The notes under the pieces were generated by a model. The model did no database searches. It was not told the origin of the DNA and saw only the letters and a list, made by a program, of their open reading frames with translations. A program made the position numbers and the translations under genes. A stretch of 64,000 nt of DNA from Dysidea avara. Its lineage: Eukaryota; Porifera; Demospongiae; Dictyoceratida; Dysideidae. This document shows, piece after piece, positions 1-64,000 of this stretch (the stretch's first letter is position 1; each line of letters opens with the position of its first letter). The stretch is from contig NC_089280.1 of NCBI RefSeq assembly GCF_963678975.1, positions 16,838,780 through 16,902,779 on the forward strand. The letters are read 5' to 3'.

Positions 1-820
1 AAGAATCAACGTCAGCTACGATACATGAGCTAGCATCGGTCGTCAAGCTTCTGGTTTTCAGTAGTAAGTCTACTAAGTCATACACTATACACGCCAAGTT
101 GGGTCCATCATTAGTTCATAGGAATAGCTACTGTCTGGCTACGTAAGAGAAAATGAATTTTTGTATGATGTGGCTAAGAAAAGGTCCATTTGGTGCAGTG
201 ACCCCTCTTGCCATATCACGAGGACTGGCCATATGACTGCCTTTGTGTAATTGTGTTTATAGATGGTCTGCACATAATACAGCTTGAGTGGGTGAGCATT
301 GGGCCATGGCAGATTGCTGACACTAGTGTACTGGCAGAAAAAGAGAGCTACGTAGCTGATATAATTATTATGTATGAGAACTGCTCTGGATGACAATCCT
401 AAGGTAGCTCACTGCATGAGTAGCTAGTCATGGATCGATTCATGTTTACGTTATAAACATTTTATATAGTAAAGTTCATACATAGCACAGTACTACGTAG
501 GTACTGGATAGCATAGGTAGACACACTCACAAGGCAGAAACTTGCCTGTGACAACAAATCATAGTAGATGCAATAACAACTCCCCAGGCATACCATCAGA
601 CATCTAGTCTTTTTGTAACCTTAATTCAGGTATCTTTGAGTATAACTTCAAGCTGCTGCTGGAGAAAGTGCTAACTAGTGGCAAGGACTAGCTAGTGGCA
701 AGGGCATGCAGCTGATCTAGCCCAAGAAAAAATTTAAAAGTGTAGAATAACCAGAACTAGTGTTGTGATGTGCGTTTATAATATCAATCTGAATATGAAT
801 AAAGACATATAGCTACTGTT
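1..820. other. No gene recognised
   Basis: AT-rich unique-looking sequence with frequent TAGCTA/TACGTA. The overlapping 60-85 aa frames at 139-396 show no motif. Confidence 0.5.
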
Positions 821-822
821 GA

Positions 823-903
823 AATGATCTGAAATAATACCCAAATGATCTGAAATAATATCCAAATGATCTGAAATAATATATATACAAATGATCTGAA
901 ATC
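823..903 (+). repeat. Minisatellite, ~4 units of ~22 bp
   Basis: Tandem AAATGATCTGAAATAATAYC units, the last interrupted by ATATATA. Confidence 0.85.
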
Positions 904-1832
904 CAGTTTAAATCCTTAACTATATTAACCGCACCTGTGTCACACGTCTCCAAAACAACAACTTGTTACTACTAACAAATGAACAGTGTTTGCTAAAACT
1001 ATGCCTCAAGCCTGTTGTGTTCAAAAATAAAATTCTATTGTCTGGCCCAAAAGTTTTTGTAAACAAACTCCTACTTACTACACTAACTGTTATGATAATG
1101 GTTCACTTCATATTGTCAACAGTAGGACATACGCCATCACCAAGCGACCACAGGTGTGTTTGTGTGTGTTCCACTACAGAATTTGTTGGTCACATCCCAT
1201 AAATAATGGACTAATGGTGACAGTAATCAGTAATACAATCACATAGTGGGCGACTGATCAATTGTGTGGTTGTCATCAAATAACATTAGTCAGTACAGAG
1301 TTGTGTGTGAATGCTATTATGTGCATCCTTCACAGCTATCACTAAATTACCAGTTTTATAAGAAGTGTCTGAACCACAGTAGAACTAAAGAAAATACATG
1401 GAAATATGATATTGACTTGTGCGAGGAGTGAGTGAGTTTATAGCCATGTGGTTGTCTATTTGTTCTGTGTTTCGGTTTCATTAAACTCACCAATACCCAC
1501 TGTGATACCCTTTGAGGAAATGGCCACATAACATGTACATATTTGGTGGTGAAGACATCTAGTCTCTATTACTGACCACAATAGCTCATATCAATCACAC
1601 AACTCTGATGACATGTTGTAGTGAAGATTCTCAGAGCATAACACCAATAAAGATTCTCTCATAGAATAACACCAATGAAGTTTCTCTCAGCGAAGTGTCT
1701 ACCAAAGCCAATAGAAGCTCTACTAAATTTATTAAATACAATTAAGTACATACACAGCATCAGGAGCCCATAAGTGCCACAAGGCTTGGGGCTCCTGACA
1801 GCATAACATTCAAGATTGTAGACTTAAATATA
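903..1832. other. Intergenic, dispersed repeats only
   Basis: 1120-1260 matches 34440-34540 plus 35097-35125. 1500-1600 matches 15500-15600 (inverted) and 35370-35450 (inverted). 1617-1700 holds a short tandem repeat of GAAGATTCTCTCATAG.AATAACACCAAT. Confidence 0.5.
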
Positions 1833-1995
1833 CAGTGAAATCTCACATGGAGGCCACTTCACCCTGTGCATTAAAAATGGCCACTGCCACTAGATCCCAA
1901 AACACAGCTAAGGAGCACTTCATGACTTTATTAATAATGCAGCCACATCATATAGTTTTGGTCCCACAGGTTGGCCCTATTAATGAGGTTCATTG
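1833..1995. mobile_element. pogo/Tigger-like short MITE
   Basis: Ends CAGTGAAATCTC and GAGGTTCATTG flanked by TA. The right part (GGTTGGCCCTATTAATGAGG) matches the element at 8201. It is an internally deleted member of that family. Confidence 0.7.
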
Positions 1996-2590
1996 TATGA
2001 GAAGTTCAGTGTAACAACTACATTTTGACCAGCACAAGTATTGTGAAGACAATCCTCTCATTTAACCCTCTTCACCTGCTAATGGCTATTCTGTTGTTAC
2101 AGTTCAAGATTATTCACCTACCACAAATTGCTTTACTGAGAAAATGACCAGGCCAGTCAAAATGGGCATAGCATCAGAATACCAAGAAGTTATGAAATAG
2201 TTACTGACAAACTAGTTCCAAGAATATTGTTATTGTGTATACCTCAATGGTATATTCCCCTGCTCTAAATACAGAACCAACTCATGTCAGAGCAACCAAA
2301 TCACTGAGAACATTGAAGAGATTATTGAGATCATTGGGAAGGCATAATACAATGTGACATAGTTTAAATCAGCCAAATATTTTTGACCAACATTTTTTGC
2401 CTATACATCTAGGCTGAACTGATGATTTGTAAATATATATACTTCATTACAAAACTTAGTGGAAATTCTTGAAGGTTTTGATGCACCTATGTTGAATCAA
2501 ATACACAACTAGTAAACTCGCTTCATAATGAAAATAAAATAAAAACGTTTTATATATAAATAGCTACTTCTAACATTTACATATTTAAAA

Positions 2591-5500
2591 CTACAAAGTT
2601 TCTACAAGATTATCCACACAAAAAGTTGCCTTTGAGTTAAGTGATACGGAAGATTGATTTCTCTTGTAAACATTTCCTGTAGTTTTCACAACACTACATT
2701 TAACAGCTGAACAGTAACTTTCTGACCCTACTTCTTTCCTTACATGTCCATTGACTCCATTCAATAACTGTGAGTGTTGTTTTTCATATAAACTATTAGT
2801 TCCATTCACTTGATTTCCAGTAACAGTAGAATATAAACTGTTTAGATTGGGCCAGACAAATGGTGGCAGCCATATAGGATTTGTGAATGTTTGTAGCTGA
2901 GCCAGTTGAATGGACTGAGCCTGCAATGCAGCCAATTGTGTTGCAGCAGTGTAGTAGAGTGGAGAAGTTAATAATGGATTTGCAAAAAGTGACGACTGAT
3001 TACCATTATTGGCAACATATTCTAAACAAGGAGACACATTAACGTAACGCTCAGAACACTAGTAAGTAAACATTTACCTGTGTTACTTGTGCTGGTCATA
3101 TTATTCTTATCCTTGTGTTCTTCTGACTGGTCTTGTTCATCATATTGCTCACTAGAATCATCTTCTGTAACATCTATCACAGAGTCACACTCCATTGATT
3201 GTTGTAGAGAAGTTTCATTGTCTTCATAATTATTATCACTGCTGTCTCTTTCTTTGTCTCCAGGAAACTGCTGTCTATTACAATATACAGAAGAGATGAT
3301 AAACTTTAACTTTAACTGATGTATATACACAAAGTGATGAACACATAAGATAAGTTAAGATTGAATTTTGTTTCTCTAGTATCAGCAAGAGTATATAATG
3401 GGGAGGGTGGGGAGGGAGAGTATCGAACTACGCTATATGCTGTGAAAAATGAGCCCGTAAAGTCCTATGGCATTGTTCAAACGACTTGGTGATTTGTGTT
3501 GATTGGTGACTAATTATAAGCGCAGTGGGCGCACTTTGTACATGTGACTACTGAGTGAAAGAACGGTGTACTCGAGAAAAGTATGGCACATTACGCAGAG
3601 GAACTCGCCGTACAAAGAGAAAGACAGAAGCAGCTAACCTGGAAAGCAAACATCGAGGTTTCATCATGGTCGAGCGAGGTCGAGATTTTGATATTTCATC
3701 ATGGTAGAGATTTCATCATGGTCGCCATCCCATGCCTCGACAGTTGTACTAGTTAAAGTGACACATCTAGATGGAATTTCAGCCATTGTGATTCCATACG
3801 GACCACCCATTAAAACATTTAAGGTGTTAAATCTGAACAATCAACAACGGTCAGGTTTACGACAAGAAACGAAAGTATGCGGGTTACTTTACGGGCTCAT
3901 TTTTCATAGCATATAGTGTAGTTCAATACTCTCCCTCCCCATTATATACTCTTGGTATCAGAAGTAAACGTATATAGACCTCAGAAAATTTAGTTTTGAA
4001 TGAAATTATAAATTTAGTTGTGTATAAATCACTTACAATGATTTTAAGAACTCTAGTTTTTCTGTAAGTGACTGTTTCTCTTCTCTCAATACAGTTAAAC
4101 AGTTTTTATTTTCCTCAGCAATACTTTTCAGCTTCTAAAAAATATTATATGTAAGTGCATTACATTCAAACAAAAACACAGCACAATAAGAAATACATAA
4201 TAATTAAGATTTGTACTATACATATACTTCACACAGAACACTATGATAACATCAGTGTACATAATTGGTTGTGCCACTTTCTACCCAATTAAAATGGATA
4301 GCGTGTAAGTATCTTCAGTTATATATATGTAGGTTAGAGGCTTACTATGGGATGACAGTTATATAAGACGTAAAGCCGAGCATGAGTTTTTATAGCTAAC
4401 AAGGCGTAGGAGAGATGCTCTGCATGTTCAATGATCAGTAGTTGCAACAGAGACAATGAAGTCTCTACGTGGTTAGAAATTTTAACTTTTTTAGACAGTA
4501 TACCGTGGTGAGTTCTTTAAAAAGGTCAAAGAACAGTATAATAAGTTGCTTGCACATTTTCATTGTCTGTTATGTTTGGCACACGTGTTATCAGTACGTT
4601 ACTGTGCATCTGTCTGATCAAAATGTTAAATTCATTCTGCAAACTGTACAAAAAGTTACAAGAGACATACCAGTGTGATCCATGGAGTAGCCACCACACA
4701 CATTGCTCTACAATTTTCAATATATAAAGCACATACAGTAACAGAGTGGCTGTACTTCAGTTGTGGCCGGGCTACTGTGTGTGTTGATTACCTTTGTGCT
4801 ACATGTTCAGAGAAGCAGTGCAGGAAAACTTATGCATATTCACAGGGTTGTAACATCACTATCTCTTCGTTTAATGTTTTTTGATGAAATTGGATCAAAT
4901 ATTGGTCTTTCCCATTTTCAGCTAATCACGTTAAATAATCAATTGATCACATGACCAGTGTGCACATTATCTCCCAGCAATCACACTCAGCAGTATAAAA
5001 GGAGTGATTATCTGTGACATCTTTGAGCGAGACACACACTACTTCGCCCACTCCACTGCAAACACACTCTCCATGCTACTACACTGTCACTTTTACTTTC
5101 CCCCAGTTCACACTACAGGGTACAATATATCACAGGATGAATTAAGCCATGCTGAAAGCCAAGATGAGTTGGGCTGGCACAGGTTGTTCATGATAGGATA
5201 CAACACAAAGAAATACCAACTCAGCCAGGATCTTTGCTATATACTTACTAAAAGTATTTTACAATGTGGCACTATAAACTTTGGGGTGTCACTATATGTT
5301 TACATAATAATCGCAACAAATGACAATCTCTAACATTTGGCATCACCAGTGTGATCCATTTCAAACCTAGTGATTTATCGCAATTTTTAGTGTTGCACAC
5401 ATGTTTATGTGTACTCATGTCCATTATTCCACTAAGTAGTATGTCTTGATTAAACAAACAATAGTTCTCAACTTGAAGTATAGCCTACCTCAACAACAAT

Positions 5501-8500
5501 TTTTCAAGTTTACATAATACATATGCACGGTTATCCCAGAAACAGACTGGTATGGGCGTGTCTGCCTTAAACACTAGTGCATCTTACATTAACAAAACAA
5601 ATCATAGCAAAGCAAAATTATATTCTGTACATTATTTATGGTGCTGGCCGACATACAGTGGCTATGGTTATACATTGAAAAATTCAAAATCATCACTGCT
5701 ATCAACAGCACATTGTGTACCTGTACCACACCCTGGTTAAAGACAATTACAGGACATGGACTCATTTCAGTACACACTTGTTCCTACCATACATACTAGT
5801 ATCCATTCATCACTTCTATACACAATGCAGTACAAGTTGGCCCAGCTTCCTCTAGAGTTCTACAATGGCTTTATCAAGCTTATATTCTACCAGTGTTGGA
5901 TTATTGTGATACTGTATGGTTACCATCAACTTCTGCTGACACTCGTTGTTTAGAAAGACTTCATTCTAAGTTTACGTCATCATTTCCTTCTTCTGATAAC
6001 TTTAACCATATCAAAAAAGGCTAATGGAAATTGTAACATTTAGAAAATTTTACAAAGCACTAAATTTTAACCTTAATTCTTATGAAATATGCATTAAAAC
6101 AGCTACATCACGTCCTTTTTGTAGCTTTACCTTGGTCCCACTGATCAGTTAAAAATTTTCTTAACAGCCATTGTTTCTTGCCCAATAGAAAATACATGTA
6201 TTTGCGTTATATACAAATAATGCAAAAGTACACACGTTAGAATCCATAATTTTCCCAACAAACCAAACATAAAAACAAAGCCCTTGAATTTCTCTATACA
6301 ATGGAATCCGAACATTTGTTGTAACACTTTCATAGCGGCAGTTGTTAACAGTTGACTCCACCACAATGCATGTTCCATACAATTTTCTATAGGAGAAATT
6401 CGTTACCTCAGTACGCAAATCTCAAAAGTATGGTGGGTTGCCTTATCCAATTCGCTAAACTTGGTCTCATTCGATCAGTTGAATCGTACAGATTAAGAAT
6501 CCACCCGAAAGAATGGCTTAACTGGCCATTCTACAAAGATACATCACAAAACATACGAAAAAACAAGGTTTTTTCACAGTACAATTTCATACCTGGATGC
6601 ATAAATTCACTGTACAAAGCTCTCTCCTCTCTTTTCCATTGGTCGCTATACAAAAGCTTACATATCACTCGATGCGCAATTTATCAATGATTCTGATAAA
6701 TGCAACCCCATCTCCGTAAACTGAAGTATGCGGAAGTTATGATGCGTTGTTTGAAAGACGGTATTATTTTCCATAATTTTAATTTGTAAAAATTAAAAGT
6801 ACAGTAAATGCAACAAAGTTTTTGATATGCTTATGATCATCTTTAACTGAAAGGCATACTTTTCATATAGCTTTGCAGGTTTTCAAGATCCTCAATAAGA
6901 TCTCTCCTCCTTATTTACATGGAATTGTTTTGTATGCTGTGGATGTTAATGGTTGCTCTGTGAGAAATTTACAAAGATTATTTGTTCCCAGTGTTAGAAC
7001 TACTTACGGAAAACAATCTTTGGCATACAGGGGCACGGCCATATGGAACTGCTTACCAAAAGCACTGTACATGTACAGTGCTAAAACTGTGAAAGATTTT
7101 TAAAAAATTAGACTATATGTTGTAATTTTGTTATGTTGTGTATGTAAGTAGGTACTTTTATTGTATTGTTTATAGTGCTCTCAGGGCATAGCTAAAAAAC
7201 ATCCTTTTTGGCTGATGCTATCATTTTCCCTGATTAAATAACATTTAAAAAAAAAAACACTTCATGGCTTAGTTATTCTTCTATAGGAATTCCTTTGCTT
7301 CAAGAAGAGCAGCAGAGGTGACTCTAAGCTGACAGCAAGCTCAAACTGTGAGACAGTGACAGTGGCAAGATAGCAAATGATGATAGCTAGCTCAGACTGA
7401 AGATACATGTTCTTCCAATAGAATGATGTTCCTGGGCTTATCCCTCAAGGTGGGTGCAGTTAGCTGCTAGAATAAAAAATGAAAGAAGGCAATTATGTAC
7501 TGAGAGGCAAAGTGTGTGTTATAACCAAAGTAATATAATACCTATGTAACGTGTTGTCACTAAGCGATGTGTGTTATGACCAGTGTAACGTGCTGTTACG
7601 TCGTAATGTGCATAATGTGTGTGTGTGTAGTATGATGTCACGACGCGATGTGTGTTAGGACATGACTGATGTGATGTGATGTGCTGTTACAACACCATGT
7701 ACGTAATGTGTTGTGTAGTATAATGTCACGACGCCATGAAGATGCAAACTTCGTATCATATTAATAGGATCCTATGAAAATGTTTGACTCAAACCAATTG
7801 AAAATGTGACTTGACATTATCACCTATCTGACTATATTACAATACCTATGATACCAAATTTTGTAACAGAGTATTGCCACTTGGCATCATGTTATTGGGT
7901 AGCATCAATAGTATTGCACAACTCTCCTGGCTTAGTTGTAATATGTGTAAGTGGACTGGTCAATTCAGTTATTTACGATATGTAAACAGTTCACATTGTA
8001 TGAGTCTGAACTGCACTGAACTTAAGAATATCTCTGTAATAGGATTGAAGCCAGGTCATGGTTACTGACTTGGATGACCAATTCAATAGATGTGACCCAG
8101 ATTTGACATGGAATTTAGAATGTTATGGATGAAACTTACTTAATCCAGAAAGGTGACCCAACTGATCCAGAAAACTTTGCACATATATTGGATCTAATTA
8201 CAGTGAAACCTCACTTAGTGGCCACCTCAGTAATGAGGCCACCTCATTATAGTAGCCAGGTCCAGCAAGTCCAAACGTATTTTCCATTATGTTACATTTA
8301 TTTAATTTTCGTTAATAGGGCCACCTCATTATAAAGGCCAGTGGCCACATACCACTGGACCAAACTGGTAAAACTAATACAATGTTCCCTCAGTAAAGAG
8401 GTCAGCTGAGCAGGCAGTCAAGGTATCACCGCAAAAGTTGCTGCTCTTAAGTACACATTTTAACTACTGAAAGCAGTACCCATTATTCTGGCAGTATACT

Positions 8501-11500
8501 TCATGCTTTTCCAGCCATTATGTCTCAAGTATTGCTGGAATAATTGGTACATCGTATGCTCCTATCTTTCTCTGTGATAAACTCTACATAGTGTGTTTAG
8601 TTAGATCAATTGTATACTGATGTTACAGTTGCTGGTTTGTTGAAAACCTCAATAATAACGCCATTTTGTTTTATGGCTGCATTAATAAGGTTTTCGGTAA
8701 TAGGGCCACCTCAGTAATAGGGCCACCTCAGTAATAGGGCCACTTATCATGGGTCCCATAGGTGGCCCTATTAACGAGGTTTCACTGTACTACCATGTAA
8801 GGAAGTCAATAACAGGTGCACATGTCATAAAACATATCACATGCTGTTTGTTTGATAAGATTACAAGAATTACCACATTGAAAATATATGGTTAATAACA
8901 TTAAAATAACTCCACCCACTTCTATTCTGTGTTGTGGTCTAACCTTTATCTCATCTATTGCAGTACACAGGATAGTTCTTAGAATTGGCTTTTGGTGCGA
9001 GTAGGGTTGGAGTTCCTGGTGAAGTGTCAGCTGTGCTTGTTTTAAACTTCTTCGTCTAATAGTAAAACAACTTAATCACATTTAGTGTATAACCACAAAT
9101 CACATCTACCTTTTCTTTTCTTTGGCGTTATGTACCATCTTAGCATGGGAAACAGATTTGGTACTGTGAAACTTAAGATAATCAGAAACATCGTCTGAAT
9201 CAGAATCTGAATCATCCTTAGCAAATGGGTTTTCTACTCTCTTAATATCCACAGCATAAGCATCCACTTCCAATGACCCTACAGTAGTGGGAGCTTGGGC
9301 TTTGTGTAATTTTGTTTTCTTATTGCCTTTTAATAGTCTTGAGCCAACTTGGCTAGAACCATTCAGTACATTATCCCCTACAAGAAATTTATTTAAAATC
9401 TCACATAAAATTTAAATGTGCTATGTAGTATATTCAATATTTATATAAATTGAGGCCAAAAGTGATTAAATTACAATTTAGCAGGCCATACAACTATTCT
9501 AACTTAGGGAAAGTTTCCTGGTACACAAAGACAACACTTGTAGTGGTGTTATTATACCACTAAAATGTTTAAATATCACCTGAAACTGATACAATATATT
9601 AACTTGATGTCCACCAACTGCTAGACCTCATCCATCATACATGGTGTATTGTTATAAGTGCAACAGAGCATACTATATATTAACCACACAAAAGTGTTAT
9701 CAATAATAATCACTTCATTAGTACCAATCACTTTACCAAGAAAAAATTAATCAAAATATTTTAGACTCATTTTTTTAGTTATTTAACAGGCTACCATAAA
9801 CAACAAAAGTTAGGAGTGACTAAAGTTTGGTGAAGTCAGGAACTTTATCAGCCAATCAGCTATTCAGTACATAGTTCCATATTAACTGCATGGTAAGTTC
9901 GTCAAACTTTTATCCGCCGACCTGCTTCCATGCTGATTCGCCAAACCTTCGTCGTTTACGGTATAACTTGACTCAGAAATGTGATGGCCTAAATTTGAAA
10001 TAATGAACTCTTGAGTGATCTATATATCTATACATCTGGGCACACTTGCAGGATTTTGACCACCCCATTTCTTCAAAATAATCAGCTACACACATATAAG
10101 TACATATTGTATACCAAGAAATTTTTGCAGTAATGTACATTTCACAGTTATGTGATTTTAACGTTTTAAATTTCATGGGTGCCTCTTAGCCCAGGATTTT
10201 CGTGTTTAAATTTCATGGATCATTGTTGCTCAATTCAAAGATTTTTGCTCTCAACCACACAGCTACTGGGCTAATTTTTACTTTAAGCATCATACAGATT
10301 GTTAAAGCGCATCAGAACCAAGTAGCCCAGTAAACACGAGTACAGTAGTGGCAATCTCTGCGTGATGCACATAGTACAAACAGTATCACACACCAGGAGT
10401 CACACTAACTAAGTTTATAGGACACACATAAATTTTCACATGATAGAATTTCACGGTAGGTTTAAATAAACAGAAACATATGAAACAATGTCTGGACCAT
10501 CACATTTGGGTGTTTACACCACACAGTTGGACCAACTGCATGATTTAAGGATCTCAACTGTGTTACAAAGCCGCCCCATTGCACCAGGAATAATAATAAT
10601 AATTGGTACCTGCTATGGCCAACCATTAATATTATAAGCTTGACTGGGTGACACAACAACTTGGACCAACAATGTAAGTATCACTAAATCGGTAAGTGTG
10701 TGACTTAATGTATACTACATGACTGTTTGGTGATTTACTTTACCACAGAGACAAAACGTTGGCGATGAAAAATAATGATGAATTATGCTTCCATTTGCCA
10801 ATGTTTTATCCTCCAAAGTTTCAGCACATGATTGTGCTGATAATAGCATGGTTATTACAACTCTGTCGTCCTGCACATTGTCATCTACGTAGCCCAGATG
10901 GTCAACTCAACAAAAAAATTCATTAATGCCAAACTGATCATTGGTTAGCTACAGCAGTGAAGTGACCTTGGAATTGACAGAAGCACAATGCATGCATAGT
11001 CACTCACCATGTTTTTTATGCCACAAGGACGGACAGTGATACAATTAAAGTAAGAAAACAAGCTTCTGAAATGGGATAACACAACAAAAAACCATGAAAA
11101 TTTATTTCCCACCAATTACTATGTCCAATCAAGCACAATTAAATTATAGCTCAGATTTTCTCGCAGTATTTTCCATTCTAGTTCTACTTAAAAAAGTCAT
11201 GACACTTGATTTACTATTCTTATAGTGATTAGTGATTGTTTTTATCAATGTTATATGATTGATTGTGCAACATTCATCAAAAGTTATTTTTTTACCAATG
11301 CACGTTTTTTAGCAATTCGCCAAAGTTTTATAATGCAAATGTTCTGCATTATACGGTAAAACACACAAAGCAGTAATTCTTGTGGTCAGACAGTATACCA
11401 CTGTGTAGAGTGCTTGATCAAGCCACTGGTCACGTGTACCAAATATGAATGATGCCACTGACCATACAGCGATGGTACAAGTGGTGACACAAACGGTGCA

Positions 11501-12704
11501 TGACTAGGAAAGTAGTTGTTTAACCCAGAAAACTATAAGAGGACTTGCACGATGACATATTTCATTGTAATTGCTAACCAACCACAGTCATCAGCTTATG
11601 GATAATGTTGTAAAAAGCACCTTCTCACTACTTGTGATGGTCCATAGTGCGGTGAATGAGTATTAAGTTGTTGAATGAATAACATCCAGCTCGTTAGAAA
11701 CAGCAAAGAAGTTAGAATTGGTGAGTAACTGGTTTTAATAAGCCACCTACTTAATTCACAGGGCCAATATTGAGTTCTATTTCGAACCTTCCCATGCGGT
11801 GTCACTATAACCAGTGCTTAGTGAATAAAAGTCATTACCTTCATCCTGACCCAATGCGTGCCATGGAGGGTTGTCCTGAAGAATAGCTGTTGCTAGCCGG
11901 TGTTGTCACACATGCAAGTCCTCTATTGGAATCTAGCTACTATCAGTACAACCAGCTAATCTTTTTTTATGACCACTAGGGACCCACAAGAAGACTAAAG
12001 CCTGTACAGACAAAGACTGGTCGGAACCTTGATACTAAAACTCTGCTAAACGCTGTGACAGAAAAAAATTCCAGACCCAGTGGTGACTTGATCCTCCAAC
12101 AACATGCAATCTGAAGACATGCATCAAAGAAGCAACAACAGTTTGGATTCTGCAACTTCCTCTACATTGATTCAACCCAAACTTAAACAACATTGACTTC
12201 TTACCAACAAAAGGTTTAATCATAAGTTCATACTTTATACTGGCCACGCAAACAATGAGCCAGCATACGCATTCAACAAACACACAATCAGCCACATCAC
12301 ACCATCACACATCAATGCATGAATATGTCAACACACTAGCGTAAATTGTTTTGTATAGCGACTGTGACCACCTCATTTCTTGGAACTGATTTGGCCACGC
12401 CATAAAATAAACAGTTAGACTGAAATGTCTTCTCCTAAAACACTCCCATATATAATAAGAACAAACTCTGTGACAATTAAAGTCAGTGACTTTTGAGCTA
12501 GGTCTGAGTAGCTTTAAATTACTAGCTACCTAGATAGTGAGAACGGCTCATTGAGTTCTTTCCCATATTAACCAGTTCAATAGTCACATCATAATGGACG
12601 TATGCAGTCTTACCAAGTTCACTGGAGCTTGTTCTCCTTTGTTCCAAGATGTTTGCAGCTTCAACAAAGAGCAACAAATTGTCTCTGCCACCACATATAC
12701 TCAT
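2591..12704 (-). CDS. MNT/MXD-like bHLH leucine-zipper transcriptional repressor, 6 exons, 398 aa (proximal copy)
   Basis: Exons on the minus strand: 12614-12704, 9110-9377, 8944-9055, 4037-4134, 3078-3274 and 2591-3021 (stop). All junctions are GT/AG and all phases agree (1,2,0,2,1); the donor after exon 3 is the weak GTTAGA. Residues 9-24 (core FVEAANILEQRR) resemble the SIN3-interaction helix of MXD/MNT. Residues 85-97 are Asp/Ser-rich. Residues 111-125 form a basic region with the HN..E..RR..LK pattern (His113, Glu117, Arg121) that reads the CACGTG E-box. Helix 2 (PILRT) runs into a zipper with Leu159, Asn166, Leu173, Leu180 and Leu187 at seven-residue spacing. An acidic exon (190-255) and a Gln/Ala/Leu- and Trp/Pro-containing C-terminus follow. 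Known family role: nuclear partner of MAX that represses E-box genes through SIN3. The start is the ATG before the SID-like helix; extra 5' exons are not excluded. MNT fits better than MXD because of the long tail after the zipper. Confidence 0.82.
3386..3954. mobile_element. 569-bp CAAGAG-family element, 7-bp duplication, in an MNT-like intron
   Basis: The ends are CAAGAGTATATAATGGGGA and its complement, with arms of about 85 bp. GTATCAG flanks both sides (3379-3385, 3955-3961). It sits between zipper and acidic exons of the proximal MNT-like gene. A 57-aa plus-strand ORF (3583-3756, start MAHYAEELAVQRERQKQLTW) lies inside; its origin is unknown. Confidence 0.8.
5850..7255 (+). mobile_element. 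Degenerate L2/CR1-type LINE 3' fragment
   Basis: Two pieces of a non-LTR reverse-transcriptase C-terminal region. At 5878-6020 one frame reads AYILPVLDYCDTVWLPSTSA, the typical thumb-region motif of CR1/L2 elements. At 6870-7103 the frame reads QVFKILNKISPPYL, then RLFVPSVRTTYGKQSLAYRG and WNCLPKAL, the usual LINE C-terminus. The 3' end is an A-rich tail at about 7247-7257. The 0.8 kb between the pieces is unrelated in reading frame and may be an insertion. Inactive. Confidence 0.75.
7500..7740 (+). repeat. Imperfect tandem repeat rich in GTGT, GATGTGTGTTA and GTCACGACG
   Basis: Units of roughly 60-110 bp recur twice (TAGTATRATGTCACGACGC, ATGTGTGTTA). No ORF. Confidence 0.6.
8201..8787. mobile_element. 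pogo/Tigger-like MITE, 587 bp
   Basis: The ends CAGTGAAACCTC and GAGGTTTCACTG are perfect inverted copies flanked by TA, as in pogo-like Tc1/mariner elements. Subterminal GGCCACCTCA / TAGGGCCACCTC repeats are abundant. No transposase is present. It lies just downstream of MNT-like exon 3, in intron 3. Confidence 0.85.
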
Positions 12705-13269
12705 GACTCAGTCCTACAGCGACCAACGTATAGTTTATATGCTTTACGGATTTGTGTAGGATCTCGATGGAGAACTCCTGTCAGTATCGATGAAGACTAG
12801 TACGTCGCGAGCCGGTACGTCGTTAATTTGTATGGCTTGAATAACGCATGCTATTAATGACACTGGCATGTGGATGACTATTTTGTCCAAATACGTAGGT
12901 TGTAAACTAATTATGGCTTTTCCTCGAAAGCACTCTTAATTAATCGTTTATGAGATTTTTCCGTAATCCTCCGTGTTTTATTCCGTATATTGTGAGCGTT
13001 ACTCCGTTTATTGTGCTCGTTTAATTGCCTCGGGCTCGGATTGCAACCTACTGTAGCAGATCTTACTATCATTAGACATTAGATGTGGCGTGAGTTGGTG
13101 GGTTCTTATTGTTCGCCAGGAAGCTTACGGTTACTGACTGAGTCGCAAGCTGAGCCGAGGACCGAGCGGTTGAAACACCTCCAATTTGGACAATGCCATA
13201 GGTTCGAGGAAGAAGTTGCAGTGTGTGGTGGTAATGTGTATGTGTATTATTCAATGAGACTAAGCAAGT

Positions 13270-13440
13270 TTTTTAGATACATGTCGTCGTTATGACGTCA
13301 CAGGTAGTAAACGGAAACCGAGGCGGAACTACTCCGTACCCGGAGTGTGTCAGGTCCGCCTTTCTCTTTTTGTGCGGGGGCGAAAGAATTTTCGACTTGA
13401 TAGCAATGCTGACACGTGAGCTGACTCCACTGTTACAAGA
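13270..13440. promoter_or_regulatory. CpG-containing promoter-like region upstream of the proximal MNT-like gene
   Basis: In an otherwise CpG-poor window this stretch and the bases from 12795 onward carry many CpGs. It holds a perfect CRE (TGACGTCA, 13293-13300) and a CACGTG E-box (13413-13418). It lies about 0.6-0.7 kb upstream of the minus-strand start codon at 12704 and just ahead of a plus-strand ATG at 13440, so it could be a divergent promoter. An E-box here would allow feedback by the encoded bHLH protein. Function is inferred only from motifs. Confidence 0.4.
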
Positions 13441-13517
13441 TGGCTTTTACTGATCCTGTACAGAATGCAAGAATAGCCAGAAAAATAATGGAAGAATACA
13501 GGAATATTTATAACTGA
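13440..13517 (+). CDS. Short ORF of 25 aa after the CpG-rich region, unknown
   Basis: The ORF starts MAFTDPVQNARIARKIMEEY and ends after EYRNIYN at TGA. It sits immediately downstream of the CRE/E-box region. The composition (charged amphipathic helix) looks protein-like. The DNA after the stop could continue in another frame (YPDVDCGQKIENL), so this may be the start of a frameshifted or mis-spliced first exon. No family recognised. Confidence 0.25.
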   Translation: MAFTDPVQNARIARKIMEEYRNIYN

Positions 13518-16399
13518 CAGTATCCAGATGTGGACTGTGGACAGAAAATAGAGAATTTGTTTGGAATGGCTTAATTGATTAAAACTGATTCTTGGTTATA
13601 AGAGGTACGTGTGTCATGGTGGAAAACAATAAGAGCCTTGATAAGTTGGTTTTTTCTATAAAAATAAACTGGGTAAAAATGTGTGCTGCATAAAAAAATT
13701 ATGCACCTTTTAATCCCTTTGGTATGAACTGAAACAAAGCTCTATTCAACAAACCTATACACCATTAGATTTGCTTGTCCACGAAGATGAGTAAGATCAT
13801 TTTAGTTTCATGTTTGTATAGCAAATGCCTTGTGAGTTATGGGTGCTTACTTATTATGCGGTACAAATTAAGTTTACTGTTGTTGTTCCTTAATTTAAAT
13901 GGCCTTTTTTGTCCACACGGCAGGGAAAACATTATACCTTGATGGATTTGCCAGTTCATGGTGAATGGATTGAGCTAAGTTCTGTCTTCGTAGTCATGAG
14001 TTATGATTGATTAAATAAGTGGATGTAATTTACTTGCCATATTGTTGCTTTACAAATTGAATTGATCGTAGTTCAAACTGTCTAATGCTATATAACTCCA
14101 AGGCAATTTATCATAAAAGGCTGAAACTTTGGCTGTCCGCTCCTTTGTTACTATAGATAACAGAGAAGTAATAAACGGAATTTGAGGAATATGTGAAAAC
14201 AATTGGGTTTTGCTCAGCTGGTCACATAGTAATTTCCCCCAGGCTAACACGGAATGTCCTTGCCAACTTATAGTGCTGGATTAGTGTATTCGATGGCTTA
14301 TTTGCTTTGTTTTTCATTGATGAGAGGTCAGCATATATGGAATTTTGACTTAAACAGCGTGACTTATCTATAAATATCTCAGGAATTACAAAGTGTGGGT
14401 GATCCTATGCCTGCAGATATACTAGCGGACATGTAATTCCTTTCAGTTTATAACTTTGTACCTTGTGCTTGTTGGAGTTTATTTGCTTGACCACAAAGGG
14501 TAAGGTGGGAAAACGCCTATAGGTGATACAGTATCGCCTATATACAAAAACACAAGATACAAGAACAAAGCACACAACAAATATTACAAGCACATCAGTA
14601 CAAAACAAATAATAACATTAAAAAAACTTACTGATATATGTAAAACAAGTGCTTTACTACTTAGAAACAAGACATGTTTAAAAGGGGATCATTGAGGTAC
14701 AGAGAGTATATCATGTGGCACACAATTCCAGATAAAGGTACTGTTAAAAAAAAGGAAAACAGTAAATGATGTAGGCAAGTTGCGTGTTTCATTTTGCAGG
14801 GTGTATCTACTTGCCCACATGTTTTGTTGGTACAAATTCCATCAGTTTTCTGGCAGCTCCAGTATTTGGTTGTATCCAGCTGTTTCCACATCAGTGATAT
14901 CACATGATGAGTACATTGAACTTATCACAGCTCACCATTCACTATTATAGCTGCCCTCAACCACTGTTATCTGTTCTGCATCAATGAATTACTTCTTTAG
15001 AGGTCGTTTTCACCAAAAGTCATGCAGTGACACATTTAAGTCATGCATCTATAATACGGAGAGATTTCCAGTGCTAAGAAAGTTAGTTCAAGTAGTAGCG
15101 TTGCTCAGTGGAGTGTTCGATGATCAGCCATGACAGGCACCAATTATAACCACAATTCCTAGTGCTGATAACGACACTTTCTTTGCGACATACGTAGTAG
15201 AACACCTTCAGTTTTCCTGGCCTAATTTATAAGTCCTAATTTATAAGTCCTATACTTTTCTGTGACATTTTTTATCATGGGATTGCATCTCACTGCCCAT
15301 CAAACAGGGTCAGAAGACAGTAATTAGCATCCGTAAATTTTGATGGTGCGTAAATTTACTAGATACATCTACAATGAGAAAGTGTGGTAGACAATGTCGT
15401 GGGAGAAGTAGTGCATCCATACCAAAATATTTACAGCTGTCACAACCACCTCAAGATTCACCGTGAGTACTCACTCTGACGTGAGCAGATCATATTGTGG
15501 TCAGCCTGTAAACTCACAGATGTCCTCACCACCAAACATGTACATGTCATGTGACCATTTCCTCAGACCAAATATACTCTGTACTTATGGGAATCACTGA
15601 GATGTGAGATGTATACACACAAATACACTATTTATTAGGTAACAGTATAGCACTATTTAGTCAGTGTATATTAATTATGTTGTCACTTCTTACTTGTAAT
15701 TATGGAACATGTTATTTGATAGTTTCCTTGAAATTGTTAAGTAGTTGTAGTTACTCACTGACGAAAAACTCCTTGCAGTGTTGTGAATTTAAAGCCAAGT
15801 TTATTGTGCAGTTGCCCACTACATGATTGTATTTACTGATTACTTGTAACCGCAAGTCCTAAAAGGATGAGACCAACTCAATTAACACATTCCAGAGTGG
15901 TATGTGTATATATATATATATCACAACATCCATGACAGTGACTAAGATGTTACAAGCAATGTATATAAGGAGTAATGCAGGCTTATCACTCTTAACACTA
16001 TCCTATATACCCTATGAGGATCCTGTAGACACAGGGAGTAAGAATCTTCAAATGAAAACTATTGGATGTGAAAAGATACCAGTAGTGACTTGATCCTGTG
16101 CCCTCTGGTGGTCTATACATATGTTACCACATGAACTGAAGGAACAAACATGTGTAAGTTGCTTTCCTGTACAAGGAAAATACCCTAGTGTGAGGTCTAA
16201 CTTAATTTGCAGGTCACACGCTACTGGTCAAGCATCACACTCAATCAGTGATGAAACCCACACAATGACAGATAGATGAGGCTGTCAAAGATTCTGACAC
16301 AATCAAATTGTACCCACATTATCAAGTTTTCTGTAAGCACCGAAGGACAAGTGTATATGTACCTGTGCTATAGCAGTGTCTCCTCACAACTTAGTACCA
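13518..16399. other. Spacer between the two MNT-like genes, no gene recognised
   Basis: Apart from short dispersed repeats (15480-15620) and an AT microsatellite at 15908-15920, I see no coding or structural feature. Confidence 0.5.
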
Positions 16400-16620
16400 T
16401 TATAAGTTATTCATTGTTACCACAAATTACTTTACCAAGAATATGACTGAGATAGACATTAGTGGACCCAGCTAAACAACCCACTACCAGGAAGAACATC
16501 TAATGAACACAAATGACCTGGTACCAAGAATTCAAATTTAATGAGATGAATACAATATTAACTCTTGTATATCCCATGCCCTGACTCAACATGCTAACAG
16601 TATTCATTGCAGCCTTTAAT
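16400..16620 (+). repeat. Dispersed repeat, copy A
   Basis: GTTACCACAAATTACTTTACCAAGAATATGAC ... CCTGACTCAACATGC (end motifs) is an inverted match of 33800-33970 and partly of 33170-33300, and a direct match of 2060-2270. Origin unknown. Confidence 0.6.
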
Positions 16621-17982
16621 TTGCTGTCTCTGTGCTCCAGAGAATTGTTGTACATTTGTTGGATTTAATGTTGTGTAATGGGTTATTCACCTTACCTGTA
16701 AAGTACATCTTAATTGTAATTCTGTTAGTCACATTATATGACATTAGGACTGGTTGTAGATAATCAAAATTTCTGTGTACAGTACATTTAAACAGATACC
16801 ATTTAACTGGTCCCAATTCAGCATGTCTCCTTGAAATAATTGTTTGCTTTTTATCAACCAAAGCTTGTAACTAGTACTAGTGACATTCTACAGTAATGTA
16901 CCCTCACTTACATGTACAATCCTAAGCACAAAAATAATTAATTTATCCAAGTTTTGTGTTGCAAGATATCTCCACTCTCTACAGTGAATGCAAGCATGAA
17001 CTAATCTACATGACAGGCTTGACATGATGTGGTCCGGTGTCTCTAAGAAATGCAATCTAATACATGTTTTTACAGTTACGCCTGTAAAACCTATAATCTG
17101 CAATTCCCTACAGTAACTACAGAAAATTTTACAAGATGAGGTTTATAATACATTGCAAGGCCGGAATACAATAGTGAAGAAATGTAGAGCATTGTGTTTG
17201 TGTATTAAAGACCTCACCTATACATTGTATAGTTTAAAAATTTTGACAAATTGCATTGCAACTCGTCAATGTTTTCTTTCTCAAAATTTTGCATTTAGTG
17301 TATGGGAGATTTATTACTTCTTGCAACATTGGAGAGTCAAAAACATAGAGCATGGTATGGCTTTTTACATGTTAACTAGCCACAAACATGCTTAGTTCAC
17401 TCCCTGTTTACTGTTGCCATTCCTTATATGGATGGTCAATTAAAGAAACCATGTGATACTCTACACTATTTCAATTTTCCCTTCTGTGTTGCAAAAAGTA
17501 ATAAATTCCTTGTGCAAAGACTGCATACTATCATCACCTGGTTTTTTGAGTAGCAGTAGTAATCACAGTCAACAATTTTGCTTTATCACGTAAGAGAAAA
17601 AGCATATAATACTATAAGCAAGATCGACTTACCAACATTCTAATTCCATCTAGGGAGCAAACTTTAAAGTAAAAGTATGTAAAAGTTTGTTTACTAGTGT
17701 TTCAGTCTCCCTAAGTGAGAGTTGTAATGGCACGAGCAAGATTTCAAAGAGTAGAGATACTGTCTGTACATTACTATATACATTACATGGAACAAGTAGT
17801 CAATACAAACCACAATGCTTGATAAATTCTTATGTAAGTGCTGACTTTCTATCAGTGAACCATATGACCAAGAAAACACAAATGCATTATGTAAATAAAA
17901 GGTGTGTGACCAATACAATAGGTTACAATACAAATACACTTCAATCACACTAAAACTGCACTTGGTATATACTGTATGTACT

Positions 17983-20900
17983 TTATAGCACCTTATTCAT
18001 AACTGGTGCCTTAGATTTTGGTGATGTGCAGGACTGATTTCTCTTGTTGTCAACCTTTCCTATTGTTTTAATAACACTACATTTAACTGCTGTAGAGTAC
18101 TTTCCTGATCCTTCTTCATGTCCATTGACTACCTGTAAGTGTTGTTTTTCATATAAACTATTAGTTCCATTCACTTGATTTCCGGTAGCAGTGGAATATA
18201 AACTGTTTAGATTGGGCCAGACAAATGGTGGCAGCCATATGGGGTTTGTAAGTGTTTGTAGTTGAGCCAGTTGAATGGACTGAGCCTGCAATGCAGTCAA
18301 TTGTGCTGTAGTTGCACAGTAGAGTGGAGAAGGGAATAAAGGATTTGTAGAAGTCAGCAACTGGTTAGAATCAGTGGCAGGATATTCTGTTAAGAAAGAA
18401 ATATTACGCTCATACAGTAATAAGTTATTTCCAAGCAGTAGCTACAAATTTAGTATTTACACTACAAATTGTAAAAGGATTATGGTTTCCCCAAATTAAA
18501 GGGATCCAAAAGTCCAGCAAACAGGATGTCTACAAGATAGTTGGGGATCAACTGATGACTTATATCAAAGAGAATTATGATGTTGGTTTTCTAATAGTAG
18601 AATATCCCAAACGTAGTCAGGTTAGTGTACTACTGGCTGGAAATTGGGTTAAGTTGGCAGCATAAAATATCTCAAAACTTTGCTGAACTTACAAGCAATT
18701 TGATTGAGCTTAATGACAGTTCCTCAGAGCATAAATCAAGGCATAGGCATATTCTTATCCTTGTATCATGGAGCAGGTCTATAAATCTAACATGTGGAGA
18801 TTATAAATTATTACACTCTTTAGTTTGAGTATTGTGATTAGCTAGTGTTGCCCATATTAGACATTTCAACAGCAGCAGAAATGTATAATATGGGATGCAC
18901 CATATGGCATGTACCAATGTAAAACTCATAATGAGAAACCACCGCTTGATTTGCACTGTGATATTGGAAGCAGAAAATCTCCATTTACTACAAAATTCAA
19001 GTAGGGTTTTAAATTCTCAGCCAGGATGTACTACATACATAAAATTGACAAGGAGAAAACATACTGACCACCTGGCATACTCCTGTAAGCGTTTGAACAC
19101 AAATTGAATGGCTGCAGGATCAAGGCCGCTTATAAATTAGGTACAGTCATGGATTTTTTCTCTTTTCTGCAACTTTCAAACACACTTAATGAAACAGGCT
19201 GTAGGACCAGGTGTCCTACAAACCTTCAGCATTTGTGCTGTAAAGCCTTAATAAATAAATGGGTGACTACAGTTTACATAAAAACTGCTAAAAGTTATGT
19301 AAATATTTACCATTGAATTTACTATTTCTACATAAATTCATTTTGTACTCCAATACTTAAGTGATGTATTGAGCTGAGAAAATAAAATGAACATCTGTGC
19401 AAAGCAGACATATTGCTGCTTCAGCTGTACGCAAACTTTGCAATTTTTGACTGTTACATGAAACTATAATACCTTGTGTTGCTTGTAGTGATTTTTAGCA
19501 AAAAAATTATTGATGAAACCTTTAACAGTAGGGAGTAGCTGTTCTATTAGAGTATTTGTCAACAATCTATTGGAGAAATATACGCTAATATATACATATA
19601 TAATTCTGGGTGTTAAGTTATTTCCTTACGTAAACAAAATACATTTGTATGCAAGTGTTGTGATAATGTAGTCCTTTGTAATATTCCACAATTAGTTGCA
19701 TTATCATTCATTCTTGGCCACACCAGATATCGGCTTTGAGCCGGCTTGGCCACACCAGATATTGGCTTTGAGCTGGATCACAGATATTTTTTACAGCCAA
19801 AATCTGTATACCTCTAGGAGATGCTGAGAAATAACAGGTCACATGCAGCCATAGTAAAATCTACACATCTAATCTGGTTACCTTTTAAGGCAAAAAATTC
19901 TAAGCAGATTTTAATTGGAGTTTATTGTATGATGATGTTATTAGAAATATTTACATACAGTATATTAATAAAATATCAGATAGCATATATAAAACAATTG
20001 ATATGTCCTATAGAGAATTTACTTTGATTGCCTTGATTATCTTCAACCACCATTCGACCACAATCTTTTGTTTGGTTTTGTTCAACATGTTGCTCACTAG
20101 CATTACTCTGCAGGTCATCTAAAGACGTCTCACATGTACACATTGACTGATGTTCACCACATTCATCATTTTCATGACTATCATCGCTACCAATCCTACC
20201 ATCACTGCTGCTGTGTGTTTCTGAATCTCCTGAAAATTTCTCTCTGTAGTGAAAATATATGAACACAAAGCCAACATCATGTATCAAAAGCTGATGGGTA
20301 ACTTATAAATTAATTAGCACACTATACCGTAACACATTTTACCAAATAATTTCTGTTCTGTGAATGCTATCCCACTAGGGCTTAAAGCCTGTGAATACAG
20401 GAAGTCAGAAACATGGAACTAAAACATGAAGAATGCAGAGACAAAACTCCTAGACTCAGTGGTGACTTGATCCCCAGTAACATGCAGTCTAGGCATGCGC
20501 CACTCTTAGCTACATGTATATGACTCCAATCAATCACTTACAATAAGTTTTGAAGTTTTTCTGTAAGGCAGTCTTTTTCTTTTTTCAATGTAGACAAGCA
20601 ATTCTCATTTTCTTCGGTGATATGTTTCAGTTTCTAAAGTATTAAAGTCAACAACAAACTATACATCTTTCATCATAAATACATACTGACCATGCACACA
20701 AACAGATATTCGTTTTCACTTCTCTAAACTAATGCTTTCAAAGTTTCTTTTTTCTGGCTCTGTGGCAAATTATACAATTGCAGGTGGTCTTGATAAGGCT
20801 GTGACTAATGTATGTTCTGCTTTCAGCTTCACTGGACTATAATACATTCAAAGCTTTTGGTATCCTTCAAATTTGGTGAATTTTTCATAAGAACATCCCA

Positions 20901-23900
20901 GTCCCACAAAGCAATGCTTTTGGCCACCATGTAGCTAAACACCTACTGGTGCGCCATCTGTGCACTGCTCGCCAGCACACCACACCGTGAGTATATTTAC
21001 AGGAAGAAAAACACAATTTTCATATATACATAGCTCCATCCTCCCTTCCTGGATTGGAACCGATTGGAACCATTTTTATACTCCACTTTCAGCATTCCAC
21101 ATACCAAATTTGAGCAAGATTGCTAAATGCAATTATAGTGAAATTTGAGCCTTCAAAATCGGCTTAATTTTTTTCCTTCATTTAGGGCGCTTGGGGACTT
21201 AGATTATTCCTTTCACAGCTATTTCATGGCCACCACCTTTGATTTCACAACTTTTTCACCCAGGCTTTTCAAAGGCCACATCCTTTTTTATACAGCTTGG
21301 CTGTATTTGCATGGATTTACTCATTTCCCCCATTAATACAGCTGAGTGGAGTTCTTGCTCAAGCAAACAACAGTAACCAAGCATCACTGGGCAGAAGCCT
21401 TGCAATTTCCAGGCTCATGCATGCTCCAATCACTTGGCTGTGCTGCTTCACACATACATGCACATATATACACACCCCACCCACCCACTCACATACACAC
21501 ACATGCACATACACATATACACACAAACACACACACGTATGTACATACGTACACACAAAAGCAAACCCTCCAGCAGCCATGTGAAACGCAGCCATGTGAA
21601 ACACAGCTATTGCTGCCCAGTGAACCAGCACTGGGATACTTGTGCACCATTCAAACACTTGAGTCCTGTGCAGGCAAACCCACTTGGATCAGGACTAGTA
21701 ACCCATAGGAGTTCTTACAGAGAGAGGCTCCGGAGTCCAAAGTTCCACAATGACCCTAACACCACTTAGTGAGATGAGGCATTTGCCTCTCCAGTTAACA
21801 ACAGATACTCATTGATGTTACAGCTGGGTGGGCTGCTTCCCCAGTTGACACCAGGCCATGCACCAGCTCCCCATTATACAACTGGGTAGAATGTGGGTAA
21901 ACTTTCTTGCTCAAGGAAGCAACAACCAGGGACGTAGCTAGCCAGAAGGTGATGGAGGGGCAGGCATGCCCCCACGAAACGCTCAAAATCATTCATGATT
22001 GCAAAAAGGGATAATGACCCAATGGTGGGCTAGCCAACATACGGTGTTGTATTATTACAGCTCACACAACTAGCTACGTAACTACTTCAGTACTGATTGC
22101 TTATCTTTTATCAATGATTCAATGGAGGTATATTCGTCGAGCATCATCGCACGTGCCACAACTGTACTCCAACAAATTCATCCACAGTCCGGTAGAGCTA
22201 TATTGTTAATATTTTAGTGCTAATACAAGTTACTTTACGTTAGCCACAGCTTGTGTTGCAGTCCTAGCACACTGCTGTCAGGATGACATCTTCACTCACT
22301 TCACTCGGCGAAATTCAAATGCCACGTATTGCATGAAATCCCACCGGTCCTTCTTGCTAGCAGAAATTGTAAGTTTGTGACTGATCCAGGCCCGTAGCCA
22401 GGGGGCTCTGAAGAACCGCCCTTTTGGAATAGGCCGACTACACTGGCAGCACTGCCGTACAAAGATCTAGTGTGATCGACTCGAGAAAATAAACTTGGTA
22501 CATTTAACACTTTATGACCTCATAGGCAGTAGGTTCTTAGCATCTGGTCTCCTTTGTCATTTGTAAGTTGTGACTCCTGCTGCAGCAAAGTCCTTTGAGC
22601 GGGTCACTCTTTATATTCGAAAATGCTCTATCACGTGAGTAATCTAGGCTAAATATAGAAGTGTGTCTCTAATATTCGTTCGGTGGATTCACGAGCGAGT
22701 TGAATGTTGTGTGTGCGCATTCACTAGCAACCCCTGGTAGTACCACGTAGTAGCGCACATAATTTATAGTCATTTGCGTGTCAGTTTAATATTGGTAAGC
22801 TTGTGATGGAGGTTTTTAAAAAAAAACCACTATGGTGATGGGGGGCAAATGCCTCCCCTTGCCCCCCCTTGGCTACGCCTCTGGCAACAACGGCTTTACA
22901 TAACTGGACATCAAACCTGTAACTTCAGTTTTGATTAAAAGGCTGATGCTCCACACACACACGCACGCACGCACGCACGCTCGCACACACGCACGCACGC
23001 ACGCACACACACACACACACACGCTTGAACGTGCACACACACACAATCTCTAATGGAGCATACCTTATTATATGAAATTTTCAACGTCACAAAATGACAT
23101 CTGTACATGCAAGAAGCTTAGCTGTTGACTTTAGAAAACAACTTTGCAGTACATTAAAAGCATCAGTGTTGTTAACACTGATTCCTGCAAATACACAATA
23201 TAAAATGTTTTTGTATTAAATACACTTGAAGGCAAGAAATTGTTGCAACATTGAAATGGTACATCAAATTCATTGGTAGGTTCTTAAAAGCATCTTGAAT
23301 AATCATAACCAGGAACAAAAAGGAATGTAGCATTATTACATTGTATTGGTAGAAACAATAATGAAATTTTGGTCATTGTCGTACTTTTTCAGGTAGACAC
23401 CAGTATAGGTAAGGCATGCATTAGGATTGAAATTTTCAATGAATAAGGAGTGATGCTATAATGCCAAAAATAATGATTGTTGCACCATTCACAAGGGTGT
23501 TCATCTAATGAAGAATCATAACAATGTGCATGCTTAAACAAAAGGCTTGTGTAATTACTATCTTTCAAAAAGATAATAATCTATGCATAGAATGTAGATC
23601 CAGCAGTGTGGCAGCAGAGCTACGTATATTATATCAGTGGAAATCAGTAGTGTATACACAAGGAACGGATATAGTTAGCAAATCTGATTTATTTTTCACA
23701 TGAAAAGGTTACTAGTTGAGCCATATGACAACCTACTCAAAGAAGTAGTAAATGCTACATCCACTGATGAGATTAATTGACTATTAGTAAATGTAATGAG
23801 ATGGATGGCTGTGGTATTCGGGATTAATAGTTCTCGCAATGTAAACAGGAAGGGAAATAGAGCTATAGTTCTCGCATTGTAAGCAGGAAGGAAACAGTGC

Positions 23901-26900
23901 TCAGCTAAGTACTATTTCCTTTCTGTTTACAATGCAAGAACTATTAATCCTGAATACCACAGCCATCCGTCCTATTACAAATTGTGACCCAGTCTGGGAA
24001 AACCGGTCTTATTGCCTATTTAAAAGTATCGAGAAATACCAGTTTTAAGTATTTAGTGTGTTGTAGCTCACCAATGGTTGAAGCTGTGTGTACCAAAATT
24101 TCACACGTTTTGCACCAATTCCTTACCTTCCAGAGCATCCACTGTGCAAGTAGCCAACAACTAAGTTTCCTGCCATTTTAGATAGTTTTTGAACCGAGGT
24201 TGACTGTATCAGGCGAGCTACAAAAGGGGAGGGAGGCGGGGGCCCGGAAGGAGGGCAAGAGGCTGTTCAAAAAATTGAAAAGGAAGGTGTAGGGATGAAC
24301 TAGGCAAAGTTATGGGGCATTGAGGTCTCAAAACTGGCTAAAATGAAAGGAAATTTACAGTAGAAGTATTTATCCAACACCACGGAGCTGTACAGCCACA
24401 TACAGCCATCCCCTGAGCTCCATTAAAGCCCCACACCGCACATACGGATCAACACTGGGCTTGGGAAAAGCAGCCAGCAAAACCGGACCACTCAAGTTTA
24501 GCTGATTTTGATTGTAAAATTAGATAGTTTATTCATGTAGCTTTGTGTTCTGGGTGAAAAATCAAATCTGCTGACATTGGCGATAAGACCGGTTTTCCCA
24601 GACTGGGTCACAATTAATCCAACAACTATAACAACTGTTACTAAACAACATAAATAAGACTAATCACACTTAGCAACCATTGCTATGGTCCCAAGGTGAC
24701 ATTTACCTTAGCAATGATTAACTAGCAACCATTGCTAAACAACCATATTGTTGCTATGCTATGGGGCATCTATCACTATGGTAACACTAGTTGTCAAATC
24801 AGACATGTACTTCCAATAGAAACACACCACACTATTTTAGCCAATAAGATTAGTATTACAGATTTTTGTCAAGAGACCTTGACAAACAAGTGTAATGCTA
24901 ATTTTATTGGCTAATCACTTGATGTATTTCAAAATAATACGTCAAGCTGCTATTGAGAGTATTATATTGTAACTCATTCACTTGTTGGATTATGAGTTAA
25001 ACAATTTGTTCTTATGCATGTAGTTAATTTTGTCACATATTTGTACCTGTCGATCAGATCATATGGCCTTATAATATAGGAATAACAATAGAATGCTACA
25101 CTACAAGCCTATATAATGTCTTTACTTGGCAACTCATTTGTATAGTGTCAACAGAGAGCAAGATTGAGATACTTTAATAGAGCAGTCACCCTAATAGCAA
25201 TCAGGAAAATATGAGCAATAATAGTTAATCTAATAAACTGTTAAAACTAGCCTTATATTCACAGAGAGAATAATGTTTAAAGTTTCTTAAGGTGGTATCC
25301 TAAATCGAGATACTCTACTACAGCAGTCACCTTAATACTGTGATAGACTGCTAAAATCACTCTCAGATTCAATCTCAGAGGGTCTAAACATTTCCTGGGG
25401 AAGCATGCCTCCAGACCCCCTGAGGTTGGTGCTTTGCATGCTAAGGTACGTATGCATTTTTTCTATATCGAATTGCTATAAATATAATTACCTAGGCTCT
25501 TGCATCATCTGGCTACGCCCCTGAATCGCATACTACCACAGAAAGTTGCACCATTACAGTGGTAAGTTTCATCATTCCAGTCATATGTTACATCATTCCA
25601 GCAAGGGCGTAGCCTACCAGGGGGGTTGTTTGGATGAACTCCCTTTCAGAGGCAGAAGCTTATAAAATCAAAAATCACACCAAATCTTACAGCCCTGGAA
25701 CTCTCCGGTACGTAGCTACTTGCATACCTTTTGAGGGTCACATCACTGAATCATTGATGAATCAAGTAATGCATCACGTGATCAATTGTGCATGTGATGC
25801 ATGGTGGGAATGGTGATGGACTGTTTAGTTCAGTGCCTAAGCCATAAAACCATTCACGTTTTGACAAAAGCACCTAAATTAATTTCTTATGGGGTTTGCA
25901 GAACGTGTACCAAGTGATTTTAGAAAGGAAGGCACATACGCAAAAAAGTCCTTTGGAAGCAATTAATTTTTGGACCTTGTCATTAAAACTATGTTTACAT
26001 GGAAAACAATCAATATCCTATTAGTTTAAAGGCTGGATCCAGTATTAGACCAGTACAAAGCCTACAAAAAGCCAAACTGTTTTTTCAGCCTGGTAGTAAA
26101 TGACTGAAAATGCTATTTTCAAGGGGTTTCATTGAAGTTTTACATTTCCATTACACACAGTTCCATTTGTTTATAGCAAAAATTATTGAATGATGAAGTT
26201 TTAATTGGCTACAGGTGGAAATAAAATTATTGAAATCTCCATGTATAAACCAAGCAATTATCCTTGCAATGTGATCAAATTTAATCAGTATTGCAGAGAC
26301 AACTTGTTGTTTGGTAGATTGACACTGATATATTAACAGCATTTTCAGTCATTGTGTTTACTGCCAGGCTGAAAAAACAATTTGCTTCATATGGTTTTTT
26401 TGTTGCAGCTGCAGCAGGCTTTGTACTGGTCTAATACTAGCTAGATCCGGACTTTAAACTAATAGAGTATTGAATGGTTTCCATGTAACCAAATAATTGC
26501 ATTGACAAGGTCCAAATAAAGGGTTCCAAAGGACTTTTTATGTGCCTAAAATCACTTAGTACACATGCTACAAACACTATAAGAAATTTAAGAACAATTA
26601 TCTCAATTAGAGGGACTCATGGCACTGCACTAGTCGGTTGAGACATCATTACAAGGCAGCAGCTGCAATAAACTGTGGTCGTGTTATACGTGTGCCAGGT
26701 TAGCACAAACTGTAAATAGTTTCACAATGAATGATTTATTTGTTTGTCACATGTTGCTGCCACATGATGTCTCAAATATTGCCAACTAAGAGACCAAATG
26801 TGGAGGGCTCTCATGTGCTAGGAAATTGAAGTGGCTGCTAGTTTTTGCTGTCAGGAAGTGAAGATTAGTTAGTAATAGTTTACAACAGGTTTATAGTTTC

Positions 26901-27748
26901 TGTAAACTGCAGTGTGTAGGTTTTAGCTTTAGTTAGATGCACAAATAGCTAGCAAGGACCTTTTATTGTCACTGCCTAAGAGCACATTTTGCGCATATAT
27001 TATTTTCATTCAAACGTGGTCCCAAGCCTTCCCCCAAAGACATTCCATGCACTTCAAATCTGAACCCCCTTCCAGAAAATCCTGGCCAAGCCCCTGTCCA
27101 GTCATAAGTTACATCATTCCAGTGATAAGTTACATACATCATTCCAGTCACCACATAGCAATGTATTTGGTGTGAAATAGTACCATATGGTTTAAGTACT
27201 ACATATACTGGAAGCCTTGAATACTGCTACCAAAGTTAACTGTGTATTTAAAGAAATTTTTGTATCACAATTCTCTATGTTCCACAGGAATGACTGTGGG
27301 CTACCACATTAGAATTAGTGTGGTCAATAACATCCAGCCACTAACATTGCGTCACCTACTTCTACTCCATGTTGTGGTCTAACCTTTATCTCCTCTGTTG
27401 CGGTACACAGGATAGTTCCTAGAATTGGTCTTTTGTGTGTGTAGGGTTGGAGCTCCTGGTGAAGTGCCAGCTGTGCTTGTTTTAAACTTCTTCGTCTAAT
27501 AGTATAACAACTTAATCACATTCAGGATACAGTTCGCACAAGTTGCATACCTACCTTATTTTTTCATCGGCAGTACGCCTCATCCTTCTAGATGTAGTAC
27601 CTCGATACTTATGTTGACAAAAGACATTACTGTCATCATCAGAATTTTCAAGAGTTTTAGCAAATGGATTTTCTTCACTCTTAATATCTACAACATAAGC
27701 ATCGACTTCCAATGATTCTACAGTGGTGGGAGCTTTAGCCTTTTCCAT
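17983..27748 (-). CDS. MNT/MXD-like bHLH leucine-zipper protein, distal tandem paralogue, at least 340 aa
   Basis: Exons on the minus strand: 27555-27748 (from the first in-frame ATG), 27384-27495, 20542-20633, 20023-20243 and 17983-18386 (stop). They match the proximal gene exon for exon with the same phases, giving 340 aa. The zipper has Leu/Asn/Leu/Leu/Leu at seven-residue spacing. The acidic exon and the C-terminal block around NPIWLPPFVWPNLNSLYS are retained. Oddities: the basic region reads RRTADEKIRRRSLK, so the E-box-contacting His is Arg and the next Asn is Thr, while Glu and the Arg pair stay. No SIN3-interaction exon was recognised upstream. A possible acceptor at about 27782 leads into a frame that conflicts with the coding frame, so the 5' end may be truncated, use a private promoter or be frameshifted. 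The 6.7-kb second intron is repeat-rich. Confidence 0.72.
19161..19262 (+). repeat. Retroposon-like tail repeat, copy A
   Basis: GGCTGTAGGACCAGGTGTCC, CTTCAGCATTTGTGCTGTAAAGCC followed by TTAATAAATAAAT. Same unit at 34234-34332 (+) and 43545-43650 (-). The AATAAAT tail suggests a retroposed element. Confidence 0.6.
21460..21560 (+). repeat. CA-rich microsatellite
   Basis: Interrupted (CA)n with ACATACAC variants. Apparent reading frames across it are low-complexity artefacts. Confidence 0.9.
21590..21700 (+). repeat. SINE-like dispersed repeat, copy C (partial)
   Basis: CCCAGTGAACCAGCACTGGGATAC... through GGACTAGTAACCC matches the first half of the unit at 42640. A CA tract lies directly upstream. 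Confidence 0.55.
21927..22883. mobile_element. hAT-like non-autonomous element, 957 bp, 8-bp duplication
   Basis: The termini are CAGGGACGTAGCTAG and TTGGCTACGCCTCTG, followed inside by G-rich and C-rich stretches with GGCATGCCCCC. It is flanked by GCAACAAC (21919-21926 and 22884-22891). No transposase was recognised; the interior shows a CpG-containing segment but no convincing coding exon. Confidence 0.8.
22952..23045 (+). repeat. (CA)n/(CGCA)n microsatellite
   Basis: ACACACGCACGCACGC tracts. Immediately follows the sequence that borders the hAT-like element. Confidence 0.9.
23793..23983. mobile_element. Foldback MITE, ~190 bp
   Basis: Arms of about 68 bp, GGATGGCTGTGGTATTC ... AAACAGGAAGGGAAATAG and their complement, with a short centre that repeats part of the arm (TAGTTCTCGCATTGTAAGCAGG). 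It is directly followed by another inverted-repeat element. Confidence 0.8.
23982..24618. mobile_element. Inverted-repeat element TGTGACCCAGTCTGGGAAAACC, ~637 bp
   Basis: The left end (AATTGTGACCCAGTCTGGG, AAAACCGGTCTTAT) and right end are perfect inverted copies over about 35 bp. No ORF with recognisable motifs. The target duplication is unclear. Confidence 0.75.
25602..27094. mobile_element. hAT-like host element, probable, interrupted by a foldback element
   Basis: The left end CAAGGGCGTAGCC...GGGGGGTT and right end complement of CAGGGGCTTGGCC...GGGGGTT are similar to the CAGGGACGTAGC hAT-type ends at 21927. The insertion lies in a short tandem repeat (GTTACATCATTCCAGTCATAA) that continues on both sides. 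An exact 8-bp duplication could not be shown because of that repeat. Confidence 0.5.
25881..26592. mobile_element. Foldback element with ~250-bp arms
   Basis: Arms 25881-26130 and 26335-26592 are inverted copies (for example AAAGTCCTTTGGAA, TTAGTTTAAAG, ATTAGACCAGTACAAAGCC, TTTTTTCAGCCTGG). The centre of about 200 bp has no ORF of note. It is nested in an element that seems to run from 25602 to 27094. Confidence 0.75.
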
Positions 27749-28837
27749 GTTGTAAATACTTCAGTTTCATTAGAACTCTTGCCTGTTAAAAATACAACAT
27801 GTATGCGTACCTATCCCTAATACACAGTTCAAAGCCAGTACAACATATATCATTATTATGCTTTGGTAGCCCAGTTAGTTATATAGATATATATATAGTT
27901 AACTGGAGAAAATCATCATGAAGATATGCACAGCAGTAATACCCGGAAACCACCAACATTGCCTCAGATGTGAACCAGTTAATGCCACCAATCACTGATC
28001 TGAGACCACAACACAACTTGCCGTTGACCGGTAGTTATCATGTTTAAAGTAATTTTATATAATCGAAGAAAGTAGTCACTAAAATAAAAACAATGACATT
28101 TCAACCAGATGGCATGGAGGAGTTTCCACAGCAGTAATAAAATAATAAACTGGACAAGATTAATTTTATTGACCACAATAACTAAATACAATGATCGCAA
28201 TTAGTAAACATAAAAAAATTTATGCTAAACTAACAGCATGCATGCTATTTTTACGCATGACATTTTGTCAGATTTTTAATAGTGTTTACAAAGTAAGAAG
28301 TTGTCACAGTCATTGTTACACTTATCAACACCAAGCCATTTCTATATCCTGTTTCTTAGTTCAGATCAGCAACAGCAATGGATGGATATTACATACATTT
28401 AGCTATGTAAATCGCCATACTTGAGTTTTAGTACACAATTTCCACAGGAACTCCAAGTGTGTGTGCAATCAGCATTGCTACTGAGTGTCCATTCAATGTC
28501 TACCTGCAATGCTACACCAATAGTGTATATGCTTCATATAATAACAGGCCAATTTACGTATCTAGATATCTATCAGTTCAATTTGTAATAAAATGGCACT
28601 GAGAGCTGCAGTCACTGCTCTTTGTACATGGTCATTAACTTACTACCCCAATTACTTCACTAGAGGAAGACAATCTCCAAACCAAGATATGTATAGCAAT
28701 ATCACATACACTGTTACTGATGCACAAAATCTAGCTTACTCAGGTGTATGTAAGTTCTCTTTTGCTACAAGAGTTATATGATCATAGACTTTTGTCATGT
28801 ATGATGAACTTTACAAAAGATTATCAGAAAACAAATA

Positions 28838-28852
28838 CATACACACACACAC

Positions 28853-28897
<45 letters not shown>
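28838..28897 (+). repeat. (CA)n microsatellite
   Basis: About 29 CA units with one G interruption. Confidence 0.95.
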
Positions 28898-28929
28898 AAA
28901 AGCAAAGCCTTTGGCTACCATACTAGTAT

Positions 28930-29220
28930 GATCACACCTACCCAGTGAACCAGCACCAGCACTGGGGGACCTGTGTACTACTGAGGTGCTATGAGTCAGC
29001 GCAGGGCAAATCCTCCTGGGACAGAAGTTGTAACCTGCAGGAGGCTGTACCATGTCCCATAGTCTCGCATGCCAGACAGTTTGTGTGGGGGTGGCAAATA
29101 AATTTATTTGCCGTCTCAACACAAACCATCTGGCATGCAAGACTACATGTCCCACAGGTGAAGGTGTGGGCACTCGAAGTCCCACCTGGACCTTCACCCA
29201 TTGTGTGAGACATGCATTTG
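28930..29220 (+). repeat. SINE-like dispersed repeat, copy B, split by a MULE MITE
   Basis: The same unit as at 42640, interrupted at 29060-29145 by an 86-bp element with a 9-bp duplication. Flanked by CA microsatellites on both sides. Confidence 0.65.
29060..29145. mobile_element. 86-bp MULE-like MITE with 9-bp target duplication
   Basis: A near-palindrome with ends TAGTCTCGCATGCCAGAC and GTCTGGCATGCAAGACTA. It is flanked on both sides by CATGTCCCA (29051-29059 and 29146-29154). The end sequence is close to that of the element at 50173, so both probably belong to one Mutator-like family. It is inserted in a copy of the SINE-like repeat seen also at 42.65 kb. Confidence 0.85.
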
Positions 29221-29252
29221 TTTCCCTAGCTAACATTTACTAGATATGCACT

Positions 29253-29326
29253 GACACGCATGCACACAGAACGTATGCACACAGAACGCATGCACACAGG
29301 ACGCACACAGGACGCACACACGCACA

Positions 29327-29386
<60 letters not shown>

Positions 29387-29395
29387 AACACAATC
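29253..29395 (+). repeat. ATGCACACAGAACG minisatellite grading into (CA)n
   Basis: Three to five units of ATGCACACAGAACG / GACGCACACAG then about 30 CA units. Confidence 0.9.
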
Positions 29396-29399
29396 AAAT

Positions 29400-31900
29400 C
29401 TTCTTATCTTCTCTACTGGTCAGTGGCTCAGTTAAAGCAAAGCAATCATTTCCTGAAGCTGCGTAATTTGGCCAGACATTGCATAAAACAAAAGCATATT
29501 AGTAACAGTAGTTCATAATTATTTCTTTTTCATATTCTGTATGCATGTCGGACTGTGATAAGTTCAATATTGCAGCTACAGCTTAGTTTAGTAAATGGGA
29601 CTTGTATTGGCTGGCACACATAACTGACTTAAGTATATATGCTTTTCATTGCATGTAGGAATACGTACGTATACACTGTCGCTAGTACACGACAATTTCA
29701 CATGCATACAGGCTATATATGTGCTAGCTAGGCTATGCATACATTTTACGTACCTTAATAGCTATATCACAGCAATATAGCTAACTTATCAGGCTCAGTT
29801 TTACTGATACTGAACGCTCCAAAGGCTATAACTTGAGTCTCTTGAGCAGTCTCAACAATATCATAAAAACAAGTTGCTTCTAGGCTCTATAATTGTCCAC
29901 CTTTTCAGCTTCTATACGTGTGCCTGACCTGTTTGTGGAAGAACGCCTCGTAAATAACGGTCACTGCTTATGCGTACGTGCGGTCAGTAGCACGATTTAA
30001 AAAAAAAAAACACGTTAGCTACGTTTACGTATTACGTCACGTTACCCACTAATATGACATCGTGCTTTTTTCCCTTTCTTTTTGTAGCTATGGGGCCGAG
30101 TATGGGGCTTAACGATTGATTTGTTCAGTCATAGGAGAATGCCGCGTGAGATAGGCTATATATGGGACTCAATCCTTCCTCCACTGTTTACTCTTGATGT
30201 TAGTGATGTGAGTAGTTGCATTCTAAGCATTTTAGTGACCGGCTCTGCTACGTAGATGCAAGTTAGTATGCAGGTACTATAGACCTAACTAGCTACAGTA
30301 CCTAAAATCTACATAACGCAGCACGAGCGACACAGCCATGCAGAAGAGAAGCATTTTTTTTTTTTTTTTGTAGACTGCATGCACCTCGGCATGCTGCACT
30401 CTACAGCAAATGAATATCAGTCGGTATACATGTATACATACAGTAGCTAAGTGTACATAGCTATGATAACTATATATAAGTATCCTGGAAGTTTACAGTA
30501 TAACTTAACTATATATGTGTATGCACACACTTCCTGCAAATTAGCTATCAATATATACTCCTGTGCAAGTATCACATAGTCATATAGAAAATTAACACGC
30601 ACTTTAGCATACATCACCAGTGCTCAATATAAGGTTTCTTACTTGATCTGCCAAAATGACAGACCGACATGCAACATGGTCTGCCACTGGTACATAATAG
30701 TAGCAGTTTACATACGCAGTGCCTTTTTAAATGCTGATTTTGGTAGGTCATAATCCCAGACCACTGGTCAGTCATTGTGGCAAATTTTTGGGTCAGAAAT
30801 GACAGATGACAGGCTGTTATTTTGAGCTCTACATCACTTAGCTACATGTGGCTGCATGTGGATATATGATACACGTTGTACCTGTCCGTGTGCTAAGTAC
30901 ATGTAAAGGTCTATATACGTAGGTACATATGTAAAAGAAGAAAATTACATTAGTGATAGTATTTTTTGAGGTATTTTTAAGGAACAGAGTGGCAAATATA
31001 CACTGCCTCCTGCAAATATTTGTAAGCCAGCCACAAGTTCTCAATCATAGTAGAAGTAATTTATTTTACTGTCTATATATTAAATGCGTACTACCAATGT
31101 CACAGCATGTGGTATAGTGGGAGAGTCCACTGACACTTATTAACATTATCACTTCCTGATTTGCAGAACTCATATACGTAGCTACTATACAATATGTGCA
31201 ATGCTTTGCCACAGTTAACATTAATTCTAGTGACCTGATTGTCACCACACGATAATGTTTTGGTTATATCCCATCAGTAATCGACTAGTGGTTGACAAGT
31301 GATTACTAAAAAATGGGTAGCTGTTTTAGTAAGCCTGTCCAACAAACAGTTTCACAGAACCATCTCAGTTGAGAAGTTTGTTTGTGGTTTTGTGTATTTC
31401 ATTATGTCCATTTTCTCTGGTTGGCAGCTTATATGATAGGAATATCTGTGTGCGTACAGTGAGTGCTGTCCACAATTGCACACTGCAGTCTAATTTTTAG
31501 CAGTAGCTATAAAGAAAAGTGTAGTGTAAGTACTCTATAGCGTAACTGACTTGAATGACTTCACATTTGATTTCTCATGGGGTATATCCAGAGGGGGAGC
31601 AAGTATAAATGTGTCCACAATTGGCTACAAGGAAGAAAATCTGTATAAAGATCATGATCCACTATTAGAGCAGTATAAACTGTACTCTAATTGAACGGTC
31701 ACACAAATACTCGTACTTTAGCAGAATTCTTCTTTTGATATTTGAGTGTACAGCATCATTGTATAGCAGTGGCAGCAGAAGGTGGGGGCTAGAACCACCC
31801 AACTTTCAGATGAGAGGGGCAGAGCTCCCCCAACAATCTACTTTGTATGACATCACAAATGTATCGTGTGATTAAATATCGCCATGATTTCCAAACTGGC
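29400..31900. other. No gene recognised upstream of the distal MNT-like gene
   Basis: Contains poly-A/T runs at 29998-30010 and 30354-30370 and a slightly CpG-richer patch at 29940-30070 that might be a promoter. I could not find a SIN3-interaction exon here. Confidence 0.4.
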
Positions 31901-32377
31901 TGCTATATATCATATAGTGGAATGTACGTATGTCATACATGAAAGATTTTAATTTATTATACTTTTGCAGAGTGCCACCAATGTTTTTCAAAAAAATTCT
32001 AGGGGAGCATGCCCCCAGACCCCCTTTGCACACATTTGTAATCACTGCAACCATGAACAAGCCTCCAGTTTCCATACAAGTGTCAGCTAAAATAATTTTT
32101 AACCCCCCTCCCAACCTTTTCACCTTCCTCTGTCTCTGTATAGTGATGCCTATAGACATCATCACCATACATAAACCACAATGTAAAGTGGAGAGAGTTA
32201 TAACGTGGGTTCACAACTACATGTAAGTGTGCTATTACTTTTAAGAGCCTATAGTCACATGCTTATATAGTGTAAATAATCTGGTTTGTAACATTGTTCC
32301 CCTCTTGTATTTTTGCATGTACTGTACATAGCTGTTACATATACAGTGTTAACTTATACAATGTGTAGAGTGTTCAT

Positions 32378-32502
32378 CAAGAGTTCATTATATATAGGGA
32401 GGGTTGATAGTCATTGCACAATCTTTGAACACAGTGCATTTTGACCAGGTAATACAGTGTACGCTGGATATTCTCCCTCCCTCTGTATATTATGAACTCT
32501 TG
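32378..32502. mobile_element. 125-bp CAAGAG-family MITE
   Basis: The ends CAAGAGTTCATTATATATAGGGAGGG and CCCTCCCTCTGTATATTATGAACTCTTG (shown here as end motifs) are inverted copies, matching the elements at 3386 and 50485. The flanking 7-mers differ (TGTTCAT and GTACTAT), so the duplication has decayed or never existed. Confidence 0.7.
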
Positions 32503-33799
32503 GTACTATCACTAAGAGTAATGGAGTGTCATTTACTCTCGCCTAGAGTAGTTCTTTGTATCGTCCATAGAATCATGGAAATTGAAATATACTACATTTT
32601 GATGTTTAAAATCTGTCAGCAGCAGTGTTCATGCTGCAAATTTTTTATCAGATCAGTATGTGAATTCACATTTACATGTTCTTTAAGTGTGCCAGATTTC
32701 AAGGTAATTGAGTAAAGGGCTTTTGTTATAGCGATTTTTGTGAAAAGAAGGAAATCTAGGTCCAGAAGCATATTCAACCTTCCCACAATAATGTATACAC
32801 GCACCAGAGAATTCTTTAATAATTCAATGTTCTTATAGTTTAGCAACACTAGCATCTACACCTGCAACTCTGGGCAAAGTTTAATATTGATTTTCTACAC
32901 AGAAAAACAGAACTATGTTTAATATATACTCTATTTGAGTAGTTGTAATATTTCATTGCGTTATATTCAAGTTGATAAACTAACTGTACATGATACTAAG
33001 GTGTCCAGTGTACTGAATTAAAGAGTAGAATAATTCATAAGTAAGTTACTTGCAGTAAAAGTTAGATGTATTATTACTGGACATCAGCCCATAGAATGAT
33101 GATAGACATGACAAATAATTATACCGAATAGTGTGAACATCTCAATGAGCTGAAATATAATTATAGTATTCATTTAATAACCTATAGCTTAAAATTCTTG
33201 GTATTAACTTATTGTTGTCCATTAAGTGTAATTCTTGGTATGGTTTGTTTAGTCCACTCTGCCTGTATTCTTGGTAGTAATATTTGTGGTAGTATAGTAA
33301 TCTGTGGTAACACAAATGAATACCATAAAGAATATCATGATGCATTTACTGTGTTCTACATGTTCTTCACTGTTCTTTGCATTGTGGACCTCATCTATAC
33401 TATATAGATCTTTGTTATTGCAAAGTAGTGATGGTTTCATTAAAATACATACAACCAATGGGTATTTCTCAGAGACACATCATGTCATGCCTGCTAAGTA
33501 GATCAGCTCAATTTTGCGTAGTATACATGAGTTAGAAACACATGTACATTGTACACTGTACAAAATTAAGGTGAAGGTAAACCACTGCAACACATCGTAT
33601 CCCATAACAACACAAAAACGAAAAATCACTAGCAAGTTAAGGCTCTAAAGTGAAAACGGTTAATAAATTCATTTACTACAGTATGGGTCAATTATAAGTG
33701 CTGCAAGGCACAACATGTGGACTTCTGGGCTCCTTATGGGCTCATGGACTCCTGACTATAGACAGGTCTACAACATGCATGGCAGATCACAATGAATAC

Positions 33800-33970
33800 T
33801 GGCAAGTTAGCATGTTGAGTCAGGACATGGCATGTATAAGAGTTGATATTATATTCATCTCATAATTTAGAATTCTTGGTATCAGGTCACTTGTGTTCTT
33901 CCTGGTAGTGTGTCTACTGTCTATCCGGTCATATTCTTGGTAAAGTAATTTGTGGCAATGAATAACCTAG
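33800..33970 (-). repeat. Dispersed repeat, copy B
   Basis: Complement of the unit at 16400: CATGTTGAGTCAGGACATGG, GAATTCTTGGTATCAGGTCA and ATATTCTTGGTAAAGTAATT. Confidence 0.6.
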
Positions 33971-34233
33971 GTTGTGTTAACAGAAGGTGGTGCTATAGCA
34001 GGGTACTGGCTTATGTCACAGTTAAAAAACTGTAATTCCAAGGTCTCAATTACTTCAGGATGATGAGAACAGGATCCAAGGTCTCTACGTCTATATAGTT
34101 GACTGGCATTTGTGAGTTTCACCATGGAGTGGTGTGGGGGTGTTGACAGATCTTGACCTCAACTAGGGTATATTTTTCCTTATGTAACTTGTAAAAGGAA
34201 GCAATTTGTGCCTTTTAGGTTCACATGGCAGCA

Positions 34234-34332
34234 CACACACTTTATGTAACAACTTTAAACAGACTGTATGACCAGGCCTAGGTGTCCTACAGACTTTCAG
34301 CACTTGTGCTGTACTCGAAGCCTTAATAAACA
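34234..34332 (+). repeat. Retroposon-like tail repeat, copy B
   Basis: Same unit as at 19161, with TGTCCTACAGACTTTCAGCACTTGTGCTGT and the tail CCTTAATAAACA. Confidence 0.6.
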
Positions 34333-34540
34333 TGCCTAAACTTTATGTTGCTGTGGGATTAAGCCACTAGTGGTCTTTGGGACTTTTTACACTTTACAGA
34401 AGTTGATATGAAGATATTCTGGCTCCCTGTATTTACATACCACAGATGTGTCAGTGTATGCCACAATGGAATTTGTGAATTGAGTTAGTCACATCCCATT
34501 AATAATGGACTAGTGGGTGAGAAGTAATCAGTAAATATAT

Positions 34541-35093
34541 AGCAATACCAATATTACGAGTATCACGAGTATCGGTGTCGGTCAATTTCAAGTCTACAAT
34601 ACAGACATTTCACTCAAGTTATATGCACTATTAAAAGTAGTATAAGTACCATGAAAAGTGCTTTATTGGCCAAAGTGACTTAGTTGTCAAATGGTCAGGT
34701 TGTGGCAAATGGTCAAGTTCTTACCTAGCATGGGGAGGCTTGGGTTCAGATCCCACATTAGGCTTTTTGTACCACTTTTAGTGATTGGTTTGTTTTTTTG
34801 TTCTACGATTTACACTGACATAAAATCTTTTTATGAACAGTCCTAAGTACCAACAAATAAAAGGAGTACATTGTTGAAAACATTGAAAAGCATATGAATT
34901 GTAGTAATTTAACACAACCATAGTGATCATGCTACATACTCTATTATGCTGTAATGCATATCGGTTTGACTTTTAAAGTATCGGCTGTGTATATGATATC
35001 GGTTCATTAGAAAACTTGTATCGGAAATAGCGGCGGACAATAAATATCGGATATCGATATTGGATGTATGTAAAATGTGGTATCGGTACATCC
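34541..35093. mobile_element. TATCGG-repeat element (hAT-like), ~0.55 kb
   Basis: The right end is rich in TATCGG and closes GGTATCGGTACATCCC, the complement of a GGGATGTACCGATACC hAT-type end. The left end is decayed (ACCAATATTACGAGTATC). It interrupts a dispersed repeat whose empty form is seen at about 1221-1250. It contains a tRNA-like stretch. Confidence 0.6.
34685..34760 (+). repeat. tRNA-like (SINE-type) stretch
   Basis: GGTTCAGATCC at 34743-34753 fits a polymerase III B box, about 55 bases after TGGTCAGGTTGTGG-type A-box-like sequence. No full cloverleaf was confirmed. Confidence 0.3.
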
Positions 35094-35099
35094 CTATAG

Positions 35100-38000
35100 A
35101 CTAATACAATCACACAGTGGACATTCTAACAAACACAAATAAATAAGAAAAGTCATTTGGTTAATATGTAACTACATCCACTTGATTAGAATTTCAAAGA
35201 AACTAATGTCACATTTACTAAGAGATGACAACATAATATACATTGACTAAATGGTGGTATAGTGTTAGCTACTAAAGTGTACATTTGTGTATATACATCT
35301 CATTCCCATGTACACATGTTAAAATTTTGTTATTACAATGATTGAAGCAGTATCCATTATTTGGTTTGATGAAATGGTCACACAACATGTACATGTTTGG
35401 TGGTGAGGACACTTGTGAGTTTACAGGCTGACCACAATGTGGAATTTGTGGTGGTATTGTAGAAAGACATGCACTATCCACCAACATGACACTCACTTAG
35501 ATGCATCTGGCACGGATACTAAATGAAACATGCCGGTACGGTGTCAAATAGATCCTTTTGTTTTCTTTTCCTGCACACTCACAATCGGTATTCTTCATTT
35601 TTCTCATGATGCTGATCCTTAATAGGTTAAAGCAAAAGTGATATATTCATGTGGCATCACCTACGCACACATTACCTAACTCAATAATGGCTGGTGCTAC
35701 AATCTTGACTCTGCAAATATTTAATTATGCAAAAGTAGGGATAAATTTGACATCAGGTGATGATTTCCTTTTGTGTAAGCACCCTTTAGTGTAAAGATCC
35801 TTACATTACAAGCTTATATTTTTTCCTTACTTCCCATACACTTGTTTAGTGTCCATGATACATGTGTTGTGTGTACTGCAGCATGTGAAAAGGCACCTGT
35901 TGGCCTGAAATGATGTTTAATAGGATTTTCAAGTGACGATTCTCTTGCAGGGGGTAGGACAAGCCCATGTGAATAATATTGTACAAGCACTGAAAGAATT
36001 TCATGTCTGAATTATGTGAGTCAATAGTCCTCTGTACAAAAAGTAGAGGAAGTGGCACGATGGGGCACGATACATATTTCAGTTCTACATTGTTGTTTGC
36101 AACGGTGTGATTCTTGATCAAATAAACCCAGCCATTATGGTAATGACATGCATGGCAGTCACAGTTTTCACGCCAACAGTAACAATAAATTATAGATGAT
36201 TAGTTGATGTACGATCTAGTACTTCCAACAGGTAGTATCACAGCGTTTAATAAAACTATTTCAACTAACACTTCATAGTGGACGTGGGCTTGAATGCGTC
36301 ATGACCTACCCCCCCTGATTCTCTTGTTCAAGTACTTTATATAACTAAATATTTAATACATAAACCACTTATGGTCTTGACAAACAATGATTAGCTACCC
36401 CTGGTGTAATTTGTTGAATTATCTTCTGTCTTTAGCTTTTCCTCTGGTATCATGAACAAGCAACAGCCTTGTAATTTTGCAATACATCCAGTTGCACAAT
36501 ACCTTAACTAGGCTAGTTTTATGTAGAACTTCATAACATTATCTTTTGAGTACACAACATTCTGTTAGACTGAGGAGGACACAAAAATTATCTTTCAGTT
36601 GTAAACTTATTATTGATAACCTTAAATCAATTAAAATCATTTACAATAAAACATGATTTATTATAATATATACTGAAGACAATGTGGTACTACAGTATAG
36701 TTACAGGTCATGTTAATTTAACCACCTATTTAAAAGTGATATTTTGTTAATAGTGTTGTGTAACCTTGTAACCTATGTAACTGGTTACTTGGTGAGTTCT
36801 CGCCAAATAAAATGTGTATTTAATTTCATGTATTGAGCCACTACTGATTACAATACATGACACTTGTTTATAATGCTCAATCGTGGAAATTGTTAGGGTA
36901 TTCCATGAGATTACAAAATGTTTGAAAATTAATTACATTCTACATGGACATTATCAGATGATGTCATTGACAAGTAAATAATGTAGATATGAAAAGGGAA
37001 AACAGTTCAAGCAACAGGTATAAATGACCATAGCACACACATTACATTCAACTGACACACCATGGTGTACATCTCTACCGAATAAGAAAATGTTTGTTAA
37101 AGTGAATAGGTATAGCTGTAGTCCTTCTGAAAGCATCAATCAGTCATGTAATTAGAAAACTTGATCACAGATATTTTATCTCAGGTTGTTATAAGGCCAC
37201 GCTTGAGCTTAGTTTACTGAATACAACCAACCATACCAGACGCATTTTTACTATGACCTCTACTAGGGGCTAAAATTTTATTCTTACACCTAATAATGCA
37301 GTAAAGTGTATCTGATAACACCAAAGTTTGTGTTGAATTCGACAGCTATTACTAGCATAATAAATTTTAACTCGCATTAGGAGACTCTGCATGCACATTG
37401 CAATTTGATCAGTTTCATGTGTACCGAAACACTGTATGATGGATAAAAATTTAAATTTCAAAAGGATAATAGGGATTGCTCCATGAAACAAGAAGGGTTT
37501 TCTGAGGTGGTAATGTCCCTATTTTGACTCATCTCAAAATTATGGAGCATGTACGTAACTAAAATCTTATGACAGAGGAGAAGGGTTTGCAGTTTACATT
37601 ACCACCCCAGCTGTCTAGAACTGTGAACTATATTTAGAATAATTATGTAATGTACTTTAGTTAGAACACGTGCGTATGTATGCTTGTACTCTAGTGTATG
37701 TCACATGCTTTAATTCTATCAGTCATCAACGTGGTGATCCCGACGAGTCGCTCCTGCCTTTAGAACCTGAGTTATCACGCTCCAGCGAAGCCTTCTTATT
37801 TCATGGTGATCCCTGTTCTCCTTTTGAAATTTTTAATTTATTCATCTATATTGATTAGTTTTGCCCACGTGTTATCAACATGCAGTAGGTGATAAATCAC
37901 ACCAAAACAGCCAGTTTTGAAAAAAAGGGTGCGGTTTTCAATGATTTTAACACTAGAATAATTATGACTTTCCTAGATACAGTCTTATGTGTTATATGCG

Positions 38001-38900
38001 GTAGCAGACTGATGGAACTTGTAGCAATATAATTTACCTAGCCCACATGACATAGAGCAACTTTCTTAGTCTTCTCACTACCGTAATTCACTTTATTTTC
38101 GTGCAAGCAAATTTTTGTGAATGACTGCTCTATTAGAGTAGTTCGATCTTGTGTAAAAATTTCGTCAAGTTTTGCATACGACAATTATTTTACAACAAAA
38201 AAAGCAGATTATAGTAACTAACTATAACTATTAAATATAATCACTGCTTAGTGACTACTATGTTCAGCCAGGTGTGAAAAAATCATTGAAGCAGTTAAGG
38301 AAAATGGTAGCTAAGTGAGCAGCAATCATGATAACAAGTTTTAACATCATAGTTGTTGATTTTCTGTTTTTCCAGTCATTATCATCATCCATGTGTTAAG
38401 GCCAGTGGCAGCCAATGATTAGCATTGAAATGTGTACTTATAAGGATTGACAACACAGCGCGTGCACATTCATTAGGTAGCTAGCTATTATGACAAGCCT
38501 ATAGTAAAGATGGAGACATCAAATTACATATAAGCGCTGATAAAACAGAATTGCAACAAAATATAACTATAGTGGTCTTACGAGGATTTACATATATGGA
38601 TCATTATACAGCCGGATATTGTGCAGACTTTTAAAAGAGTGTGGTACACAATATTATGTCTGAACTAGGGCATGAATTGTGCGAGGAGCTGGAGATTCTG
38701 TGTTGTAGTTACAGCTATAGGGCTACTATAGAAAAGGTTTTATTTTTATCATGATGGGAGAAAATTTTCACAAATGTATCTAACATTGTGAAATTTGCAA
38801 TTTTTTCATCCACAATTGATTCCCAATATATGGCATATGTTGTGTAAAGACTGAGAAATCTATTCAATTCTTTGTGTGCTGTGTATTTGAATGTAATATG
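35100..38900. other. No gene recognised
   Basis: Only dispersed repeat fragments (35330-35480) and one GACTGCTCTATTAGAG motif at 38123. Frames of 60-90 aa show no motif. Confidence 0.5.
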
Positions 38901-38903
38901 ATA

Positions 38904-39117
38904 CCGTACGCAAGGAAATTTTGACATAAGAAAAATTTGACGAATTCAGACTTCAGCAGATTTGACGAATAAAATGTTGACGAAAATCAAGAAATTGTAG
39001 GCAAAACCTGTACTTTTAAGGGCGCTTATAAACATTTGACGAATTTAAATTTGACGAATTAAACCGATTCGTCAAATTCGTCAAATTTTTTTGACGTCAA
39101 AATTTCCTTGCGTACGG
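38904..39117. mobile_element. TTGACGAAT-rich MITE, ~214 bp, flanked by TA
   Basis: Ends CCGTACGCAAGGAAATTTTGAC and the complement (39093-39117) bound several TTGACGAA / TTCGTCAA subrepeats. TA lies on both sides. It directly precedes the zipper-exon relic. Fragments with similar GCCAAA/TTCGTC motifs occur at 9.90 and 11.3 kb. Confidence 0.8.
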
Positions 39118-39125
39118 TACTTTAG

Positions 39126-39213
39126 AAGTTAAAAAGTATAGCTGAAGAAAGCAAACACTGCTTAGCTGTATTAAACACTCTTTTACAGAAAGACTACAGT
39201 TCTTAAAATCATT
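39126..39213 (+). pseudogene. Relic of the MNT-like leucine-zipper exon
   Basis: An 88-bp stretch between an AG acceptor and a GTAAGT donor matches the 98-bp zipper exon of the proximal gene (KLKSIAEE at its start, TTCTTAAAATCATT at its end). Ten bases are missing in the middle, which shifts the frame and gives a stop before the donor. It is on the plus strand, unlike the two genes, and directly abuts an inverted-repeat element at its 5' side. No other exon of the family was seen nearby. Confidence 0.7.
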
Positions 39214-39746
39214 GTAAGTAATTAATTACATTCAATGCATGATTAAATAACAGTCTCTTTTCAAAACTTGTTATATCATACAATTTTCTGACACTCGATA
39301 TGTTTCTACTACTATCATACAGTACTATTAGAGGAGGGGGGAAGCATTTTAGGTGCTACTTGAATATATAATGTTAATTGTATAGTTTGTTTGGACTATC
39401 ACATGAATCCCAATAGTCAAATACAAAAACCAGTAAATGGTGGGGATTGCTAGGAATTGTTAGTAGCTCTTTCAATTGTGCTTCATATAATGATTAAGAT
39501 GGTGTACTGTCTGTTGTAATAGTGGTTAGTTCCGTAGGCAAAATGATGAAATATTTTCACCAGTAGTGATTCTATATAGTATGTACGTATATTCTAAACA
39601 TGCCACACTTTGTTATGTACATCGTCCACACATTTTAGCCCATCCAAAAATCAAGACTTTTGCATAACATTGCTTAAACTGCTTCCACCCTCCTCTGGTA
39701 CTGTATATTAGGGGTTTGCACTTTCTCACAAATAATATTGACCAGA

Positions 39747-40300
39747 AACCAGCCTCACAATACCTTCAAGGTGGCTTGGCAGTATTGGTTAGGTATAACC
39801 AAGCTCAAAAATACCTTCAGTACAACCTGAAATACTTCCAATATGTTGCTACAATTTTAAAAAACTATTTAATGGAATTTTCTTCCTGACTGTAATGCCT
39901 TCAGACAAGCATAACTCATTAATAGCAAAGACTAGGGGAAATGTCACTTCAGTCTGACAGGTTGTTGCAGTACATACAATGCGCCCATCGTGGACTTGCC
40001 TTTGTCCTCCTTTGTGTCTCACTTCTCTTTCCTGACAATGTAAGGTGTCAATTTGTAGTAAGTTTCCCTACATTTATGAAGGGAATCGTCCGTATTTTCT
40101 GAAGTGACTAGATTGGTTGAAAAGATGTATCTTGTACTGTTCTTAATTTGTAATACTGTAAACAAAGTGAAACAGCCATGAGTCATTTTTCAGTAACTGA
40201 TAGTTTCGGCACACATTCAGACGAAATATTAAGTGTGGTCCTGTTCCTTCTTTGATGCGGTATGCATGTGTTCACCCGGAGGTAAACAAACAAGTACAAG
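39747..40300 (+). repeat. 0.55-kb dispersed repeat, copy A
   Basis: Shares long blocks with 56105-56700: GGCAGTATTGGTTAGG, ATTTAACGGAATTTTC-like, CTTCAGACAAGC.TAACT, TCCTCCTTTGTGTC, GGAATCGTCCGTATTT, TTGATGCGGTATGC. No ORF is conserved between copies, so it is probably the inside of a non-autonomous transposon. Confidence 0.7.
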
Positions 40301-40481
40301 GATAAATTAGGAATTTAAGTTCAATTAGGAATAATAGAAAGAAAAGTAGTGAAACAAGGAAAGTGAAACTATACTAGTGGATATTTATTCCCTAATTCAG
40401 CCATGAGTATATAGACTGAAGTAGGGATTAAATGTTCACTAGTATATCTTCAGGTGTCGGCAACATAGTTCAGTAGAAATA

Positions 40482-41829
40482 GGATTGAACCTGGAAAAAA
40501 TTCGAAGAAAGTTGATTTTGGTATCATTAGATAGCAAATTTTTTACAGAACAACATATCCAAAATCCCCTGAAATCCCCTATGGGGAAAATATTTTATAC
40601 CCAATTTAGTTTGAAGCATATGAAATCCCTAAAAATGAGCAGAATTTTTGTTTATACTTGTGTAAAAAATGTGCTAACCAATTTTGAAATGACTCAGCAG
40701 TTTTTGGGAACAAGTTAAAACTTGCTTGAAGTTTGTGGGCCATGTGTTCAGTTACTTAAGCAGTTCTTTGATGAAAAGTGTACCTTTGTGAGGTTTGGAA
40801 GCCATGTGTTGAGCTGCTGGAAACTGAGGTTTGTTACACATCATGTTGAAGCTACAACTAGGTTATCTATAGTTTCTACTCATTTTGGTATAGATTCAAA
40901 TGGCTGAAGGGCACTCTACTAGTGCCTTCAGGAAGGATCACTGTGTAATATGCAAGCTAGGGTTTGTAAATAAAGAATCAGTTCGTGTAACAAAGAAGGG
41001 AATATTAACCATCATGGAGTGTTGTGAGAAATATGGAAGAGATGACCTTTATATCTATCTGGATGAATGTAACAGTACTGACCCAGTTGAAACTGTTCTA
41101 GTACATCCTGAATGCCGTAAAAAATTTACTGACAAGAGAAGGCCCAGTCCTCAAAATCCTGTTGCTGCTGATGAAATTCCAAGGGCAAAGAGATTACGAT
41201 CCGCTACAGCACCCTTTAACTGGAAGGAAGATTGCCACTGACTCTCTTAATCCCCTACTATGGGGCTGGAAGCTAGATGGTTCAAAGCTGCAGCCAATTA
41301 TGACAGATTTAGAGCCAGCACCAGAGAGCTTACTTAAATTTGTTTGATGTAAATGCAAGCTTTCTACTACAAATCCATGTGGTAGTAATATATGTTCTTG
41401 CCGTAAGCATGGACTAAAGTGTGTAACAGCATGTGGTGATTGCAGGGGAGAAAGTTGCAGAAATGCCGAAGAACCCGTTTACAATGACATTGACAATTCC
41501 ATTTTTTCAGATTCTATGTGAGAGCCACTTATATGATTTCTATGATCTGTGGATAAGTGGCAGTCGCATTGAGTCCATTATATTGATGCTACAAATATTT
41601 TTGTGTTTTATTTAATTTATTATGTGAAAAGTTTTTTGCATTTTGAGGTCTTAATAGCAAGAGTTAATAATAGCTATGTAGCTACTATAGATGTCCTAAA
41701 GTAAATTGGGTATAAAAAGTTTTCCCCAAGGGGGGATTTTTGGGGATTTTGGATATGTTATTCTACAAAAAATTTCCTTTCCAACAATACCAAAATTAGC
41801 TTTCTTCGAATTTTTTCTGGGTTCACCCC
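40482..41829 (+). mobile_element. DNA transposon with ~138-bp terminal inverted repeats and a broken zinc-binding ORF
   Basis: Arms 40482-40619 and 41690-41829 are imperfect inverted copies (for example GAAAAAATTCGAAGAAAG and its complement CTTTCTTCGAATTTTTTC). Between them is an ORF 40900-41241 of 113 aa with HCVIC near residues 14-18 and VHPECRKKFTDKRR near residues 65-80, a probable zinc-binding head common in repetitive invertebrate ORFs. After a frameshift near 41235 comes WGWKLDG...APESLLKFV, one stop, then a Cys-rich tail (41349-41470: CSCRKHGLKC, ACGDC, ESC). The central part usual in such proteins is missing, so this is an internally deleted copy. Confidence 0.7.
40900..41241 (+). 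pseudogene. Transposon ORF fragment with HxxxC/CxxC zinc-binding head
   Basis: The ORF of 113 aa begins MAEGHSTSAFRKDHCVICKL and ends where the frame is lost (FNWKEDCH). The same protein resumes in another frame at about 41233 (DSLNPLLWGWKLDG) and again after a stop at 41349. Cysteines and His in HCVIC and VHPEC could bind one zinc. It lies between the inverted repeats of the surrounding element. No transposase catalytic motif is present. Confidence 0.6.
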
Positions 41830-42639
41830 TTTTTTGAGCTAAATCTACCGGACTAACACTCCTTGTTTGACTACTTTTTGACCTTCCTACATATCAAACA
41901 AGTATTGTTTAGTAGAGATCTCCCCAATAATGAATAGCGCTCACCCCTCTAATAACACGGTGTAGTCACAAAATCAAGAATACGGTATATTTTCAAGACT
42001 TGCTCTGACCGTGACACCTTTGGTACTGTGTAAGACGGTGAGTCATTGTAATAATATAACTCCACTTAGTCTACCAACTGGAACTGAGTTAGTATGTATG
42101 GGGTCACTTTGATAAACATCAAGGAAATTTATCAACCAATCATCAATTTTGATGTTAAGATCATCACACAGTGGCAAAAAGTACCTAACGGATTGTATCA
42201 TCTAATGTGTTAAATCTACACAAAACCCAATACAAATGCTAATAGTATTTTTTTTTAAATCATCAAAAAATTGAATTTTTGGTCTGCTAATAAAATTTAA
42301 TAAAGCAATATAAAGAAGCAACCATCCAAGATGTAGTTATTAGTACTTGTATGAAGATGGTCAGTGATAAAAGGTAATGCACCATGCATTAAGTGCTCAT
42401 CAGTGGTTAATGCAATTAACAACTGCAGTGTAAGCTTAACTATTAAACCGCAAGAGTTAGTGTGACATTCTCTTCCTTAGCAGCAATGTTGTCTCTTGGA
42501 TCAGAGTTCAAAATAATTAAAGGGTAGTCACTTCTTTAGGTTTTGTGCCAGTGCTTGAACCCAGGATCAAAATGCAATTAAGTGATCAAGGGTCTACATA
42601 AGCAGCCAAGCACTGCCAAAAAGGTCACACCATACCTAC
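41830..42639. other. No gene recognised
   Basis: AT-rich sequence after the transposon at 40.5 kb. The stretch near 41920 (TAGTAGAGATCTCCCC) resembles 53774-53790. Confidence 0.4.
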
Positions 42640-42870
42640 CCAGTAATACCAGTGACACCTACTCAGTGACACGGTCACACCTACCCAGTGAACCAGCATT
42701 GGGACACCTGTTCACTACTCGGGTACTGTGAGTCAGCATCGGGAAGCAAATCCTCCTAGGTAGGACTAGTAGCCTGCAGTAGGCTGCATGTACCCATATG
42801 TTTCATAGGTGAATGGTGGGCTGTCGAAATCCCACCTGAACCTCACCCACTATAATTATGACATATGGAA
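42640..42870 (+). repeat. SINE-like dispersed repeat, copy A
   Basis: CACACCTACCCAGTGAACCAGCATTGGGACACCTG... shares about 75-80% identity by eye with 28930-29220 and the first part with 21600-21700. The second half (GGTGAATGGTGGGCTGTCGAAATCCCACCTG) is also shared. Associated with CA tracts. Confidence 0.65.
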
Positions 42871-43544
42871 AATCAATTTGCAGCCCCAGGTACCCATTGA
42901 TGATACAGCTGGGTGGGCTGCTTTCACATACACACCACACACATGCTTGCATACCTTATATACAAGGATATGTTTTTGTTTATATTCAGCTCTAGTATGA
43001 TTTTCCTAATAGCTATGGATTTCACATATGTAGTAGTTAAAAAAGAACTCCTGACTTCACAGTTACAAGTTAAGACATACAAAATTGCTGTGTGTGGTGT
43101 AGTGTGTATATGTAATCCTTCCTCCTGACAGTAACCTGACTGAAAGATGCATGAGCAATAATAGTGGTAATGCCAGTAGCAGCAGCGATAGCATCGGCAA
43201 TCCAACTTTCAATGAGATGTGTACAAGTAGCGTGTGAATGTGTTTGTGTTTGTGTGAGTATAGCTATAAGTATGGTACATGTGTACCTGTCAGATCTATA
43301 AAAACATGATTGCTGTTCTGTTTCATCAAAGCCTGATGATGTATGGACTGGTCAGATTTTCCTTCAACAAAGGTGTTGTACAGTAGTTGCATCATGTAGG
43401 TTGGTAGCTTACTAAGGTGGATGGTATACAGTTGGACGGACATCAAGACACACTCCACTGCACTGCCATGACTTTGGGTCACCCATTCACATCAGTATAG
43501 TTGAGTACTAGTATTGATCTTAACACCATTTAATAAACTTCCCA

Positions 43545-43650
43545 ATATTTATTTTTTATTTATTAAGGCTTTACGGCACAAGTGCTGAAGGTCTGTAGGA
43601 CACCTGGTCCTACAGCATGTTTAAAGTTGTTACATAAGTGTATTTGAAAA
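43545..43650 (-). repeat. Retroposon-like tail repeat, copy C
   Basis: Complement of the unit at 19161, beginning with a TTTATTTATTAAGGC tail and ending TTAAAGTTGTTACATAAG. Confidence 0.6.
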
Positions 43651-44879
43651 CGTGGAGAAAGGAGAATATAGGGCCACCTACCTATAGTATGTACAAGTTG
43701 AGCTGGATCCTGAAGAACAGCTAAAAATTAAAAATGTATTTTTTCTCAAGAGAGTTAACATTTCAGCCAACCAGATGATTAGTGGTGACAGTAAAGGTGT
43801 CAAAAAACAGACACTATGGTTTGGTTCCATTACAAGTTCAGAAAGGGGCTGCAATGCACACTACACTTTTATAGCTTCCCTATAGAAAAGTATGGTGAAA
43901 ATTTTCATTGGGTGTAAATACTGCAAGTGCCTTACTAGTAAGCGACTATGTGGTGGGCATTAAACAGAATTTTGGGACATTATCGAATTGTAATATTTGC
44001 TAAAAATTATTTTGAGACTGCCTTGAACTTGTAAATTCTGTTGTTTACTTAGTGACAACATTATTCACATGGCTAAAACAAACCATTAGAAATGAAAAAT
44101 CTAAAATGGCACATGTCCCCTTTTCCACTGACCCCTTCAATTCTTGTCATTGTGGTCACTGCCAAGATCTTGTATTTTACATGTCACCAGATCCTTGTGG
44201 CCTTAGGCAAGACTACTCCACCCCTGGAGCAACAACAGTTCAATAATTCTATAGGCTGACCAAATTCCTTATAGAAATACTTCTTAGGAGGCAGGAACAT
44301 AGTGGGGATTAGACTTTGCTCCAGTACTGGGGAGATTGACAATATAATTTGTCTTTATTGTCCCATATGATTCTGGGGAGGGGGTATGGCTGGGTATAAC
44401 TGAAAATAGACACCTATTATCTGTGGTGTCCAGAACAGTACAAGTATGAAGCACATAATATAACTTTCTGATGACAGTTAAGGCAAGCACTTTGAGGAGG
44501 AGCAAGAAAGCTAGGGTCAAGATTATAATGTGGGTAATTAAGAAGAGTGTAGAGCTTGTGGTTGCCATGGTTACAAGCATCAGAAGTTTTTGCTTTGCAT
44601 ACTGTACTACCCAGGTGCATTTACCAGCTACCACTCCCTCCTCCCTATTTTAATTGCCATTGTGAGCACCCATTTATAAAATCCTAGATCTGATTTGCTC
44701 TTGCTACAGTAAAAATACTTTAGCTAGATTTTGGCTTAATTGTTTGCTGCAATTGGAGAATATATACCTGACTGCTCTATTAGATAGTATTATCAAGTAA
44801 GTAAATACCACTGCTTATTGGTTGCTGGAGTAACAGTTCCCCCAAGATCTACCACTGTAACTATATCACATTATTACAA

Positions 44880-45060
44880 GTCTATCATAATGGCAAAGGT
44901 CTATGAAAAGTCTAATCACAATGGCAAAGAACTATGTCATAATGGCAAAAGTTTATGTCATTTTGTCATAGTGGTAAAAGTCTTATGTTATAATGGCAAA
45001 GGTCTATGTCGTAATGGCAAAAATGACAAAGGTCTGTGTCATAATGGTAAAAGTCTATCC
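44880..45060 (+). repeat. GTCATAATGGCAAAGGTCTAT minisatellite, block 1
   Basis: About eight variant units of 18-24 bp. The reading frame over it (HNGKxLCHNGK) is a product of the repeat. Confidence 0.85.
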
Positions 45061-45326
45061 ACACAAAACAGCCAAGCTATGAAAAAACGGTGCGGCCTTA
45101 AAAAGCCTGGGTGAAAAAAGTTATGAAATCAAAGGTGGTAGCCAAGAATGGCTGCAATGATGTTAATGCTAATAAATTTTAACAATGCACACAACCATTA
45201 TTAAAATTTTTATCATTAACATCATTGTAGCCATTTCTTGGCCGCCACCTTTGATTTCACAACTTCTTTCACCCAGGCTTTTTAAGGCCACACTATTTTT
45301 TCACAGCTTGGCTGTTTTTGTGTGGA
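45058..45326. mobile_element. Foldback element with ~120-bp arms
   Basis: Arms from TCCACACAAAACAGCCAAGC through GTGCGGCC, AAAAAGCCTGGGTGAAA and ATCAAAGGTGG to TTAATG, then the complement. The loop is about 20 bases. A single diverged arm is found at 21205-21310. The left end borders a minisatellite. Confidence 0.8.
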
Positions 45327-45408
45327 TTTCACTTCTTTTTGTACTTTATAAGGCCCCAAAACCAGCCTATGGCTGACTTTGAGGTTTGTTTTTACTCACG
45401 TTTCTTCT

Positions 45409-45597
45409 TTTCTATGTAGATACAATGATGATCATTGAAGACAGACTTACAAATGTATTTCATTGCATGATTTAATTCAATATTTGATAATATTATTGTA
45501 CTTCTTCTTTTCTATGTAATGATGATTATTGAAGACAGACTTATAAATGTATTTCATTGCATGATTTAATTCAATATTTGATAATATTATTGTAATA
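45409..45597 (+). repeat. Tandem duplication, two units of ~95 bp
   Basis: CTTCTTTTCTATGTA ... GATAATATTATTGTA is repeated almost exactly; the first unit has an extra GATACAATG. Confidence 0.9.
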
Positions 45598-45714
45598 CTC
45601 TAAGAGTGCACATTTTTTGAGGACTTCTAATAGAACATACATAGAATGTTCTAGAACAATTTAGTACTTCTATTGGTAGACCAATGAAAATTACAAACAT
45701 TTTATTATGAGCAG

Positions 45715-46011
45715 CAGGGGCGGATCCAGAGTTTGGAAAGGGGGAGTGCACTTTGTTGAAAAGTTGAAGAGCAAAAAAAAAAAAGGTCACAGCAATAATG
45801 GCTACCTTTTACCAAATGTATTTACTATAAAATCCTTATTCATAGCTCCATAGTTAAGCTACATTGCCTCATGAACACTGTGACTGCTTTATTAGAGTGA
45901 CTGCTCTATTAGAGTATCTTAATCTTGTATGCAATTTTTTTTGAAAGGGGTGAAGGAAGGGATGGGGAGGGGGCAACGTGCTCCATGTCCCCCCCCCAGG
46001 ACCCGCCACTG
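45715..46011. mobile_element. hAT-like MITE, ~297 bp
   Basis: Ends CAGGGGCGGATCC and GGACCCGCCACTG are inverted copies. GAGCAG occurs on both sides, so the target duplication is partly preserved or ambiguous. Contains two copies of the GACTGCTCTATTAGAG motif. Confidence 0.6.
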
Positions 46012-46059
46012 AGCAGATTTCAACTAGAAATTTCATTTATAAAGCAGAAATTAAGTGAG

Positions 46060-46132
46060 GAGATCAGCCAAGGTAGCAGTGGTTCAGGATGCAGGTATTA
46101 GGTATGGAGGTCCCTGGTTCGAACTCGGGTAA
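46060..46132 (+). repeat. tRNA-derived SINE head, probable
   Basis: GGTAGCAGTGGTTCAGGAT (A-box-like, from 46072) is followed by GGTTCGAACTC (46116-46126), a near-perfect B box, with typical tRNA spacing and CCCTGG...CTCGGG stem. It looks like a tRNA-derived SINE head rather than a functional tRNA gene. Confidence 0.4.
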
Positions 46133-46757
46133 GCTTTTTCCGACATTTTTTGCACACATTTTTTATCCCACAGTGACTGCTCTATTAGAGTATCTTGGTC
46201 CCGTGATTTTACACTTGCTTGGTTTTTGCTTTATAACTTTGTCGCTGTAACTCTATTGCTATTCAAACTATCAAAAGGCACTGCTGCGATGATCAGCCTA
46301 TCTACACACCAATTTTCAAGTTATTTCTATACTCGGTTTACCCTGTAGCTGTGACAGAAGTTAGATATTTTTTTTACATGAATAAATGCTCATAACTCCT
46401 TGAACATTCCTCAAATTCACAACAAACTTGGTACATAAATCCACCGTTGCATGCTCTTCATTTGTGCCACAGATCAAGGCAATCGAGTTACACGTTTGTA
46501 ATTTATAGCAATTTTTGCAAAGTGTGTGAAAAGAAATCGAAGCCCCCGTACGGCATAAGAAGAAAAAAACGAAGAAATTAAAACAAAATTTTGAACGCCC
46601 ATGCATATCTCGCAAATGGCTGTTGCAAATTTAATCAAATTTGCTGTGTGGCATACCCTACTTGGGCGACAGCTATAATGCAAAAATGGTGTGCTTTGGA
46701 GAAGGGGCCATGGAGCTATGCACGCATGAAAAAGCTGTTTTCTTTCTTCCTGTCAAT

Positions 46758-46890
46758 ATACTCACGGTGTGGTCGCCGGATTTCTTGGCCGCACGACACA
46801 CTACTGTGTGTCTTGATGTTTTCTGTCAATATACTCACGGTGTGGTCGCTGGCTTTCTTGGCCGCACAACACACTACTGTGTGCCTTGAT
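46758..46890 (+). repeat. Tandem duplication, two units of ~67 bp
   Basis: GTCAATATACTCACGGTGTGGTCGC ... CACTACTGTGTGYCTTGAT (ends of the unit) occurs twice. Confidence 0.9.
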
Positions 46891-46979
46891 ATAATAATGG
46901 CAATGGCTATGAAGTTAATATAAACATCTTAGGCCTTTATAAGGCCTTCTGGTATACAGGCTCTGTCTTTACCAAGTAC

Positions 46980-47460
46980 TTTAATCATAATCAATCATAA
47001 TGTCATAATGGCAAAGGTTTATGTCATAATGGCTAAGGTTTATGGTAAGTCTATGTCATAATGGTAAAAGTCTATCACAATGGCAAATGCAGGAGCTAAA
47101 AAGGGGGCTAGTTGTGGCCAAAAAGCTAGTTGTAAATGACTTGTAAATGGTGATTTGGCTAGTTGTAAAAGCCAGACTAAATAGCAATTGCAAGTTGCAC
47201 CACAGAAAAGAATAAAGTCAAAAATTACATATATGTGCTGTGCATGTTTACACCCCCCCAGTCTCAGGTTTGGGCTAGTTGTAAAAAATAGTTTTTTTAG
47301 CCACTGGGCAAATGTCTGTCATAATGGTAAAAAGTAAATAACATAATGGCAAAGGTCTACATCATAATGGATGTCAAAGTCTATAACTATCATAATGGCA
47401 ATGGTCTATATGTTATAATGGTAAAAGTCGGCTATGTCATAATATGATAATGGTATCATA
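46980..47460 (+). repeat. GTCATAATGGCAAAGGTCTAT minisatellite, block 2
   Basis: Units at 46995-47090 and 47320-47455, the same motif as at 44880, separated by an unrelated 230-bp stretch. Confidence 0.8.
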
Positions 47461-48445
47461 GTCTGTATCAAAATAATTATGCATATATATCTATACTGTG
47501 TATATGGCATGCAATGGAAACATCACACAATTATCACACAATTAATAATAACAAGGCAGTAATTATAAGCAACATCACCATTCAACCTGCAGCCCACCAC
47601 ACCACTATGGTCTACCTCAATAGTGTAGTATCACCCTTCATAATAATTATGCATGCATTCGCGTTTGCATGTACATATATGTTTTGTACTTCATATGTAA
47701 TGATGCAAGCTACCAATGTCTATGTGCTGTCACCATTTGAATTCAAACAACATGAACAGTGAGTGTCTGTAAGTGATTTTCACATTGAGACTTATTGAAC
47801 TGTGTAAGCTGAGTTTTAGCCTTTAAATACAGGGAACGAGCAGATGGTAAAACAGATAGCTGCTTCCGTGCATTAGCTAAGATGAAGTATTCATTGTTGT
47901 TAATCTGCAAAGCAACATTCCCAAGGTGTATATAGCTGTAGGCATAACTCCTGAAGCCGAGGGTCAAAAGTAGCACTAGCACAGGACAGCAGACTGAGCT
48001 TTGCCTTCCTGGATACATGAGTAATACTGGGACAACAAACACCTGGGTAGTATAGCTAGCTGGTATAACTCTAGAAGCACTATGGGGCAACATGAACCAT
48101 TTCTTGAGGAAACGAGTGGCAATGATCTCTAACCTTGAGATAGTCCAGCTTGAAACTGCATCTGCACACAAATGGAATCAAATTAAAGAGATGATATAGT
48201 TCCTGTAAATCCAGAGTTTATATCACCACATATAGGAAGTAGCTAAGTTGCTGGTTGCAGTTAGCAAATCAGTCAAATGAATAATCATCCGCTTTCTTAC
48301 AGCCTTCACTTAAGGATATGTCAGTAAGCTTTCCCAAAAATTTGGTTTGCCCCTCAGTGATCGATCTATCAATGCATTAGTCTCACATGGCCAGACCGTT
48401 TTTTTCCGTATATTGGGTGGGGGAAAGGGTCTGGTGCAACTCCAA

Positions 48446-48746
48446 TAGCTGTTTACTTCTGAGCTGTCCCCAGACTCTGGGGACGCTAATTGAATAACAT
48501 TGGCCGCAAAGGAGGTGCCATGATGTCAGTAAAACAATGAAATATTCGTACATTCCTGCTCCAGTTGTGAGTCTTGTTACACGATGAGGATGAACTTTCA
48601 AGACGCTATAAAAGAGACATCGGAGCAAATTAAGATTCATTTAAAGGATAAACAGATCGAAACCATCTCGACTTTACTTACTGACGTCATCGGCGCCTCC
48701 TTTACGGCCAATGTTATTCTGGGGACGGCTCAGAAGTAAACAGCTA
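48446..48746. mobile_element. 301-bp nested element with ~70-bp inverted repeats
   Basis: The ends are TAGCTGTTTACTTCTGAG and CTCAGAAGTAAACAGCTA. The arms extend inward through CCCCAG, AATAACATTGGCCG and GGAGG to a TGACGTCA-like site. It is absent from the matching position of the right arm of the host element (about 49968), which shows it inserted later. It carries a 51-codon ORF. Confidence 0.7.
48584..48739 (+). pseudogene. Possible captured helicase N-terminal fragment (51 codons)
   Basis: The first 32 residues (MRMNFQDAIKETSEQ, IKIHLKDKQIETISTLL) resemble the segment just before the Walker A motif of RecQ-like helicases (Q motif region, LK.KQ..ai..LL). The last 19 residues are simply the complement of the element's inverted repeat. 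No ATPase motif is present. Weak resemblance; could be chance. Confidence 0.25.
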
Positions 48747-49259
48747 TTGGAGTTGGGGTAATGGTAAAACCAGGAACGTAGAAATAGGAAACGGGAAACG
48801 GGTGGAAATGAAATTCCTTCGCTGCAGAACACTTTTCATTTGTAATTGAAGGGGTAGCAGAGCACAGATTTCTGCACGACTTCGGTGGCCGAAGTAGCAG
48901 TGACTGCTGTATTAGAATGTTTTGCAACTCAATTGCTAAAAAGTCATAAGCATATAAGTGTACTAACAGAATGGCAATTGTATAATGTCTTGGGTCAAAT
49001 TTCTGATGGTAGATCATAGTAATGCAGATCATCCTGATGGTGGCAGTGGCTAGATAATAGTCAGCTAGCAAATGCACTACCACTATTATGCCATTAAGGC
49101 TTAAATCCAAGCTGGCATGTATACCACTGTATTATTAAAAAATTCTCAGAAGCTCATAATGACATTAAACTTGTAATAATACTCTGATCATACTGTGATA
49201 GAGCAGTCACTTCAACTTAAGCCACTGATACCGCTGAGGATACCTCCAGGGTGATATGC

Positions 49260-49735
49260 ATTATCCACCAACAGAAATTTGACTATTATTATAATTACTG
49301 TCTAAAGAGTTTACAAACACAGATAATCATACAGGGGGTGCAAGGGATATAAGTAGAGTTCAAGTTCTTGTATAAAATCATCAACATCATTAGTGATTGA
49401 GGTAGATCATTCCATAATTTTACTGCAAGAAAGAATGTAAATATGTTTCAGTTCTAATTGGTGGACTGATTTAGTGTAACGACGAGAGTGACCACAAGTA
49501 CATGAGGCTAAGGGAGTTAGAGTAATTGATGAGACTTCAACAAGACCATGAATCAATTTAAAGAGCATAAGTAGTGTAAAGACATTTTCTTCTTTTGTTC
49601 TATAGTTGGCCAGGATAGCTAGGTGGTCCAGCATGCTGCTGAATCGAGAAAAGTCATTCAAAATGAAATAGGCTGCACTCCTCTGGACTTTATCTAATTG
49701 ATAGATTTGATATTGTACCAATAAATTATAAAATT
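49260..49735 (-). mobile_element. 5'-truncated CR1/L2-type LINE fragment inside an inverted-repeat element
   Basis: The minus-strand ORF 49407-49721 reads DKVQRSAAYFILNDFSRFSS, LFKLIHGLVEVSS, LTPLASCTCGHSRRYTKS, the typical end of a LINE reverse transcriptase. It is truncated at the N-terminal side and loses the usual WN.LP block through a stop. It lies in the interior of the inverted-repeat element at 48.38-50.04 kb, so it was either captured or inserted there. Confidence 0.75.
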
Positions 49736-50172
49736 GCCATTCTGTTAGTACAGTTGTATGCTTATCTTATGATTTTTTAGCAATTGAGTTGCAAAACACT
49801 CTAATACAGCAGTCACTGCTACTTTGGCCACCAAAGTCGTGAGAAAATCTGTGCTCTGCAACCCCTTCAATTACAAATGAAGAGTGTTCTGCAGCGAAGG
49901 AATTTCATTTCCACCCATTTCTCCATTTCTCGTTTCCCATTTCTCCGTTCCTGGTTTTACCACTACCCTTGGAGTTGCACCAGACCCTTTTTTCCCCACC
50001 CAATATACGGAAAAAAGCGGTCTGGCCACGCACACATTACAACATAATTACATTACATCAACTCACCACTGCTGTATGCTGAAGAGATGAAGGTCTGCGG
50101 TAACTAGGTATATCTCGCAGAGCTAGTTTTTGGTCAGATCACGTGATCACTCCTCTATGACTACAACTGAGT

Positions 50173-50987
50173 TAGTCTCGTGCCCAGACCCCACCCACTG
50201 GGCTAGTTATAAAAACCGGAATCGAAACGGGAAACGAAACGAAACGAAATCAGCCTACACTCTAGTAGAGGACAATCACTATATTATGCACAGTTACACT
50301 ATAATACATGCACTCAGTACCTGTTTATGCATCAAGCAAGACTCCAGGTGGCAGATTTCTCTGCACTATGCTTATCGATTAGAGATATTAAACGCCTGCT
50401 CCTATCCGAGGGTCTGGGGACTATACAATAGAAAAGTTCTGTGCTTGAGTAGGTGAGCCGTTGATTGTCCCTTAACCATAATAGCAAGAGTTCATAATAT
50501 AAAGAGGGAGCCCTCCCTCTTTATATTATAAACTCTTGATAATAGCCACAGATGGATCCCTATGGCTTCACACTCGTCAACCCACTGCTTTTTTTTACCG
50601 TAAACGGTTTGTAATGATCAAGTAGTTATTCCTAGCCACTCCTCTTATAAAAGTGGTCAAGGGACAATCAACGCTCACCTACCCAAGCACAGAACTTTTC
50701 TATTATAGAGTCCCCAGACCCTCGGATAGGAGCAGGCGTTTAATATCTCTATCTAATCGATAAGCGCCGTGCAGAGAAATCTGCCACCTGGGGTCTTGCT
50801 TGATGCATAAACAGGTACTGAGTGCATGTATTATAGTGTAACTGTGCATAATATAGTGATTGTCCTCTACTAGAGTGTAGGCTGATTTCGTTTCGTTTCG
50901 TTTCGTTTCCCGTTTCGATTCCGGTTTTTATAACTACCCCACCCACTGCGTTGAATAGGCAGTGGGTAGGGTCTGGGCACGAGACTA
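50173..50987. mobile_element. 815-bp MULE-like foldback element with 9-bp target duplication
   Basis: The termini are TAGTCTCGTGCCCAGACCC and its complement. Arms of about 310 bp (50173-50480 and 50655-50987) are inverted copies. The flanks carry an exact 9-bp direct repeat CAACTGAGT (50164-50172 and 50988-50996). A 9-bp duplication is typical of Mutator-like elements. No coding region was seen. A 54-bp hairpin element is nested in the centre (50485-50538). The insertion sits between two E-boxes upstream of the SAM exon. Confidence 0.85.
50485..50538. mobile_element. 54-bp CAAGAG-family hairpin MITE, 7-bp duplication
   Basis: Almost the whole element is one palindrome from CAAGAGTTCATAATATAAAG to the complementary end. 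ATAATAG is repeated directly at 50478-50484 and 50539-50545. It is nested in the centre of the MULE-like foldback element. Confidence 0.8.
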
Positions 50988-51039
50988 CAACTGAGTCGAC
51001 TATACACACAAACGCAAAAAAAGAAAAAGAAATAACTTA

Positions 51040-51122
51040 ACTATGACGTCACACAGAACAGATCACGTGATGAAATCCATGAGTCCGCGAACTTTTAAAA
51101 GTTGCTGAGTTGCAGTCAGAGC
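51040..51122 (+). promoter_or_regulatory. Proximal promoter of the SAM exon: CRE and E-box
   Basis: A perfect TGACGTCA occurs at 51044-51051 and CACGTG at 51064-51069, 54-79 bp before the ATG. A second CACGTG lies at 50140-50145, on the other side of the foldback element inserted at 50173. The site pair resembles the CRE plus E-box at 13.3 kb. Confidence 0.4.
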
Positions 51123-51341
51123 ATGGAGAAGTGGAGTGTTAAGGAAGTCTGTGAGTTTCTGAGACGAAATGATTTTGAAGAAGACATCATTGAGATGTTT
51201 CGTGTCAACAAAATCAAGGGACGAGTACTCCCTTTACTTAGCGATGACGATATGGAGAAACTAGGATTAAGTGTCCTGGGAGACCGGAAGTATTTTCAGC
51301 ATATCTTACACAAGGTTCAAGAGAAAAGGAGCAGTGAAGTG
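51123..51341 (+). CDS. SAM-domain first exon (73 aa)
   Basis: The exon starts at ATG 51123 (MEKWSVKEVCEFLRR) and ends at a GTATGT donor in phase 0. Residues 3-65 fit a sterile alpha motif: W4-S-V-x-x-V-C-x-F-L at the start, a central GRVLPLLSDDDMEKLGL helix pair, and the final LGDRKYFQHILHKV helix. SAM domains mediate protein-protein oligomerisation. A CRE and an E-box lie 50-80 bp upstream and an 815-bp foldback transposon lies just beyond. An upstream in-frame TTG is not used as start. The rest of the gene is uncertain; phase-0-compatible exons occur at 58840. Confidence 0.75.
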
Positions 51342-52259
51342 GTATGTATTTTAACATTTTAATAATTAGATGTTGTATGTCTTGTTTTCGTAAATGTTTT
51401 GCTTTGTACTCGATTGTAGTTTTTGTTAGTTGTTTTGTTTTTGTACTGAGGACCACCTTGTACAGGCACATTGTCTTTTGTGTACCCTGTCGTTTGATAA
51501 TAATTGTGTATACCCCATGCACCAGTTCACTACTGAGTGAGTCTCATCAGACCATTAACTATATCCCATTTCATTCTAAAGAAAGGCAGCAGACAGATGT
51601 AATGTTCAATATTTATTGCTTTGTTTGATGGGGAAAAGGAGTCAGTTGAAGTTTGTCTATGGAAGAATGGCTTTTGCAAAGATAAACAAACAAAAAAACC
51701 TAATCCTGGGATCCTTTGAAATGAGCCGCAAGCATTCTCCTGTTTGGAAACTTGTAGCTACCTTGTTATAGCAGGTGCACAAACAAGAACACAAAATACC
51801 CTATCCCCCACACACATGCACAGGCAAAAAAAGAAAGAATAACGTGTTACAAGACTAAGCTGTAAATATCAAGCCATATCCCTGTCTATCACACACTCCA
51901 AGACGTACATGTTCCTGCAAAAAATGATTGGTCAATTGTATTAATGGACATTTAACCCCGACCCTAATTCAGTTATGGTTGTAGACTGAAGTATAGGGAT
52001 TAAATGTCCACTAGTATATCTGCAGGTATAGGTAACCTCTCTTGTTATAGCTATTCACTGCTTCTTTTCTTTGATCTTTAAAATTCTATATTTTTCCCTT
52101 CTACTTGTATGAAGTAGTAAGGGATAAGGGAGAGTGTCTATAACTGGAATATTCCTTGGAAAATGCTGAGTCAAGTAACACCTGAGTCTGTTCAAAGAAT
52201 AAGGCTTTACCTTATCAGCACCAATCAACACAAATAAAAAGTTTATTATTTTTTTCATT

Positions 52260-52910
52260 TTATATAATATACCAAGTGTCCAGATTATGCAGGTGTCCTT
52301 ATTTTCAAGTGTCTCCTGATCAACAGGTTCAACTGTATAGCTATATTGAAAGTACAAAAACACTATGAAAATGTTGGTGTTTTGAAATAGAACACATGGG
52401 ACAAACAAATAGACACCAAATGAACTAACAAAGTTAAGTTTAAAAAAGTGTGCACAAAAAGGGAGTATATCATAGTATGCGAACTGATCTGGAAAATCAG
52501 GACACCTTGATAATCAGGACCCTTTTGGTCGGTCTCAAGGTGTCACAGGTTTCACTGTATTTCCAGGATGGCATGAAGTTAACAGTGATATCACATGAAT
52601 GGTGCTGATGTTCAGTACTGTTGATGTTTAATGCTTAGTTATCAAATGCATGTGAATTGTAGTTAATGTGGAAAAGGTCCTACACATAGGGCAGGTATAC
52701 GTACCAATATCACAACACATGGACTGTTGGAAAAGTATATACTGTATTAAGGACATCTTGGGGACCAACCAAAAGAGTCCTGATTATCAAGGTGTCCTGA
52801 TTTTCCAGGTCAGTTTGCATGCTAAGGTATACTTTGGGACCATTACCAAGTGTCCAGGTTATGCAGTTGTCCTTATTTTCAAGTGTTCTGATTAACAGGT
52901 TCCACTGTAG
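52260..52910 (+). repeat. Three pogo-like right ends in one orientation
   Basis: Segments ending at about 52337, 52550 and 52907 share a pattern of GTGTCC, CTTATTTTCAAGTGT, AACAGGTT and CACTGTA. They resemble the CAGTGGAACCTG ends of pogo-like elements, but matching left ends are not obvious. Probably decayed or nested copies within the intron or spacer after the SAM exon. Confidence 0.55.
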
Positions 52911-53572
52911 TACGTAGATAAGTACACGAGATTAACTAAAGGCAGCACTATATTGGTCAACATTATACTCCATCACTGAATTTCATGTTAAATGAATGCA
53001 CCAGCTTAGATCATGACAATTCTACTATATGAAAACTTCTGCACATAATACATGTAGAAATTCGGTTCTTTTTGTTGCCAGTAAGATAAAAACTTGGTAT
53101 CCGTAATACTACTGTTGAGCTACATGTGTATTTTTGCAGAAGGCCGTGTACTTTAGAAGTGATACCACATGAATGGTGCTGATGTTTAATGCATAGTTTC
53201 CATATTTACTCTGTGAATTTTAGCTAAAACAGAAATGGTCCTGTACGTAGGACATGTACCAATGCTAGAACTAGTACTACATATTTACCGTATCTACATA
53301 ATATTATACTTATACAGAAAGAGCAAGGTGGTACTGTAGATTACAGTACAAATATGAGCAGTGGCTTACACTTAGCAGTTTGTGATGATGTATAGAATAA
53401 TAATATATCTGCCATGACTGTTATGTATGTGTTCATGTATGTGTGATATGTTTCAACATGTTTCAGGAGCACATGTTGGATTGTTGTGATTAAAGCACAT
53501 ACAACCCTCTACACACATGTATACAATGTCATATCTATACATCCTATAACACCTATGTAATGTTTACTGTGT

Positions 53573-53700
53573 ATGTTATATTATGTTTTTGTTATGCTTA
53601 TGTGTGTTATGTTTTGTTGTGTTGTGTTATGTTATGTTTTGTTGTGTTATGTTTTGTTGTGTTATGTTGTGTTGTGTTGTGTTGTGTTATGTTTAGATGT
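53573..53700 (+). repeat. GTTATGTTTTGTTGT minisatellite
   Basis: T/G-only repeats of GTGTTATGTTTTGTTGTG. The Val/Leu/Cys/Tyr reading frame over it is an artefact. Confidence 0.9.
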
Positions 53701-54412
53701 TGTCTGCAATATATGGTTACACAATCATTTGTATAAATTTGTCAATATCAAACAGTACAGTAGTACTGTTTAAGTAGGGATCTCCCCGCCAAAAATTTCA
53801 CCTTTATAAATCATCCTAGAAACCTCTTACGCAACGAATATCACCTTTACAGAATAATATTATATAGTTTTAAAAATCGCCAAAATTGAACTTTCGTCTC
53901 ACAGCCTGCCTAACCACAGTTGCAAAGCTGGGGGCCAAACAAAGAAGTGCACAGCCACTAATTTTGCTACAATAACAAACTCACCAGTGGCATGAGCCTT
54001 TTAGGGTTCCAACGAGTGTGAGCCCTCTGTGCCTTGTCTTTCCTTTTGTCTTCAATCAGGCTGCTGTTCATCTTCATGCAATGAAACCATATCGAGGCGT
54101 TAATTTTCCGTATCATCACTTTCCTTAAGCAGAATATTATAGATGCTACAAAAATTATTTAAGCACTTACACTACTGTATTGGCACTGGACACCCAGTAG
54201 ATACCTGTAACTTTGATCTAGGTTGATTTGATTAGTAATCACAGAGACAGCATCTCTCTTAATTTACTCACCATGTGCACCCTTTTCTCAAGATACTCTA
54301 ATAAAGCAGTCACCCAAATACAACAGTCACATATGGTATTCTAATAGAACAGTCAGACGTGTTTAGCTGTAGCTATCCTATAGCTATATAAAAAAACTAA
54401 ACAAGCTAGAAT

Positions 54413-54614
54413 CAAGTAGGGATCCAAGCGATAAAAAGTAGTGAAACAAGAGATGAATGATGCATGATAGCATAGCTCGGTAGGAAAATCCCTACTTTGG
54501 CATTGAATAAATAATTGCTATAGCTAACATGCCGAATGTAGGGATTTTCCCACCAAGCTATGCTGTAATGCATCATTCATCTCTACTACTTTTTATCACT
54601 TGGATCCCTACTTA
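54413..54614. mobile_element. AGTAGGGATC foldback MITE
   Basis: Arms of about 85 bp: AAGTAGGGATCCAAG, GATAAAAAGTAGTGAAACAAG, ATGAATGATGCAT and complement. Centre of about 35 bp. Related ends occur at 56721 and 53774. Confidence 0.8.
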
Positions 54615-54749
54615 TTTTAAAATAACAACTTTTTAATATGATTTTACCTAACCAATTTTGGCATTTCATCTGTATGATATACCAATCATATGGTTGCACA
54701 ACCACAGAATTTTAAAACTTTATTGCACCCACTGTATGTACTCCAGCAC

Positions 54750-55261
54750 CAGTGTTGGGCAAGTTACTTTGTAAAAGTAACTAGTTACATATTACATATT
54801 ACTTGCAACTGAACTATTTAGTTACAGTTACATATTACCCATAAAATAAAGTAACTGTAATAATATTACATATTATATTACTTTGTGTCCACAGCACGTG
54901 TGAAACTACCACCTTATCACGTGACATGATTGCGCTGTTGGACAATATGCAAATTTTGGTTATAAGTAAGAAGCTGGTGAATAAGCTTCATTCAGTAGGC
55001 CTCGTTACTTCGCTGTGGCTAGGCATTACTCAGAGGATAACTAACGAGATTAGTAACTTCGTTACTTGTAGTAATAATATTACGTAATATTAGATTCGTT
55101 ACAGTAACTATATTACTTAGGTAACGCGTTACATTTGTAAGTGAAGTAGCTTGCGTTATATTACCTGTTTTTATAGCGTATTTCGTTATATTACTTTGTT
55201 ACCACAAAAGTAATAATATTACGTAACGCGTTACATAAGTAGTGCGTTACTCCCAACACTG
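54750..55261. mobile_element. hAT-like non-autonomous element, 512 bp, 8-bp duplication
   Basis: The ends are CAGTGTTGGGCAAGTTACTTT and AGTAACGC-type sequence closing with CCCAACACTG. The element is flanked exactly by TCCAGCAC (54742-54749 and 55262-55269). An 8-bp duplication and CAGTGTTGGG ends are characteristic of hAT elements. The inside is full of GTAAC/GTTAC subrepeats and has no ORF. Confidence 0.88.
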
Positions 55262-56104
55262 TCCAGCACTTACATCATAGTATGCTGATTACATACCTTA
55301 GTACCAGGCCTATGTATATTGTTGCTGAAAAATTAGAAGGGATCTGTAGAGTAGATCAACCAGAAATGTTCCATTTATAATGGACAAACCCAACTTTGAG
55401 TACAATTTTATTTGGTTTTGCATATGGAGTATCAAAATTAAATGACCCAATTTGGGTTGTTTCTGCTTGAAATTAAGTGGAAATAATTCATAGACATGAC
55501 ATGGGAAAGGAATAGCCATAATAGTTTTTCTCACAAAAAGTGGATAACTTCTGCTGTAGTGCATGATTGGGGGTGTCTATTATGTAGCTATGATGTAAAA
55601 TGTTGTACAATGAGCTGGATGATGTAACACAGCAAAGGTTGTGCTTGTTGGATGGATGAAAATTTATTTTAATGACTTAAAGCACCTGGTTTCCTGCTAT
55701 ACTAGTGCGTACATTATGCTATGACATTGTTGACACTGGCTCCATGTATTACGCTGGTGTATGGGTCAAATTAGAAAAGATTCTAATCAGGTTGAGTATA
55801 TCTTTGATGAGTGTAGCAAAGTATACAATTAAGTGTGAACATTTTATCCCATTGTATTGCATTGCATGCATTTGTCTGAAGATTGGGAATTGTTGAAATT
55901 GGCTTGTTGCATCAGTGAGAACTTTGATGAACTGAGGGAACTATTGGATTCTGGACTGGATTGAAATCTGTATTTCACTGTAAACTACACTCTCCCACAT
56001 TCATTTATCAAAACGTGCTTGAAACACTCTAATTGTACATTCAGAAATTTTACTGCCAAAATCATTGGTATGTATCATACAGTACAATAGTGCTGTCATT
56101 AAAA

Positions 56105-56700
56105 AACCAGCCTAACTTTTCCCAGATGATGATGACGTGGCAGTATTGGTTAGGAAAAACTAAGTCCAAACAAGCCTTCAGATTGACCCGAAATGCTTTC
56201 AACAAGTTGCTACGGAATAATTATTTAACGGAATTTTCTAGTGACTGACTGATGCCTTCAGACAAGCGTAACTTGATAATGGCTAAGGCTATGGGCTTGA
56301 TTTTTCACTGTTTGACATCGCTTCGGCCCGAGAGGTGTCTTTTGGTATACCGCAGTACATAAAATGCATTCTTCATGGACTTACCACTGTCCTCCTTTGT
56401 GTCCCATTCATCTTTACTGACAGCGAAAGTGTTGATTTGGTGATAGCACATGATGGCTTCCCTTCATAATGGAAATCGTCCGTATTTATCATAGTGGTTA
56501 CTTTGATTGCAGAGGTGTTTTTGAACAGTTCTTGATTCGTAATATTGTGAAATAGCCGACAATGAAGCGTAATGGATACTTTACTTTTCAGACGATGATT
56601 GATATAGCTGGGTGCGTGGCACCATTTCTTTTTTTGATGCAGTATGCGTGGGTTCACCAGTCATAATAATTGTTTACAAAAAAGGTTAACAAACAACTTG
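56105..56700 (+). repeat. 0.6-kb dispersed repeat, copy B
   Basis: Homologous to 39747-40300 in the same orientation. It forms most of the interior of the inverted-repeat element at 55945-58095. Confidence 0.7.
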
Positions 56701-56720
56701 AATACACAAAAAATTGGAAG

Positions 56721-56935
56721 AGTAGGGATCATAGCACATCGATAAAGTTGGAGTAGTGCATGATATTAAATCACAGTAAAACAATAAGAAGTGTTAGATC
56801 CCTACTGCGCCCAAGATGCCATAACGGAAATGCACAGTAAGAATATAACACTTCTTATTGTTTTACTATGTTTTATTGTCATGCTTGTTTCAGTACTTTT
56901 TATCGATGTGCTATGGTCCCTACTCTTGGTCCCTA
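56721..56935. mobile_element. AGTAGGGATC foldback MITE, second copy
   Basis: Outer arms AGAGTAGGGATCATAGCACATCGATAAA and complement, inner arm CAGTAAAACAATAAGAAGTGTTA and complement. Nested within the 55.9-58.1 kb stack. Confidence 0.75.
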
Positions 56936-57444
56936 TCGATAAAGACAGTGAAAGGGAAAATACACTACTATCTATGATTTGTATTAATGGCTTAGTGAGA
57001 GATTGTAAGGTGTTGGTGATTTCCATGAGTAATCTAATTCTGTGACTCTTTGTGATTGCTTTATTAGATTAGCTAATTGCCTTCAGCTATATGTGTCTAA
57101 CTTTATAGTCTCACGCAGCCAGACCTATTTCTTCTGTTACTTCTATCATTAATCCTGAAATCTTTTCTTTCTGACCCAGTGGCCAAACAAGAGAGATCTG
57201 CCAGCTACAGGCAATTAGCTACATATAGCTAAATACTCTAATAAAGCAATCACAAAGGTGAAGGAAATTACTCCTGGAAATCACCCACACTGCTGCATGC
57301 CTTACTAAGCCAACTTTAGTGTTTATGTACCAATGATTTTGGCAGCAAAAACTCTGAATGTTCAAATAGAGTGTTTCAGGAACTGCCTATAGCACGTTTT
57401 GATATACAAACGTGGGAGAGTGTATACGTAGTCTACGGTGAAAT

Positions 57445-58060
57445 CATAGATTATAGACGCACACGCACACACACACACATACATACACACGGGATTGGAA
57501 ACATGTCACGTGATATCACAAAAATCATTTCAAATCCATCTTCAAGGTAAGTCTTGTTGCGGAAAAGTTCCATTATTGTATTGAATAAGCCTGTCAGGTA
57601 ATACAAGCTCCTTATCAAGCAATTCTGTTGACTTTTTGAAAGAATTTTCTACGAAGTGGAATTTTAGGCTTGCGAATGATCCTAACCTACACGCTTGTGG
57701 TACTGTTTACTCGTAGTGCCTAGCAAAAACAAACAAACCCTGTGGATTTATAACTTGTTAGACGTATATTACATACCCGAATCAATGCGAAATGCTTCTT
57801 CGCATAGTGGACTACGAGCTATGGCCTAAGGTGGCATCCAGTGTCGAACATCAAAGGACTTTGTGGTACCTATTACTCAGCAACGGCGACTACTACAAAG
57901 CTGTAATTCGTGTAATACAGTCGTTATGATCCACCATTCACCCAAGTTGAAGAATTATTTCTCTTATACCATCCATTGGAAGTTATAACAGCTTTAACAC
58001 CTGGCTGTAGGTGAGGATTAGCCGCGAGTTTCCAATCCCTTGTGTGTGTGTATAATCTAT
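57445..58060. mobile_element. 616-bp inverted-repeat element with GGTGAAAT target duplication
   Basis: The ends are CATAGATTATA and TATAATCTAT, continuing into CA/TG-rich stretches and CGGGATTGGAAAC / GTTTCCAATCCC. GGTGAAAT occurs directly on both sides (57437-57444, 58061-58068). It lies within the right arm of a larger inverted-repeat element and therefore came later. It contains a 45-aa ORF. Confidence 0.75.
57792..57929 (+). CDS. 45-aa ORF inside the 57.4-kb element, unknown
   Basis: ATG to TGA, beginning MLLRIVDYELWPKVASSVEH and ending AVIRVIQSL. The ORF is CpG-richer than its surroundings and uses varied codons, which is unlike the flanking low-complexity DNA. It may be a captured host exon or the remains of a transposase. 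No family recognised. Confidence 0.25.
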   Translation: MLLRIVDYELWPKVASSVEHQRTLWYLLLSNGDYYKAVIRVIQSL

Positions 58061-58839
58061 GGTGAAATAGACTGATTTCTGTCCAGAATCCTGTCCAGTC
58101 CAGATAATGGTACTTCTCCTAACTCATGGCACTGTTCAGTCCCTCGTGAATTCATTCAATAACCAACTATTATGGGACTTGTTGATATAATTTATGCACT
58201 AGATATAATCCATCAATAACCAGGCTGGTACAGAACCAGTGAATACCATGGATTTCAATTCTGTTTGAAAATGAGCAGTTGTCAATGTTGAAAAACGTGT
58301 CTCATGATGGCTCTCATAACCAGTCTTAGCAGTTTGTTGAATATTGTGTAAGCTAGGTGGTATCAGTTGGTTTAGCCTTGAAATTGTTGTGCACTACATA
58401 TTATGGCATTCAGCTAGTAGAATATTTTGGATAACTGGTATTAAGAAACTGAGGAATTGAGTATTTTAAAATTAACTATGTTGTTGTCATGAACCATGCT
58501 AGTGATTTAAAATATTGATTTTAACACATGGTCTTCCATAAACTAATAATTAAAGTGCTAGACTCACTTGACTACTGAGATCTTGTAAGGATCTGGTGAA
58601 GGTAGTTGTGTTTGTAGAAATCTTTCAACAATACCCTTATTGCATCATTTTTAACCAAGAGTTATAACCCTTAGCCTTTGAAGAAGTAATTATGAATATG
58701 TTTGTACTGATCTTATGAATTCTTTATTCTGATTGGCCATTTTATTTTCCAACTAACTGCACAATTCCTGTATGGTATGTTCACCAGACCCTTGCTTTAC
58801 ATGAAGAGTTGGTGTCATTGCATTTATTGTTTATGCCAG

Positions 58840-59377
58840 GTTACAGACAAGAAGAAAGTGCTGCAGAGTATCTGCACAGAAGATGGTGAAGATCTTGGAA
58901 TTATTATACTTTTTTCCGACTCCAACTCCATCCACACGTGTATGGGCCGTCCCAGTATGGCCACTGTCACTGGGACCTGGGGGAGCAGCCGAATAAGTCT
59001 GATGGCCCCCCAAGCAGGTAAAAGGAAAGATTTTTAGTTCACTTAATTGTCACGTGTGCTCACATTCGTTGCTAGGAGGTAATCCAGCTCAATCAAAGAC
59101 AAATCTAATGATTTGGTTTGACGCAGTTGTAACCAGATTAACTGCAGAAGACCTACTAGTCTACGATGCTGTAGGTGGTCGGGAGTGGGGGTTGTACCAC
59201 CACATGTTTGGGGATGAATTTATTAATTTGACATCAGTCCTCTCCTCTAGCCTTAGTGTGTGGGGAAATGACTGTCAAGCAGCTGGATTCTCCTGTGGCA
59301 AAGTGTACTACCTTTCTGGTAATGGACGGGGAAAGGTTACAATTGCTCACCAATATTTGGGACCTTTTGTCAGTTAA
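58840..59377 (+). CDS. Two 3'-terminal coding exons of an unrecognised protein, possibly the end of the SAM gene
   Basis: Exon 58840-59017 follows a CAG acceptor (phase 0, VTDKKKVLQSICTEDG) and ends in phase 1 at GTAAAA. Exon 59076-59377 follows a TAG acceptor and runs to a TAA stop (ending HQYLGPFVS). Joined they give 159 aa, hydrophobic and glycine-rich, with an IWFDAVVTRLTAEDLLVYDAV segment. I recognise no family. Phase 0 at the 5' end matches the donor of the SAM exon at 51341, so a 232-aa SAM protein with a 7.5-kb intron is possible. Unseen middle exons or a separate gene are equally open. Confidence 0.5.
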
Positions 59378-60077
59378 CTATATTATTGTTGTATCGTTTG
59401 TGCTCTTAATGTTGTTTTGTTTTGAATTAATTGAAATTTTTTGAATTACTTGTATTATAGTTAGAATTCTTCTTTGTGTTGAACTTTTATTGTACTGTGT
59501 CAAGTTGTCAACACTATGATATTACTTGTATTATATCTCATTCAATACAAGGGCGGGTGGCCAATACAGGAGTTCAATTAGCAAGCACAATTCATAAATC
59601 GAATGCCCCATGCCCTTATACTAAGTGCCATATAAAAATAATTACAATATGGCAGTTCTAGGGTTGCTCGTGTCAATTTGGGACCTACACTAAAATGATT
59701 CTCCATTGACAATCACCCTTTGGTATCATTCAGTTAGCCAGGAGAAGATGCACTGAAAAAGAGGTATGGACTTATGGGAATTATGTTCCAATTTTCCCAT
59801 TATTCTATTCAGCTCAAAATCTCTTCATTATGCTCATCCACTTATCATTATTTTGGAATTTACAATATAAATTACCTAACAAATGCATGTGTAAATTACT
59901 TTTGGTCCAGTCGTTCAAACAGGCATAAGTGTCTATTGATTGTGCTTGTATACATTCTGTCATAACAAGGGTACTCTGACTGCATGTCACATTGTAAACA
60001 AGTAGCTAGCTTACGAGTTCATTAGCACTGAAAGTGGACCCAATAATCAATGAACATAAAGTATCAGCTGCTTAGTT

Positions 60078-60142
60078 TAATTGCAACATACTTATTCGTA
60101 CTACATAGTTTAATTGCAACATACTTATTCGTACTACATAGT
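60078..60142 (+). repeat. Tandem duplication, two units of 35 bp
   Basis: TAGTTTAATTGCAACATACT and TATTCGTACTACA occur twice back to back. Confidence 0.9.
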
Positions 60143-60339
60143 TTGAATCCAGATCTAGGGTTGTGTAAAGGCTAAAGAACAGCCTAATATTAATAGTTAG
60201 ACTCTATTTAGGCTGTTTTGGGTGGGTAATAAATCTCATATACTCCACCTTGTTTTCTAATATACTCCACGCCTTCAAGCACAATATGACATATGCTCAA
60301 ATTCGGGTTTGTCCAATCGCTATGCGTTATTCACGTGCA

Positions 60340-60470
60340 GTGATTTAACGAGCGCGATTATTTAGTCACGTGAGGACGCATAGTTGCCATGGTGCTAGTA
60401 TTATCGTAAGAAAACCAGTCGCTTTTGCCGAGCCTACAGCAGAAACAGCCGTGGATGAGGTAAGTAATCT
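60340..60470 (+). promoter_or_regulatory. Possible promoter and non-coding first exon
   Basis: A local rise in CpG, two CACGTG E-boxes (near 60332 and 60373) and GTTGCCATGG, then a purine-rich stretch ending ATGAG before a consensus GTAAGT donor at about 60460. An open stretch at 60655-60730 (HGGPLFKLEPTAG) could be a downstream exon but its acceptor is weak. Confidence 0.3.
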
Positions 60471-60499
60471 GAGTGTAACGTGAAATAGAGTCTAAAGCA

Positions 60500-60636
60500 G
60501 TTATACGGGCACAATGTGGAGTCTATGAAATTTATAAACCCTCAGGCCCTTAGTAGCGCCCTCGCTTCGCTCGTGCGCTACAGCCTAGGCCTTCGGGTTT
60601 ATAAATTTCATAGACTCCACATTGTGCCCGTATAAC
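60500..60636. mobile_element. Hairpin MITE GTTATACGGGCACAATG
   Basis: Perfect arms of about 42 bp (GTTATACGGGCACAATGTGG, AGTCTATGAAATTTATAAACCC and complement) with a CpG-rich inner palindrome (GCGCCCTCGCTTCGCTCG). TTA/TAA flanks. No ORF. Confidence 0.85.
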
Positions 60637-60729
60637 TATTATCTATGCTGTGAAGAATTCCTGTGTTCATGGTGGACCGTTGTTTAAATTGGAACCAACA
60701 GCTGGTACTAGCATAACAAAATTTAATGG

Positions 60730-63500
60730 TATGTGTTTTGTGTATTGAGACAGGTACATTAGTGGATCATATTACCAGTATTACAATGGGTGAAAATTGT
60801 ACTGTATGGGAATATGCATGGTAGTTGTATTGGTGTGCACGTGATGTGTTTTTACATTGGCATTGAATTTTTGACTTGGGGTATACTGAGATACCTGTCT
60901 TCGTGTCATGAGTTTGTTATAAGAGTATTCAACATACATGCACTCATGAGGATAGGAGATTTTGTTACACTAGTCTGGCAATGTCCGACATTACGCGTGA
61001 ACATAAGAACAAAGCATGCACGACTTGCAAGGAAAATGACTGGCCAATCAGAATGCTTCTTTCATAATGTTGAAAGGATTTTACAACCACAAGTCATGTA
61101 TGCTATGTTCTCCAGACTGTTACAGTCATATAAGATTGACTGCTGCCATACCAGAGTACCACTAATAGCATCTAGTGGTATAACTGTGTACATTGGGTGA
61201 GGTGATCTGTTAAAGAAGTGATCTTGCATTGCAATTGTTTTGTGATTTATACTGTGGTGGGTGCATTTATGGCATCCTGATATCAATATAGGGTGGGGAT
61301 CAGTACTTGCATTTTTAGTTACTCAAAGCAGCCAATTACATTTGAAAATATATTACAAAAAGGCTATAAAGTTATTACTGCTTGGCATACATTATTTTCA
61401 ACCACTTGGCAAAGTTCTCACAGTCAGTATCGATAACCAAACAGTTCAGGCATCACTCCATCCCTACTGTTGGGTTACAGCAGAGGTTATATAGTACAGG
61501 AACATCTTAACAATGAAATTGACACAATGGCTTCTTGAAATATGCAGGCTAACCAGAATACATGCCATTCTGGGGGTGTGAAGGCCTCGCAGCTTTTAAA
61601 AGCTCTAATGGATTCTTTGCATATATGTGCTGATGTGAGTAATGCATTTTGCACATGAATTACTTGATGATTCCATTTAAGGTGCAACATGAAATTATTT
61701 TTGTACAGAATCACACTTTAGTAACTACAGGTAATTATTGTATTGATATACTAATAATATTTGCTATACTGTATGTAAGTAAAGCTGTAACTTACGATCA
61801 TCAAATGTTCAAGTAAACTGAAGGAGGATATACTAATTTATCTGTGAAAACACATGCATATCTGCTTATCATAAAAGTAACAAGCAACCAATGTTTGAGG
61901 AGACAAAAAGAAACATCTAGAGTTCATGCATGCATGTAACTTCAACACAGCAAATGTACGAAGTACAATCTGTGCAGATTCCAAGAGTTCTTAAATTCTA
62001 TGGTCATTTGCATGGATAATGCTCTACATACGTTGGCATTGATACTTCCACAGGAGCAATACAAACACAGATAATTGACTGAGTTTTTATCACTATCATT
62101 TAAAGGCTTGCACTGTACTAACATAATTAAAGCCAGTACATTGTACCCCCAACCTTTGATCCACAAATGCACACATTATCACACAACAGCTCGCCTTAGG
62201 GCTTGCATCCCTTGGTTACCATGCTTCTAAATATTTAAATTTCATGGGTATGTTGTTGTAACTTTTACCTGTATTTGTTGCTGGATATATTCTCACCAGA
62301 CAATTCTGCAGATGTACAAGCACAAACACTTGTTGAATTAACTGCAAGTAAAGCATCACTTTTGATTTGAACACTTTGGCCGAGGAATAGTTATCAGCCA
62401 ACATAAATTTTTGCAAATACTGGCCACAAAAAATTACACGAGAATGTTCATCTTGAAAGATGAACATTTATACAAAATGACAACTTGTGTAACTACAAAT
62501 TTATAGAAATATGTAAACAACATAAGAATAGGACCAAGTCTGTACATCACACATTAGATACTACTTCAACATGATGGGACTTCATAATCTGTATAACACA
62601 ACAAAACAACATGTCAGTCTAACTACATGTAGCTACACAACTTATGAGTGTTAGCTATTAGCTATAGGTGTGAGCTAAATATGGTAGCCTATATCATATC
62701 TTCATACTGAATAGCTGTATTGTCAACAAATTTAAAGCCTTTACATGGAATTTAACATTTCTTTAGTCCAATTTCATACAAAGCGTGTTTGTATGCACAT
62801 GTGTGTTTATGCTGGCAGTTTATTCAGTGCTTGTGTGGTGGTGGCTGTCTTAGAATCAAAAACAATCGCATTTACCATAAAAGCAATATAAGTAGAGATT
62901 TAGTACTTCTTGCAATTTCATACAAAGTGCATTAATGTATTGTGTGGTTTTGTATGAGAGAAAAGGTAAACCCACACTATATGCCATCCCTGCAAAATCA
63001 TTCACTTGTATATATATAGCCACGTAAATGATTTCAAATAGTGATATATGGAGTTAAAACTAGTGCAGTATATACTCCCCCATGAGACATAATCTTTGTT
63101 ATTATTTTATGAACCACGATACCATTTCCATTGAATGCTAAATGGTAGATTGTAAACTTTGTGAGTTGAAATTTACTGATAACTGCAACACCATTTTGCT
63201 GACAATAATATGGCAGCTTCATGATGAATCTTGATGGAGAGTAAGAAAGTGGAAGGTATTGTGTAGAATAAACCATTTGTGACTTGCTGAATTCCCTATT
63301 GTTTACTTCCTACCTATCAGTTTGCAGGTGTTTATTACATTGTCTGTTGTGTAATTAAACCACTACAAGTTTCTCATTTTCATTCACTAGAAAACTTTCC
63401 CCCCAAGTAATTAATTCTGGTATATTAGCTTCAATTTGATTATGAGGAAATACACCACATGGGGAAGTACTGATACCTATAGCATTACATGTGGTTGTTC
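60730..63500. other. No gene confirmed
   Basis: A 136-aa plus-strand frame at 60790-61200 has no motif I know. 62220-62470 carries TTTAAATTTCATGG and TTTTTGCAAATACTGGC segments like those near 10.17 kb, probably an old MITE. Confidence 0.4.
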
Positions 63501-63507
63501 TTTGTAG

Positions 63508-63910
63508 GTAATAACTTATTGAATGGTTATAGTGGCTTGAATCTGTTAAAAGGCAATAAGAAAAGAAAGTTACATACATGTGTAAAGCCCAAGCTCCCAC
63601 TACTGCAGAGTCATTGGAAGTGGGTGCTTATTAAGAGAGTAGAAAACTTATTATTAAAGATGATGTTTCTGGTCACCTTCCGTTTCACAGTACCAAATCT
63701 GTTTCCCATGCTAAGATGGTACATAATGCCAAAGAAAAGAAAAGGTAGATGTAATTTGTGGTTATATGCTAAATGTGATTAAGTTGTTATACTATTAGAC
63801 GAAGAAGTTTAAAACAAGCACAGCTGACACTTCACCAAGAGCTCCAACCCTACACACACCAAAAGCCAATTCTAAGAACTATCCTGTGTACTGCAGTAGA
63901 GGAGATAAAG
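63508..63910 (+). pseudogene. Inverted, frameshifted copy of MNT-like exons 2 and 3
   Basis: Segments 63508-63744 and 63799-63910 match the acidic/basic exon and the helix-loop-helix exon of the proximal gene, on the opposite strand. The 54-bp intron between them is kept and nearly identical to the proximal one. The first exon is 237 bp instead of 268 bp. An 8-bp insertion near 63576 and a deletion near 63630 destroy the frame and create a stop after the AY of the VDAY motif. The second exon is intact, ends in GCAGTAGAGGAGATAAAG and is followed by the same GTTAGA donor. Zipper and tail exons would lie beyond the window end. This looks like a segmental duplicate rather than a retrocopy, because the intron is present. 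Confidence 0.8.
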
Positions 63911-64000
63911 GTTAGACAACAACACAGAATAGTAGTGAGTGAATTGCTGATATCATACAGTACAGTAGTACTGTATATTAGGGATAATTGAGGTTTGCAC

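Follow-up and report, generated by a model that had tools for sequence, protein, structure and literature searches.

A tandem pair of bHLH-zipper genes best placed in the MXD/MNT arm of the MAX network, one with a SIN3-interaction-like helix and one with none detected in the window

Proteins of the MXD/MNT family dimerise with MAX, act at E-boxes and bring in SIN3 together with deacetylases (PMC8465425). The same source gives six exons for the human MNT gene and a single MXD/MNT gene for Drosophila, and describes how deletion of the SIN3-interaction domain (SID) converts MNT to an activator (PMC8465425). The family is sparsely represented in Table 2 of PMC5064789, which has no Mad and no Mnt for Sycon ciliatum, and one Mad and no Mnt for Amphimedon queenslandica. 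A splice form of MXI1 without the SID is reported to be functionless (PMC8984142). Among the literature matches listed, none of the titles or abstract openings reports MXD/MNT genes in tandem, or a paralog in this family that is a gene without the SID. Two general properties of bHLH proteins are also relevant here: E-box reading is ascribed to His5, Glu9 and Arg13 of the basic region, and the Id proteins, which have an HLH without a basic region, titrate their partners.

The window (the whole stretch of DNA that was analysed, 64,000 nt in length) is eukaryotic-looking, with spliced genes and a G+C content of 37% overall (34% to 41% per 2-kb step). It contains two genes of this general type, which we call A and B. 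Both are on the minus strand, head to tail, and they span about 10.1 kb and 9.8 kb, so that an earlier note on this DNA, which had described two head-to-tail genes of about 10 kb each, was right in both arrangement and coordinates. The features of the two genes are as follows.

Gene A, 12704-2591, minus strand: six coding exons, 398 aa, frame open throughout.
Gene A exon 1, 12614..12704, minus strand: ATG and SIN3-interaction-like helix NLLLFVEAANILEQRR; donor CTTG/GTAAGA (exon/intron), phase 1.
Gene A exon 2, 9110..9377, minus strand: acidic linker plus basic region HNAKEKKR; B exon 2 and relic C are its homologues.
Gene A exon 3, 8944..9055, minus strand: helix 1, loop and helix 2.
Gene A exon 4, 4037..4134, minus strand: leucine zipper.
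Gene A exon 5, 3078..3274, minus strand: serine-rich, acidic stretch past the zipper.
Gene A exon 6, 2591..3021, minus strand: C-terminal region that includes a strongly conserved ~75-residue block.
Gene B, 27748-17983, minus strand: five coding exons, 340 aa, frame open throughout.
Gene B first coding exon, 27555..27748, minus strand: acceptor at 27782; in-frame stops precede the ATG; basic region altered, RRTADEKIR.
Gene B helix 1/loop/helix 2 exon, 27384..27495, minus strand: matches A at 101 of 112 nt.
Gene B zipper exon, 20542..20633, minus strand.
Gene B acidic exon, 20023..20243, minus strand.
Gene B C-terminal exon, 17983..18386, minus strand: DNA identity with A exon 6 of 80%.

The splice sites of both genes were chosen by eye, with A-B similarity and the GT-AG rule as guides. 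All nine modelled introns (five in A and four in B) are GT-AG, but because the rule steered the choice of sites this is by itself no independent test. The open frames and the matching phases are such a test. The four introns common to A and B have phases 2-0-2-1 in both genes, as the earlier note had claimed, and the phases of A are 1,2,0,2,1, the additional phase-1 intron sitting behind exon 1. The six exons that had been proposed are found in A, while B is modelled with five coding exons. At the DNA level, the two genes are 90% identical in exon 3 and about 80% identical in exon 6, which is beyond chance. The conserved block in exon 6 of A is without a Pfam match. Exon 6 of A and an ORF at 40.9 kb have no relatives in the genome and viral contig collections searched, and a LINE-like ORF in the window has none in the viral contig collection; these collections are not of animal genomes, and little can be read from such misses. 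Rfam and tRNA searches of the window gave no matches.

Exon 1 of A ends in a consensus donor, with the phase that exon 2 requires, and encodes an N-terminus, NLLLFVEAANILEQRR, that resembles a SIN3-interaction helix. On a scale based on five human SIN3-interaction peptides, this N-terminus has a SID score of 31.8 and ranks first of the 48212 stop-free six-frame windows. The runner-up scores 18.6, and the best value from 40 Markov-1 simulated 64-kb sequences is 25.6, so that the SID-like N-terminus of A is above chance. The SIN3-interaction-like N-terminus ascribed to the proximal gene in the earlier note is thus the top-scoring segment, exceeding both the next window and the simulated controls, and we conclude from the sequence that A has a SIN3-interaction-like domain near its N-terminus. 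Used alone against solved structures, the peptide matches no chain of at least 20 residues.

The rest of A has the layout of a MAX-network protein, with a bHLH and a leucine zipper directly after it, and it aligns with human MNT ungapped across the basic region, helix 1, loop, helix 2 and zipper (MAFFT alignment). Its basic region, HNAKEKKRR, fits the E-box pattern of His5, Glu9 and Arg13. The loop of A and B is equal in length to that of MNT and MAX, and the loop of the four MXDs is one residue longer. At the zipper position of the MYC Arg-Arg pair, where the residues have a functional role, A, B and MNT all have Glu-Lys. The spacing from helix 2 to the zipper is the same in A and B, as had been observed before, but the KLExL block said to mark its end is found only in A (KLEFL) and reads KLQNL in B.

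Generic models give weak matches to these domains. In the bHLH profile check proposed earlier (PF00010), both proteins score under the Pfam HLH cut-off of 20.7 bits, with 17.2 for A and 11.0 for B as whole proteins and 20.0 and 12.8 for the domain alone. In a search of solved structures, A comes closest to MYC (E 0.66). Against 15 human bHLH references, phmmer has MNT at the top for both A and B, whereas by global-alignment Z-score A is best with MXD3 and B with MAX, and neither with MNT. A profile built from nine MAX-network sequences gives values of 6.6e-9 for A and 2.1e-6 for B (E for one sequence).

Trees with the human references were built from three sets: one of 17 rows, one minus four long references, and one minus these and B, so that the third contains A only. 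The window proteins share a branch side with MXD and MNT in all three trees (support 95/95, 95/96 and 95/97), and support for A/B with MXD alone is 89/98, 68/97 and 65/40. The A/B branch is very long, at 5.5 to 6.5 changes per column. In AU tests across the three trees, an MNT-only grouping is not rejected (p 0.35, 0.47 and 0.42), and neither is a grouping with MYC (p 0.23, 0.23 and 0.13) or with MAX (p 0.093, 0.096 and 0.075). A grouping with USF/MITF/SREBF/TFAP4 has p 0.054, and membership in the MLX group is rejected (p 0.006). Based on tree placement and AU results, the MXD/MNT arm is therefore the best place for A and B, with the SID-like helix of A helping, and MNT and MXD are indistinguishable as the nearer relative. 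The MNT/MXD-like identity proposed in the earlier note is accordingly supported at the level of the arm, which all three trees recover, with MYC and MAX left unrejected by the AU test.

Gene B differs from A mainly at its N-terminus. Six-frame SID scoring and tblastn with the A SID found no SID exon for B in the 64-kb window: apart from that of A, no segment exceeds a score of 18.6, and the best other tblastn match (E 1.1) is not a convincing second copy. Between the strong exon-2 acceptor at 27782 and the ATG at 27748, the protein frame of B contains three stops, and the other two frames from this acceptor stop too. B must therefore begin at ATG 27748, unless use is made of a weak AG at 27759, which lies between the last upstream stop of B and the ATG. 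In the following, because of the missing SID in the window and the stops before the ATG, we use the term SID-less paralog for B and do not treat it as a full family member. The label of repressor, given earlier to both genes, fits A with its SID-like helix and does not clearly fit B. The basic region of B is also changed: it retains Glu and the final Arg, but Arg and Thr stand in place of His and Asn, and the E-box pattern is no longer complete.

Parts of further copies lie on the plus strand.

Relic C exon 2, 63508..63744, plus strand: 237 nt versus 268 in A; frame lost.
Relic C exon 3, 63799..63910, plus strand: matches A at 106 of 112 nt; taken alone, still reads as an intact bHLH.
Relic D, zipper exon copy, 39126..39213, plus strand: 88 nt versus 98 in A; frameshifted; splice sites persist.

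Relic C thus consists of exon 2, a short intron and exon 3, and the A-phase frame hits a stop early in exon 3; later exons of C could lie beyond base 64000. The idea that D and C together form a single collinear third gene was rejected, since on the plus strand exon 4 (39.1 kb) is upstream of exons 2-3 (63.5 kb), and both parts are frameshifted. C and D are two relics, or one that was rearranged, and so attest to a minimum of one decayed further copy, two being the simpler count. Three features of the locus had been overlooked in the earlier reading of this DNA, namely that B is without a detectable SID exon in the window, that its basic region is changed, and that there are relics on the plus strand. 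The lineage-specific expansion suggested there stands as a tandem duplication, and its lineage-specific status is likely, as judged from the high A-B similarity by itself.

Sequence divergence between A and B indicates constraint. The overall dN/dS is 0.546 over 331 codons (p 5.8e-5, from rounded counts), and by part it is 0.17 for the zipper (at a dS of 1.4, near saturation), 0.37 for the HLH exon and 0.69 for the basic region. On these values the A-B pair is judged to be under purifying selection, although a pairwise dN/dS cannot tell which of the two was under selection. The length differences between A and B in exons 3-6 are 0, 6, 24 and 27 nt, all multiples of three. In neutral simulations, B came out stop-free in 18 of 5000 runs with half of the A-B differences placed on B, and in 191 of 5000 with a quarter. 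By dN/dS, frame-preserving lengths and the neutral simulations, B does not look dead.

The divergence is not uniform along the genes. Synonymous changes number 33.5 over ~50.6 sites in exons 4 and 5 and 30.3 over ~117.6 sites in exons 3 and 6 (p 1.5e-6, from rounded counts), a p value that is optimistic because the exon groups were set post hoc and exon 2 (17.75 over 42 sites) was excluded. The gap placement in exon 5 is uncertain and may inflate its synonymous value. A uniform neutral divergence of A and B was rejected, the synonymous change being patchy, high in exons 4 and 5 and low in exons 3 and 6. Intron 2, which is 54 nt long in A and C and 59 nt in B, is 81% to 93% identical among the three, and exon 2 is 87% identical for A-C and 61% to 65% identical for the two pairings that involve B. 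This pattern suggests gene conversion of the bHLH core as the simplest account of the patchy divergence; alternatively, the similarity of the short introns may come from splicing constraint.

We think it probable that the locus is a cluster of the MXD/MNT arm evolving by birth and death, in which a SID-bearing repressor (A) and a SID-less paralog (B) compete for MAX. That the proteins pair with MAX, bind E-boxes and, for A, recruit SIN3, and that B competes, is inferred from knowledge of the family. In such a cluster, the zipper of A would pair with MAX, its basic region (HNxxExxRR) would read E-boxes, and its N-terminal helix would dock on PAH2 of SIN3, bringing in histone deacetylases. B would have been born by local duplication, retaining the HLH, zipper and C-terminus, with the SID gone and the basic region changed. 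It could then rival A and MYC for MAX without SID-mediated SIN3 recruitment, weakening either A or MYC. Given the activator switch of MNT and the functionless form of MXI1, the effect of B may go either way.

Three other explanations were weighed against this one. A and B might both be ordinary MXD/MNT-type repressors, with the SID exon of B too diverged to be recognized, outside the window, or joined via the weak acceptor. In favour of this, human MXI1 has alternative first exons that share exons 2-6 (PMC8984142), and the AG at 27759 lies between the last upstream stop and the ATG. From acceptor 27782, however, all three frames stop before an N-terminal extension is possible, and neither the SID scores (18.6 at most outside A) nor tblastn (best other match E 1.1) gave a candidate in the window, and we regard this explanation as unlikely. 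Alternatively, B might be a functionless, dying duplicate heading the way of relics C and D. The absence of exon 1, the shorter exon 2, the eroded basic region, a relaxed overall dN/dS of 0.55 and two broken further copies in the same window speak for this. The 340 open codons of B, its preserved splice sites and phases, the length shifts in multiples of three, the zipper dN/dS of 0.17 and the rarity of matching neutral simulations (18 of 5000 with equal branches, 191 of 5000 if B took a quarter of the differences) argue to the contrary, and make a dying B quite unlikely.

A different type of alternative concerns the family itself: A and B could come from another bHLH-zipper group (MYC, MAX or USF/MITF/SREBP-like), with the SID-like helix of A being coincidental. 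The Pfam scores are weak, the AU test leaves MYC and MAX unrejected, and the p of 0.054 for USF/MITF/SREBF/TFAP4 is consistent with this as well. A coincidence would have to place the helix at the extreme N-terminus, behind an ATG and followed by an in-phase donor, and the placement with MXD and MNT recurs in all three trees, with the MLX group rejected (p 0.006); this makes an origin from another group improbable.

Within the favoured explanation of a cluster with a SID-bearing A and a SID-less B, a narrower version can be put forward tentatively, as possible if somewhat doubtful: B may be a dedicated, gene-encoded antagonist within the MAX network, a duplicated MXD/MNT gene from which the SIN3 helix has gone and whose DNA-reading residues are altered, its dimerisation surface and C-terminus having been preserved by selection. 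If so, B would be a soft competitor or partner titrator, and the permanent counterpart of the vertebrate MXI1-WR splice form. Tandem duplication of transcription factors is commonplace; less ordinary is that the SID-less form has a gene to itself, apparently under selection. A local cluster in which one gene carries the SID and the other does not would amount to a natural experiment showing which part of a Myc antagonist is the important one, and since SID-deleted MNT is an activator, the effect of B is directly testable.

Compared with the known systems, A is like MNT in its N-terminal SID-like helix, bHLH-zipper and six exons, and A and B are both like MNT in loop length, in the zipper Glu-Lys at the MYC Arg-Arg position, and in their top phmmer match. 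MNT also has an acidic stretch past the zipper, a feature matching A. In contrast to MNT, A is without the long proline-rich spacer between SID and bHLH, is shorter (398 aa versus 582 in human), has a very diverged bHLH, and has a C-terminus that is seemingly unrelated. MXD1, MXI1, MXD3 and MXD4 share with A a SID-like helix ending in LExRR and the bHLH-zipper, and A and B are joined with them in the best trees; the loop of A and B is one residue shorter, however, and the C-terminus looks different.

For B, the closest parallels are of other kinds. Like the SID-less MXI1 splice form, B has no detected SID and retains the bHLH-zipper, but whereas the MXI1 form arises by splicing of a single gene, B has a gene to itself, with a start of its own and an altered basic region. 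Partner titration, as practised by the Id proteins, is a possible mode for B as well. Unlike these proteins, B may still bind DNA, retains Glu and Arg in its basic region and has a zipper.

The short intron that adjoins exon 3 (helix 1, loop and helix 2) spans 54–59 nt in the two intact minus-strand MXD/MNT-like genes, at 9109-9056 in gene A and 27554-27496 in its paralog B. Between B and the other copies, this intron and exon 3 are far more similar than the adjacent exon 2, which suggests, at the level of sequence, that gene conversion lies behind their high likeness. The family and its surroundings comprise the following features:

3019-2594 (A) and 18384-18007 (B), minus strand: C-terminal exon with a conserved block, LQAQSIQLAQLQ..TNPIWLPPFVWPNLNSLYS
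5741-7103, plus strand: ORF fragments inside the large intron of A
39126-39213, plus strand: broken copy of the family's zipper exon
40894-41241, plus strand: 115-aa ORF carrying a CxxC..HxxC-like pattern
45057-45327, 54414-54613, 56718-56927 and 60499-60637: self-complementary stretches (blastn of the window against itself)
51120-51359, plus strand: ORF with a clear SAM domain (Pfam SAM_2, E 5.4e-11)
63508-63910, plus strand: broken copy of the family's bHLH exons

Between A and B, the C-terminal block is better conserved than the bulk of the protein, and the C-terminal exon of A had no match in Pfam. Nothing in Pfam matched the 115-aa ORF either, and the two contig collections scanned (genome and viral, not animal genomes) yielded no relative. 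The SAM domain was identified at the level of this single ORF.

By resemblance, the intronic ORF fragments look like the final part of a LINE reverse transcriptase; the two pieces searched in Pfam had no match. The window contains several self-complementary stretches; the four listed are 139–271 bp long and by appearance look like inverted-repeat mobile elements.
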